Assembly (NCBI GenBank): GCA_023362775.1
Contig: JALMGJ010000006.1
Location: forward strand, 13,433,501 to 13,497,500
DNA from: Charina bottae
Taxonomy: Eukaryota; Chordata; Lepidosauria; Squamata; Charinaidae
Length of the DNA: 64,000 nucleotides
Direction of reading: 5' to 3'
Below the pieces are notes generated by a model. It saw only the letters and a program-made list of their open reading frames with translations, searched no databases and was not told the DNA's origin. Both the position numbers and the translations under genes were made by a program. Positions 1 through 64,000 of this stretch are shown here, piece by piece. Each line of letters opens with the position of its first letter. Position 1 is the first letter of the stretch.

Positions 1-2816
1 AAGGACCCCTACTGGTAAGGTAGGTACAGCCGGGATTTGAATAGAATATATATATATAGAGATGTCAAGATTAAATATAGACATTTTAGGTGTCAGTGAA
101 CTGAAATGGACTGGGATGGGCCACTTCACATCAGATGACCACCAGATCTACTACTGTGGACAAGAGGACCACAGAAGAAATGGAGTAGCCTTCATAATTA
201 ATAATAAAGTGGCTAAAGCAGTGCTTGGATACAATCCAAAAAATGATAGAATGATCTCAATTCGAATTCAGGGTAAGCCATTTAACATCACAGTGATCCA
301 AATACACGCCCCAACCACAGATGCTGAAGAAGCAGAAGTAGATCAGTTCTATGAGGATCTGCAGCACCTACTAGATAATACACCAAAAAGAGATGTTATT
401 TTCATTACAGGAGACTGGAACGCTAAGGTGGGTAGTCAGACACCTGGAATTACAGGCAAGCATGGTCTGGGAGAACAAAATGAAGCAGGACATAGGCTGA
501 TAGAATTTTGCCAAGACAACTCACTGTGCATAACAAACACTCTCTTCCAACAACCTAAAAGACGACTTTATACATGGACTTCACCAGATGGTCGACACCG
601 AAATCAGATTGACTACATCCTTTGCAGCCAAAGGTGGCGGACATCTATACAGTCGGTAAAAACAAGACCTGGAGCTGACTGTAGTTCAGATCACAAACTT
701 CTTATTGCAAAATTTAGAATCAGACTAAAGAGAATAGGGAAGACCCACAGATCAGTTAGATATGAGCTCACTAATATTCCTAAGGAATATGCAGTGGAGG
801 TGAAGAATAGATTTAAGGGACTAGATTTAGTAGATAGGGTCCCAGAAGAACTATGGACAGAAGTTCGCAACATTGTTCAGGAGGCGGCAACAAAAAACGT
901 CCCAAAGAAAAAGAAAACCAAGAAGGCAAGATGGCTGTCTGCTGAAACACTGGAAGTAGCCCAAGAAAGAAGGAAAGCAAAAGGCAACAGTGATAGGGGG
1001 AGATATGCCCAATTAAATGCAAAATTCCAGAGGTTAGCCAGAAGAGATAAGGAATTATTTTTAAACAAGCAATGTGCGGAAGTGGAAGAAGACAATAGAA
1101 TAGGAAGGACAAGAGACCTCTTCCAGAAAATTAGAAACATCGGAGGTAAATTCCAGGCAAAAATGGGTATGATCAAAAACAAAGATGGTAAGGACCTAAC
1201 AGAAGCAGAAGAGATCAAGAAAAGGTGGCAAGAATATACGGAAGATCTGTATAGGAAGGATAATAATATTGGAGATAGCTTTGACGGTGTGGTCAGTGAG
1301 TTAGAGCCAGACATCCTGAAGAGTGAGGTTGAATGGGCCTTAAGAAGCATTGCTAATAACAAGGCAGCAGGAGACGACGGTATCCCAGCTGAACTGTTTA
1401 AAATCTTGCAAGATGATGCTGTCAAGGTGATGCATGCCATATGCCAGCAAATTTGGAAAACACAAGAATGGCCATCAGATTGGAAAAAATCAACTTATAT
1501 CCCCATACCAAAAAAGGGAAGCACTAAAGAATGTTCAAACTATCGAACAGTGGCACTTATTTCACATGCCAGTAAGGTAATGCTCAAGATCTTGCAAGGT
1601 AGACTCCAGCAATTCATGGAGCGAGAATTGCCAGATGTACAAGCTGGGTTTAGAAAAGGCAGAGGAACTAGAGACCAAATTGCCAATATCCGCTGGATAA
1701 TGGAGAAAGCCAGGGAATTTCAGAAAAACATCTATTTCTGTTTTATTGACTATTCTAAAACCTTTGACTGTGTGGATCATAACAAATGGTGGCAAGTTCT
1801 TGGTGGTATGGGGATACCAAGTCATCTTGTCTGCCTCCTGAGGAATCTGTATAACGACCAAGTAGCAACGGTAAGAACAGAGCACGGAACAACGGACTGG
1901 TTTAAGATTGGGAAAGGAGTACGGCAGGGTTGTATACTCTCACCCTACCTATTCAACCTGTACGCAGAACACATCATGCGACATGCTGGGCTTGAGGAAT
2001 CCAAGGCTGGAGTTAAAATCGCTGGAAGAAACATGAACAATCTCAGATATGCAGATGATACCACTTTCATGGCTGAAAGCGAGGAGGAGTTGAGGAGCCT
2101 TATGACGAAGGTGAAAGAAGAAAGTGCAAAAGCTGGGTTGCAGTTAAACCTCAAAAAAACCAAGATTATGGAAACCAGCTTAATCGATAACTGGCAAATA
2201 GAGGGAGAAAAAGTGGAGGCAGTGACAGACTTTGTATTTCTAGGCGCAAAGATTACTGCAGACGCTGACTGCAGCCAGGAAATCAGAAGACGTCTACTTC
2301 TTGGGAGGAGAGCAATGGCAAATCTTGATAGATAGTTAAGAGCAGAGACATCACACTGACAACAAAGGTCCGCATAGTTAAAGCAATGGTATTCCCTGTA
2401 GTAACCTATGGCTGCGAGAGCTGGACCTTAAGGAAGGCTGAGCGAAGGAAGATAGATGCTTTTGAACTGTGGTGTTGGAGGAATATTCTGAGAGTGCCTT
2501 GGACTGCAAGAAGATCAAACCAGTCCATACTCCAGGAAATCAAGCCAGACTGCTCACTTGAGGGAATGATATTAAAGGCAAAACTGAAGTACTTTGGCCA
2601 CATAATGAGAAGACAGGATACCCTGGAGAAGAAGCTGATGCTAGGGAAAGTGGAAGGCAAAAGAAAGAGGGGCCGACCAAGGGCAAGATGGATGGATGGT
2701 ATTCTGGAGGTGACGGACTCAACCATTGGGGAGCTGGGGATGGTGACGGCCGACAGAAAGCTCTGGCGTGGACTGGTCCATGAAGTCACGAAAAGTCGGA
2801 AACGACTGAACGAATA

Positions 2817-2819
<3 letters not shown>
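1..2819 (+). mobile_element. BovB (RTE) LINE, 5'-truncated, broken ORF
   Basis: This is a BovB-type non-LTR retrotransposon encoding an apurinic-like endonuclease followed by reverse transcriptase. The reading frame runs 62-2335 and resumes at 2386-2817. Visible motifs are the endonuclease GDWNAKVG and SSDH boxes, then RT motifs QAGFRKGRGTRDQ, RQGCILSP and YADDTTF. Compared with the intact copy at 39767-42982 it is nearly identical but lacks the 5' end. It has a 3-bp deletion after VGSQT, two changes in the RT FIDYSK region (TFD for AFD, NKWW for NKLW), and a small lesion near 2330 that turns DKIVKS into DR-stop. It is therefore a recent but dead copy. The 3' end is followed by an (AT)n run. 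Confidence 0.93.

Positions 2820-2823
<4 letters not shown>

Positions 2824-2872
<49 letters not shown>
2824..2872. repeat. (AT)n microsatellite
   Basis: Uninterrupted AT dinucleotides sit between the 3' ends of two BovB copies lying tail to tail. It probably grew from the A/T-rich LINE tails. Confidence 0.97.
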
Positions 2873-2874
<2 letters not shown>

Positions 2875-2879
<5 letters not shown>

Positions 2880-3441
2880 CGGTCGTTTAGTCGTGTCCGA
2901 CTCTTCGTGACCTCATGGACCATAGCACGCCAGGCCTTCCTGTCCTCCACTGTCTCTCGGAGTTTACTCAAATTCAAGTTCATTACATCAGTGATGCTAT
3001 CTAACCATCTCATCCTCTGCCGTCCCCTTCTTTTTTTGCCTTCAGTCTTTCCCAGCATCAGGGTCTTTTCCAGTGAGTCCTCTCTTCGCATTAGGTGGCC
3101 GAAGTATTTGAGTTTCAGCTTCAGCATCTGTCCTTCCAATGAGCAGTCAGGGTTGATTTCCTTTAGGATTGACTGGTTTGACCTCCTTGCAGTCCAAGGG
3201 ACTCTCAAGAGTCTTCTCCAGCACCACAGCTCGAAAGCATCAATTCTTCGGCGCTCAGCCTTCCTTATGGTCCAACTCTCACAGCCATACATTACTACTG
3301 GAAAAACCATAGCTTTAACTATACGGACCTTTGTCGGCAAGGTGATGTCTCTGCTTTTTAATATGCTGTCTAGGTTTGCCATAGCTTTCCTCCCAAGGAG
3401 CAAGCGTCTTTTAATTTCATGGCTGCAGTCACCATCTGCGT
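2875..3441 (-). mobile_element. BovB LINE 3' fragment, second subfamily
   Basis: Antisense 3' end of a BovB element. The minus strand reads through DCSHEIKRRLLLGRKAM, FELWCWRRLLRVPWTARR and MVHEVTKSRTRLND. It differs from the copy at 1-2819 by having SHEIKRRLLLGRK for SQEIRRRLLLGRR and SITDVMNLNLSKL for GILEVTDSTIGEL, marking a distinct subfamily. The 5' end is truncated at a (TG)n run. Confidence 0.93.
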
Positions 3442-3443
3442 GT

Positions 3444-3490
<47 letters not shown>
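3433..3490. repeat. (TG)n microsatellite
   Basis: A TG dinucleotide run with one TATG interruption. An inverted copy of its right flank plus a short (AC)n lies at 4822-4877. Confidence 0.95.
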
Positions 3491-3492
<2 letters not shown>

Positions 3493-3504
3493 GTCTCTTC
3501 ATCC

Positions 3505-4822
3505 TAAATATTCATATTCTTCTTCTTCTTTCTGATTCTTGGCGATCACTCGTAGCCGAGTAAGATTGTCTTCCAGGGGTAAAATCTTAACAGTGGATCC
3601 GTAAGTGGCTGTAAAGGCCAATTCTGGATCCGCACAACTTCCCACAATGAGGGCATAGGTTTCCAGGTGGAAGATGGTCACAATGAGGGTTTGCTTGACG
3701 TGCCTTCCTCTTAGCTCGTTTCTCCCTTTCGCCCTGTACTCGTGCTTCTTCAAAGTCCGTAGCACCTTTAATAAAGGCTGACCTCCAATTGAAACGCTCA
3801 TGAGTTAGGGCTTCCCAGTTCTAAATGCTGATATTAATTTTTTTAAAATTAGCTTTGAGAGTATCTTTGACTCTTTTTTGCTGTCCACCAATATTCCATT
3901 TTCCATTCTTAAGTTGGGAGTAAAGTAGGTGCTTTGGAAGATGATGGTTAGGCATTTGAACAACATGGCAGGTCCAGCGAAGTTGATGTTGGATGATCAT
4001 TGTTTCAACGCTGGTGGTTTTCGCTTCTTCTAATATGCTAACATTAGTCCGCCTATCTTCCCAAGTAATTTGCAGAATTTTTCAGAGGCAGCGTTGATGG
4101 AATCTTTCAAGAAGTTGGAGGTGGCGTTTGTGGAGGGTCAATGTTTCACAGGCGTACAATAGGGTCGGTAGTACAATAGCTTTCTAAACAAGCATTTTGG
4201 TCTCCCTGCGAAGGTCCTGATCCTCAAACAGTCTACGCTTCATTCGGGAGAAAGCTACAGTCGCAGAGCTCAGACGATGCTGAATTTCAGCATTGATGTC
4301 GGCTTTTGTAGATAGATGGCTGCCGAGATAAGAAAAGTGGTCAACATTTTCTAGTAACACACCTTTAAGCTGGATTGATGGCGCTGCAGAGGGATTGGTT
4401 CGAACTTGCTGGTAAAGCACTTTGGTTTTTTTAATGTTAAGTGAGAGGCCGAGCTTTTCATATGCTTCTGCAAAGATGTTTAGGATAGTTTGTAGATCTT
4501 CCTCTGAGTGTGCACAGACTACGTTGTCACCAGCATATTGAAGTTCTATAACAGAAGTTGTAATTACCTTATTTTTTGCTTTCAGCCTACTAAGATTAAA
4601 AAGATTTCCATCTGTTCGATATATAATTTCTACACCAGTAAGAAGTTTCCCTTCAACAAGGTGTAGTATCATAGCGATGAAGATAGCGAATAAGGTTGGA
4701 GCAATAACACATCCCTGTTTAACGCTGGATCCCACTTTAAATGGATCGCTTTGAGAGCCATTATTATTCAGGATTGTTGCCATCATGTCGTCATGGAGTA
4801 GCCGCAAGATGTTCACATATAT
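3505..4822 (-). mobile_element. Non-LTR retrotransposon 3' fragment (RT plus C-terminal zinc-finger tail)
   Basis: The minus strand encodes RT residues at 4816-4184: GSSVKQGCVIAPTLF, then ELQYAGDN where family members normally have YADD, and LSLNIKKTKVLY. Frameshifted coding continues to a C-terminal segment near 3800-3540. That segment matches, in another frame, the CPHCGR...SRIGLYSHLRIH zinc-finger tail of the fragment at 47640-48030. YAGD replaces the catalytic YADD and the frames are broken, so the copy is dead. I cannot assign the clade with confidence. Confidence 0.8.
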
Positions 4823-4846
4823 GAATATTTAGGATGAAGACTATAG

Positions 4847-4877
<31 letters not shown>
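4822..4877. repeat. Inverted copy of 3' LINE flank plus (AC)n
   Basis: Positions 4822-4850 are the reverse complement of 3489-3517 (core cttcatcctaaatattcat), followed by (AC)n that mirrors the (TG)n at 3433-3490. A further direct copy of the core is at 4885-4903. Confidence 0.85.
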
Positions 4878-4903
4878 AATATTCTTCATCCTAAATATTC
4901 ATT

Positions 4904-5305
4904 TCTAAATGAACAAGCAATAAATCCAGAGGGTACTTAAATACTGTACATGAAAGTTTCGAAGTTACGTGGAACTTTGCATTTTTATCCAACTTTGGAT
5001 TGTTTGACAACTGCATTGTACTTAATGAGATCAGACCTGTCCACAAAAACATAAGCCTTACTAGTATTTTGATTGGAATAGGCAATGTTTTTATGTGGAC
5101 CTTTTTTTTTTTAAGAGTTCAGGTGGTCCAGAATGCTGCAATAGGAAATTAGCTGGCCTTCACTACTGAGAATCACACTCTATCTAAGCTGCATGATCAA
5201 CATCCTGATTGCAGACATGTGGTTACTTTGCAGCCATAAATAACATGGTTCCAGGGTTCCATGGGACAACCTTGAATACTTTGGTGTCCTCCAGATGTGT
5301 TGGAT
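4904..5305. other. No recognisable feature
   Basis: AT-rich sequence between two LINE fragments. I see no coding potential, RNA gene or repeat family I can name. Confidence 0.5.
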
Positions 5306-5308
5306 ACT

Positions 5309-5517
5309 ATTCATTCAGTCGCTTCCGACTCTTTGTGACTTCATGGACCAGCCCACGCCAGAGCTTCCTGTTGGCCATCGCCACCCCCAGCTCCCCCACG
5401 ATCAAGTCCGTTACCTCCAGAATATCATCCATCCATCTTGCCCTTGGTCAGCCCCTCTTCCTTTTGCCTTCCATTTTCCCTAGCATCAGCTTCTTCTCCA
5501 GAGTATCCTGTCTTCTC
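5309..5517 (-). mobile_element. BovB 3' end, antisense
   Basis: The sequence matches, in reverse orientation, the last 200 bp of the full-length BovB subfamily (tail coding for the HEVTKSRKRLNE region). It runs directly into a degenerate CTACTT-type simple repeat. Confidence 0.85.
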
Positions 5518-5602
5518 TACTACTGTCTTCTCTACTATTTCTCTACTACTTCTACTTCTTCTCTACTACTTCTACTTCTACTTCTCTACTACTTCTCTAC
5601 CT
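5517..5602. repeat. (CTACTT/CTTCTA)n simple repeat
   Basis: A degenerate hexamer array of ctacttctacttc type, probably expanded from the CTTCTCTAC found at the end of the adjacent BovB segment. Confidence 0.8.
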
Positions 5603-5928
5603 ACTGGTCCATTTATGATGAGGATTTAACTGATTGTTGCAGGAGACATGGTCTCTATGATTATGCTCAAATTCTACAGAGTTCTATTTCTGTTGAAGCC
5701 ATATATTCCACCAGATTGTAAAAATATCTTCATTTGTTTAGGTTTTATTTTTAATTATCCATAATTTTCTATCCAGTTTCTTTGTTTATGTGCTAAAATT
5801 TTATGGAATGTTGCTGTTTTTTCTAATTTCTTTTAATTGCTGTCAGTATCCCTGGAAGACATCTAAGCATGGGACAGATAGAAATAAAGTAGAATAAAAC
5901 AATTGTTTTTGTATTGTAAGCCTCAAGT

Positions 5929-8628
5929 GTTCTTGTTGTTAATTGCCATCGAGTCGTTTACGACTCATAGCGACCCTATGTATAATAGAACGAAATGCTA
6001 AACGGTCTTGCGTCAATTGCCTGACTGTTCCAATGTTTGCATCCATTGTTGCAGTAATTGTGTCAATCCATCGCAATGAAGGTCTTCCTGTTTTCCACTG
6101 GCCCTCGACTTTACCAAACATTTATTTATTTATTTGTTTGTTTGTTTTTTATCACTGCCCATCCTCCCCTGAAGGAGGGACTGTCCACTTCCTTGGGCCC
6201 AACAGAGTCAAACCGTTCCCAGATAACTAGGTAAATACGAACCCTGGGTATCTCCCCCAAACATGATATCCTTTTCAAGTGATCGGTCTTTCCTGACAAT
6301 GTGTCCAAAGTATGAGAGCCTAAGCCTAGTTATCCTCGCCTCTAGTGAACATTTTGGTTGTATTTTTTCTAAAACTGATTTGTTTGTTCTTCTGCCAGTC
6401 CATGGTACTTTCAGTAATCTTCGCCAACACCACAATTCGAACACATCAATTCTTCTTCTACCCTTTTTAATGTCCTTCCTTTCTATCTTCCTTTTTTTAA
6501 TTTCACAGGCTTATGTGGCAATTGAGAAAACCATAGCGTGAGTTAGACGCATCTTTGTTTTTAGACTGACGTCTTTACTTCTGAAAACCTTAGATAGGTC
6601 TTGGATGGCAGATTTTCCCAGCGCGATACATTGTCTGATTTCTTGATTACTACTACCCTTGGCATTGATTGTTGATCCGAGCAGAATCAAATCATTGACA
6701 ACTTCAATTTCTTCTCCATTAATTGTGACATTACTTATTGGTCCATTTGTGAGAATCTTCATCTTCTTCACATTCAGATGTAGTCCATATTGCTGACTAC
6801 AGTCTATGATTTTCATCAGCAAGTACTTCAAGTCTTCTTCATTTCCAGCAAGCAAAGTTGTGTCATCTGCATATAATAGATTGTTAATGAGTCTTCCACC
6901 AATTCTGATACCCCGCTCTTCTTTGTACATTCTTGCTTCTCGAATTATTTGTTCAGCGTACACATTGAATAAATAGGGTGAAAGTAAACAACCTTGCTGC
7001 ATACCTTTTCCAATTTTGAACCACTCGGTATCACCGTTTTCTGTTCTAACTACTGCCTCTTGATCCGTGTACAGGTTCCGCATGAGTACAATTAAGTGCT
7101 CTGGGATTCCCATTCTTCATAATATTAACCATAACTTGTTATGGTCCACACAGTCAAACACATTTGCGTAATCAATGAAGTAGAGGTAAACATCTTTCTG
7201 GTATTCTTTGCATTCAGCCAAGATCCATCTTACATCAGCTATGATATCTCTCGTGCCGTGTCCTCTTCTAAATCCAGCTTGGACTTCAGGTAGTTCTCTG
7301 TCGATGTAAGGCTGCAAACGTTGTTGAATTATTTTCAGCAAAATTTTGCTAGCATGTGAAATTAATGAAATTGTTCGATAATTTCCACATTCAGTTTGAT
7401 CTCCTTTCTTTGGAATGGGTATGAATTCGGATCTCTTCCAGTCAGTTGGCCAGGTCTCTGTCTTCCAAACTTCTTGACATAGAAGAATAAGTGCTTCCAC
7501 TGCTGCATCTGATTGTTGAAGTATCTCATTTGGTAATCCATCAATTCCTGGAGCCTTGTTTTTCACCAGTGCCTTCAGTGCAGCTTCTCCCTTCATTACC
7601 AATGGTTCTTGATCATATTTTACCTCCTGGAATAGCTGAACATCAGCTAACTCTTTTTTATACAGTGATTCTGTATATTCCTTCCATCTTCTCTTAATAC
7701 TACCTGCATAATTTAATGTATTGCCCATAGAATCTTTAAGGATAGCAACTCGGGGCTTGAATTTTCTCTTCAGCTCTTTCAGTTTGAGAAATGCTGATCG
7801 TGTTCTTCCTCTTTGATTTGCTAACTCTAGGTCTTTGCATATTTCATCATAATATTTTTCCTTATCTATTCTAGCTGCCCTTTGATATTTTCTATTTAGT
7901 TCTCTTACTTCATTCTTTCTTCCTTTAGCTTTAGCTGCTCGGCATTTAAAAGGAAGTTCCAGAGTCTCATCTGACATCCATTTGGATCTTTTCTTCCTTT
8001 CCTGCCTTTTTAATGATCTTTCGCTTTCTTAGCATATTATGTTCTTAATATCTTCCCACAACTCTTCTGGTCTTCGATCATCAGTATTTAGTGCCTCAAA
8101 TCTATTTTTGAGGTGATCTTTAAATTCAGGTGGGTTGTTTTCAAGGTCATACTTTGGCAGTCTTGATCTTACTATATTTTTCTTCAGCTTCAGCTTGAAC
8201 TTGCACATAAGCAGTTGATGATCTGTCCCGCAGTCCACTCCTGATTTTGTCTTAACTGATAGTATTGAGCTTCTCCATCGTCTCCTTCCACAAACATAAT
8301 CAATTTGGTTTCTGTGTAATCCATCTGGTAAGGTCTATGTGTATAGTCGTCAGCTGTGTTGTTGGAAAAAAATGTTGCAAATAAATAAATCAGTGGTCTT
8401 ACAGAATTCTATCATACGGTCTCCAGCCTCGTTTCTGTCACCAAGGCCATATTTTCCAACTACTGATCTTTCTTCTTTATTTCCAACTTTTGCATTCCAG
8501 TCGCCAATAATTAACAAAGCATCTTGGTTGCATGTTCGATCAATTTCAGATTGCAGCATTTCATAGAAGTCTTCAATTTCTTCATCTTCAGCATTCGTGG
8601 TTGGTGCATAAATTTGAATAATAGTAAC
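5929..8628 (-). mobile_element. Second RTE-family LINE with target-site duplication
   Basis: A 2.7-kb antisense LINE flanked by the 10-bp direct repeat agcctcaagt (5919-5928 and 8629-8638). From 5' (right) to 3' the minus strand encodes endonuclease pieces (YAPTTNAEDEEIEDFYE, GDWNAKVGNKEE) near 8650-8350, CGTDHQLLMCKFKLKLK near 8220, and RT at 7977-6511 with YIDRELPEVQAGFRRGHGTR, FIDYANVFDCVDH, MQQGCLLSPYLFNVYAEQ and NNLLYADDTTLLAGN. It resembles BovB in order and motifs but is clearly another family. Several stops and frameshifts make it inactive. A short L2-derived insertion interrupts it at 6122-6256. Confidence 0.9.
6122..6256 (-). mobile_element. Short internally deleted L2-derived insertion
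   Basis: A 135-bp insertion inside the RTE element, with an 8-bp duplication ccaaacat at 6114-6121 and 6257-6264. Its left part is an L2-like TTTA-rich 3' tail with the CTGCCCATCCTCCC box. Its right part resembles internal L2 sequence near 34745-34800 (gtccacttcctcaggtccaa region). It looks like a LINE copy with the middle deleted. Confidence 0.7.
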
Positions 8629-8639
8629 AGCCTCAAGTA

Positions 8640-9189
8640 CAAGATGCAAAATGGGATTCGTTTTTGATTTTTAGTCGTGTATGTTTGCATTTCCCTTCTT
8701 TTCTATCTTAGCTTGTAAGGTGAAAGGGAGGATTAGGGTCCTTTATCTTGAACAGTTGCATAGTTTTGAATTTAAGTAGACTGCAACTTTTCATGTATCA
8801 GGTGAAACTTCCTTTTCTGCAGCACTGTTAAAATGTTAGGAAACCAATTGCCTGCCTTAAAGGCAGCTTCTAAACAAATTAAGGAAGAAGTAACGGTGCT
8901 GTTGAGGCCCTCTAGGCTGGGTTTCATCTTACTCATGAATTCTGACCCTATTGGAGATTCCCAGTTCAGTGATATTCAGGAAGGCCTTTTCTTTGTTATG
9001 ATAATGAACCAAAGACAATAAACATCATCTGTTCCTGCATCAGATATTAGATGTGATGTTGACTTATGTTTAGTCAGTACGCTTGCATTTGTTTCATATA
9101 AACAGAATAGGACTTCTTGTGAGTTACTGTTAAGCATAACTTGTATTTCTTTCTGGCATACCATAAAGTACCAATCGAAGGGAATATTT
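8640..9189. other. No recognisable feature
   Basis: Unique-looking non-coding sequence. The short open frames here have no recognisable domain. Confidence 0.5.
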
Positions 9190-9392
9190 GTAGCTCAGGG
9201 TTGAACTGTGGAGTCCTTGGTGCTCTCTGAGCCTTGTTGTTTTCTTGCAGACGTTTCATTGCCAGGCTAGGCAACATCTTCAGTGCAAAAAGTTTTCAGT
9301 GCGAAATAAGTTTTCACACTGAAGATGTTGCCTAGCCTGGCAATGAAACAAATGCAAGAAAACAACAGGGCTCAGAGAGCACCAAGGACTCC
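9190..9392. mobile_element. Fold-back (MITE-like) element, family 1
   Basis: A long imperfect palindrome. The left arm, 9208-9290 (starting tggagtccttggtgctctct), pairs with the right arm, 9310-9392, around a short loop rich in ttttcagtgcgaaa. Related arms occur at 20475-20895 and 29322-29402. No transposase is encoded, so it is probably a non-autonomous DNA transposon; the superfamily is not determined. Confidence 0.75.
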
Positions 9393-9910
9393 ATACCATA
9401 AAGTACATTTGCTTTTTAAAATTATTGTTCTATTTTAGACATACTGTGTTTGTGCTTTGCTGGGCTGACTAGTGGATTTTCAGTTCTAAAATACCACACT
9501 CCTAAAGAATAGAAGATTTAAAGTCATAGCAATAGATTCAGTGTATTTTCCCGTGAATCATAATATCCCTTTTTGGTTTTTTTCCAAACGATGTCAGCTA
9601 AACAGCAGAAAGTTCCAAACAGCTGAGCAAAGAAACTCCCAACAGTTTTCTGCTCAATATAAAGACCAAATTTAAGCAAGGTTTTTAAGGAGAAAAAGAA
9701 TTTGACCAAAGAACTGAAATCAGAAATACATGACAATTTTACATGTTTACAAATATTGTATATCAGCCAGAGTACAACAAAGGGGAAGTTAGAAACAAAA
9801 TAGTTACCTATATTGTTTTTAGTAGTTTTCCTGCTTTCTACTTTTTTTGTTCAATTTTTGCATTCTTAAATAACAAAATAGTGGAGACTTTGACACTGAA
9901 GTCTCCAAAA
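9393..9910. other. No recognisable feature
   Basis: Intergenic or intronic AT-rich sequence ending in a run of G at 9911-9924. Confidence 0.5.
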
Positions 9911-9924
9911 CGGGGGGGGGGGGG

Positions 9925-10260
9925 TTGGTTTCGTTGAATCCCGCACGATTAGTCCAATTAATCACACAGGATTAGGAGAATTCAAAGAAATCATTTTTAT
10001 TTTGTAGATCTACAAAGTAAAGGCGGGCCCCTCCTATCTCTGCACTACAAAAGCAGGGAGGGAGCCTTGAGCATCCCCTGCAGTTAGCTTTTATAGCCCA
10101 CTAAAGTTGTTATCTCAATTGCCATCCTGCCATAAAACTTCTAATTGGTTACTCTGTTAGCGCCTGCGCAAATGCTGTACATATAAGATACTAACCCATA
10201 ATATTCCCTAAGCATGTTCTGTGTTTTCTAAAATCCTCCACCTATGGGAGTAAAAATTAA
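9925..10260 (-). repeat. Possible LTR-like remnant (unassigned)
   Basis: A moderately GC-rich island in AT-rich surroundings. On the minus strand it could carry promoter-like and polyadenylation-like segments, as a degraded LTR would. There are no paired terminal repeats and no coding sequence nearby, so this is a tentative reading only. Confidence 0.25.
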
Positions 10261-12952
10261 AATGTAAATGAGCTAAAGGTTACTTCAGTTTGGTCATCAT
10301 CATCTTTATCTGCATTCCACATGGCCAACTGTACTCCTGAATTCCTTCCTGTTCCTAAACTTGCAAGTTTAGGAACAGTGAGTCTACATCTAACAAAAGA
10401 GCTAATTGTTTACATATGCGTAAAGACCTTCATCTCACTATCTCCTCTTCAGTTACACACTCTAATAGAAAGGGCTATTCAGGACAGTAGTTAGAACAAT
10501 TATCACAGTAGCACTTTTCTTCAATCACATTCAGTTTTTCCCTCCTGTTGCTATCAACACTCAGCTCAAAGATTCAAAAAGATCTCTACAATCCTTTTTC
10601 TTACTGTAAAAATAATTTAATGTATTTTATTTTTTGTGATTAATTTTCCTTCAATGATATACTGAGCACTAACTGTACAACCTCAGTAACTTCTTTGTCC
10701 ACTAATTAATACTTTTTCTCTGCATCAATTCATGTTTTCCTTTTTTCATTTGTTTTCTCTTTTTTCCCCCTTTAAAATGAATAATAAAATTAATAATAAT
10801 AATAATAATAAGTAAAGCCCAATTAAATTGCAGGGGGAACTGATACCACTGTTCAGTTTAACCATAAGTCCATAAGTAATTATACAAATGAGTGGCCCAT
10901 TTCCACATATATGCTCTCAAACATATTTTTGGAGAAAATCCTATCTATAATTTGGTTGTTAACACTTGTGGTTAAATTGGAAGAGTAAATAAATTATTTT
11001 TAATATATCACTTAATAGCCTCTGAAGAATAAGCAGAGTCTGTCAGGTATGCTTTATAATTGGAATTTATTAGGGATTCTGCATAATCATTAATTCAGAG
11101 CCCAGTACAGTCCACAAGTATGAAATTCACTTTTATATTGATGGTCCTCAGTGTAGATCATGAGAGAGGCAGCTGAGACATTTCGAGCCTCTACAGTTGG
11201 GCTCCCACTTTCTGATCACAACATTTGCCTTCAGGGTGGTCCAGGGTTTGCTCCCCATTTCTTTAGGTTTTGAATGTGGCGATTACAGGGATTGTGGCAG
11301 AGAATGTGGCAATTCTCAGTATTGTAGTTTGGCAAGATTAGAATCCAGAGAACTTCTGTAGGGAATGGGATGTAGGCCTGGATTCCATTTCTGGCAGCTC
11401 TTCATCCAAATGACATTCAGAAATGTATATAGATATTTCAGAGAGGCAGAATTCAGTTATAAGACACCTGTTCTCCAATTTGATTGAGAATAACAAATTA
11501 CTTAAAATCTTATTTTCATAGTACAAGGTATATATTTATATGTACACCTGCCCAGCTCAATTACATTTGCAAGAGTTAATTTTACTTTCAATTACATTTG
11601 TTTTTTTTTTATAAAGACACAGCATATGGCAGTAGCTAGTGAACCTTGACTGATCTCTAAAAATCTAAATACAATTAGATCTCATAAGTTTTGGGAACGG
11701 AGATCACCTGGAAATTCCAGAGCTGTAGACCAGACTGGGAAGTTGAAAAAATTTCCTGGAAAAGGCCATAGTATCCCACTTGCATATGACTGCCAAGAAA
11801 ACCACATGTAAATGTTCCTGTAATCAACAGGAAGGACATTTTATTTTAATCTTTAGCAATTTTAGAAAAAAAATATCAATTCTGAGAATATATATCAGTC
11901 TATCAATCTACCTACCTACCTACCCCACCCTCAGAATGGACCAGATAATAGGTATGCTATTCAGATGATGGCATCTGAACAGGTTAGTCACCAGCACTGA
12001 AAGTTGTGTCCAAAGATCCCAAACTAAGACAAGATGATAATTGACATTTTGTATACATTCTATTGACGATCTGTTATCTGGCTTTCTGTATTTGATCTCA
12101 AAATTGTCCCAGTCTCCTCCTTACATATTGATTGGAAAATAAAGTTTAGCATTAAGGGGATTTTCCCAATTTTTAAATAATAAAAAAATAGCAGTATGGT
12201 TATTATTGTTATAATTATAATTATGATTATGGTCCATAAGTATTATGAATCTTATGCCATCTGTGCCTACTGATTTCAAACAGTTTCTACAGGGATTTTA
12301 TAAGAGGGATGTTGCTTTTTCCAGGATCTTTTTCTCTTACTACACCTTTTCATTTCCATGGCCAGAGATATGCAGAGAATAGTAAAAAAAATAATGTTCC
12401 AAAGATGTTTGGTTGCCAGCCTTCGATTTTTTTTTTTTGATTTATCATATTTTAAGAGCACTGTGGTTGTAGTAAGCATAAAAATGATTATGGATGTAAT
12501 TTATGTCTACTGTTTTGTAAAAACAAAATTGTGTGAGAACAAAAAGATAAATTCTGCCTTCAATTTTAGGCATTTCAGGGAAAAGCATTTCTGGAAGCAA
12601 CAAAACATACAAGCACACAGACATATCCACGCTATCCTTTTTTTAAAAAAACAAGCAAACAAATCCTTAACAAGTATAAAAATACAGTACATCCTTCTAT
12701 CCTACATGTCATCCCCTCTCTGTGTATTGGAATTGTTGTGTAGACAATTGTTTTGAAAACTATTAAGAAATTTGTTTACCATATCTGGATTTTAATAAAA
12801 TACTCTTCTAAATGCTCTCTCTCTCTCTCTTTCTACAATGGTCACAATAACAGAGAATGGATTTTAAGGGACGGAAAATCAGTTTGCTTTTCAGTGTTTC
12901 ACAAACAGCACATCTTCCTTAGTAAATTTTGGGAATGCTGTAAATGCAATGT
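10261..12952. other. AT-rich non-coding stretch
   Basis: There is no recognisable gene, RNA or named repeat apart from short runs: (AAT)n near 10790-10812, CTAC repeats near 11908-11925 and (CT)n at 12813-12830. The short open frames lack domains. It could be a PLCZ1 upstream intron, but no PLC exon was found in it. Confidence 0.5.
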
Positions 12953-13215
12953 ATTTTGATTTCCGAAAAGTATTTGACAATATACCAGATGACATGCAAA
13001 TTAGCAAGCTACTGAATGTGGGCTAGATGGCATGAAAACTAAGTGCAACTGGCTTGAAAATTATACTCAAATTTTGTGTCTTGCCAATTTCCTTGAATAG
13101 AGTGCCCCAAGGTTCATTCTGTGGGCCCTGCGCTCTGCAATGTCCTTATCAGTGTCTTGGGTGAAGAGGTAGCAGGAGTGCTTATCAGCTCTGCAAGTGG
13201 TACAACATTTGGTGG
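12953..13215 (+). mobile_element. CR1 LINE reverse-transcriptase relic
   Basis: Degenerate coding with CR1-like RT order: FDFRKVFDNIP, KLL, WLENYTQIL, then a SAPRFILWAL-type remnant of the PQGSVLGP box. Many stops and frameshifts mark an old copy. Confidence 0.6.
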
Positions 13216-14479
13216 AATAGTCAGTCTCTGAAGAATCTTGAAAGGTTAGAGCAACATTGCTCAGATTGTGGATCATGACTCCTGGGGAGGGTCACCACAG
13301 AGTGCCCTCCCTGCACCTCTTTCCAAGCAGACATATCAGTTTGATCTGCAAGTGACAGTTCTAGAGCTCTGTATAAAGCCTGGGTGGTCATGGTCCTCTG
13401 CTTCCTCCTCCTGAACATGTTATTTGCATTTCAGAGGAGAATTAATCAGTCCTAGAGGAGATGAGGCTTCTATGCAGACCTGAAACTGTCTGTAGAGCAG
13501 GCCTGCACAGCTCATAGAGGGGAAGGGGCCACAATGATAAATTAAAAATCCTCACGGGCTGCAAAGGACTAGTTGGTGTGCCGACCAGCTGTTCAGTGGC
13601 TAGTGGAGCAGCGGTAGCGATGGAGCTGGTGGTGCTGGTGAGGCTCAGAGGCACCTGGCAGCATGTCTTTTGGGGTGCCAGGCCCTTCCTGGCCGGGTGA
13701 TACTTGGCAGTGGTGAATTTACTTATTTTTTTAAAATGCCAGTGGGATGTACAAGGCTGCTTGTTGTAGAGAGAATTACTACTGAGGGGAAGCGAGGAGG
13801 GCTGCAAGGAAATTGCAAGCGTAGGGAGAGGGATTTACAAGGAGCAACAGTGGGAGGAGAAGAAGGTGGGCTATGATTGTTGTCACAGTGCACCTGCACT
13901 GGGAGGCAGAGCACCAGATGCAGCTGACGGCCTGCCAGTGTTCTGCAAGCTGCAGTGTTTTAAACATGGTTTAAGACATGCTGACTAAAGGGGAAGAAAC
14001 ACCCCCCCTTTTTTTCCCCTTTGGTGAATGACAGAGGCTGTCTTCAAAATGAAACCCAGATTTCAGGAACTACACAGAAGCAAGCATGCTCACCTTTCTC
14101 ATTAAGAATATGGTTTTAAATTTTATTGGGAGGAGGTTACTTATTTCCAATGAAACTGTTTTCTTTTATAAAATTGTATAGTTATATCATTTTTATATTT
14201 GATACATAGCTTAAATTTAATTATTCAAAGTACTATATTTATTTCTTGCCTAACCCTAAACCCAATGAAATCATTAGTTTTATTTAAGAGGCAGTTGCAT
14301 AAATTCATTCCAGCGTTTTAGGGGGTTACCATCTGAGAACCCCTAAGTTAAAAAAATGGGGTGAAAATAACAAATTTAATAAAACACAAATGCAGTTATA
14401 TACATAGGAAATAGAAATCAATTGCACAGGTATAAAATGGAAATATTCACAGGTGTATTATTGGCAATAATACTGGTGA
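13216..14479. other. No recognisable feature
   Basis: Mixed-composition non-coding DNA. The open frames of 60-120 codons near 13440-13970 have no domain or splice context and look fortuitous. Confidence 0.45.
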
Positions 14480-14745
14480 AAAAATTCTTAGAGATGTATT
14501 TGGTTTCGAGCTGTATATGAATTAGTACTTTGATGTAGCTGCAAAAAAGGCAAATGCAATTTTAGATTGCATCAACAGAAATATAGCTTCCAAATCATAG
14601 GAAGCAATAATTCTACATTTTGCATTGGTCAGAATCCACCTCAACGATTCTATCTATTTCTGGGCAATGCAATTTAAGAAGGATTTGGGGAAACTGGAAG
14701 GTTCAGGACAGTGAAGATGATCAGGGGACTAGAAACTTAGGCCAC
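14480..14745 (+). mobile_element. CR1 LINE 3'-region relic
   Basis: Matches the conserved CR1 order near the end of the RT ORF: aaaaaaggcaaatgcaattt, tgcatcaacagaaatatag, tctgcattggtcagaatcc-like and aaggatttggggaaactgg. It is truncated on both sides and degenerate. Confidence 0.75.
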
Positions 14746-16005
14746 ATTCACACAGATGCCAGCAGGAAATCATGCTGCCCTAAATGTTGCTGCCCCCAGA
14801 ATGCATCCTTACTGCACACTCAGATTGAAACTGTCCTGCTTTGCTGTCCATACAGCTTTAATGTACAACATTCTGAGGGCCTTGATTTGTGGTTCCTTTG
14901 ACAGACATGTCAACTCTACCCAACATAATTCACTATGTGAAAATGTGGCATGCATAATACTTTGGTCATTCCATGCACTGCTTTTTTTTTTTTCTTTTTC
15001 TTTCCCATCATACCATCACCTAACTGAACTTTTGTTTTTTATACCTTGAAATTATGGCTTGACTGGTTGACTGTTCACCCTATCAACCACTAGATGGCAA
15101 CAGAGAATTGAAGGCCCCCCCCCCTTCCTCCCAATATCTCTTGGCTGTCATCCAGTGGTTATCCAAGGTTCAGCTGTTGAAGAACTGGGATATGAGAAAG
15201 GATTTAGCAGTGGAGATTAGTGTGAGAGCTGTAACTATGCTATGAACCTTAAGAATATTATGTGAGGAGAGGAAGCAGCAGCCATTAGGAGAAAATCCCC
15301 TGCTATGCAGGCCATAAAAGTACAAGAGATTAGTTCTTTCCATTATATTTCTGATTACATGGGTTAAGTCAGGGACAGGCTAGTCAATTTCAGGGCTTCA
15401 CCCACACTAGAATAGAGATTTTCGAACATTTTCTGACCATGGAACCTGTTAAAAAAAGTTCCCAGAGCCCCTGATTAAAAGTCAAAGCCCTAGTGACAGA
15501 AACAGAACAAACAAAACTTGTGCTTGTTATAATTTATTCATGCAAATGTATATATGAAACCTATTTCACAAAAATGGATAGTGCAATTACAAGCACCGGA
15601 ATTTGTTTTACTTCTTTTGTTTTCACTTGTTCTGCACTGTTTGCAATTATATTAGTTTGTAACCAATGATCCACATCTGGGAAAAATGTACCCATTACAT
15701 AAGAATTTATTGGCCCTAATCAAAAAAACAAAATAAAAATAATATGCATATTCTGAGAGGTGTATATTTAGGATGGTTATGTAGGAAAATCACTATATAT
15801 ATAAGATTGCCATATTTCATTATCATCATCCATACGTGGTCTGTAGTTTTAAGCACCTCATTCATAAGCTGCGAGTAATACCAGGCCTTTAGTCCATTGA
15901 ATCACTGGGGTCATAAATTTGTGTTTCCAATGTTGAAGAATAAGTCAATATTTAAAATTGTATTTTCTAATTAACCAATTTTTGTAAATGCTCATCTTCA
16001 TACAG
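14746..16005. other. PLCZ1 intron or upstream sequence
   Basis: Non-coding sequence leading to the PLCZ1 exon at 16006. It contains a C-run near 15115-15125. No Y-domain exon carrying the expected FWN-type motif was seen in it. Confidence 0.5.
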
Positions 16006-16178
16006 TCGCCTTAAACGTCCAAACACCAGGAGAACAAATGGATCTTCACACTGGGAAATTTTTGGATAATGGTGGCTGTGGCTATATATTAAAACCAGAA
16101 TTCTTAAGAAATAGAGACACACAATTTACTCCATATAATATATCTGCAGACCATCAACCAGTTACACTTACAATTAAA
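16006..16178 (+). CDS. PLCZ1: PLCZ1 exon: end of Y domain
   Basis: 173 nt, entered in phase 1 after catacag and left in phase 0 at AAA|gtaagt. It encodes [18 protein letters not shown], then [14 protein letters not shown], the conserved end of the PI-PLC Y box where the TIM barrel closes. The last residues, QPVTLTIK, lead into the C2 domain. Confidence 0.92.
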
Positions 16179-19100
16179 GTAAGTTTATTTTGGTTATATT
16201 ATTCTTTTCGCTGATTTGCTTTTACAAGTGCTTATTACTGCAGCTTTCTCAGTTTCCTGCCTGAATTCTTAATAAGCAGTTCAAGGAAATCAAGCTCAAA
16301 AATTTGTTGACATCATTGTCCCAGCATGATCCCCATATTATTTATTTGCTTACACTTGCTATCTTCTTCAGAGAGTTTTATGGTAATACATAATAGCATG
16401 TTTCTGAAGTATAAACTTGATTCAGTGTTTACATTTAAAAATGAGCCATGAGAAGATAGGGATGGTTGCACATATAATCCTGCTGATTCCATTAACATTG
16501 CATTCAGAAGCAGCATTTGAACTTGCTGCTTAGGAATATGTATTGGTGGATGTAATTGAGTAGTTGAGAGGGCCTACTACATTATCAAGTTTTAGAAGCT
16601 GATTAAAATTTTTAGTGCTTGCTTAGGGAACCACTGGTGTTGGATCTGACTATTTGCTTTGCTTTGTTATTTCTGTATACTGGCTGCTGGCTGTTACTTT
16701 ATTTGTATAAATATTTTTTATTTAAATCAGTGCCGTCTTTTCCCAACCTGGCATTTTGAAGGTCTTGACTTCCAACTTTCAGAATTTGCAGCCAGTACAG
16801 CCAAAAGCCGCACTTGGCTAGGAGTTCTGGGAATTCAAATCTCAATACAGTATATTTGTCAAGTGGCAGATTGAGGAAGGCTGCTTTACACACCTAAGAT
16901 ATAAATGCAATTGAAAAGAATGAGATTTAAGGCAGACACAGGTAGTACTATACATTCATTGGGTTGCTTTAAATATGCTGTTGGCTGCTGGATAAGATGA
17001 GTCCTGACTAAGATAATGCAGCATGGATATAAATATATAACCCAAGCAGATCATCAGTTAAGCTTTGTAGCCTCTAAACTAGAGCTATCATATCTGGGCT
17101 ATAAAAATCTGGATGACTCGATAGCAAGAAAGAGGTAACATTTTTGGTATCTTTTTGCTAAGGATAGTCTGGATTCCACCACCCCTTCTATTTATCCTAA
17201 ACTGTATTTATGATATCACTCGGACGCAGATTCTGTTGTGGAATAGGTCTAGGATCAAAGATGGTACTTACTATGTTCTGGATGTGATGAAGTGTGCATG
17301 TGTCTCTGTGTGAGTATGAATACTGTCGGGTTGATGTGTTCACAGAAGCCGTCTCAGTTCTTTGATTCATCCTCAGACTATTCCAACAAATAAAAAATGG
17401 ATGGATGGCCAGGCTTCTAAACTGGTGGTGTGCTGTGTCTTATGCATAAGGATTCAGATGGAAAGACTTGTGCCTCTCAGCACTGTCTCATTACCTTGTT
17501 CACTTTGCCTTTGCCTTTACAAAGTCCCACCTTAGAACTGTACACTGGAGAGCCTTGGTGGCTAGAACATTCAATTTGGATATGAAAAATCTGATGTAAT
17601 GACCTGTGAACTACACTGACTTTATTTGTTGTGAGGTTAAATTAGCACTTTGATCTCTGGAGGAAAAAAAACACGATACATGTCTAGGAAGCAATACTCT
17701 CAAATAAGTACAGCAATTCCTGTAATTAGTCTTGGCTTGGAATAGTCCCAGAAGATATTGGTTGAATGTGCAGGGTACCAGTTAAGAGCATGAATTCAGG
17801 GTAACATGGTGGTCTCAATTCGATATCATATTTTTCAGAGAACAGAGTGGTACTCTTACCCTTTATTGTTTCCTTATGTTGGCTTATTATTCTTAATATA
17901 TAAATTCTGGCAGAGAGAAAGTGAGAGAGCTTGTAGCAGTTTGATCACTGGTTAAGACACTGAACTAGGAGCTGAAAAGCCCAATTTTTAGTCCTGCCTT
18001 AGGCATTGAAGCCAGTTGGGTGACTTTGGGCGGTCGCTCTCTCTCAGTGAGTTCTTATTGCAGTTCAAAGAGGTTTAGAGATCCGCACCCTTATCCATTT
18101 CACATACTCCCAGTGAGGCACCCTCTGAAGCAGGTGCGCAAGACATTTTGGGAGGTTGGGGGGGCACAGCCCATAAGTGTTGTTTTTCAGTGATGGGGCC
18201 AGCTCTCAGGAGTGACCTCCCATTGGAGATTCATCTGTCTCCAACACTGTTGGTCTCCCCCACAAAAACCCTGAAGACAGAGCTTTTCCAGAGGGCTCTT
18301 GGGGCCTGATGCCATGCTCTGTGTTGAACTTTTGTTCTATGTCTATGTTTTATACTCTATTGTACAGTTTTACTTTGTAAGCCACCAAAAGTTCTGTGAT
18401 TGTGGGGGGGATACAAGTTTGATTAAAAATAAATAAATTGCAGTAAAAAAACAGCAATGTACAGAGTTTAATGCACTGATTTTCCCCCCCTCTTTATTCT
18501 GGAGGCTATATAGTTCTCCCCCCCCCCCGCCTCCCCACTGCATAATAGGCTTTGATATACTGTCTTAGGAAAAATATTAATGCCAGTAATAATGATAACC
18601 TTAAGGCTTAGTGTCCTAGTTAATACTGATATCTTTTTCTGCGTCTCTGCAGCTGATTAGTGGCCATCAGTTACCACCTAGCAACCTCTCCAGGACTAAC
18701 AAAGCCGACCCTCTTGTTGTACTAGAAATTTATGGCATTCCAGAGGACCAGGCAAAACAACAGAGTTGTGCTATAAAGGGCAATGGTAAGTAGATCATGC
18801 TGCTTCTGTCAGGCAGCGTTCTTTAGCCTGATACCTTCCAGATGGTTTGAATCCAAAATTCCCCAGAATTTCAACTCATCTGATTTGCACCAAATTTGGG
18901 AAAGTATAGTATACGGTCCTAATAATTTCAGCATTCTACAGAGATTACATAACTCCCTGATCAAGAGGCAAAGCAATAATTTTCCATGAGCACAAACATC
19001 CTCTGGGGTGTTGGGGCTTCTGAATGTCATCTTGACAAGCCCTGCCTTTCTGCTGTACTTTAGAGAAATTGTTATGGTTGCCCATGGCTGTGTTCAAGTT

Positions 19101-22100
19101 AACTTTTTTCTTTTTTTCCCCCTTAGTCTGTCATGGTACTCCCTCAAGTTCTCGTGGAACCCTAATGGTTCTGTAGGACACAGTTTGAAAAATCTGCTCT
19201 AGACCTACAGAGAAACTGGGGAAATGTTCTCAGTTAAGAGACTGCATACTGTGTTCATTGAGGGGCTCATGCAGATATTTTATTCAGTTCCTATACTTCA
19301 GCACTGATTTTTTTTCGCAGACTTTACCTTTGTAAATCTACCACACAAGCAATTTGATAAATTTGAGGAAAATTATGTCTGAGGGTAGGGATTTGGTGTA
19401 TGTTACCATATTTTTCATTAAGGATATATGAGTGAACGATCCATAAGGCAGGGTGGAGTAAGCCGATCAGTAGACTTGTGGAAATATACTCTTGAGGCAT
19501 TGCTAATATATATTAAACACAGTTTCTCTTCCCATCAGCAGCATTTATATTTTACAACTGCAAACAGTGATGGGTTTTCAGCAGAAGTGCAGTAGGCAGA
19601 TGGCCATTGCAAAGGTGACATTAATTTTAGATCTCCACGTGAACGTCACCATGCCTTCTAAAGAGAATACCTGAGATTGTTTTCCTCTTGCTTTCGTCAA
19701 AGGAGTCAGCTTTGTTACATTATATATTTCTTGTTCATTTTGTGAATGGTTCAGTTTCGTATTCCTGTAGTCACTTGGAATAACCAGAAAAAGAAATGAG
19801 AAGAAATTATGACTAAAACTCAGGCAGGTAAAGCTTTTTAGGGATCATTTGTCTTATACTGCTTTTTTTTATTGCAGCTTTGTGTCCTAGGTGGAATGAA
19901 ACATTCACATTTGATGTTCGTGTTCCAGAGCTTGCCTTAGTTCGTTTTGTGGTAGAAGATCAGCTTTCTCTGGCTTCCAATGATTTCCTTGGTCAATATA
20001 CTTTGCCACTTTTAAGCATAAATAAAGGTATTGCATAGATGGTATTTTGTGTACAAAAAAGTGTTCCAAATCTTACATCTGTTATGATTAATATATAAGA
20101 TACAGCATTCAAGACATTGTAATATTGGTTCTATTATTGCTGACATCAGAATTGTTCAAATAACTGCCCTACCCTTAATTTATGGCAAAGCATGATTGAA
20201 TGTTGTGCTAACCTTCATATTTTTTGAACTTTCAGATGTTAAAGTTGAGAGCTATGCACTTTTCCTTTCTATGTAAATAAAAATGCTAGTGTTCACGTGC
20301 AATCCTTCAGTGTCTGGAAGCTACTCACTTTTATGTTAATAACAGGAATGTTAATGCACACTTCCACATATTACTTACTGTTTCTCTTTTCTACATCAGT
20401 TTAAGGGTCAAACCATGCATATACGGACCATCACAGTGCATACAATCTGTTTGGAGATTCCAATAGAAGAGAATATATGTAGCTCAGGGTTGAACTGTGG
20501 AGTCTGTGGTGCTCACTGAGCTTGGTCGTTTGTTTGCAGACATTTCATTATCCAATTAGGTAACATCATCAGTGCTGATGATGTAGGCTGACCATATGTC
20601 CCGTTTTGAATGGGACTGTCCCATTATTTCACCATTTCTGGAGCGTCTCATCGTTATAGTAAAAATCTCAATTTTGTCCCATTTTTTAAAGTTCCCTGGC
20701 GAAGCGTGCATGCACGCCCCCCACCCCCACACGCACGCGCGCACGCCCCCCACCCCCACAAACATGCCCACTTTGTCCGGCGACGTTTTTGCCTCAAGGA
20801 AATATGGTCAGCCTATGATGATGTTACCTAGTTGGGTAATGAAACGTCTGCAAGCAAACAAACCTCAGAGAGCACCAAGGACTCCACTGTTTGGAGATTC
20901 CTTTGGAAGGACCAGTAGCTCCATATAGATAGCTGATTGTCGTCTTGATTCCCATGATAGCAGTAGGCATTTTTTCAACACTGAAACTCCAGTGATTACC
21001 CTGTGGGTTCCTGAGGTTACTTGGATCTGTGTAGGGCAGTATGCTTACTGCTTTCCTTTTTCAGTTTTACCTCTGAAATTATGGATCAGGAGAAGGAAGT
21101 TTTAGAACTAAATGGGAAGAGTGAACAAAGGAGTCTGGATCAGGCGTTCAAAGATGTCACTAAGAAGCATGGGATGAAGACCTTTGCCTAATTGGTAACA
21201 CTGGAAGTTGCCCTATATCAAGTCAGATATTGTCCATAGTGCCTAGCATGATTCTCCAAGGATCTTTTCCAATCCTACATAAAGTTTTCATAGATTGAAC
21301 GGAGGACTTTTCTTATGCAGGACACATTCAAACCATCAAACTGTGTATCTTTGTCCTGACTTCGAGTGAAGGAAAACACGCTGAGACTTGGTGTACAGGC
21401 TCTAGTGTTTTATTGTTCTACTCTGCTAGACAGAATCCAGCTAAACTAAAATGAACTAGTAATGCTCAGAGAAAGGGCCCAAGAAATCAGGGTGGGGCCT
21501 TCTTTAGCCTTTTGGGAGGAAAGCAAAGCGATTCAGTACTGCGCATGCGTTTATCCCCCTGGAGGGAGCCCCCTCTTTCTTCACCAGTTATCTCCCTGAC
21601 AATCTTCCAAGGTTGTCTATAACCACTGAACTACTGTAGTAGTTTGTGACTACTGTACATGTTAAACTTTTCTACAAATATCTAACCATATTGCATTGTA
21701 AAATCCATTACAACACCTTAAGAGGAGAGAACAAAATTCCAGTCTCTACGGTCATGTTTGAAAAATCTCTGTCATCCATAGAGAGTAGATTTTCACAGCT
21801 CTATTTATTGGTGAAATGACTTCTGAGTAATACTGCGTGAGACATTCTGCCATTCTTTGACAAGTGACCAAATCCAGACAACATAAACAATTGTGCAAAA
21901 CTCTGTACCAATATAGTATATTCACAGTTGAAATTGCACTGCTTTGTTTTTCCTATAAAATGAATGACAGTCATTCTCTTACACTGGAGCAAATAAGAAT
22001 TTGTACTAAAAATACAACTGTGATAGAACCAAGCTTTCACCCTGGTTTTGATGTTTCCAATTCTTTGAGGAACAAGTTTGACACTTTCAAACAAATGCTT

Positions 22101-22372
22101 TACAAGATGCAGCCTAACTTAGTGGGCATATTGAGGACTCAAAAAAGCTTCATCCCAGCTTCTGTTTCTTGATATTTATAGAAAGTCACAGACCACAGAG
22201 CTATGTTATATGTGTATTATTGTGCATGTATCATGGTGTATACAATATATTAATTGATTGCTATCACATTGCAGGTTATCGTCAAGTTCCACTTTTCTCC
22301 AAACTTGGTGTCAACCTACGTCCTGCTTCACTCTTTGTACATGTATCGTACTCAAGAAATAATGTCTGTTAG
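16006..22372 (+). CDS. PLCZ1: PLCZ1, last four coding exons (partial gene)
   Basis: The 3' part of phospholipase C zeta, the small PI-PLC that sperm deliver to the egg to trigger calcium oscillations by cleaving PIP2. Coding segments are 16006-16178, 18653-18785, 19878-20027 and 22275-22372, with matching phases (1 to 0, 0 to 1, 1 to 1, 1 to stop) and GT/AG boundaries. They cover the end of the Y catalytic half and the C2 domain. The ending [19 protein letters not shown] and PASLFV is closer to PLC zeta than to PLC delta, and the neighbouring CAPZA3 supports this. The pleckstrin-homology-free N terminus, EF hands and X half are not visible in the window. The reading frame is clean, so the gene is probably functional. 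Confidence 0.88.
17925..18055 (+). mobile_element. tRNA-derived SINE (type 1), degenerate
   Basis: Shares the backbone of the copies at 35690, 37980 and 51929: a cactggttaagacactga A-box region, a tagtcctgccttaggcat B-box region and the gggtgactttggg segment. It lacks a clear tail. Confidence 0.7.
18165..18445 (+). mobile_element. L2 LINE 3' end
   Basis: Contains the L2 3' UTR signature with gtaagccaccaaaagttctg and a final (AAATA)n tail. The copy is 5'-truncated. Confidence 0.7.
18653..18785 (+). CDS. PLCZ1: PLCZ1 exon: start of C2 domain
   Basis: 133 nt, phase 0 to phase 1, bounded by gtctctgcag and gtaagt. It encodes [11 protein letters not shown] and then [15 protein letters not shown], the first beta strands of the C2 domain. 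Confidence 0.92.
19878..20027 (+). CDS. PLCZ1: PLCZ1 exon: C2 domain core
   Basis: 150 nt, phase 1 to phase 1, bounded by tttattgcag and gtattg. It encodes [19 protein letters not shown], then RFVVEDQLS and [13 protein letters not shown]. The RWNETFTF and VPELA patterns are diagnostic for PI-PLC C2 domains. Confidence 0.93.
20475..20895. mobile_element. Nested fold-back elements (family 1 interrupted by family 2)
   Basis: The outer arms, 20475-20586 and 20818-20890, are the same family-1 fold-back seen at 9190. Between them lies family 2 (20587-20818), itself an inverted repeat with ends aggctgaccatatgtcccg and aaatatggtcagcct and a GC-rich centre of repeated ccccccacccccacacg. This lies inside the last PLCZ1 intron. 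Confidence 0.75.
21355..21605 (-). repeat. Possible solo LTR-like repeat, antisense
   Basis: On the minus strand there is an AATAAAACACTAG-like polyadenylation context and a GC-rich promoter-like block. No flanking internal region is present, so this is tentative. Confidence 0.3.
22275..22372 (+). CDS. PLCZ1: PLCZ1 terminal coding exon
   Basis: 98 nt, entered in phase 1 after cacattgcag. It encodes [11 protein letters not shown] and [15 protein letters not shown], ending in TAG at 22370-22372. This is the C-terminal beta strand of C2; the few residues after it are variable among species. Confidence 0.93.
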
Positions 22373-22391
22373 GAATTATGCCTATTTCCTC

Positions 22392-22397
22392 AATAAA
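22392..22397 (+). terminator. PLCZ1 polyadenylation signal
   Basis: AATAAA lies 20 bp after the PLCZ1 stop codon, followed by a T-rich stretch near 22430-22445. This implies a very short 3' UTR. Confidence 0.8.
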
Positions 22398-22855
22398 GAT
22401 TCAGTGGTTTAATTATATTAAGCATTCAGTGTTACATTTTTTTCTTCTTGAATTAATAGTATTCAGTATACATTAAAGCCACATACCTTGTTGAGTAAGA
22501 ATAACAGACACCTTTCAAAAGATTGCACTAAAAAGTTGAGAAGTTTCCTTGATATTTGTCACTTCCCGTGAGATGGGCATTTGTATAAATTTGACAAATA
22601 AATAAATATTTGCCCCTAGCAATTTAGCATTCAGATAAATCCTGAAATTCCATAAATATATTGCATAAATACATGCAAGCCTCATTTGATTATCATGACT
22701 AATTGCTACTGAAAGACTTGTCCTCTATAAATTGTTTTGCTTTAAATCAAAACCAATTATCAATTATGTATCTTCAGTTTTAAAATTCAATTAGTTAATA
22801 ATGTGGTTTTATATAAGTTTTTATTAACTATCGTATCTATCTCTATCTATCTATC

Positions 22856-22902
<47 letters not shown>

Positions 22903-23261
22903 ATCATCTATCTATTTTTCTATCTATCTTTTCCACATACATCTCGAATGTGTATTAGGATACTGTGTATACCTTATAGGTGATGGAATACAAGTGATAT
23001 CACTTTGGCTTGTAAACTGGTCCCTAGATTACAGATCTTAATTTGCTAGGCTTTGGCTGTGCTTATTATATACTGGACAATATGTGCCAAAACTGACCAG
23101 GAAATCTGCATATGGTGCAGCTAGAACTAAAGCTTGCAACGTACACTTTATCTTACTCAAAAGTGTTATATGACAGCCTTGATTAACCGGCAACAGAGAT
23201 CAGTAGCTATAGGCCCATATGGCAAGAGATTCTGCAACAGAATGGGGGAGGGGGCAAACTA
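22398..23261. other. Intergenic sequence with a TATC microsatellite
   Basis: AT-rich intergenic DNA downstream of PLCZ1. The only clear structure is a (TATC)n array at 22838-22930. Confidence 0.6.
22838..22930. repeat. (TATC)n microsatellite
   Basis: Tetranucleotide array with a few ATCATC interruptions. Confidence 0.97.
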
Positions 23262-23518
23262 TGATGGGTGACTACTCAGAACTAGTAAATTAAACTACAA
23301 GGAAGAAGGTTCAGGCTAGACATCAGGAGGAACTTCCTGTCTGTATGAGCTGTCAGCTGGTGGAACAGGCTGCCACATGACCTGGTGAACTCTCCTCTGC
23401 TAGAAGTTTTCAAATTGAGGCCAGATGGTCATCTCTCAGAGGTGCTCTAGTGGATCCTGCACTTAGCAGGAGTTTGGGCTAGATAACCTTTGTGGTCACC
23501 TCCAATTCTATGATACTG
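23262..23518 (+). mobile_element. CR1 LINE 3' end
   Basis: Matches the conserved CR1 3' region: gaaggttcaggctagacatc, aggaacttcctg, ggtggaacaggctgcc, and a terminal ccaattctatgat like the CR1 ATTCTATG repeat. Confidence 0.85.
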
Positions 23519-23823
23519 TAAAATGCCATGGTGTTGGCATGCATGTACATAATAGCAGCATTTGTGTGATGACATTACTGTCCGTGTGTCTTCATTTTCA
23601 CATTATTATAATTTATTGCTAACATGGCTGCCATCTAGTGACAATCATGGCATATGAAAGATTATGAATGGGAATGGAAGTGGAGTAAATGATAAGCACC
23701 ATGAGATAACAAATGAAATTAATGGGGGGAAAAACAGATACTGTATGACATGTACCTGTGAAACTTTGAGAAAGGTTAAGGTTGTAAATAAAGGTGGTCT
23801 AATTTTGTGGAGTTGATGAATAG

Positions 23824-24085
23824 ATGCTGGAAAGTGAAGGTGTAGGTTTAATTATAAATGAAAGGACTAAAATGTATGTCAGAAAGTATGGGTTGATGTC
23901 ATATAGTTGGGTTTGTATGAAAATAGGAATCCATTGGTTAGTGATAGTTGCATGTTATATTCCTGTGAATGGTGATAACAGAAGAATCAGATGTGAGTTT
24001 TGGGGAAACGTGTGCAACATCCTTAATGTGATCCAGGAGAAAAATATTCTGTTAGGTGGGTGGGGAACAAGATGAAAGAGTATAG
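23824..24085 (+). mobile_element. Possible LINE endonuclease relic
   Basis: An 83-codon open frame with GVGLIINE near the start and an ACYIPVNGDN segment, reminiscent of the LINE endonuclease GVA.I and YAPT boxes. Weak similarity by eye only. Confidence 0.35.
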
Positions 24086-24374
24086 GAAAAGTGATTGGAT
24101 CATTCAGAGGCTCAAAAATGAATGAGAATGATGACTCGTAAGAACCTGCTTAGAAAGCTTTGTCCCAGGCAGTTTACAATCAAAATGTTGGTCTCTTCTT
24201 TATTTACTATTAGTAAATAGTTCATGACTTCATCAGCTCTGTTGAGGCACATTAATGTTCAACTAGCTTTTCTCAGGGAGACTTTAGTTTCAAGAGTAGA
24301 CTAGGGTGACAGAAATGTCTCCTCAGTTCTGTCATGACAAAACATTCTTTATCTGTTTTCTTTTTCTCTTCCTT

Positions 24375-24857
24375 CATTACAATTGCCCTTCAGCTCCTAT
24401 AGCTCCAACAGAATATTCATATTGTCCCAAACCCACACCATACCTCTTGCACACCCTTGCCCACACTCCCCAACCCACACTATGCCTCTCATGCACCCAC
24501 TTGCACCCTTGTGCACCCTCCCCAAACCATGCCATGCCTCTCACACACACCCTCACACCCTCAGGCACCCTCCCCGACCCACGCTGCACTTCTCATGCAT
24601 CCCTTCACTCCCTCCCCACCCAGTAGCAGCCACTCACCTGCTGGCCAGCCTGGGACTTGCAACTTCCTGCCAGCTTCCCCACTGACTTTGTTTGTGGGAA
24701 GCTGGCAGGAAGTTGCCTTGCCTAATGACTGTGGGATTCGGTTAACGATGGCAACCAGGGATTGCCATTGCTAAGCAATGCCGTTGTGCTTTACGACTGC
24801 ATCACGTAGTGATGGAAATTCCGGTCCCAATTGCCGTTGTAGGTTGACTACCTGTAA
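24375..24857. mobile_element. Fold-back element with a C-rich minisatellite
   Basis: The right end, gttgactacctgta, is the reverse complement of a short-inverted-repeat terminus (tacaggtagtc) common in squamate non-autonomous DNA transposons. Inside, caacttcctgccagcttccc pairs with its inverse at 24697-24716. The left half (24420-24620) is a degenerate tandem array of caccctccccaacccac-type units. Confidence 0.55.
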
Positions 24858-25774
24858 CAGAAATAGTTTTCAGACATAGCAAATCTATATTATTTTCTGA
24901 GGAGTAAAAGAACAAAATTTGTTATGATCAAACAGAATTCTTCCGTTTTCAGAAAGGTTGTTGTTACATACTACTTAACATTTTCCTCACCCTCATGTGC
25001 CGGCTAGAGGTGGACTGAGTTTATGTATTTGGAAATAGTCCTCTAGGAAGAGAAATGTTGCCTATTGTAAGAGAAAGGTTGCTACTTTTGAAATTTCATG
25101 CTGCAAAATATATACAGATGGCTTTTTAATGTTGAAGCTAATGAGAACCATTTGCAAATAGAAGAGTAGTAATTCTATGAAGATAACTAAATGACAATGG
25201 GCCATGAAAAACTTGTTATAATATCCTTGCGATTAGTGGTCTACTCTCTGTACTCAGTGGCATTCCTCACATACATATTCTCCAAGGCAAACACTCAGCA
25301 AATGTAGCAGAAGTGCTAGTAGGAAAAGGGGAAAAGAAACTAATGAATAAATAATTCAATTGTCTAAGACAATGTCCTTATTACACTATTCACCTTTGGG
25401 TATCACTTTTCTTTGTCTAACTGAATATTGTTCATCTGACTGTTAATGACTCTTACAAATGTTCCGCTACTTTCCATGATGAACCATGAACCATGTATTT
25501 AATATGTGTGACAATGACCCAATTCTTACTGAAGAGGTAAGATGATAGATGTTCAGATGCTCCTACTGTATATACAAAAAATAAAATTTAATGTGTAAAA
25601 ATCTATTATTCAAGAAGAATTGGCAAGGCTAGGCCCTGCTTATTTAATCTGATACTTCTCTGAGAAAGTTTTACCATGCAGTAACATTAGGCCTGTATCA
25701 TTCAATTAATCAATATGCCAATATTTGGACATACATGATTAATCAAGAAGGTATGGCAAAAGTAGTAGTAGTAT
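24858..25774. other. No recognisable feature
   Basis: Intergenic AT-rich DNA. I see no coding sequence or named repeat. Confidence 0.5.
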
Positions 25775-25965
25775 TTATTCATTCATTCATTTATTTATTT
25801 AATTATTTAAATTTATATGACCGCCCAACTCCCCCAACGGGAGACTCTGGGCGGTTTACAATAAAATTGAAGTTAAAATATAAATATAAAATTACAAATT
25901 AATAACATGACATAAATAAATACAAAATCCAATCCGGCAAGTATCTCAAATAATAGGGAGGATGT
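25775..25965 (-). mobile_element. L2 LINE 3' end, antisense
   Basis: TTTA-rich tail followed by accgcccaactcccccaacg and ctctgggcggtttacaat. The same 3' UTR end is seen beside the coding L2 copy at 32990-33120. Confidence 0.85.
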
Positions 25966-26374
25966 ATGTATTTATTCGGTCAATGACCAGCAAAGGTACG
26001 GCAAAAAGAAAGCAAAGAAGCTAATTGCAAGGATTTGATTTTGAAACCTTAGGATTTAAATTCCTATCAGACTGCCCTATTCTAAATGTATTTACTTATG
26101 TAATTTATAATCTATCTTTCTGCCAACAGCCAGCACTCAATGTGGCAGACAAGAAAATGAAATTAAAATGCAGCTAAAAACAATTCAAATATAATTTTCA
26201 ACACCATAAAAACATCTCAAACACCTAGCATGCCTCAAATTGCCAAAAGTCTGCCAAAATAAAGATGCTTTTGCTGGTCAGCAGGAAGACATCACAAGAT
26301 AACCTCCTTGATTAACTTTGGTACAGAATTCCAAGGCTTAGAAGCACTCCACTGTACCCCACACCCCAATACAA

Positions 26375-26377
<3 letters not shown>

Positions 26378-26411
<34 letters not shown>
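26378..26411. repeat. (CA)n microsatellite
   Basis: Pure CA dinucleotide run. Confidence 0.95.
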
Positions 26412-26412
<1 letters not shown>

Positions 26413-26489
26413 CCCATGCTCCCTGAAAACTACTACTAATAACCCTAGACGAGAGGGAATTTGTGATTTGAGGCCCTAGGTCAGTGTTT

Positions 26490-26583
26490 CTCAACCTTGG
26501 CAACTTTAATGAGCATCCTGGCTGGGGAATACTGGGAGTTGAAGTCTACACATCTTAAAGTTGTCAAAGTTGAGAAACACTGC
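26490..26583. mobile_element. hAT-like MITE hairpin
   Basis: Ends are cagtgtttctcaaccttgg and gttgagaaacactg, a palindrome flanked by near-identical 8-bp duplications ccctaggt and ctctaggt. The same family occurs at 36723-36857. An 8-bp duplication is typical of hAT elements. Confidence 0.8.
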
Positions 26584-27310
26584 TCTAGGTACTTCAGTTG
26601 TTTGAAGTGCTAGAACAGTTGATAAGTGAAAAAGTTTTGCGTACTGTATGCTTTCTCCTAGGAAGGCTACCTCCCATTATCCTTTGAATGCCAGACAAAA
26701 CATGATTTCCCCCCTAGGAATTTGAGACTTACTAATATTTTAATTTAGAATAGTTTTAATTTTACTGCCTATTTGAATTAGCTGTTGTTATCATATTTTA
26801 CTGATTGGTATTCTCTTATTTTCAAAATCCATTTAGAACAATAACAGTATTAGGCCAATTCAAAGCTGACACTCCACCTGTTTTTAAGGTTTAATAAAGC
26901 TATTACCCAAATACAGATTTTTAAATTTTACTCCTGTCCAATATAGCTACCTTTGTTTTTCTTCAAAAATGAATTATATTAATGGTCATTCATAAGTCCT
27001 TTGGGTTGTTTGTTTTATTGTGGTATAAATATAGAGCCACCTTTTTCTTTGACACCATATTAAAGAAGCTCCTGTCTTTTGCTTCATGTTCAAAGAAAGA
27101 AATGAAATACTCACTAACCTAGACACCACTGACCTGGATACTGTTCATTGTGAAGGACTGCATGTTTTCATGAACTATCGGGCGATAAATCAAAGAGATC
27201 AGCTGGAATGTACTACACAACTGTTGTTTTATTTGACCATTATTTCATTCACACAGGCATTGCAGCAACTATAATGATCCATCATTTCCAGATGCCTTCA
27301 CCTCCTTTCT

Positions 27311-28176
27311 CTAAGTCATCATCAGTATATCCCAAGAGATTGAAGTGCGAGTGACTGGGAGCCTTCTCCGAAATTGTCTCCATGTTTCACCTGACAAATC
27401 GTGGAGGCTTTCCACCATATCCATCTGAAATTGGTTATCTTCAACTTCAATAAATTTCTCAAAATCCAAGGCAAATTGGTCCCGATGAATTAAATATATG
27501 GAACCGTCAACAGTTTTACTTGCTGTCCAGTGAAGGTTAGCTATTCTGAAATAATGTAGCTTCACATTAAGGTACCCTCTGATTTCTGAAACAGGTGGAG
27601 TTACTGCAATTATCCACTCTGATTTCCAGAGAACATTCCAGAATTTCTTATACTGATGGCTTTCCATGCAGACCACAAGAAATGGTCTATTTCTAATAGT
27701 TTTTCTGTAGACACGACAAGTTCCTGAAAGGAAATGTCTCTTCATGTAGGTTTCCAAGGTCACATTAAGGGTTTCTCTCCATAATTCTGCCTTATCTTTC
27801 CTAATATTACAATAAAGCAGAATTTTGTCAGGTCTTCTGTTCAGGTGATCCAATGTGAAGGAAAGCTTGATCTGTGGATCAAAGTAGCGATCCCCTCCCA
27901 TGTCATTATGGCGAGTCACCAGAACACTGTCCCCTTTTATGTTCACAGCTGTGAAGTTCTTCTTGCAGTTATTGGCACACACCTGAGCAGTCCCATGCTT
28001 CATGAGTGTATCATCACAAACCAGAAAGCGAAGGTCTTCAAAAACATTCTTGAGTTCACCTGGAGGAGACTGTTTTAGCAAATTGCATATGAATTTTATT
28101 TTCATTGCTTTAGCTGCTTCTTCTTGGGATATTTCAGATTCTGTAGGGGGTGATGGTTCTAAATCAGGAAATGAGA
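27311..28176 (-). CDS. CAPZA3: CAPZA3 terminal exon: complete capping protein alpha domain
   Basis: The exon starts after a strong acceptor (rc ttgtttcttctgcag) in phase 1 and encodes 287 residues to the stop at 27311. That is close to the 286 of CAPZA1/2, so the whole domain sits in one exon. Landmarks in order are SQEEAAKAMKIKFICNL, SPPGELKNVFEDLRFL, YFDPQIKLSFTLDHL, CRVYRKT, VVCMESHQYKKFWN, LWKSEWI and RRLPVTRTSISWD. It is strongly diverged from CAPZA1/2, as expected for CAPZA3. A methionine at 28105 could start a shorter 264-residue form, but it would remove the conserved first helix. The C terminus stops soon after LPVTRT, about nine residues earlier than CAPZA1. Confidence 0.9.
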
Positions 28177-31100
28177 CTGCAGAAGAAACAAGAGCTCTTT
28201 TAAATGTTTGTTTTATGAATTAAACTCTACACTGCTTACTGACATTTCTTCCAAAATAGAATGAAGTAGTTTTTCATTTTGGATCATTCTTAATTGTCGC
28301 TTCCAGAAATCAGTCTAGAACTTCCCAGGATTAAGCTAAATCTAAAATTGAACATGAGCTTATCTGGAGTTTCAGTAGAAGTTATAAGATCTTTGAATAG
28401 TAGTTCATTGCAAATTAAATATGAGTCAGCAGTGTGACTGAAAAAATCCCTCCAATCCTAAAAATGAAATGCAACTTATGTTGCATTAACTGAAATATTA
28501 CTTGTTTATTTATCACATTTGTACGGCTGCCTGACTCCATAGCAACTCTACATGGTGTACATATTAAAAACATACAATAGACTTCCAGAGAAAATAACAC
28601 CAGCATCTTCTCAATCACACTGCATTCTCCCAAAGGGCCTACTACTCAACCTAATCCAAGGCCTGGGGGCAGAGTCAGGGTTTAAGGGCCCACTTGAACA
28701 AAGCCATGATATGGGCAATGCACATCTCTGGAGGGATGCTGTTCCAGAGGGAAAATGCCACAACAGAGAATGAAACTGTTTAATTGATGGGACACAAAGC
28801 ATACCAACTCTGTCAGATTGAATAGGATGGGCAGACACTGAAGGAGATATACGGTCTCTCAGGCAGGTAGGCCCTATGAAGGGTTTTATGGATATAGAGG
28901 GAACTGGGAATGGCCTTAAAGGACAGGAGGAAGAGCCTCTGGCAAGGCAGTAATCGGACAAGTGGGACTTGACTCCATTCCAAGAAACTGGTTTGAGCAA
29001 ATGTCTCAGATAGACCTTCCCTAGTTCACACAGGGAGGGAGGGAGGAAGCACATTCAGACTTGCAAGATTCTGTTACTATAGCTGTTACAATAAAGGAAG
29101 TAATGAGTTACATGGTGTGGGTTTCTTAGTCTGGTCTACCTTAAAGGGATAACACCACTCTTGCAAGTCTCCTATTCTCTTTCTAGAGAGGCAGACAATC
29201 TCATCTTGGTGACTAAAGATACCCTCTGATCCTTAGGGCATATGCTATCCACTGAGCATCCCTCTGCAGCATTGTTGGGTGTACCAGCAGCAAGTGGATA
29301 TACGAATAACCAATTTACAAAATGTGGAGTCCTTGGTGCTCGCTGAGCTTGGTTGTTTGCTTGCAGACATACCATTACCTAACTAGATAACATCATCAGT
29401 GTGAGTGAGTGTGGGGTTTGTTTATATAGAGTAGCTTGTCCTGCCAATTTTGGTGGGGGTGTCATTTTCTCTTTGGTAGCTCCTTGATTAGGGTATTGTT
29501 CTCTGCTTGATTGTTTGCCTGGTGTTAATCCCTGATTATCTGGGTGTTGGTTGCTGGAGAGGATGTGTTCTTGTATTTTTGTTTCCTTCTTGCTGCTTTT
29601 TTACTGTCTCTTTTGGTGGTAAATATGGTGTGTAAATTTATGGTGTGCAAATATATGGTGACAGCAGGCAAGCATACTTTATTGTTTCTATTACTCTTTG
29701 TTTAGATTCAAACTAGAGAATAGAACTCTCTGCTCTTCTGGACTCAGGGTTAGGCTGACCATACATCCTGTTTTGAACGGGACTGTCCCGTTTTTTCACC
29801 ATTTCTGGAGCGTCCCGTCATTATACTAAAAATCTCAATTTTGTCTGTTTTTTAAACTCGGAGGGAACCCGGAGGAGGAATTGCCCCCACCCACCAGCGC
29901 AGCAAAGGAGGTGGGAGGGGCGGGCCGAGCAGCGCGACAGGCGGAGGTGATTCCCCTTCTGGGTTCCCTCCAATCAGCTGCTCTGCCCCCACCCATCGCG
30001 CTGCCCAGACCTGTGCGCTGATAGGTTGTGGCTGGTTGGGGGGCAGTGGGGAGTCGCCTCTGCCTATCAGCACTTGGTAGGGGAGGGGCGGGCAGCACAG
30101 TGGGTGGGGGCAGAGCAGCTGATTGGAGGGAACCCGGAAGGGGAATCACCTCTGCCCACTGCCCCGCCCACACCGCCAACAGGAGGAGGCAACCACCCCT
30201 GTCCTGTTTTTGTCTCAAGGAAATATGGTCAGTCTCCTCAGGGTTGACCACTAATTTCATAGATAAAGCTACAGGACAAAGATTAAAGTTGCCAATCCAG
30301 TGGTTGTTGTGGGTCTTCCAGGCTGCCAATCCAGACTTTTGAAAGACCAATGATGATTGAGATAACAAATGGACAGCCACTGAAAATGGGGCTGGTTTTG
30401 CAGTGCACTGATCAATTGCTGCTAACAATCCAAGATCACACAGAACTCATACCATTCTATGTACAGTAACTGCTTCCTTGCAAGTACCCATAGTCTTGGG
30501 AACCAAGTGGCTGTAGTTACATAATGCAGATGTGGGCTGGACACAAGGGACAATTTCATTACCATCCCCAAAATGCCAGCAACACTGATAGCAAGCACTG
30601 CATGTTCCCTCCCCCACCCCCAGCCCAATATGGCACAATGAAGTGACTACCTTGCCAGAGAAATACTCAGACTTTGCAGATATATTTGGGGAAGAAGAGG
30701 CAACTGTGATGCCTCCCAATCGAGCATATGATTGTACCATCAATTTGAAGCCAGGAGCCCAGATTCCCACAAAGAGGCAGTATCCCATGTCTACTCATGT
30801 GTTTGCCACTCTGAAAGAATATGTGGATGTCAGCGTAAGAAAAGGATTATTTGCTCTTCCAAATCCCAAGTATCCACACCATTTTTTATCCCCCAAAAGG
30901 ATGGCAAAATGGGGTGGGGGTAGGGGTAGGAAATAGGGACTGGTGGTGGTGGGTTGACAGGGACTGGCAGGGGGTGTCAAGAGTTCATGACTACAAAAAT
31001 CTGAACAAGGTGACTATTAGAGACCATTATCTGCTACCCCTTATTTCACATCTCCTACGCCATCTCCAAAAGGCATGCATTTTTACAAAATTGGACTTAA

Positions 31101-32985
31101 GAAGTGCTTCCAATTTGATCAGAATGAAGGAAGGACATGAATACTTAATCACATTTGATACAAGGTATGGCAAATGGATGAATCACAAGCAGGAGTTAAG
31201 ATTGCCGGGAGAAATATCAATAACCTCAGATATGCAGATGATACCACCCTAATGGCAAAAAGTGAAGAGGAACTAAAGAGCCTCTTGATGAGGGTGAAAG
31301 AGGAGAGTGCAAAAGCTGGCTTGAAACTCAACATTAAAAAAACTCAGATCATGGCATCTGGTCCCATCATTTCCTGGCAAATAGAAGGGAAAGAAATGGA
31401 AGCAGTGACAGATTTTATTTTCTTGGGCTCCAAGATCATGGCAGATGGTGACTGCAGCCATGAAATTAAAAGATGCTTGCTCCTTGGGAGGAAAGCTATG
31501 GCAAACCTAGACAGCATATTAAAAAGCAGAGACATCACCTTGCTGACAAAGGTCCGTATAGTTAAAGCTATGGTTTCCCAGTAGTAATGTATGGCTGTGA
31601 GAGTTGGACCATAAGGAAGGCTGAGCGCCAAAGAACTGATGCTTTCGAGCTGTGGTGCTGGAGAAGACTCTTAAGAGTCCCTTGGACTGCAAGGAGGTCA
31701 AATCAGTCAATCCTAAAGGAAATCAACCCTGACTGCTCATTGGAAGGACAGATACTGAAGCTGAAGCTCAAATACTTTGGCCACCTAATGCAAAGAGAGG
31801 ACTCACTGGAAAAGACCCTGATGCTGGGAAAGACTGAAGGCAAAAGGAGAAGGGGATGGCAGAGGATGAGATGGTTAGATAGCATCACTGATGTAACGAA
31901 CATGAATTTGAGTAAACTCCAGGAGACAGTGGAGGGCAGGAAGGCCTGGCGTGCTATGGTCCATGAGGTCACAAAGAGTCGGACATGACTAAACGACTGA
32001 ACAACAACAACAAAAATGGCAAATGGAATACACTGTGATGCCTTTTGGTTTGGTTAATTGTGGGGCTGTCTTATCTAGATTAATGAATGAAATATTTTTG
32101 GACAAGTATGTAGTGGTGTATTTAGATGACATATTGTTTTTTTCTGAGGATCCTTCCTGGAATGAGATGCATTTCAGTAACGTCTTAAAAAGGCTCCATG
32201 AACCCAAGCTTTTTGCCAAGTTAGAGAAGTATGCATTTGACCCCTCAATTAGACTACAGAATGAAGGCATACAGATGGATCCTACAAAGGTACAATCCAT
32301 GCTATCATGGTGCGCGCGCGCGCGCACACACACACACACAATATGAAAGATGTGCAACATTTTCTAGGCCTTGCTAACTTCTATCAGAAGTTCATTCCTA
32401 ATTTTGTAGATCACATAAAGCCACTTTCTCAGCTCCTAAAAAAGGGTCATCAATTCTTACGGTCTACTCAACAGCAAAAAACATCTCAAGAGTTGAAATA
32501 ACTCTTTGTTTCACAGCTGCTGTTCAAACACCTAGACCCTACCCACCAATTCATAGTACAGACTGATACTTCAGATGTGGCAGTAGGAGAAGTTCTCCAG
32601 GCAGGGGAGGAGGAGTGGGAGGACAGATTAGTTGCCTGGGGCAGACTGATTTAATAGGTCCATCTCCTTGTTTGTGTGTGGTGGTGGTGGTGGGGAGCCA
32701 GCAAGTCAAAAAAGCAATCACAGTATTCCAACCATGGGAAAGGGCTGATGACAATGTCCTCCACTACCAGATCACATTGCAACTACCCCAAACAAGATCC
32801 AGATCTACTGTGTGCATGTGTTGGACCTTCTATAATTTAGGTCACCATGGTGGTCATGAAGTCCTTAACTGTTTCAAAACAGGAATTTCAAAACCCCTTA
32901 GCAGTTTGATGTTTGCAGGGCTCACAGAAATCTCAACTCACTGTTAATTAACCCTTTCTTTCTAGAGTAAATGCATTTTGGTATT

Positions 32986-33020
<35 letters not shown>

Positions 33021-36000
33021 TTATTCAAATTTATCCCCGCCCATCTCCCAAATAAGGGACTCTGGGCGGTTTACAGAATAACAATAATTAAAATCTATAT
33101 ATAAAATTACAAACGATATAAAGATAATTATAAATCCAGATGGATAAGATATTCGTTAAAAGAAGGACATCAAATTAAGGGATTAGCCATCTCCATGAGA
33201 AACTATCCCTTCCTCCTTCCCATGCCAGGCGGCAGAACCAGGTCTTCAGCTGTTTCCTAAAGGTCAGGAGGGAGGAGATCTGTCTCAACTCTGGGGGCAA
33301 GCTGTTCCATAAAGTGGGCGCTGTCACAGAGAAGGCCCGCCTCCTAGACCCCATCCGATGACATTCTCTAATTGATGGGGTACGTAGCAGGGCCTCTCTG
33401 GATGACTGGGTGGGGCGGGCTGATAACATGGGGATCAGACGGTCCCTCAGGTATTCTGGTCCCATGCCATGTAGGGCTTTAAAGGTAATAACCAACACCT
33501 TGAATTGTACCCGGAAGCAAACCGGCACCCAATGCAGCTCGCGGAGCAACGGTGTTACATGTGCAGATCTTGGAGCACCCAATACTGCCCGCGCGGCCGC
33601 ATTCTGCACCAGCTGAAGCTTCCGAATAGTTTTCAAGGGTAGCCCCATGTAGAGCGCATTGCAATAATCTACATGGGAGATGACGAGAGCATGAGTGACT
33701 GTATGGAGGGCATCGCGTTCCAGGAATGGGCGTAACTGGCGCACCAACCGAAGTTGCGCAAAAGCCCTCCTAGCCACGACTGCCACCTGCTCTTCGAGCA
33801 GGAGTCGTGAGTCTAGAAGAACCCCCAGATTACGCACCGGTTCTGAATGGGGTAGTGCTACCCCATCGAGAACCAAAGATGATAATTTCCCAGAAGACGC
33901 TAAGCCATCAATCCACAGCCACTCGGTCTTACCAGGGTTCAATTGAAGCCTGTTGTTCCCCATCCAGGCCCTCACAGCCCCCAAGCACTGGGACAGGGTG
34001 GACACTGCATCGCTTACTTCACCAGGGATGGAGATGTACAATTGAGTATCATCGGCATTATGATGATACCTCATCCCATGGTGTCGGATGACCTTGCCCA
34101 GCAGTTTCATGTAGATGTTGAATAGGAGAGGAGAGAGAACCGAACCCTGCAGCACCCCACATAAGAGCGGTCGCGGGCTGGATCTCTCCTCCCCTATCAC
34201 CACCGACTGGGAACGGCCTCGGAGGAAGGAGGTGAACCAGCGTAAAACTACGCCGCCCACCCCCAACTCCCTAAGCCGCCCCAAAAGGATACCATGGTCG
34301 ATGGTATCGAAAGCCACTGAGAGATCCAAGAGAGCCAGGATGGATGCACTACCTCCATCCCGCTCCCGCCAGAGATCATCCATAAGCGCGACCAATGCAG
34401 TCTCCGTCCCATATCCCGGCCTGAAACCTGACTGAAAAGGGTCAAGATAATCCGCTTCATCAAGGGTCCTTTGAAGTTGCAATGCCACCACTTTCTCAAC
34501 CACCTTTCCCAAAATGGGAAGGTGGGAGACTGGATGAAAGTTGTCCAGGATGGTAGGGTCCAGGGATGGCTTCTTGAGGAGGGGGTGCACCAACGCCTCC
34601 TTAAAGGCAGTTGGGACCACCCCCTCCAACAAGGATGTATTAATCATAGCCTGGACCCATCCACCTGTCACCTCCCCGGCCGATTTCACCAGCCAGGAAG
34701 GGCAGGGATCTAAATGACATGTGGTGGGATTAACAATTCGAAGGATCCTGTCCACTTCCTCAGGTCCAACAGGATCAAATCGTTCCCAGATAATAGGGCA
34801 AGACCGCTCTCCCGGCATCTCCCCAGACTGCAATCCACGCATGGAGTCCAGCTTAGACTGAATCCGAGCGATTTTATCCTGCAGATGCTCAGAAAGTTCT
34901 TCTGCACGGCCCTGCAGGTGGGTGGTCGATACCACCCTACCCAAGAGAGATCGAGTAATCTTAAACAGGGCCGTCGGGCGGCATTCTGCGGATGCAATAA
35001 GAGCGGAGAAATATTTACGTTTCGCTGCTCTTACCGCCACAAGGTAGGCCTTAATAGCGGCTCTAGATTGTGTTCGGTTGAATTCCGTCTTCGTCTTTCT
35101 CCAGCGGCGCTCTAGACGTCTCTTCACCCTCTTCAAGGCCCTCAACTCCTCCGTAAACCACGGGGAGTGACGGGTCGAGTGGGGCTTGAGAGGTCGCATC
35201 GGCGCGATCCTGTCCAAGGCACCGGCCGCCTCCCTATTCCAAGTTGCGGCCAGTGCCTCCGCTGGACCGTGCAGCAGATCCTCAGGTATTACCTCAACCA
35301 AATATTAAAACAAATGGTCAAAATACCAAGCGTCAGAAAAATACCATTATTTTATTACTCTTTATTAAAAAATATATTACATCGCCCTTTCTTGGACCAA
35401 ATTTCTTATTGTTCAGACTTAGAGCATGCTAGACCCAGTGGCTGGAGGCATATAACATGCTTTCTTCTAAACTTGGGTTAACATAATAAACTTACTGTGA
35501 TTCATTCATTCATTCATTCATTTGATTCACAGGCTACTTTTTTTAGAACAGCCCAAAGTACCTCTTTCCTCCACTTTTGCCCACAGCAACAGCCTCTTCA
35601 ACTGGGTTGGGTTGGGGGAGTGTGACTGGTCCAACATCACCCATTGGGGATGATTGGAACCTGGTTTTCACTGGTTCTAGTCCAACATGTTAGAGAGCCT
35701 GTTTGGTGTAGTTGTTAAAGACTAGACTAGAAACCGAGAGACAGGTGAGTTCTAGTCCTGTCTTAGTCATAAAGCCAGCTGGGTGACCTTGAGCCAGCCA
35801 GTCTCTCTCAGCCCTAGGAAGAAGGCAATGATAAGCTACTTCTGAAAAATGCTGCCAAGAAAACTTGTCTATGTAGTCACCAGGAGTCAAACTGACTTGA
35901 AGGACATGCACACATACATACAGTCCAACATTAATTATTACACACTGTCTATGCTCCCAAAATTAATGTGGCTTAATATGATTTGCCTAATTTCTAAAAT

Positions 36001-38405
36001 ACACTAAGACAATGGCTGGTTCCCACAACACAATGAATCACAACGTATCTAATTTCATTTAAGCCTAGTTTAGTATGTGTACAAACCAAGCCAGAGGGCT
36101 TTACTGGTAATACACAGGGAAGTATTTTCACTTTTAATTGCTCTGACAAATCAGGTAATGTTGTTGGCTTTTCCCCCCTTCACAAATAGATACATAATTT
36201 GGAGAAAGTTTTCTCTGAATAGGTATTCTGAAATGCCCAGCCCTGAACTGCTCAAGTCCTGCATTATTTTTCAAGGTAGAAATTATATTCTCTGCTGCCT
36301 GCTTCCACATCCTTTAAATACTTGTTAAGTACTGTAATGGTCTGTGGAAATATCCTTGAGAGACAGGAGAAGGAAGAGCGGCAGCCAGGGCAATGGTCAG
36401 ATAAGAGACATCTCAGCCTTCAGAAGGAATGGGGGCATGGGAAGCATCTCAGAAGGGGCCCTCCCTAGTTTTCTGGAAAGCAAAGGCAGGGGAGTGGAGA
36501 CGGGCTTTCAGACTTCCAAGATTCTTACCTTACAAAAAGGGTAATGTTAGTACTCATGGTATTGGTTTCTTGTCTGGACTACCTTGAAAGGCTGACAAGT
36601 ACTGAGCTCCAAGTGTTCAAATCATAAGGTCCTCAGCACATTAGCAGGATTTTGCTAGATCATCCAGGTTGTAAGGAACAGATCCAAGTCAGATTCTATG
36701 ACACTTGTTTCACAGCCTAGAGCAGTGTTTCTCAACCTTGGCAGCTTGAAGATGTGTGGACTTCAACTCCCAGAATTCCCCAGCCAGCACGGCTGGCTGG
36801 GGAATTCTGGGAGTTGAAGTCCACACATCTTCAAGCTGCCAAGGTTGAGAAACATTGGCCTAGAATGATTGTGGTGTGGTGTTTGAGATTTCTTTGGGTT
36901 TTACCGTGGCCTGTACCTGTTTTTGCCTTTGCAGCTTCAGTATCTCCAGCTTGTTTTGTTGCTGGCTTAATGACCGCAGACTTTGGTTCTTCACTTGGTT
37001 TTGGTGTTGGTTCAGTCTTGGAAGGGCCTGCTTCAAAAGTAACAGTGGATTAAAAAAATTAAACATTTTTTACCATTTATACAAATTGTAAGAATTACAT
37101 TGACTTAAAACGAGTGGCTGAGTCGGGAAATAATAAAAATAATGGCTGATTTACCAGGAGGATGGAGATTGTTCTTTCAGACGGTTGAGATGCTTGCCTT
37201 TTTGTTTTTTAAGACAGCATATCAAATTTTATCATTATAAAATGACATACTTAAAGAGATATATTCTACATCCAAAATAAATCAAAACAAAGAAAAAGCT
37301 AATTCTGGAGAAGAGTTTTCCTTTCCAGATTTTTTTGAGCAAGATTAAAAATAGGAGAAAATCAAATAACACACTTACTCTGCTCTTTAGCCTGGGATGG
37401 TTCTGTGGTGGGTTTCTGAGTTGTGGATTGATCATCTGGTTTTTTGGGAGAAACTTTCTGATCACCTGGAGTATCTGTGGATGAGAAAATGCAAGTAATT
37501 TGAGTACAGAACAGTTGCAAGCTTATTAACTTTTACAAAACAGACAGAGATCTGGGGTATTCATAAATAGTTTTAGAACAGACATTCAGTTAGACCATGA
37601 GTGATATATTACATGCTTCTGAAAGCTGTTCAGATGTTTGAGATTTTGCTTCCTAACATTAACGCTTACGAGGCTTTACTGTTACAGAAAGAAATATTAA
37701 GGCATTTGTTTTGCGTCTTCAGCTAAAACAAAGCAAAAATGAACCAAATGGGAGTGAGAATGGTGTTCTATCTGCAGGATTTCTCTAAACAAGACAGACA
37801 GTGTACGAATGTCAAATTATCAAAACTCTGACATAGGCTATACATTACCTTCCTGTTTAGGCTGGGATGATCCTGGAATGGGCTTTGGGGCTGTGGGTTG
37901 ACCCATGTTTTCCTTATATACCAAATACAACACCAACTATATTTTGTCTGCATATGGTGATTATCATACAGGATAAAAGCCAGTTTGGTCTAGTGGTTAA
38001 GGTGCTGGGCTAGAAACCAGGAGTGTGTGAGTTCTAGTCCTGCCTTAGGCATGAAAGCCGGCTGGGTGACCTTGGGCCAGTCCCTGTCTCTCAGCTCTAG
38101 GAAGGAGCCAATGGCAAACCAGGAGACTGAGAGTTCTAGTCCCGCCTTAGGCATGAAAGCCGGCTGGGTGACCTTGGGCCAGTCATTCTCTCTCAGCCCT
38201 AGGAAGGAGCCAATGGCAAACCAGGAGACTGTGAGTTCCAGTCCCACCTTAGGCATGAAAGCCAGCTGGGTGACCTTGGGCCAGTCACTCTCTCTCAGCC
38301 CAACGCACCTCACAGGGTTGCTGTTGTGGGGAAAATAGGAGGAAGGAGTATTAGGTATGTTCGCCGCCTTGAGTTATTTATAAAGAAAAAATAATAAAGG
38401 CAGGA

Positions 38406-38450
<45 letters not shown>

Positions 38451-41400
38451 ATGGTATCATATTTTTTATATCTTTAAATATGTCCATGCAAAATCTGGCG
38501 AGGTTAGTATTGAGAGGATTGGTCCTTGATGGATATGAACTCTTGATGTGATCTGTCCCCTACAGGTTATACGTATGGTCTGTTTCTAATGCATAGCTTT
38601 CCAAACTGTGTGTCGCGACACTTTAGTGTGTCGCGACACACAGTTTAGTGCAGGGTTTTCCAAAGTGCCGCCGCTGGCGACACACCCGGCGGCGGCGGTG
38701 ACACACGCGCGCACGGCGACGGCGCGCGGGGGCGTGTGGCGGTGCACGGGGGCGTGCGGCGGCGCGCGTGCACGGTGGCAGCGTGGGGGGGCGTGCGGCG
38801 GCACGCGCATGGTGGCGTCGCGGGGGCGTGCGGCGGCACGCGCGCGCACGTTGGCGGCGTGGGAGGGGCATGCGGTGGCGCGGGGGCGTGTGGCGGCGCG
38901 CGCGTGCATGGCCGCCGCCGTGCACGCGCGCGCTGCTGCTTCCGGGTGGTGTGGCGACACACCACGCTGTGTGTGGCGACACACTTTTTTGTCGCGACAC
39001 ACAGTTTGGAAAGCTCTGGTTTAGTGTGTCGCGAGGCGGCAGCGGGGGCGTGCACGGCGGCGGTGTGTAAGGCGGTGGCGGCAGCAATGATGGCAGCGGC
39101 GCGCCATCAGCACTTCCGCGTTTTAGCGAGGTTGCCGCCGTCGCCTCACAGCCCCCCGCGCCGCTGCCGCTGCCACCATTGGTGTGTCACCAACGGCGGC
39201 AGTTTGGAAAGCACTGTTCTAATGGATGCAAGCCATTCTTAGATTTTAAATATCCTGCTGTCAACAGAATTCAAGCTCAGTTTTGCGTTTTAAAAATATT
39301 ATTTTGATGAACGTAGTGTGGAAAAATTGATCATCAGGAGGCAGGCATTACATAACTAATTTCATCCTATTGGAGACTCATCCAACATAGGTAGCCTCAT
39401 GTTATTCTGTGGGGTTATTCTATTGCCCTGTTTATAGTCATCTAAACTGCAAAGGTCCATGAGTTCAATTCCCGGAAGGCTTGAACCCCATAGAATAATA
39501 TCTAGTGAACTATATCTGATGAATCCCAAATAAGACAAAACTGATTATGTACTGGCCACCTCCTGGTAGTCAACGTAACTGAAAATGCCACATACTGTAG
39601 GATATACATTGTAGAAAAAGAGATAAATCCCCCTCCCCACAGACACACAAACACCAAGATGTCAAAGTCATGTACAACCCTGTACATGGGGACATAACAT
39701 AAAGCAACACCCATATCTCTCTGTTCTGAAAGCTTAAGGGAATATGGGCTGTATATACCCATTCTGCTCCAGCAAAGGAGATCGTTACCTTGTCGTGGTG
39801 CTGGAGCTTGAGCACCTCAATGAAACCATGAGCTAAACCGTGAAGGGACACCCAAGACGGGAAGGTCGTGGCAGAGAGGTCAGACTAAATACGATCCCTG
39901 GGGAAGGTAATGGCAACCCACCCCAGTATTCTTGCCATGAAAACTAAATGGATCAGTACAACCAAAGATATGTCGGTATACCATCGGAAGATGGGACTCC
40001 CAGGTCGGAAGATGGTCAAAATGCTACTGGGGAGGAACAGAGGATACGTTCAACTAGCCCCAGATGTGATGACGCAGCTAGCTCAAAGCCGAAAGGACGG
40101 CTAGCGGCCGACGGTGCTGGTGGTGAACGACGAATCCGATGTTCTAAAGATCAACACACCATAGGAACCTGGAATGTAAGATCTATGAGCCAGGGCAAAT
40201 TGGATGTGGTTATTGGTGAGATGTCAAGATTAAATATAGACATTTTAGGTGTCAGTGAACTGAAATGGACTGGGATGGGCCACTTCACATCAGATGACCA
40301 CCAGATCTACTACTGTGGACAAGAGGACCACAGAAGAAATGGAGTAGCCTTCATAATTAATAATAAAGTGGCTAAAGCAGTGCTTGGATACAATCCAAAA
40401 AATGATAGAATGATCTCAATTCGAATTCAGGGTAAGCCATTTAACATCACAGTGATCCAAATATATGCCCCAACCACAGATGCTGAAGAAGCAGAAGTAG
40501 ATCAGTTCTATGAGGATCTGCAGCACCTACTAGATAATACACCAAAAAGAGATGTTATTTTCATTACAGGAGACTGGAATGCTAAGGTGGGTAGTCAGAC
40601 GACACCTGGAATTACAGGCAAGCATGGTCTGGGAGAACAAAATGAAGCAGGACATAGGCTGATAGAATTTTGCCAAGACAACTCACTGTGCATAACAAAC
40701 ACTCTCTTCCAACAACCTAAAAGACGACTTTATACATGGACTTCACCAGATGGTCGACACCGAAATCAGATTGACTACATCCTTTGCAGCCAAAGGTGGC
40801 GGACATCTATACAGTCGGTAAAAACAAGACCTGGAGCTGACTGTAGTTCAGATCACGAACTTCTTATTGCAAAATTTAGAATCAGACTAAAGAGAATAGG
40901 GAAGACCCACAGATCAGTTAGATATGAGCTCACTAATATTCCTAAGGAATATGCAGTGGAGGTGAAGAATAGATTTAAGGGACTAGATTTAGTAGATAGG
41001 GTCTCAGAAGAACTATGGACAGAAGTTCGCAACATTGTTCAGGAGGCGGCAACAAAAAACGTCCCAAAGAAAAAGAAAACCAAGAAGGCAAGATGGCTGT
41101 CTGCTGAAACACTGGAAGTAGCCCAAGAAAGAAGGAAAGCAAAAGGCAACAGTGATAGGGGGAGATATGCCCAATTAAATGCAAAATTCCAGAGGTTAGC
41201 CAGAAGAGATAAGGAATTATTTTTAAACAAGCAATGTGCGGAAGTGGAAGAAGACAATAGAATAGGAAGGACAAGAGACCTCTTCCAGAAAATTAGAAAC
41301 ATCGGAGGTAAATTCCAGGCAAAAATGGGTATGATCAAAAAGAAAGATGGTAAGGACCTAACAGAAGCAGAAGAGATCAAGAAAAGGTGGCAAGAATATA

Positions 41401-44400
41401 CGGAAGATCTGTATAGGAAGGATAATAATATTGGAGATAGCTTTGACGGTGTGGTCAGTGAGTTAGAGCCAGACATCCTGAAGAGTGAGATTGAATGGGC
41501 CTTAAGAAGCATTGCTAATAACAAGGCAGCAGGAGACGATGGTATCCCAGCTGAACTGTTTAAAATCTTGCAAGATGATGCTGTCAAGGTGATGCATGCC
41601 ATATGCCAGCAAATTTGGAAAACACAAGAATGGCCATCAGATTGGAAAAAATCAACTTATATCCCCATACCAAAAAAGGGAAGCACTAAAGAATGTTCAA
41701 ACTATCGAACAGTGGCACTTATTTCACATGCCAGTAAGGTAATGCTCAAGATCTTGCAAGGTAGACTGCAGCAATTCATGGAGCGAGAATTGCCAGATGT
41801 ACAAGCTGGGTTTAGAAAAGGCAGAGGAACTAGAGACCAAATTGCCAATATCCGCTGGATAATGGAGAAAGCCAGGGAATTTCAGAAAAACATCTATTTC
41901 TGTTTTATTGACTATTCTAAAGCCTTTGACTGTGTGGATCATAACAAATTGTGGCAAGTTCTTGGTGGTATGGGGATACCAAGTCATCTTGTCTGCCTCC
42001 TGAGGAATCTGTATAACGACCAAGTAGCAACGGTAAGAACAGAGCACGGAACAACGGACTGGTTTAAGATTGGGAAAGGAGTACGGCAGGGTTGTATACT
42101 CTCACCCTACCTATTCAACCTGTACACAGAACACATCATGCGACATGCTGGGCTTGAGGAATCCAAGGCTGGAGTTAAAATCGCTGGAAGAAACATTAAC
42201 AATCTCAGATATGCAGATGATACCACTTTGATGGCTGAAAGCGAGGAGGAGTTGAGGAGCCTTATGACGAAGGTGAAAGAAAGTGCAAAAGCTGGGTTGC
42301 AGTTAAACCTCAAAAAAACCAAGATTATGGCAACCAGCTTGATTGATGACTGGCAAATAGAGGGAGAAAAAGTGGAGGCAGTGACAGACTTTGTATTTCT
42401 AGGCGCAAAGATTACTGCAGATGCTGACTGCAGCCAGGAAATCAGAAGACGTCTACTTCTTGGGAGGAGAGCAATGGCAAATCTTGATAAAATAGTTAAG
42501 AGCAGAGACATCACACTGACAACAAAGGTCCGCATAGTTAAAGCAATGGTATTTCCTGTAGTAACCTATGGCTGCGAGAGCTGGACCATAAGGAAGGCTG
42601 AGCGAAGGAAGATAGATGCTTTTGAACTGTGGTGTTGGAGGAAAATTCTGAGAGTGCCTTGGACTGCAAGAAGATCAAACCAGTCCATACTCCAGGAAAT
42701 CAAGCCAGACTGCTCACTTGAGGGAATGATATTAAAGGCAAAACTGAAGTACTTTGGCCACATCATGAGAAGACAGGATACCCTGGAGAAGAAGCTGATG
42801 CTAGGAAAAGTGGAAGGCAAAAGGAAGAGGGGCCGACCAAGGGCAAGATGGATGGATGGTATTCTGGAGGCGACGGACTCAACCATTGGGGAGCTGGGGA
42901 TGGTGACGGCCGACAGAAAGCTCTGGCGTGGGCTGGTCCATGAAGTCACGAAGAGTCGGAAACGACTGAACGAATAAACAAAATACCCATTCTGATAGAT
43001 AATATATCATGGAAGACATTCTGCTCTCTTATTAAGCATCATGCTGTCAGGACCATTAGGACCATACCAATCCATGCATTCCACACTTGAAATCCAAGCT
43101 TTAAACTCCGTTGAAAAGGTGTAGAAAAAGTAATTTTGAAAGATTCTTTGTCAGGAAGTTCAAGATAATTGTAAATATATTCCTAGTTTTTTTCATAATT
43201 GCACATATTAGCTTTCATTTGTGTGATAAGATTCATCTCTTTTTTTCACCAGCAGTTGTCTAACTATGACATAGTTATCATAAGGTTTAGCAAAGCCTTA
43301 GGAAAGTCAGAACATGCATTATCAAGAAGGGCATTGTCTATTTCTTGAGCTTACTCACTGCTTGAAGTGTATGATCGTTCCAAAAGGTTTAATTGCTCTA
43401 AGAAGTACTAGGAAAGTAGCTTCAGATCTTCAAATAATTCTTTCCAATAGCTCAGGAAATATAGAAGAGAACCTTTGCTTCTTCATATAGTTTAGAAAGT
43501 CAGTATAGCCTTGCCTACCACTGGATCTAATCTGGCATTTTTTCCCCTATGGATTTCTCCTTTAAACATCGTTATGAAATGTTGCTAAACTGGAAATACA
43601 TCTCCTAATGTAGACAGTTAAACAGAAAGGATGTTCACTATTACGGTAGTTCCTGCTTGAGACATCTTCCCCAACATTGTCTAGGTCAGAGCTTTCAAAA
43701 CTGTGTGTCGCGACACAAAAGTGTGTCGCCACACACAGTCTGGTGTGTCGCCACACAACCCGGAAGCTCTGATCATTATCAGCACTTCCGGGTTTTCCCA
43801 CGGCGACACACCAACTGCAGAGCGCAAAACCGGAAAGCGCAGTAGCGCTTCCGGGTTTTTGCGCACTGCCGCACTTCCGGGTTTTCCCGCGGCGACACAC
43901 CGACGCCGGTTGGTGTGTCGCCACGGGAAAAACTTTGGAAAGCCCTGGTCTAGGTCATTGAACAATCACTAAATTATTTTTCAGATAGAAATAACGACTC
44001 ATTAGTTCCTCAGCTTTTGAAGCATGTGTCAGTTTAGGGGCCCCAAGTATCCCATGCTCTTCAACACATTGGGTGAACATTGTTAAGAGATCATCCTATT
44101 TATAAGCAGTAGGAGAAGGGTTAGCATTTAATTTCTATTTTTAAATGAGGTGGCTTCCTTTGTGTCACAGCTGTGACATAATTATTTGTGGGCAGCAGAG
44201 TGTTCAGTTGATAATTGTTGAGTTTCCTTTTAGGTTTATCAGAGCCTTCAGGTTTCTTAGTCTTTGCACCCTGGGCGTCCACAGATTCTTGTGCTGTTGG
44301 TTTAGTATCCTTATCCTGTAGGTCTCTTCTCTCTCTTAGTCATGGAAGAGCCAGCCTCAGAAGTAATACTAGGACTTTTTTGTCTTTTCATAAATAAACA

Positions 44401-47077
44401 AACAAATAAATATTAAACACATAGTAACAGCTACTCAACCCAAAAAGAGGGAGTTATTTGGAATTTTACCAGGAGTCTTGGGACTGTCTGGCTTTGCAGT
44501 TCCTCGATCCGTCTGAGCATCTTTCTTTCCAGAGACCTTGCCAGCTTTTCCTATTATGAAGAAAGATATTGAAAAATGTGCATTGCAGTATATAACACAT
44601 ACGGTTTCCTGATCTGAACCTGTGACCCCCCCACTGCCAATGCATCAAAATTAAAAAAAGTGTGGGCACTCCTGATTAAAAGTTTCCTTTTCTGGTGAAG
44701 GGTGTTCACATTCTAGCCATAGCAAACAGAATAGCCATAAAAATCACCCACTAAATTCAAAGAATTCCTTCAAACATGACAAAGGCATAAGTAGGTCCCG
44801 ATTTTCTCAACAAAAAAGGACAGGCTGAACAAGCCCTCTTTTCTGCCTAGAGTAATAATATTATGGAGCCTTAATTGCAGGAAATGGTGGGTGTTCCTTT
44901 TAGACAAAAATATCCCTCAGTTTCCTTAATAGCACTGATGCATATCTGCCTTTAAATGCATTTTAGCCTTCCTCCTGCAGTTTAATGTGATATTTTGCTA
45001 CCATTTGGACAGTTTTCCTGTTAAAGAACAGGTGGGCACCCCATAGCCCCCAAACCTCCACGTGAAGACCTCCTCAGCATCCAAAAAATTATGCTGCTGA
45101 AATGGGTCGGCAAAATAGACAATTTTGTTGAAATGATCTTTTTAAAAATAATATAATTCAGAGTGGGAATTATAGCAGGAGGCCAATTTCAGCTCATTTC
45201 GTGGATATTTTGGACAGGGAGAAAGGGTGAACATGGGAGTGGGAAGTCTATGAGAACCACGCTGACTCCATTTCGTTCTTCAATCCTGCAAAACTCTGTT
45301 AAAAAGTGGTTAAAGTAGGAATGGGAATGGTTATCATTCCAGAAGTCACTCACTCCTAAATCCCGCAAATGTTGCCCAGCCTGCCTTATGGCTTTGAGAC
45401 ATTTCCCTCAGATGCCAGGCATCACTGCTTAAATCTCCCATAGATAGAAATAATTTCCTGGGTGCTTTCTACATTTTTAAGCACCTCTAGAGGGATGAGA
45501 CCCCAATACCCTCACCAGAAGTTCCTCAACTTATTGGCTAGGATGTCAGCCAAAATCTAAGCAAAAGCAGAAGAGTTAGTGAGTTAATAAATGAGTTAGT
45601 TAATGATCCCACTTGTGTCGTTAAGGGTAGCTAGAGGGTCCCTGAAGAGCAACTTGAGTTTTATCTTGGATTTACCAGGGGTTTCTGGTTTCTTGTCCTT
45701 TGCGGATTGGGCTTCCTCTGCTTGCTTTGCTGCTGGTGCAATCCCTGAAGCTTGTGGGTCCGTTGTCGGTGTTGGCGCTGGTTCAGTGGTTACAGGGGCC
45801 ACCACAGGAGGAATGGTGGGACCTGTTGGGGTTTTTTAAAAAAAAACATATAGGCATTAAAAACACGAAGAAAAACAACAACCCACAAAGAAAAAAGAAG
45901 GAAAGATGTTATCTCCAATTAAGAGATAAGGGGTGATTTACCAGGAGCCTGAGGACTGATGGTTGTTGCCGGTGGTTGAGGTTGAGGGACTTTTGCGTCA
46001 CTCACAGTATCTGTAGACAAGAAATTGCAAGTTGTTTGAGCATGCAAATCTTACAAATAATTTACGTTACAAACCACAAACAATCAAACAATGGCCCAAA
46101 TTATTCAGAACACAGTATGTAAGGGGTGGTCTCCATCACCCCATGTGCAGGCATACCAAGCACCACAAAGTTATGCTGCTGAAATGTGTTGGCAAAATAG
46201 ACAATTGTGTTGATACAATTTTTTAAAATATGTAATTCAGAGTAGGAATGGTATAGGGAAGCCAACTTCAGCCTATTTAATGGTATATTTTGGACAGAGA
46301 CAGGGGGTTACCAGCAAGTAGGAGCCCTCTGGAAAGAGCTTGTCTCCATTTCATTCTTAAATCCCACAAAACTCTCTTAAAGGCCCCAAATCAGCCTCAA
46401 AGTGGTGTTTTGGGACCATGTGGTGTGAAGGTTGGGAATGAAAGTACATATGGGAATGGTTTTCATCCCAGAAGTCACCTACTTCTATTTTCACTCTTAA
46501 ATTCTTCCACAAAACAAGTGAAAATGTTCATTCCAACCTGTTCTTGTGGCATCATCACATCATCAGAGTCCTTACTGAGACCCTCCAGAAGGTTGACAGG
46601 CTGAACTGAGACCTGCAATCCAGCAGATGTTTCCCATCCTATGTTATGCATATGACATGCTCCCATGAAATGCCAACCATCACTGCTTAGGTTCCCCCAG
46701 ACATTATTTTTTCAATGATAGAAATAATTTACTGTGTGCCTTCTACATCTTTAGGGATGTAGAGGGATGAGACCAAAATACCCTCAACAGAAGTTCCTCA
46801 ACACATCCACTGGGATGTCAGCCAACATCTAAGCAAAAGCAGAAGACTCAGTGAATGTTGAGGCACTTGTGTCATTAAGCGTAGCTAGAGTGCCCATGAA
46901 GAGCAACTTGAGTTTTGCCTTGGATTTACCAGGGGTTCCTGGTTTCTTGTCCTTTGCAGCTTGGGCATCCTCTGCTTGCTTTGCTGCTGGTGCAATCCCT
47001 GAAGCTTGTGGTTTTGTTGTCGGTTTTGGTGGTTCAGCTGTTAAAGGGGCCGCCACAGGAGGAATGGTGGGACCTGC

Positions 47078-47115
<38 letters not shown>

Positions 47116-50100
47116 GTTTAAAAACACAAAGAAAAATAACAACCCACAAAGAAAAAAAGGAAAGATGTTATCTCCAATTAAGTGATAAGGGGTGATTTAC
47201 CAGGAGCCTGGGGACTGACGGTTGTTGCCGTTGGTTGAGCTGTTTGAGGTTTTTGTTTCCAAGGGAATTTGCCAGAAGAAATAATACAAGAAAAAAACAT
47301 TAGGAGTTGTATATTGAAACTTGAAAAGAAAGGAAAAGGAAGCAAAAATAAGGATACTCAGACAGTATTCTGCCTTTCAAGATTTCTGTAGTTAGACTGA
47401 AAATCCAGACCATTTGGAATGTCAAAGCCCCCATCCCACCTTGTGCTTTAACTTCCTGTTGAGGCTGAGATGGTTCTGGAGTGGACTTCTTGTCTGGTGG
47501 CTGGTCACTGACAGGTTTGGGAGGGACGTTTGCGTCACGCACAGTATCTGTAGACGAGAAATTGCAAGTTGTTTGAGCATGCAGATATTACAAACAAACC
47601 ACAAACAATCAAACAATGGCCCAAATTATTCATAAAACAATATGTATGATAAATTATATACGGAATATTGGTGGACAGCAAAAGAGATTCAAAGACACTC
47701 TCAAAGCTAATTTAAAAAAATGTAATATCAGCATTGAGAACTGGGAAGCCCTAACTCATGAGCGTTTCAATTGGAGGTCAGCCTTTATTAATGGCGCTAT
47801 GGACTTTGAAGAAGCACGAGTACAGGGCGAAAGGGAGAAAAGAGCTAAAAGGAAGGCACGTCAGGCAAACCCTCATCATGACCGTCTCCCACCCGGAAAC
47901 CTATGCCCTCATTGTGGGAGGTTGTGCGGATCCAGAATTGGCCTTTATAGCCACTTACGGATCCACTGTAAAAAGTTTACCCTTGGAAGACAATCTTACT
48001 CAGCTACGAGTGATCGCCAATGAATGAATGATATAGTCCCCATCACCCCATGTGTACTCCTACACAGCACCACAAAATTATCCTGCTGAAATGTGTTGCA
48101 AAATAGACAATTGTGTTGATATGATTTTTTAAAACATGTAATTCATAGTAGAATGGTAGAGAGAAGCCACCCTCAGCCCATTGAATGGTATATTTTGGAC
48201 AGAGACAGAGGCTTACCAGCAAGTAGGAAGCCTCTGGAAATAGCTTGTCTCCATCTCATTCTTAAATCTCACAAAACTCTCTTAAAGGCCCCAAATCAGC
48301 CTCAAAGTGGTGTTTTGGGACCATGTGGTGTGAAGGTTGGGAATGAAAGTAGGAATGGGAATGGTTATCATTCCAGAAGTCACTCACTCCTATTTGCACC
48401 CTTAACCTCCTCCACAAAACAAATGGAAACCCAACCTCTTCTTGTGGCATCATCACAGCATCAGATGCTTTACTGAGACCCTCCAGAAGGTTGACAGGCT
48501 GAACTGAGCCCTGCAATCCAGCAGATGTTGCCCAGCCTGTCTTATGGGTACGACACGTTTCCCTGAGATGCCAGGCATCACTATATAACCCTGTAGATAG
48601 AAATAATTTCCTGTGGGCCTTCTATATCTTTTTAAGCACTTATAGAGGGAGAAGACCAAAATACCCTCACCAAAGGTTCCTCAACTTATTGGCTAAGGCA
48701 GAGCTTTCCAAACTGTGCGTCGGGACACGTTAGTGTGTCGGCTGCAGTGTCTGGGTGTGTCACGGCTGCAGCCCTGCCAGGATTCCACGCAGGTCCTAGT
48801 GCCTGCCTTGTGCCTGCTGTAAGAGTGTGTTGCAAAATGATGCCCTGCTGTAAGAGTGTGTCGCGAAATGATCCATGTCTAAAAAGTGTGTCACCAACAT
48901 GAAAAGTTTGGAAAGCTCTGGGCTAAGGTGTCAGCCAAAATCTAAGCAAAAGCAGAAGAGTTAGTGAGTTAATAAATGAGTTAGTTAATGATCCCACTTG
49001 TGTCGTTAAGGGTAGCTAGAGGGTCCCTGAAGAGCAACTTGAGTTTTATCTTCGATTTACCAGGGGTTTCTGGTTTCTTGTCCTTTGTAGCTGGGGCATC
49101 CGCTGCTTGCTTTGCTGCTGGTGAAATCCCTGTAGGTTGTGGATCCATTGTCAGTTTTGGCTCTGGTTCAGTCGTTAAAGGGGCTGTCACAGGAGGAATT
49201 GTGGGACCTGCTTTTTTTTCAAAAAAATATAGGCATTAGAAAGACAAAGAAAAAGAACAACCCACAAAAAAGAAAGAAGGAAAGATGTTAACTCCAATTA
49301 AGTGATAAGGGGTGATTTACCAGGAGCCGGGGGACTGCCGGTTGTTGCTGGTGGTTGAGCTGTTTGAGGATTTGTTTCCAGGGGAATTTGCCAGAAGAAA
49401 TAATACAAGAAAAAAAATATTAGGACTTGTATATTGAAACTTGAAAAGAAAGGAAAAGGAAGCAAAAATAAGGATACTGAGACGGTATTCTGCCTTTCAA
49501 GATTTCTGTAGTTAGACTGAAAATCCAGACCATTTGGAATGTCAAAGCCCCCATCCCACCTTGTGCTTTAACTTCCTGTTGAGGCTGAGATGGTTCTGGA
49601 GTGGACTTCTTGTCTGGCGGCTGATCACTGACAGGTTTGGGAGGGACATTTGCGTCACGCACAGTATCTGTAGACGAGAAATTGCAAGTTGTTTGAGCAT
49701 GCAAATCTTACAAACAATTTATATTATAAAGCAGGAATAATGAGACAATAGCCCAAAGTATTCATTTTTCAATATGTAATTCATGTGAAACTGGTTCCTC
49801 TTTTATTTTATATATCAAATGGGGAAATTATAACAGTAGACTTCCTCATTAACAAATACATTATGGAGGAAACTTTTTATTTCATCCATCCTGAAAAGAC
49901 CTTAGAGAGGTATAGAGGCTGCTGTAGCTCTTCTTTCATTTAGGAATCTATTTAGGAATAGATTTTATATTTTACATGTTAGAGTTTTTATTATACTTGT
50001 ATATTTATATTTTTATAATGTATCTTTTAAATTAATATTTAATACTTACTGTTTTAATTTGTTTGTAAGCCACCCAGAGTCATTTCGAGATGGCCGGTGA

Positions 50101-53100
50101 AAAATACGATAAATAATATAAATAAATAAAATAAATCCTCTAAGATGCTCATCAGATGTCACCCTCAGTCTCCATTCCTACTTCCAAATGGTTTTAATAT
50201 TGAATTTGAGATTGTGTCTCTCATTGGGTTTCTGGCATTTACACAATAGCAAATGCATAAAGTGTGTCTACGCACAGTGGAAGCCTCATGTGCTTCTACT
50301 TTATTTTCTGGATTATTGGGCCAAAAAACTAGTCACAATTTCCTTAACACATGGGCTTTATTTTGCTAAGACATTAGCCCACTTATGTTTAAAAAAAACA
50401 TTTTTACTAGCAGAGGACTAGTAGTAAAAATATCTCTGGCCAGCTAGAATGGCCACATCATGACAATTTACCATTCTTTTAGTTTTACCCTGTTTTGTGG
50501 GTATCTTTGTCTTTGACGTTGGAAGGTCCACCGGTTGTTTTGTTGTTAGTTTACCATCTGAAGATGGTGGTTCTTTACTGTCTGTTGGCGCTGGTTCAGT
50601 TTTGGAAAGGTCTGCTGCAAAAGTAACAGCGCGGCCTGGGAGTTTGGAAAAAAAATATTAAACATTATTTACATACATTCGTATATCTTTATTTTCTGAG
50701 AAAGCTTGCTAGAAGTCTGTAACCCACAGCCCATTGGAAGATTTGTTTAACAATTCTGAAAGAGAACCAAAGAATACAACAACATGTGTCTGTATCGGCC
50801 TTAAGGAAATCTAATAAGGAATAATCTTCCCCAGGAATATGCTATCCTTAAAGGTAACACAGGAGGGTTCTCGAGTGGGGGTCTAGTGTACTGGTTCCAC
50901 TTTTTTCTTTTAAAAGGCTCAATAGACCACATCGAGTAAGAACAGTATTTTTGTTGTTGTTGTTCAGTCGTTTAATACAAAAGGTTAATCTGCAAATTAG
51001 CCGACATTTATTACTTTGTATTGGGGTGGGTAACTTTTTGGGACAAAGGGTACAGCTTGGTTTCAAACAATATGCTTAATAATACCTCTGAACAATAAAT
51101 ATCCTAGGTGGCAAGATATAGTCTCTATGCAAATGCTACTTATAGATTAATATCCAACTGTTACGGCGCAAGTAGCCAGATTCTGTGCAGCTGCCATGAA
51201 GATACGCCAGACTATGATTTGAAAATGTAGTATGGTATTCCTTGTAATAATTTTAAGTGGTATATATATTATATATTATATATGATATTTTATTTTTGTA
51301 TCACTCATTTTAATATTTGTATTTTATATTTTTATAATTATGTACAACTGAGAGAATGTTAGTCATGATAATATAAATGAATAAGACTGTTTTTAAATTT
51401 GATAAGGGGCTCATTTACATTGTGATCTAAATGCATTTTAATATTTAATTGGGACTTGTTAAATTAGATTTAAAACTATTTCAAATCAGAGGGTTTATAT
51501 TTTAAAGCCCCATGTGTTTACCATGTAGAATTCTAACTTCTACTGGTCAGTGGCTGTAATAAATTGAACTTGAACTTGAACAATATGCTGAACACCATGC
51601 TTTCAAACTGTAATTGGTCAGAACAAATTAATTTTTAAAAAACTGATTCATATTTCAATGCAATTAGTTGAGGACAGTTACTAATTTCATAATTTGCCTT
51701 GTCAAACAAAAAATTATAATTTGACATCTTGTGTTGGAGGGGGTGTGGTAGCACTAAGAGTGCTTGGCTCTGGGCCACAAATTATACCATTTATCATGTA
51801 TAAAAATGTTGGATTACGCAAACGCAAGGGGTATCTGTCATTATACAAAATTAAAAATCAATTAAAATGCAACTGAACCCTAGTAAGATGGAGTTGCTGC
51901 TATTTAAAAAGTTTCTAGTATTATAGAGAGCCAGTTTGGTGTAATGGTCAAGGCATCAGGCTAGGAACTGGGAGACCGTGAGTTCTAGTCCCGCCTTAGG
52001 CATGAAAGCTGGCTGGGTGACCTTGGGCCAGTCATTCTCTCTCAGCCCTAAGAAGGAGGCAATGGCAAACCACTTCTGAAAAACCTTGCCAAGAAAACTG
52101 CAGGGACTTACCCAGGCAATCACCAAGAATCAAACATGATTGGATGGAATATATATAGGTTTTATTGTAAACCGCCCAGTTTCCCCTTCGGGGGATGATG
52201 GGCGGTAATATAATATAATAAATATAATATAATAATATAATATAATAAATATAATAATATAATATAATATAATATAATATAATATAATATAATATAATGT
52301 ATAATAATATAATAATATAATAATATAATATAATATAATATAATATAATATAATATAATATAATATAATATAATATAATATAATATAATATAATATATAT
52401 GTACTCCAGCAAAGGATATCGTTTTGTCGTGGTGCTGGAGCTTGAGCACCTCAATGACGCCATGAGCCAAACTGTGAAGGGACACCGAAGACGGGAAGGT
52501 CATGGCAGAGAGGTCAGACTAAATACGATCCCTGGGGAAGGCAACAGCAACCCACCCCAGTGTTCTTGCTGTGAAAACTGAATGGATCAGTACAACCAGA
52601 GATATGTTGGTATACCATTGGAAGATGGGACTCCCAGGTTGGAAGATGGTCAAAATGCTACTGGGGAGGAACAGAGGATAAGTTCAACTAGCCCCAGATG
52701 TGATGACACAGCTAGCTCAAAGCTGAAAGTACGGCTAGCGACCGATGGTGCTGGTGGTGAACGACGAATCCGATGTTCTAAAGATCAACACACCATAGGA
52801 ACCTGGAATGTAAGATGTATGAGCCAGGGCAAATTGGATGTGGTTATTGGGGAGATGTCAAGATTAAATATAGACATTTTGGGTGTCAGTGAACTGAAAT
52901 GGACTGGAATGGGCCACTTCACATCAGATGACCACCAGATCTACTACTGTGGACAAGAGGACCACAGAAGAAATGGAGTAGCCTTCATAATTAATAATGA
53001 AGTGGCTAAACCAGTGCTTGAATACAATCCAAAAAACGATAGAATGATCTCAATTCGAATTCAGGGTAAGCCATTTAACATCACAGTGATCCAAATATAC

Positions 53101-56100
53101 GCCCCAACCACAGATGCTGAAGAAGCAGAAGTAGATCAGTTCTATGAGGATCTGCAGCACCTACTGGATAATACGCCAAAAAGAGATGTTATTTTCATTA
53201 CAGGCGACTGGAATGCTAAGGTGGGTAGTCAAACGACACCTGGAATTACAGGCAAGCATGGTCTGGGAGAACAAAATGAAGTGGGACATAGGCTGATAGA
53301 ATTTTGCCAAGACAACTCACTGTGCATAACAAACACTCTCTTCCAACAACCTAAAAGACGACTTTATAGATGGACTTCACCAGATGGTCGACACCGAAAT
53401 CAGAGACACTCAAGGCCAAAGCTGATACCCGTAACGTAACTGGCTGGGCTCCCCATGCATAGTTTGTCAGTCGTCGGACGATGTTATTCCTGGCAGATAC
53501 TTTAGCCTTGGTATTCAGGCAATGATGCTTAAAGGAAAGCGTTCTGTCCAACGTAACACCCAAATATTTAAATGTTGGGCAGTGTTGTAATCTGTTCCCT
53601 CTCCACATAATATCCAATTCAACCCCTGCATCTCAATTGCGAAGATGAAAGGCACATACTTGAGTTTTGCTTGGATTAGGTTTTAAGTAATTATTATCAT
53701 AATACCGCTCCAGTTCTTCTAGAGCTTGTGATAATTTTTCAGCACACTCATCGAAACTCGGTTCTTGTATCATCTGCATATATGAACATTCGCGTGTTGG
53801 TCGGGGCGGGTTGGTTGTTAGTATATATATTATATAAAATAGGCAATATATTATATAAAAAGGGGGCCACACTTGAATCTGTGTCTTCCTACAGCCAGTC
53901 AACACCCTAACCATAACATCATATTAAACCCGCCCAGTAACCAAATATTCTGCTGCTGAAATGGGTTAGCAAAATAGACCCTTTTGTTAATAGAACTTCT
54001 TAAAAATAATCCGTAGTAGAAATGGTAGTAGGAGGCCAATGTTGGCCCATGTCTTTGCATATTTGCACAGGGAGAAAGGATGACCTTGACAGTAGAAGGT
54101 CTCTAGGAAACAACCTGTCTCCATTTCATCCTTAAATCCTGTAAACTCTTCTTAAAAGCCCCAAAATTTACCTTGAAATGATTTGATGGCTAGGTTCGAT
54201 AGTGAAAGTAGAAATGGGAGTGGGTTTTATACTAGAAGTCTCCCACTTCTAGTCTCTCCCCCTCCACAAAAGAAAATAGTCTGAAAAGGTTCTTCCCAAT
54301 CTGGTCTTATGACACCATCATACCAACAGAAGGCCTACTGAGGCCCTCCAGAAGGTTGACAGGGTGAACTGAGACCTGCAATCCCAGAAATGTTGCCCAC
54401 CCTTTCTTATGGGTATGACATGTTTCCAATAGATTCCAGGCATCGCTACTTAAGTCCCCCATAGATAGAAATGATTTCCTGTGTGCCTGATACATCCTTT
54501 TAAGCAACTGTAGAGGGATGAGACCAAATACCCTCACCAGACGTTCCTCAACATATTGGCTAGGGTGTCAGTCAAGTTCTGAGCAAAAATACAGTAGAAG
54601 TCAGTGTGTGTTAAGGCATGGTCCCACTTGTGTTGTTAAGGGTAGCTAGAGGGCCCCTGAAGAGCAACTTGAGTTTTATCTTGGATTTACCAGGGGTTTC
54701 TGGATTCTTGTCCTTTGCGGATTGGGCTTCCTCTGCTTGCTTTGCTGCTGGTGCAATCCCTGAAGCTTGTGGTTCCGTTCTCGGTGTTGGTGCTGGTTCA
54801 GTGGTTAAAGGGGCCACCACAGGAGGAATGGTGGCACCTGCTGTTTCTTTAAAAAACATATAGACATTAAAAACACAAAGAAAAACAACAGCCCACAAAG
54901 GAAAAAAAGAAGGAAATATGTTATCTCCGATTAAGAGATAAGGGTTGATTTACCAGGAGCCTGGGGACTGACGGTTGTTGCTGATGGTTGAGCTGTTTGA
55001 GGTTTTTGTTTCCAAGGGAATTTGCCAGAAGAAATAATACAAGAAAAAATATTAGGAGTCGTATATTGAAACTTGAAAAGAAAGGAAAAGGAAGCAAAAA
55101 TAAGGATACTGAGACAGTATTCTGCCTTTCAAGATTTCTGTAGTTAGACTGAAAATCCAGACCATTTGGAATGTCAAAGCCCCCATCCCACCTTGTGCTT
55201 TAACTTCCTGTTGAGGCTGAGATGGTTCTGGAGTGGACTTCTTGTCTGGCGGCTGATCACTGACAGGTTTGGGAGGGACGTTTGCGTCACGCACAGTATC
55301 TGTAGACGAGAAATTGCAAGTTGTTTGAGCATGCAAATCTTACAAACAATTTATATTATAAAGCAGGAATAATGAGACAATAGTCGAAAGTATTCATTCT
55401 TCAATAAGCAATTCATGTGAAACTGGTTCCTCTTTCATATATCAACTGGTGAAATTATAAAAATAGAATTCCTCATTAAGAGAGTCATTATGGGAGGAGA
55501 TTTTTATTTGACCTATCGTGAAAAGATCTCAGCTAGGGTTACCAGATGTCCGGCAAAAGGAGGACATGTCCTCCTTTTTGGCCTCCCGTCCTCCAACCGG
55601 CAAGCATAGCCTTAAAATCAAATATTGTTCAGCTTTTTGAGTATCTCTTCCTGAGCAGCTTTTCTTCATGGTATCATCAGGGCGTAGCCCATCAATTTGC
55701 ATGTCCTTATTGATGGTGTCCTGCCATCTATGTTTTGGTCGTTCACGTGGCCGTTGGCCATCAATCTTAAGATGGTAAGCTATTTTGGAGACAGTGGAAG
55801 GTGCCGCTCTAAGGACATGTCCATACCAACGAAGCCGGCTTTCTCTCATCTTCTCTGTAATTAATGACACGCCTAGTTGTTGGTGAATGGCATCATTTGT
55901 GACGTGGTCGAGTAGGGAGATGCCCGATATCCAATGAAGCATAAGCATTTCCATAACACGGAGACATCTCTCTACACTCTTTGTTGCTGCCCAACACTCG
56001 GTGCCATACAATGCCACAGGGCGGACAATCGTCTTAGAGATCTTATATTTGAGATGGATTGGCATTTGTTTATCACAAAGCACACAGGTGAGTTCTTGCC

Positions 56101-59100
56101 AATGCAGCCAGGCTGCATTCACCCTTGCTTGCACATCACCGCTGATGCCACCGTCGCCTTGGATATGGGAGCAAAGATATTGGAAGATATCGACCTTCTT
56201 ATTAAGTTTTCTCCATTTATTTGTAGCATTCCAAGGGTGGTTATGGTCTCTAGGTACTCAGTATTCTTTATGTTCAGGTGAAGTCCAAAATGGCTGAGAT
56301 GGTCATTCCATGCCTGCACTCGCCACTGCAGTTCATTCCTAGTAGTAGAAGCAAGCATGACATCATCAGCATAGAGTATGGTCCAGGGTGCATTTCGCTG
56401 CAGGTCCTGTGTGATGGTATCCATAACTAACATAAATAGGAGCTGTGACAGCGCGGAGCCTTGGTGCACTCTTGGTGCACTTGGTGATGCCAAGAGAATT
56501 ACACAGTTAGTGTGTCCTCCTTTCCACCACCACCCCCTTTGGCCTCCTTTCCGAGTGTCCATGTCCTCTTCTGCCTGTTCAGAAACCTGATAACCCGATT
56601 CTCAGAGCTATGCTGTATCTCTTCTTTCATTTAGGAATCCTCTAATTTCCCCATTTCTGCTTCCAAATGGTTTTAATATTGAAATTTTGTCTTCGGAGAT
56701 AATCAGCTTTTCTGCATGAGCAGGATGTGAGGTCACTGTTGGTTGTGTCTTTCATTGGGTTTCTGGCATTTGTTGTTGTTGTTTAGTCATTTAGTCGTGT
56801 CCGACTCTTCGTGACCCCACGGACCATAGCACACCAGGCCTTCCTGTCCTCCACTGTCTCCCGGAGTTTACTCAAATTCATGTTCATTACATCGGTGATG
56901 CTATCTAACCATCTCATCCTCTGCCGTCCCCTTCTCCTTTCGCCTTCAGTCTTTCCCATCGTCAGGGTCTTTTCCAGTGAGTCCTCTCTTCGCATTAGGT
57001 GGCCAAAGTATTTGAGCTTCAGCTTCAGTATCTGTCCTTCTAATGAGCAGTCAGGGTTGATTTCCTTTAGGATTGACTGATTTGACCTCCTTGCAGTCCA
57101 AGGGACTCTTAAGAGTCTTCTCCAGCACCACAGTTCAGAAGCATCAATTCTTCAGCGCTCAGCCTTCCTTATGGTCCAACTCTCACAGCCATACATTACT
57201 ACTGGGTAAACCATAGCTTTAATTATATGAACCTTTGTTGGCAAGGTGATGTCTCTGCTTTTTAATATGCTGTCTAGGTTTTCCATAGCTTTCCTCCCAA
57301 GGAGCAAGCGTCTTTTAATTTCATGGCTGCAGTCACCGTCTGCGGTGATCTTGAAGCCCAAGAAAATAAAATCTGTCACTGCTTCCATTTCTTCCCCTTC
57401 TATTTGCCAGGAAGTGATGGGACCAGATGCCATGATCTGAATTTTTTTAATGTTGAGTTTCAAGCCAGCTTTTGCACTGTCCTCTTTCACCCTCATCAAG
57501 AGGCTCTTTAGTTCACTTTCTGGCATTTACACAGTAGCAAATGAGTAAGGTAAAACAAGATCTACTAATAACAAGATCTACTTATTCCAAGCCTATATTC
57601 TGAAATACTAGAACCCTATAGATACTGAAATGGGTATTTTCCTTTACAGAAAGCTTTTGCAAAGTCCTGCTCTGAACGTGCTTCATGAAGCAACAAAATC
57701 TCTTCCTAAGAGCAAAGTAAGGCAATAGCATGTGTCCTTTTGCCTTAACAGGAACTTGTAAGAGTTTTGCAGAGTATTGCAAATTGTACTGTAATTATAA
57801 GTGTTGGCTGAGATTGCAAAGGGGCACAAAGCTTCTTGTTCAGGCAAATTGTGAGGTCTCTTTGCTTCAACAAAGCACAGCATGTTGCCTCTGCTGACCT
57901 TGTCAAGGGAAATCAAAGCCATCTATGCAAAACTGCATAGAGATTGAGGGAACATAGATCTCCTCCACCCCCCCCACTATTCAGTGTCAATACATCTGAA
58001 GATTCTTGTATTTTGAATATCTAAGGCCAATGTATGCATCAGGAATTTCTGAATGCTTAATAAGTACTATGAAGGGTGTTGGTAGTTTGATAACCATCAA
58101 GGGTAGCACAATTATACATGGCCTTATCTTGTAGTTATGTTTCCTAGGAAGGTAGGTAGGTGCTGCACATTATTTTAGATTTCCATTCAACCTACTTTAA
58201 AAATGCCAGAGTTTCTGTCTCTCTAAATCAAGGGTATGTCTCTGGCAGACTGAAAGTGATCAGAAACCCCATAAAGCTTTGGATGAGGGATTCAAGATCC
58301 ATTCCAAATTTGTTACAGATTTTTTTTTATTGTGACAAGTGGGGAAGTGTTCACTACATGGAAAAAAATAATATTTGTCATTTTTAAAATAATTTAACAG
58401 TAATTAAGGTAAAGATAAAGGTTCCCCCCGCACATTTGTGCAGTCGTATCCGACTCTAGGGGCCGGTACTCATCTCCATTGGTTAGCCGAAGAGCCAGCG
58501 TTGTCCGAAGATGCTTCCATGGTCATGTGGCCGCATGACACGCATAGAATGCTGTTACCTACCCACCGAAGTGGTACCTATTCATCTACTTGCATTTGCA
58601 TGCTTTCGAATTGCTAGGTTGGCAAGAGCTGGAGCTAGTGCGGGAGCTCACTCCGCACGCAGGGCTAGGGATTCGAACCTCTGAACTTGCGATCTTCCGA
58701 TCGACAAGCGTGGCGTCTTACCCGCTGAGCCACCATGCCCCATCTTTAACAGTAATTACCTTTACAAATAAAATTAATTAAATTGTAATTTTTATCCTGG
58801 CCCAACTCTTGGTTTGGAGTGCAGCTCCCAACTTGCCAGTCAAAGGCTAGGTTCAGCCTTTGGTTTGAAATGAGTTGCTTATGCTGAAATGCAGTTATGT
58901 TCAAGGAAAACACCTTTGCTCCACTCCCTTTCAGGAAGGGCTTCTGAACATAAGCAGCAGCAATATTTATAACAGTGGCTGTGGTTATAAGCATTGCTGC
59001 AGATGCACTGTATTGTTTACTGTTGAAGACTTTCCCACATTTAAAATCCTATAGCAATGGTCATCCAAGGCTATATTCCTGCAACACTCAGTTAGAATCC

Positions 59101-59786
59101 CTTTAGGCCTGGGCACTGAAAAGCTGTTTCACATTATCTAAACATCACTGAGTCATGTCTTCATCTTATGCTCCATTTTTAAAGTTACTGTGTAGGACCT
59201 ATAGAGTATTGCGGGCTGCTCTTGCACCAAAGCAGGAAGATTTAACTACTCTATCTTGAAAAATAGACTTGACCTTGGGGGAGCTGAGGGTGGCGACGGC
59301 CAACAGGAAGCTCTGGTGTGGGCTGGTCCATGAAGTCACGAAGAGTCGGAAGCAACTGAACGAATAAACAACAAAACAACCTTGAAAAATGGAAGAAGAC
59401 TTCAGATAGACTTCATCGGGGTTCCCTACATTAAGGAACCTGGATGACATCTCCCCTTTGTCTCAATCAGTCATAGGTGGCTTTCAGGAGGAAGCCTAAA
59501 CAGACTCATTCTTAGGGAGAATCTATATTAAGCACCTGGTTTGGTTCCCATTTATGGGACTTGTGACCTCTTTAACTCAAAACTTTTTGTTGTTGTTGTT
59601 CAGTCGTTTAGTCGTGTCCGACTCTTCGTGACCCCATGGACCATATCACGTCAGGCCTTCCTGTCCTCCACTGTCTCTCGGAGTTTACTCAAATTCATGT
59701 TCATTACATCGGTGATGCTATCTAACCATCTCATCCTCTGCCGTCCCCTTCTCTTTTTGCCTTCAGTCTTTCCCAGCATCAGGGTC

Positions 59787-59837
<51 letters not shown>

Positions 59838-62071
59838 TTTATTTAATTTATATAACCGCCCATCTCCCCCAACGGGGAACTCTTTTCCAGTGAGTCCTCT
59901 CTTCGCATTAGGTGGCCAAAGTATTTGAGCTTCACCTTCAGCATCTGTCCTTCCAATGAGCAGTCAGGGTTGATTTCCTTTAGGATTGACTGGTTTGACC
60001 TCCTTGCAGTCCAAGGGACTCTCAAGAGTCTTCTCCAGCACCACAGTTCGAAAGCATCAATTCTTTGGCGCTCAGCCTTCCTTATGGTCCAACTCTCACA
60101 GCCATACATTACTACTGGAAAAACCATAGCTTTAACTATTCGGACCTTTGTCGGCAAGGTGATGTCTCTGCTTTTTAATATGCTGTCTAGGTTTGCCATA
60201 GCTTTCCTCCCAAGGAGCAAGCGTCTTTTAATTTCATGGCTGCAGTCACCAAACTATCTCTGACTTTATATATAGATTTCAGTGCTGAGGCATTTCCTTT
60301 TTGTTTGCTTGTTTTGCAGGTATCACACATCTAGCCTTACTTATGTGGGTTAATATGAGCTCTTGTGAAAATTCTGACCCAGTTGTACCTTTGTGAGGAT
60401 GTTGGAGACCTGAGGGGACTTGCCTGACACTGCCTAAGTGTCCTCATCATTTAATCATTTGGATATCCTTATGTGCTTCTCCTGTGACATCTGGACCATT
60501 TCCTGTGTGATAGTCCCAAAAAACTAGTCACAAGTTCCTCAACACATGGACGGTATTTTGGTGATATAGTACATTAGCCCACTTACATTTTTAAAATGTT
60601 TTTACTGACAGAGGGCTGGTAGTAAAAAATCTCCACATTGTGACAATTTACCATTCTTTTACTTTACCCTGTTTTTCAGGTTCCTTTGTCTTTGACACTG
60701 GAAGGTCCACTGGTTGTTTTGTTGTTGTTTTCCCATCTGAAGATGGTGGTTCTTTATTGTCTGTTGGCGCTGGTTCAGTTTTGGAAGCGCCTGTCTCAGA
60801 AGTAACAGTAGGGCCTGGGATTTTGGAAAAAAATGAATATTAAATATTCTTTACATACATTCATATATCTATTTTCTGAGAAAGCTGGCTAGAACTCTGT
60901 AACAAGGCCAATTGGAAAAAAGTACGTAACAAGTCTGAAAGAAAGCCAACGAAAACAGTAACATTAATGACTGTATGTATCGGCCTTAAGGAAACATAAT
61001 CGTCAGAAATCTTCCTCAGGAATTCTTATCCTTACCTTTAACACTGGAGGATTCTGCAGTGGGGGTCTAGCATATTGGTTCCACTTTTTTCTTTTAAAAA
61101 ATTCAATAGAGCTTACATCCAAATAAGTATATGAAAGTTTGGTTTGCAAATTTGCCAACATTTATTATTGGTCAACTTTTTTGGGGTGGGGGTGGGGTAA
61201 TGGATGCAGCCTGATTTCAAACAATATGATGAACACCAGGCTTGTGATTCGTCAGGACAAATAAATTTTCAAAGAATCGATTCACATTTCAGTGTAATTA
61301 GTCAAGGACAGTTACTCATTTCATAATTTGACTTGCCACGTTTGAAATTATAATTTGGCACCTAGTATTGCAGAAGGGTGGTGGTGCAGGGCATGGTAGC
61401 TCAGCAGGTAAGATGCCAGGCTTGTCAATCAGAAGTTTGCAAGTTCGGAGGTTCGAATCCCTAGCCCCGCGTGACGGAGTGAGCTCCCGCACTCACCCCA
61501 GCTCTTGCCAACCTAGCAATTCGAAAGCATGCAAATGCAAGTAGATTAATAGGTACCACTTCAGTGGGTAGGTAACAGCATTCCGCATGTGTCATGCAGC
61601 CACATGACTGTGGAAGCGTCTTTGGACAATGCTGGCTCTTTGGCTAACCAATGGAGATGAGCACTGGCCCCTAGAGTCGGACACGACTGCACAAATTTAC
61701 CTTTACCTTTTTTTTTTATTGCAGAAGGTGTGATAGTTACAATGTGATAATTCAGCATTCCTTTAGTTTTACCATTTTTTTCAGGTTCCTTTGCCTCCGA
61801 AGTTGGAACATCCACAGGTTGTTTTGATGTTGTTTTAGCATCTGTACGTGGTTGATCAGTACCATTTTTCGGTGCTGGTTCAGTTTTTGAAGGGCCTGTT
61901 TCAACAATAGCAGTGGGATGTGGGATTTGGGGGAAAAATAAATATTAAATACCTTTTACAGATATTCATACATTTCTGTTTCTGTGAAAGCTTGCTAAAT
62001 CCCTGTTACACAATCACACTGAAAAATGTGTTTAACGAATTCTGATGCAAAACACAACTCTAAAATATTGT

Positions 62072-62112
<41 letters not shown>

Positions 62113-62260
62113 GGCCTTGGAGGACATATACTAAGCATTCACATTATTAGAAAAAACAAAACAAAACAAAATCCTTCCCCAAGTATATTTTACCCTTATT
62201 TTTAGCATGCTTGGAGTCGAGGTCTGGTTTACTGGTATCTCTCTTCTTTTTTGAAAACAT
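27311..62260 (-). CDS. CAPZA3: CAPZA3 gene model with repeated N-terminal exons (about 19-20 exons)
   Basis: Proposed join on the minus strand: 62260-62194, 61895-61773, 60790-60668, 55299-55192, 54992-54954, 54837-54691, 50611-50489, 49667-49560, 49359-49321, 49207-49061, 47547-47440, 47239-47201, 47073-46930, 46010-45942, 45822-45676, 44550-44470, 37890-37849 (doubtful), 37474-37379, 37027-36917 and 28176-27311. All internal exons are phase 1 to phase 1. The total is 2,727 nt, 908 codons plus stop. The C-terminal 287 residues are a capping protein alpha subunit, which pairs with the beta subunit to block actin barbed ends. CAPZA3 is the testis and sperm paralogue. The preceding 620 residues are Pro/Thr/Lys/Glu/Ala rich with no hydrophobic core, so probably disordered. 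The mammalian CAPZA3 I know of is about 299 residues and intronless. Linking the repeat exons to the capping exon is inference from strand, phase and splice sites; a separate repeat-protein gene is the alternative. Confidence 0.68.
28500..29060 (-). mobile_element. L2 LINE 3' part, antisense, old
   Basis: Carries the same landmarks as the coding L2 at 33175-35301 (ctgttccagagggaaaatgcc, aattgatggg, ggttttatggatat), preceded by a degenerate tail. No open frame survives. Confidence 0.7.
29030..29165 (+). repeat. Unassigned repeat, possibly LTR end
   Basis: Shares ttcagacttgcaagattct, a caataaagg polyadenylation-like site and gggtttcttagtctggtctacct with 36480-36600. The order resembles an LTR 3' part, but the evidence is thin. 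Confidence 0.4.
29322..29402. mobile_element. Fold-back family 1, one arm
   Basis: Matches the left arm of the 9190 and 20475 elements (tggagtccttggtgctcgct to taacatcatcagtg). The other arm was not found nearby. Confidence 0.65.
29753..30236. mobile_element. Fold-back family 2 with GC-rich palindromic core
   Basis: Ends are aggctgaccatacatcctg and ctcaaggaaatatggtcagtct, as in the inner element at 20587-20818. The core (29860-30190) is made of alternating direct and inverted blocks of ggagggaacccggaggag type and is very GC rich. Confidence 0.75.
30595..31178 (+). mobile_element. Ty3/gypsy-type pol fragment, left part
   Basis: Degenerate LTR-retrotransposon reverse-transcriptase coding. It includes EKYSDFADIFGEEEATVMPP, then LKPGAQIP, a G-rich interruption near 30908-30975, and VHDYKNLNKVTIRDHYLLP, FTKLDLRSA and ITFDTRYG. 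The usual catalytic-core order is present but several positions are changed and frames are broken, so it is inactive. No LTRs are recognisable. It is split by a BovB insertion and resumes at 32016. Confidence 0.88.
31179..32015 (+). mobile_element. BovB LINE inserted into gypsy pol, with TSD
   Basis: An 837-bp 5'-truncated BovB of the second subfamily, flanked by the 12-bp duplication atggcaaatgga (31167-31178 and 32016-32027). It encodes AGRNINNLRYADDTTLMAK through MVHEVTKSRT with one frameshift near 31575, and ends in (AAC)n. Confidence 0.93.
32016..32960 (+). mobile_element. Ty3/gypsy-type pol fragment, right part
   Basis: Continues the interrupted pol: MPFGLVNCGAVLSRLMNEIF, VVYLDDILFFSED (YLDD box), then HFLGLANFYQKFIPNF and KPLSQLLKK at the RNase H side. 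A (CG)n(CA)n run at 32311-32340 interrupts the coding. The frame is shifted relative to the left part. Confidence 0.87.
32311..32340. repeat. (GC)n(AC)n dinucleotide run
   Basis: Alternating purine-pyrimidine tract grown inside the gypsy relic; sequence of Z-DNA-prone type. Confidence 0.9.
32985..35310 (-). mobile_element. L2-clade LINE with long RT reading frame
   Basis: The minus strand has one open frame at 35301-33175 (708 codons): a basic region (RVKRRLERRWRKTKTEF), RT motifs FRPGYGTETALVAL, LLDLSVAFDTIDHG, GVLQGSVLSPLLFN and HHNADDTQLYIS, and a conserved C-terminal region (HVDYCNALYMGLP, LHWVPVCFRV, NSLPPELRQ). The endonuclease is missing by 5' truncation. The RT catalytic box reads NADD for the usual YADD, and VPQG is LQG, so the enzyme is probably dead despite the open frame. 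The 3' end is ctgggcggtttacag with a TTTA tail at 32985-33025. LINE order and motifs fit L2 better than CR1. Confidence 0.88.
35311..35689. other. No recognisable feature
   Basis: Intronic AT-rich DNA with a short (TTCA)n near 35503-35522. Confidence 0.5.
35690..35915 (+). mobile_element. tRNA-derived SINE, type 1
   Basis: Begins gagagcctgtttggtgtagt (A-box region ggtgtagttgttaaag), B box gagttctagtcctg, then gctgggtgaccttgagccag, ending near (CATA)n. Related to Sauria-type tRNA SINEs by structure. Confidence 0.85.
36400..36605 (+). repeat. Unassigned repeat, possibly LTR end
   Basis: Similar in order to 29030-29165 (ttcagacttccaagattct, ggtttcttgtctggactacc). Function unknown. Confidence 0.4.
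36723..36857. mobile_element. hAT-like MITE, near-perfect palindrome
   Basis: 135 bp whose two halves are almost exact reverse complements (cagtgtttctcaaccttggc ... gccaaggttgagaaacattg), flanked by 8-bp duplications gcctagag at 36715-36722 and gcctagaa at 36858-36865. It sits 60 bp from a CAPZA3 repeat exon. Confidence 0.88.
36917..37027 (-). CDS. CAPZA3: CAPZA3 repeat exon, type A/A2 hybrid
   Basis: 111 nt, phase 1 to 1, acceptor rc acttttgaagcag and donor gtacag. It encodes PSKTEPTPKPSEEPKSAV followed by KPATKQAGDTEAAKAKT. The first half resembles type A exons (60668, 50489) and the second half resembles the KQAEEAQSAKDK part of type A2 exons, so the two types share ancestry. It is the last repeat exon before the capping domain. 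Confidence 0.8.
37379..37474 (-). CDS. CAPZA3: CAPZA3 repeat exon, type B
   Basis: 96 nt, phase 1 to 1, acceptor rc tttctcatccacag and strong donor gtaagtg. It encodes TPGDQKVSPKKPDDQ and TTEPSQAKEQ. It is an older relative of the type B exons at 47440, 49560 and 55192, which share the flanking tctg...gcaag intron context. Confidence 0.82.
37849..37890 (-). CDS. CAPZA3: Possible CAPZA3 repeat exon, partial type B
   Basis: 42 nt if the acceptor rc tcaacccacag is used, phase 1 to 1, donor gtaatg. It encodes PKPIPGSSQPKQE, like the 3' half of type B. The pyrimidine tract is weak and the 5' half of the parent exon is gone, so it may be a decaying exon. Confidence 0.45.
37980..38455 (+). mobile_element. 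tRNA-derived SINE with triplicated core
   Basis: A type-1 SINE (A box tggtctagtggttaagg, B box gttctagtcctgcc) in which the segment from the B box to ggagccaatggcaaaccag is repeated three times at about 97-104 bp spacing. It ends in (AAATA)n then (AAAT)n at 38408-38452. Confidence 0.88.
38592..39216. mobile_element. hAT-like MITE with very GC-rich minisatellite core
   Basis: Terminal repeats catagctttccaaactg and cagtttggaaagcactg, flanked by perfect 8-bp duplications ttctaatg (38584-38591 and 39217-39224). The core has inverted gtgtgtcgcgacacac blocks and a GGC/GCG-rich array of cgtgcggcggcgcgcgtg type. An internal aaagctctggtttag near 39010 suggests one copy landed inside another. The long open frames on both strands here are composition artefacts. 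Confidence 0.88.
39767..42982 (+). mobile_element. Full-length intact BovB LINE with perfect TSD
   Basis: A 3.2-kb element bounded by a perfect 12-bp duplication atacccattctg (39755-39766 and 42983-42994). The 5' UTR begins ctccagcaaaggagatcg. One uninterrupted frame at 39948-42977 encodes 1009 residues. The endonuclease region has GTWNVRSMSQGKLD, SELKWTGMGH, IQIYAPTTDAEEA, GDWNAKVG and SSDHELL. The RT has YIPIPKKGS, QAGFRKGRGTRDQ, FIDYSKAFDCVDHNKLW, RQGCILSPYLF and NNLRYADDTTLMAE. The C-terminal region has YGCESWTIRKAERRKID and WCWRKILRVPWT. All expected catalytic boxes are present, so it may be, or very recently was, mobile. It is sense-opposed to CAPZA3 and intronic to it. Confidence 0.96.
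39948..42977 (+). CDS. BovB endonuclease-reverse transcriptase, intact
   Basis: A 1009-codon frame, near the usual length for a single-ORF RTE protein. It nicks target DNA through an AP-type endonuclease (about residues 60-330) and copies its own RNA through a reverse transcriptase (about 500-790). The C-terminal 200 residues are a conserved RTE tail with a WCWR motif. The start ATGGATCAGTACAACC is the first in-frame methionine after the 5' UTR and is also kept in the copy at 52582. There is no frameshift or stop. Confidence 0.94.
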   Translation: MDQYNQRYVGIPSEDGTPRSEDGQNATGEEQRIRSTSPRCDDAASSKPKGRLAADGAGGERRIRCSKDQHTIGTWNVRSMSQGKLDVVIGEMSRLNIDILGVSELKWTGMGHFTSDDHQIYYCGQEDHRRNGVAFIINNKVAKAVLGYNPKNDRMISIRIQGKPFNITVIQIYAPTTDAEEAEVDQFYEDLQHLLDNTPKRDVIFITGDWNAKVGSQTTPGITGKHGLGEQNEAGHRLIEFCQDNSLCITNTLFQQPKRRLYTWTSPDGRHRNQIDYILCSQRWRTSIQSVKTRPGADCSSDHELLIAKFRIRLKRIGKTHRSVRYELTNIPKEYAVEVKNRFKGLDLVDRVSEELWTEVRNIVQEAATKNVPKKKKTKKARWLSAETLEVAQERRKAKGNSDRGRYAQLNAKFQRLARRDKELFLNKQCAEVEEDNRIGRTRDLFQKIRNIGGKFQAKMGMIKKKDGKDLTEAEEIKKRWQEYTEDLYRKDNNIGDSFDGVVSELEPDILKSEIEWALRSIANNKAAGDDGIPAELFKILQDDAVKVMHAICQQIWKTQEWPSDWKKSTYIPIPKKGSTKECSNYRTVALISHASKVMLKILQGRLQQFMERELPDVQAGFRKGRGTRDQIANIRWIMEKAREFQKNIYFCFIDYSKAFDCVDHNKLWQVLGGMGIPSHLVCLLRNLYNDQVATVRTEHGTTDWFKIGKGVRQGCILSPYLFNLYTEHIMRHAGLEESKAGVKIAGRNINNLRYADDTTLMAESEEELRSLMTKVKESAKAGLQLNLKKTKIMATSLIDDWQIEGEKVEAVTDFVFLGAKITADADCSQEIRRRLLLGRRAMANLDKIVKSRDITLTTKVRIVKAMVFPVVTYGCESWTIRKAERRKIDAFELWCWRKILRVPWTARRSNQSILQEIKPDCSLEGMILKAKLKYFGHIMRRQDTLEKKLMLGKVEGKRKRGRPRARWMDGILEATDSTIGELGMVTADRKLWRGLVHEVTKSRKRLNE
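42995..43678 (-). other. CAPZA3 intron
   Basis: Non-coding sequence without a named repeat. Confidence 0.5.
43687..43947. mobile_element. hAT-like MITE (same family as 38592)
   Basis: 261 bp, ends cagagctttcaaaactgtg and aactttggaaagccctg, flanked by 8-bp duplications gtctaggt (43679-43686 and 43948-43955). The inside contains repeated cttccgggtttt and tgtgtcgccac blocks. Confidence 0.9.
44228..44354 (-). pseudogene. Dead CAPZA3 repeat exon, type A
   Basis: Related to the type A exons (tcttccatgactaa for tccaaaactgaa; later gatactaaaccaacagc and aagactaagaaacctga). The acceptor AG is changed to TG, a TAA stop interrupts the frame, and no donor GT follows. It is no longer usable. Confidence 0.65.
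44470..44550 (-). CDS. CAPZA3: CAPZA3 repeat exon, type D
   Basis: 81 nt, phase 1 to 1, acceptor rc tatctttcttcataatag and donor gtaaaa. It encodes KAGKVSGKKDAQTDRGTA and KPDSPKTP, Lys-rich. It is the only copy of this type in the window and has the PKTPG-like ending shared with A2 exons. Confidence 0.78.
44950..45600 (-). repeat. Duplicated intron block, copy 4
   Basis: The first of four related intron blocks lying 3' of each A2 exon (others at 46130-46860, 48040-48970 and 53940-54650). Shared landmarks are gctgctgaaatggg, gcaaaatagac, tattttggacag, gaccaaaataccctcacc-like and cagccaaaatctaagca. Together with exons B, C and A2 it forms a unit of about 1.4-1.5 kb. Confidence 0.85.
45676..45822 (-). 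CDS. CAPZA3: CAPZA3 repeat exon, type A2 (copy 4)
   Basis: 147 nt, phase 1 to 1, acceptor rc aaccccaacag and donor gtaaat. It encodes PTIPPVVAPVTTEPAPTP, then QASGIAPAAKQAEEAQ and KDKKPETP. Compared with copy 1 at 54691 I count six base differences, five of which change the residue. Confidence 0.85.
45942..46010 (-). CDS. CAPZA3: CAPZA3 repeat exon, fused type B/C
   Basis: 69 nt, phase 1 to 1, acceptor rc ttgtctacag and donor gtaaat. It encodes TVSDAKVPQPQPPATTISP. The first third equals the start of type B (TVRDANVP) and the rest equals micro-exon C (QPSATTVSPQAP), which are two exons about 300 bp apart in the other units. Either a deletion fused them or this is the ancestral undivided form. 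Confidence 0.83.
46130..46860 (-). repeat. Duplicated intron block, copy 3
   Basis: Homologous to 44950-45600, 48040-48970 and 53940-54650. It contains the intact (unfilled) site corresponding to the LINE insertion at 47640-48030. Confidence 0.85.
46930..47073 (-). CDS. CAPZA3: CAPZA3 repeat exon, type A2 (copy 3)
   Basis: 144 nt, one codon shorter than the other A2 copies, phase 1 to 1. The acceptor lies directly after a GATA/GACA microsatellite (rc tatctatcgcag); donor gtaaat. It encodes PTIPPVAAPLTAEPPKPT, ASGIAPAAKQAEDAQAA and KKPGTP. Confidence 0.85.
47078..47115. repeat. (GATA)n(GACA)n microsatellite at splice acceptor
   Basis: A GATAGATAGACAGACAGACA run directly abutting the A2 acceptor; read on the minus strand it supplies the pyrimidine tract (TCTGTCTGTC). 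Confidence 0.9.
47201..47239 (-). CDS. CAPZA3: CAPZA3 micro-exon, type C (copy 3)
   Basis: 39 nt, phase 1 to 1, acceptor rc acctcaaacag and donor gtaaat. It encodes QPTATTVSPQAP. Such short symmetric exons are usually easy to skip. Confidence 0.75.
47440..47547 (-). CDS. CAPZA3: CAPZA3 repeat exon, type B (copy 3)
   Basis: 108 nt, phase 1 to 1, acceptor rc tttctcgtctacag, donor gtggga (weaker than consensus). It encodes TVRDANVPPKPVSDQPPDK and EPSQPQQEVKAQ. The protein is identical to copies at 49560 and 55192; the three base differences I see are all synonymous. Confidence 0.85.
47640..48030 (+). mobile_element. Non-LTR retrotransposon 3' end with zinc-finger tail
   Basis: 5'-truncated. 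It encodes QQKRFKDTLKANLKKCNI, then LCPHCGRLCGSRIGLYSH followed by LRIHCKK, a C2H2-like terminal finger. Same family as 3505-4822 but sense. It is inserted in a CAPZA3 intron; the homologous intron at 46.1 kb lacks it. Confidence 0.85.
48040..48970 (-). repeat. Duplicated intron block, copy 2
   Basis: Homologous to the other three blocks, enlarged by the hAT-like MITE at 48699-48920. Confidence 0.85.
48699..48920. mobile_element. hAT-like MITE with empty paralogous sites
   Basis: 222 bp, ends cagagctttccaaactg and agtttggaaagctctg, flanked by perfect 8-bp duplications ggctaagg (48691-48698 and 48921-48928). The homologous position near 45535-45545 reads ttattggctaggatgtcag without the insert. 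Confidence 0.92.
49061..49207 (-). CDS. CAPZA3: CAPZA3 repeat exon, type A2 (copy 2)
   Basis: 147 nt, phase 1 to 1, acceptor rc gaaaaaaaagcag, donor gtaaat. It encodes PTIPPVTAPLTTEPEPKLTM, then QPTGISPAAKQAADAPATK and KKPETP. It is the most diverged of the four A2 copies. Confidence 0.84.
49321..49359 (-). CDS. CAPZA3: CAPZA3 micro-exon, type C (copy 2)
   Basis: 39 nt, phase 1 to 1, encodes QPPATTGSPPAP. Same splice context as the other C copies. Confidence 0.75.
49560..49667 (-). CDS. CAPZA3: CAPZA3 repeat exon, type B (copy 2)
   Basis: 108 nt, phase 1 to 1, protein identical to copies 1 and 3. A silent AAT for AAC distinguishes it from copies 1 and 3. Confidence 0.85.
49950..50130 (+). 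mobile_element. L2 LINE 3' end
   Basis: L2-like 3' UTR with gtaagccacccagagtca and an (AAATA)n tail. The paralogous site near 56635 (tttaggaatcctctaatttcc) lacks it, so it inserted after the block duplication. Confidence 0.75.
50489..50611 (-). CDS. CAPZA3: CAPZA3 repeat exon, type A (copy 3)
   Basis: 123 nt, phase 1 to 1, acceptor rc acttttgcagcag, donor gtaaaa. It encodes LSKTEPAPTDSKEPPSSDG, KLTTKQPVDLPTS and KTKIPTKQ. Nearly identical to the exon at 60668. Confidence 0.84.
50837..50912 (-). pseudogene. Dead duplicate of CAPZA3 first exon
   Basis: Homologous to the ATG exon at 62194-62260 and to 61036-61098, but the ATG is lost, a TAG lies in the corresponding frame and the donor is displaced. 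It indicates that first exon plus type A exon was copied as a block. Confidence 0.6.
50948..50978 (-). mobile_element. BovB terminal scrap
   Basis: Only the last 30 bases of a BovB end (ttgttgttgttcagtcgttta) are present, in antisense. Confidence 0.6.
50979..51928 (-). other. CAPZA3 intron, no named feature
   Basis: AT-rich sequence. The stretch around 51590-51740 recurs near 61220-61370 (aacaccatgctttcaaac/gacaaattaattttt region), so the duplicated block extends here. Confidence 0.55.
51929..52150 (+). mobile_element. tRNA-derived SINE, type 1
   Basis: Well preserved: gagagccagtttggtgtaat, A box ggtgtaatggtcaagg, B box gagttctagtcccgcc, then gctgggtgaccttgggccag and aaccacttctgaaaaacctt. 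Confidence 0.9.
52160..52400. repeat. L2 tail scrap expanded to a (TAATA)n minisatellite
   Basis: Starts with an L2 3' terminal piece (gtaaaccgcccag ... gggcggtaat) and becomes about 200 bp of TAATA repeats up to 52397, where a BovB begins. Confidence 0.88.
52405..53406 (+). mobile_element. BovB 5' part, 3'-deleted
   Basis: Contains the 5' UTR and the first 275 codons of the same subfamily as 39767-42982, from ctccagcaaaggatatcg through the endonuclease GDWNAKVG box to SPDGRHRNQ. It then stops abruptly at 53406. LINEs are normally 5'- not 3'-truncated, so the remainder was lost by deletion or recombination. Confidence 0.93.
53407..53915 (-). mobile_element. Non-LTR retrotransposon fragment, unassigned family
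   Basis: The minus strand encodes EECAEKLSQALEEL-like sequence (reading DECAEKLSQALEELERYYD), YLKPNPSKTQVCAFHL, and then FKYLGVTLDRTLSFKHH followed by KVSARNNIVRRLTNYAWG. This is the region after the RT YADD box of a LINE. It abuts the broken BovB in opposite orientation. Confidence 0.75.
53940..54650 (-). repeat. Duplicated intron block, copy 1
   Basis: Homologous to blocks at 44950, 46130 and 48040, with more divergence. Confidence 0.82.
54691..54837 (-). CDS. CAPZA3: CAPZA3 repeat exon, type A2 (copy 1)
   Basis: 147 nt, phase 1 to 1, acceptor rc aaagaaacagcag, donor gtaaat. It encodes ATIPPVVAPLTTEPAPTPR, then QASGIAPAAKQAEEAQ and KDKNPETP. Confidence 0.85.
54954..54992 (-). CDS. CAPZA3: CAPZA3 micro-exon, type C (copy 1)
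   Basis: 39 nt, phase 1 to 1, encodes QPSATTVSPQAP, with the same acceptor and donor as copies 2 and 3. Confidence 0.75.
55192..55299 (-). CDS. CAPZA3: CAPZA3 repeat exon, type B (copy 1)
   Basis: 108 nt, phase 1 to 1, protein identical to copies 2 and 3; acceptor rc tttctcgtctacag, donor gtggga. Confidence 0.85.
55537..56595. mobile_element. DNA-transposon-like ends enclosing an RTE fragment
   Basis: The left end agggttaccagatgtccgg and right end cctgataacccgatt are imperfect inverted termini, with aggaggacatgtcctcctt hairpins just inside. The enclosed minus-strand LINE fragment lies at about 56500-55610. The homologous intron near 49.9 kb lacks the whole segment. Confidence 0.6.
55610..56500 (-). 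mobile_element. RTE-like non-LTR fragment (RT end and C-terminal region)
   Basis: The minus strand encodes HQGSALSQLLFMLVMD, TILYADDVMLAST, HFGLHLNIKNTEY, then RPVALYGTECWA and ESRLRWYGHVLR, followed by RPKHRWQDTINKD. Order and motifs fit an RTE-type element distinct from BovB. It is interrupted by frameshifts and truncated at both ends. Confidence 0.8.
56772..57516 (-). mobile_element. BovB 3' part with TSD and an empty paralogous site
   Basis: 745 bp antisense, second subfamily, flanked by the 12-bp duplication tttctggcattt (56760-56771 and 57517-57528). The duplicated intron copy at about 50215-50255 shows the unoccupied site (gggtttctggcatttacaca). Confidence 0.94.
57529..58405 (-). other. 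CAPZA3 intron, no named feature
   Basis: Non-coding DNA without recognisable repeats. Confidence 0.5.
58407..58742 (-). mobile_element. tRNA-derived SINE, type 2
   Basis: Antisense. The right end is the reverse complement of a tRNA-like head (ggggcatggtggctcagcgg, B box aggttcgaatccct) and the left end is the RTE-like tail ctagagtcggatacgactgc. A sense copy is at 61388-61712. Confidence 0.9.
58743..59265 (-). other. CAPZA3 intron, no named feature
   Basis: Non-coding DNA; nothing recognised. Confidence 0.5.
59268..59374 (+). mobile_element. BovB 3' end scrap, first subfamily
   Basis: Only the last 100 bp (gggggagctgagggtggcga to gaacgaataaacaaca), equivalent to the end of the full-length copy. 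Confidence 0.85.
59590..60252 (-). mobile_element. BovB 3' part, interrupted by an L2-tail insertion
   Basis: Antisense, second subfamily. Coding resumes across an insertion at 59789-59880 that consists of (ATT)n, (TTTA)n and a 35-bp L2 terminal box (ataaccgcccatctcccccaa). Without the insert the sequence would read continuously from gggtct to tttccagtgag. Confidence 0.92.
59789..59880 (-). mobile_element. Minimal L2 3'-tail insertion with (ATT)n expansion
   Basis: Only the extreme L2 3' end plus tail repeats is present, splitting the BovB copy; a 3-bp tct duplication may flank it. Confidence 0.7.
60668..60790 (-). CDS. CAPZA3: CAPZA3 repeat exon, type A (copy 2)
   Basis: 123 nt, phase 1 to 1, acceptor rc ttctgagacag, donor gtaaag. 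It encodes ASKTEPAPTDNKEPPSSDGK, TTTKQPVDLPVS and KTKEPEKQ. An alternative upstream acceptor (rc aaatcccag at about 60817) would stay in frame and lengthen the exon by nine codons. Confidence 0.84.
61036..61098 (-). pseudogene. Dead duplicate of CAPZA3 first exon
   Basis: Aligns with the ATG exon at 62194-62260 (gaaccaatatgctagaccc against gataccagtaaaccagacc) and keeps a good donor gtaagg, but has no ATG and carries TAG in the equivalent frame. Confidence 0.65.
61388..61712 (+). mobile_element. tRNA-derived SINE, type 2
   Basis: Head gggcatggtagctcagcagg (A-box region), B box aggttcgaatccct, conserved body to ctagagtcggacacgactgc, and an oligo-T-rich tail. The tail resembles RTE 3' ends, consistent with mobilisation by an RTE partner. 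Confidence 0.92.
61773..61895 (-). CDS. CAPZA3: CAPZA3 repeat exon, type A (copy 1)
   Basis: 123 nt, phase 1 to 1, acceptor rc attgttgaaacag, donor gtaaaa. It encodes PSKTEPAPKNGTDQPRTDAK, TTSKQPVDVPTSEA and KEPEKN. It follows the first exon after a 298-bp intron. Confidence 0.83.
62075..62110. repeat. (TG)n microsatellite
   Basis: Pure TG run in the first CAPZA3 intron. Confidence 0.95.
62194..62260 (-). CDS. CAPZA3: CAPZA3 putative first coding exon
   Basis: ATG at 62260-62258, then FSKKKRDTSKPDLDSKHAKN and a final K, ending in phase 1 at AAGG|gtaaaa. Phase 1 matches every downstream repeat exon. A possible upstream acceptor (rc attcattggcag) would enter in phase 0, which does not fit the all-phase-1 pattern, so I treat the ATG as the translation start. 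The context around the ATG is weak (C at -3). Two decayed copies of this exon at 61036 and 50837 support its being an old part of the gene. Confidence 0.62.
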
Positions 62261-62742
62261 TTGCAGTAACTGCCAATGAATATAGATGAGAAAAGTTGTA
62301 TGTTCTCCACACAGAAATGATATCAATTCCTAGGATCTATTGAGGCTGTCACTCACTGTGACCTGGAGAAATGCCAGTGAAAACAATTGTTTTGTCATTC
62401 TATGACATCAGGGGGAATGGAACCATCAACTTTTCTTTATGGTTACATCTTGATTCAAGATTATCTGAATTTTCTGCAATGCAGAGCAAGTCTGATTTTA
62501 GAATTATTTTTCTTTACAATTCAGGAAAGTCCTGAAGAGGACTATTGATTGGATGTGCTACTGACATTTCCAACCTTTTCAAAGGTTTGTGCATCTTCAA
62601 AAATTTTGAATAACTTACATGCATTTAATTCAATACATTGAGAAAATATTTTTTTTAAATGTCAGGCTACAAATTAATATGTATATGTATATGTGTGTGT
62701 GTGTATGTATATATATATATATAAATTCCCTTCTCCCCCCTA

Positions 62743-63980
62743 TGGGTGGTATGTGTCTTCCTCAACCTTGGGTCCTCTACCAGAGGCCCGGGAGTTTGAG
62801 GGTTCTGCTCAGGATCTTAGCTGTTCCTAGCACTGCACTCTTCTGGACAGAGAGCTCTGATGCTGTTCCTGGGATCTGTTGGAGCCACTCTCCTGCGTCC
62901 AACAGATCCCAGGAACAGCATCAGAGCTCTCTGTCCAGAAGAGTGCAGTGCTAGGAACAGCTAAGATACTGTGCAGAACCCTCAAGGTTTTTGAGGCTTT
63001 CACCCCAAGTCCAACAACCAGAGACTGTACACCAGCCAGAAAGAGGGTGGGCGGGGTCTGGTGAGTGTCAAAGCCACTGTCCTGGATGAGACCCAGAGCA
63101 TCCAGGAATACATAAGTAAGATGGCACCTAAAGATGAGCTGCTGAGAGAATGCCTGAAGCAGCAGCAGACATGGAAGAAAGATCAAGCAGAGGAAGTGCC
63201 ATGGCAAGACAAGACGCTGTATGGGATGTACCATCGACAGTTGGTTAAGATGGCTGACATTGGGAAATCCTACCAGTGGCTAGAAAGGGCTGGACTAAAA
63301 GACAGCACTGAGGCACTGATCATAGCAGCACAAGAACAGGCACTAAGCACCCGACCCATAGAAGCAGGGGTCTACCACACTAGACAGGACTCAAGGTGCA
63401 GACTGTGCAGAGAGGCCTCAGAGACAGTCCAACACATAGTGGCAGGGTGTAAGATGCAGGCAGGAACAGCATACACTGAACGGCACAACCAAGTAGCTGG
63501 CATTGTGTACAGGAACATCTGCACAGCGTATGGGCTAGACCCTCCCAAGTCCAGATGGGAGATTCCACAGAAGGGCGTGGAGAATGACAGGGCTACGATC
63601 CTGTGGGACTTCCAGATCCAGACAGACAGGCAGGTACTGGCCAATCAAACAGACATTGTGGTAGTAGACAAGGACCAGAAGACAGAGGTGGTGATAGATG
63701 TAGTGGTCAGTGACAGCAACATCAGGAAGAAGGAGTATGAGAAGCTTGAGAAGTACCATGTCCTGAAGGAGGAACTAGAGAGGATGTGGAAAGTGAAGGC
63801 CAAAGTGGTCCCAGGGGTGGTAGGAGCCCTCAGGGCTGTGACTCCTAAGCTGGGAGAGTGGCTCCATCAGATCCCAGGAACAGCATCAGAGCTCTCTGTC
63901 CAGAAGAGTGCAGTGCTAGGAACAGCTAAGAAGATCCTGCGCAGAACCCTCAAACTCCCAGGCCTCTGGTAGAGGACCCG
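62743..63980 (+). mobile_element. R2/R4-like LINE 3' part with inverted copy of its own end
   Basis: The coding part 63061-63972 (303 codons, ending LPGLW-stop) contains the CCHC knuckle CRLCREASETVQHIVAGC and a restriction-like endonuclease core with ILWDFQIQTDRQ, NQTDIVVVDK and EVVIDVVVSD, as in LINEs with a C-terminal REL endonuclease. Left of it, 62743-62895 is the reverse complement of the element's 3' end (63840-64000), and 62898-62990 is another sense copy of that end, giving a fold-back. The RT domain is absent. Confidence 0.8.
63061..63972 (+). CDS. LINE C-terminal zinc-knuckle and restriction-like endonuclease region
   Basis: Open frame without stops. CX2C...HX4C knuckle at about residues 116-133 and a PD-(D/E)XK-type segment at about residues 180-220 (D of WDF, TDIVV, EVVIDV). 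The C terminus, KSAVLGTAKKILRRTLKLPG, is a strongly conserved family ending. With no RT it cannot move by itself. Its start is chosen only as the first methionine. Confidence 0.72.
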   Translation: MSVKATVLDETQSIQEYISKMAPKDELLRECLKQQQTWKKDQAEEVPWQDKTLYGMYHRQLVKMADIGKSYQWLERAGLKDSTEALIIAAQEQALSTRPIEAGVYHTRQDSRCRLCREASETVQHIVAGCKMQAGTAYTERHNQVAGIVYRNICTAYGLDPPKSRWEIPQKGVENDRATILWDFQIQTDRQVLANQTDIVVVDKDQKTEVVIDVVVSDSNIRKKEYEKLEKYHVLKEELERMWKVKAKVVPGVVGALRAVTPKLGEWLHQIPGTASELSVQKSAVLGTAKKILRRTLKLPGLW

Positions 63981-64000
63981 AGGTTGAGGAAGACACAGAC

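Follow-up and report, generated by a model that had tools for sequence, protein, structure and literature searches.

CAPZA3 of Charina bottae very probably carries, upstream of the exon for its capping domain, a snake-specific array of small coding exons that is fused to the gene and would lengthen the protein at its N-terminus. Taken as a whole, this explanation is given a probability of about 0.8. The repeat exons very probably belong to CAPZA3 because records from other snakes join them to the capping domain and because the ancestral start codon has gone from the snake capping exon. That they are coding and would be spliced to the capping exon is considered highly likely; that all 17 small exons are used together is unlikely. 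If true, this would be an unusually clear case of an intronless ORF that became a multi-exon gene, in which introns returned to a testis gene of one exon and the added coding array came to exceed the capping domain in size; the probable outgroup condition (lizards), the loss of the start codon as the lock-in step and the birth and death of exons would all be readable.

The capping exon and the PLCZ1 neighbourhood

The window analysed here is a stretch of 64,000 nt (C234:13433501-13497500) of a genome of 1.80 Gb. On its minus strand, the ORF 28219-27311 contains a capping-protein alpha domain, which matches PF01267 with E=1.7e-62 and 211.8 bits against a curated cut-off of 24.2, over profile positions 1-253 of 263. 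The best solved relative of the capping exon is CapZ alpha-1 (E=7e-58). When a predicted structure of middling quality (pLDDT 68.9, pTM 0.52) was compared by Foldseek, the top matches were capping-protein entries (E=5e-22 and up; TM 0.54-0.56 in the top rows), and the rows of vertebrate CapZ alpha were 33-35% identical to the capping exon. In the C-terminal tentacle region LPVTRT-x-I-x-W is present and the chain stops about 9 residues before the end of CapZ alpha-1, an early end shared by six of the seven lizard CAPZA3 records, that of Podarcis being a few residues longer.

Protein searches with the capping domain returned as best matches snake (79-85% identity) and lizard (58-64%) records, mostly named CAPZA3. 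In a tree of 19 rows, the window sequence and seven other snake rows, P0011 and P0014 among them, formed one clade (100/100) beside lizard CAPZA3, with 35% identity to CAPZA1; the placement of human CAPZA3 was weak (63/68). Liasis showed the highest identity to the window sequence (85%), which was drawn as sister to a clade of six snake rows, including Notechis, Thamnophis, Pituophis and Erythrolamprus, while Liasis fell outside this pairing (89/82, not starred). By its taxonomy, we take this six-row clade to be colubroid; the window thus comes from a snake that is probably not itself a colubroid. By its best matches and its PLCZ1 neighbour the gene is CAPZA3, and the identity proposed by the sequence-only reading, a reading of the window made without database searches, was thus correct.

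A second open and intronless capping-alpha gene, possibly another testis paralogue, was found elsewhere in the genome (L001, G000:C2:8132789-8136580, 1480-2403 on the minus strand). It was considered as the real CAPZA3 and rejected, as it is 43% identical to CAPZA1 and 36% to the window CAPZA3, and groups with CAPZA1, although this grouping may be spurious, as both branches are long.

With a PLCZ1 sequence as query, the first exons of PLCZ1 were located on the plus strand from C234:13508680, and the proposed first exon of CAPZA3, E1, lies on the minus strand at C234:13495760. The two genes are therefore head-to-head neighbours, with the capping exon 47-48 kb from PLCZ1. Between them, at about C234:13506.05-13506.5 kb, there is a CpG island (72% GC, CpG ratio 0.86), approximately 2.2 kb from the first exon detected for PLCZ1 and with E1 about 10 kb further in, which contains a CRE-like TGACGTCG at L008:8627. 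In mammals, according to PMC7138945, CAPZA3 is back to back with PLCZ1 and they share a common bidirectional promoter with putative CREM sites.

The GC-rich fronts of two snake CAPZA3 models map into this island on the minus strand, that of Liasis with 60% identity over 130 columns (E=4e-30) and that of Pituophis with 59% over 44 columns (E=4e-7). In the window species the frame of the island-derived Liasis first exon is broken by a stop and a shift, and the exon overlaps the CRE-like site; it is therefore probably misannotated, and the GC-rich first exon was rejected as a true coding start for both models. The island is treated here as a putative promoter or 5' UTR rather than as established coding sequence. 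The first exons of CAPZA3 records from two snakes other than the window species (P0012 and P0001) match L008:9051-8606, apparently reading the island as coding, CRE-like site included.

Two PLCZ1-like genes in plus-strand tandem flank CAPZA3, at C234:13404-13456 kb (window 15981-22357) and at C234:13508.7-13553 kb. In the 30 kb upstream of the left one, tblastn at E 0.05 detected no EF-hand exons (residues 5-122), and this gene may be 5'-truncated, diverged or longer.

The upstream exon array

The features of the locus are listed in Table 1. The capping exon (28176-27311, minus strand) with its phase-1 acceptor, an ATG exon ending at 62194 and small exons of phase 1-1 are all found where the sequence-only reading had placed them. 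It had also counted about 18 small exons and a summed ORF of 2,727 nt; the present model contains 17 small exons plus E1 and the capping exon, and its sum (67 + 1776 + 866 = 2709 nt) is indeed divisible by three, encoding 902 aa with a single stop at the end, but the claimed length was not reproduced. Alternative acceptors in several exons could explain the 18-nt gap. The capping domain itself is contained in a single exon, but the predicted ORF extends into the upstream exons.

Table 1. Predicted features of the CAPZA3 locus, in window positions
Feature	Positions	Strand	Length	Remarks
Possible polyadenylation signal AATAAA	27228..27233	-		first base 27233, ~78 nt after stop
CAPZA3 terminal exon	27311..28176	-	287 codons	capping-protein alpha; stop at 27311-27313
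Exon D5	36917..37027	-	111 nt	C/D type; phase 1-1
Dead B-type copy	37153..37192	-		by eye: acceptor lost, short deletion; including the copy breaks the frame
Exon A5	37379..37474	-	96 nt	counterpart joined to capping domain in Liasis CAPZA3 record
Dead C-type copy	44230..44387	-		by eye: in-frame stop, donor lost
Exon F	44470..44550	-	81 nt	phase 1-1
Exon D4	45676..45822	-	147 nt
Exon A/B4	45942..46010	-	69 nt	hybrid: first part of an A exon joined to a B exon
Exon D3	46930..47073	-	144 nt
Exon B3	47201..47239	-	39 nt
Exon A3	47440..47547	-	108 nt	protein identical to A1 and A2
Exon D2	49061..49207	-	147 nt
Exon B2	49321..49359	-	39 nt
Exon A2	49560..49667	-	108 nt
Exon C3	50489..50635	-	147 nt
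Exon D1	54691..54837	-	147 nt
Exon B1	54954..54992	-	39 nt
Exon A1	55192..55299	-	108 nt
Exon C2	60668..60790	-	123 nt	147 nt with acceptor 60814
Exon C1	61773..61895	-	123 nt
Exon E1	62194..62260	-	ATG + 22 codons	donor GTAAAA

The small exons comprise repeats of types A, B, C and D, one A/B hybrid and one single type, F, and all of them have AG/GT ends and phase 1-1. An AG 9 nt before the ATG of E1 could act as acceptor for splicing from a 5' UTR exon. In the coding frame the 17 small exons contain no stop in 575 codons, compared to 8 in 592 and 31 in 575 in the other two forward frames and 16, 15 and 19 in antisense. Among 2000 Markov sequences none was stop-free (mean 14.7 stops, minimum 2). 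A scan for open AG..GT intervals of phase 1-1 with at least 62% P/T/K/E/S/Q/A and at least three Pro, a filter set after the sequence-only reading was known and with overlapping alternatives counted apart, passed 71 of 186 intervals on the minus strand and just 2 of 137 on the plus; four of the minus-strand intervals that passed are at 28-30 kb and so not within the array. Stricter splice scores left three intervals (A1-A3) on the minus strand and none on the plus, and many donors and acceptors of the array are therefore weak; the acceptor of the capping exon scored 5.0 and an alternative at 28158 scored 2.2.

The array includes duplicated blocks in which the A, C and D exons sit, and length differences among the live exon copies are multiples of 3 nt. 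Of 22 copy pairs, 18 had a higher identity in the exon than in each of the two 250-nt flanks; the pairs are not independent, and some margins are of 1-2 points or less. The four exceptions were D1-D2 and the three pairs of B exons, which are preceded by 250 bases of 98-99% identity. Exons A1-A3 differ by synonymous changes alone (three events), encoding one identical protein, and between them and A5 dN was 0.43 and dS 1.14-1.39. Similarly, D1-D4 versus D5 gave dN of 0.32-0.39 and dS of 0.80-1.06, and dN was below dS in the three pairs of C exons. Among D1-D4 themselves dN exceeded dS in all six pairs, which would mean relaxed or diversifying change, and the B pairs were mixed; therefore, constraint on the young copies is not demonstrated. 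From the open exons, the comparisons of copy pairs, the dN/dS pattern and the two dead copies, it follows that the array is probably coding but turning over.

Two introns hold long mobile-element ORFs. Between exons F and A5, an uninterrupted LINE-type ORF of 1009 codons (window 39948-42977, plus strand) encodes an endonuclease/reverse transcriptase, BovB/RTE-like by eye; fragments related to it occur at 41-2817 and 52582-53439. The intron that precedes the capping exon holds a reverse-transcriptase ORF of 709 codons (33175-35304, minus strand), CR1-like by eye.

Start-codon loss, snake records and competing readings

The seven lizard CAPZA3 records (Rhineura, Pogona, Sceloporus, Varanus, Elgaria, Anolis and Podarcis; 58-63% identical to the window CAPZA3 in the domain) and one quail record found are all short, at 272-284 aa. 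Five of the lizards start 21-25 residues before the PPGE motif, and Elgaria and Anolis start 33 residues before it yet also have a Met within the 21-25 range. The aligned lizard start Met is missing in eight of eight snake rows, where acidic sequence stays open to the exon edge. The six colubroid rows have no Met in the capping exon before the KLMK/KLIK stretch, and rows P0011 and P0014 have one exclusively 5' of the presumed exon edge. In the window, an in-frame stop closes the frame 43 nt before the acceptor and the sequence 3' of the acceptor is conserved, which therefore marks an intron/exon edge; the first Met of the capping exon is its residue 24. As the old start codon is lost, the capping domain needs residues encoded upstream, at least in colubroid snakes. 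The sequence-only reading had left open whether the tail was gained or kept. Because the lizard and quail records are short and the lizard start ATG is missing in snakes, the tail was most likely gained, in snakes and at the N-terminus, rather than kept.

Repeat-exon sequence runs into the capping domain in the CAPZA3 records of Liasis (507 aa), Pituophis (425 aa) and Erythrolamprus (423 aa). Each match was tested against 300 shuffles and beat every one of them. In Liasis the exon corresponds to A5 (22 of 29 residues; score 126 versus 56 for the best shuffle), and against D1-D4 Pituophis scored 123-135 (best shuffles 79-84) and Erythrolamprus 111-115 (best shuffles 83-88). In all, z was above 4 in 11 of 39 comparisons of tails and exons, one of which, Liasis with A1, fails against its shuffles (60 versus 65). 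These comparisons revealed no counterpart of E1, B1, the C exons or F in the three records, so the proposed start exon is without outside support. The records look like automatic models and differ among themselves in exon content and first exon; like the window gene they join A- or D-type sequence to the capping domain, but with fewer exons and another first exon. They imply an acceptor a little 3' of 28176. For Notechis and Thamnophis, the records carry the label partial and have no initial Met.

A domain-led search found ten long capping-domain proteins, Liasis and nine fungal fusions unrelated to the tail. A tail-led search (650 aa, the tail plus the start of the capping exon, against the 7991 candidates sharing most words) gave none at E <= 0.001, but it is uninformative because it also missed the three known long snake records.

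These data bear differently on the alternatives. A real but much shorter fusion, with few exons used (for example E1, one or two A/D exons, A5 and D5) and the rest skipped or recent junk, has a nearly even chance; it is a milder form of the preferred explanation and the two are not mutually exclusive. The snake records would agree with it, holding few units when counted by eye (one A-type exon in Liasis, about two or three D-type units in Pituophis and Erythrolamprus), as would the two dead copies and the young D copies without sign of constraint, whereas the open frame, shared phase and AG/GT ends of all 17 small exons, together with the purely synonymous differences among A1-A3, argue for wider use.

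That CAPZA3 is expressed solely as a short protein, from a local promoter and the residue-24 ATG (28105), with the repeat exons forming a separate gene or decaying remnants, is much less probable. This ATG, the first in frame in the capping exon, has a G at -3 (GCAATGA), would retain nearly the whole domain and could start a short form in the window snake and in Liasis. However, the residue is Leu in six of six colubroid rows, the capping exon is preceded by 524 AT-rich bases with 2 CpG, and three snake records link repeat exons with the capping domain. Rows P0011 and P0014 (source 'lgn', contigs of 1786 and 2839 bases) begin just before the acceptor and would favour the short form if they are transcripts, but the P0014 leader matches the window outside the capping frame, with a stop inside, and the P0011 leader has no evident counterpart in the window.

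Finally, it is hardly credible that the repeat exons are a separate Pro/Thr/Lys-rich gene ending before 36.9 kb and match CAPZA3 in phase by chance: an 8.7 kb intron with retrotransposon sequence separates them from the capping exon and the tail matches no Pfam family, but three other snake records put such exons in CAPZA3 and the capping exon of the colubroid rows needs an upstream start.

Putative role and comparison with known systems

Under the preferred explanation, that of a snake CAPZA3 with an N-terminal exon-array extension, CAPZA3 would ancestrally have been compact, its ORF in one exon and head-to-head with PLCZ1. Insertions and tandem duplications of DNA in the snake lineage would then have lengthened the stretch that separates the shared promoter from the ORF: the promoter would have stayed beside PLCZ1, and retrotransposons and tandem duplication would have pushed the ORF away. 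Small phase-1/1 exons would have arisen in between and now be spliced before the old ORF, whose start codon was lost, leaving no AUG at the front of the capping exon in at least colubroid snakes. The product would be a capping-protein alpha subunit with a probably disordered N-terminal arm of up to about 615 residues, the length of which would change through exon gain and loss. Its domain would pair with the beta subunit and cap filament ends as usual, and in spermatids or sperm the arm may work as a flexible spacer or tether.

The predicted tail of 615 residues contains 19.7% Pro, 12.4% Lys, 12.4% Thr and 12.2% Ala; it lacks Cys and has 2 aromatic residues, and a Pfam search of it matched no family. 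By composition it is probably a disordered, nearly neutral chain. The N-terminus of CapZ alpha is located in the stalk, away from the filament end, so an N-terminal arm need not block capping and could serve to tether. Mammalian CAPZA3 has been reported in the acrosome, the flagellum and the post-acrosomal region (PMC7138945), so the arm could set the position of the cap. Such a tether or spacer role is proposed tentatively. A bolder version, which we hold to be rather doubtful, is that the fusion is obligatory in every snake: loss of the start codon would have locked translation to a fast-changing array, and a lineage-specific arm would evolve under sperm-related selection into an adjustable actin anchor.

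A literature search on CAPZA3 in snakes found nothing, and CAPZA3 was absent among the matches listed for lizard, reptile and squamate literature, which says little. Among the matches listed for N-terminal extensions of capping-protein alpha and for F-actin capping in snake testis or sperm, no description was found in the text available for them. The statement of the sequence-only reading that it knew of no description of such a form thus holds for the literature searched, but the long form is not wholly unrecorded, because it is already present in three database records, of 423-507 aa. From the literature searched, we know of no earlier long N-terminal arm on a capping-protein alpha subunit, and if the reading is true this would be the first known to us, in a sperm protein.

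The PEVK region of titin is encoded by many short in-phase exons and forms a flexible chain rich in Pro, Lys and Glu. The predicted CAPZA3 tail resembles it in exon layout and composition rather than by any demonstrated sequence relation, and has no Pfam match. Lizard CAPZA3, by comparison, starts at the ATG that is missing from the snake rows. Mammalian CAPZA3 (CP-alpha-3, Gsg3) likewise has a single-exon capping domain and PLCZ1 back to back, and the putative CREM site described there (PMC7138945) has a parallel in the CRE-like TGACGTCG here. The mouse gene is intronless, as stated in PMC7138945 and PMC3428356, whereas the window model has about 19 exons, with the domain in the final one and about 615 extra residues before it. 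Retrogenes that gained introns or new exons, as described in PMC3565874 and PMC5408686, are likewise cases of an intronless gene acquiring exons or introns; unlike in those, the gain proposed here is a coding array that was amplified in tandem and exceeds the original ORF in length.
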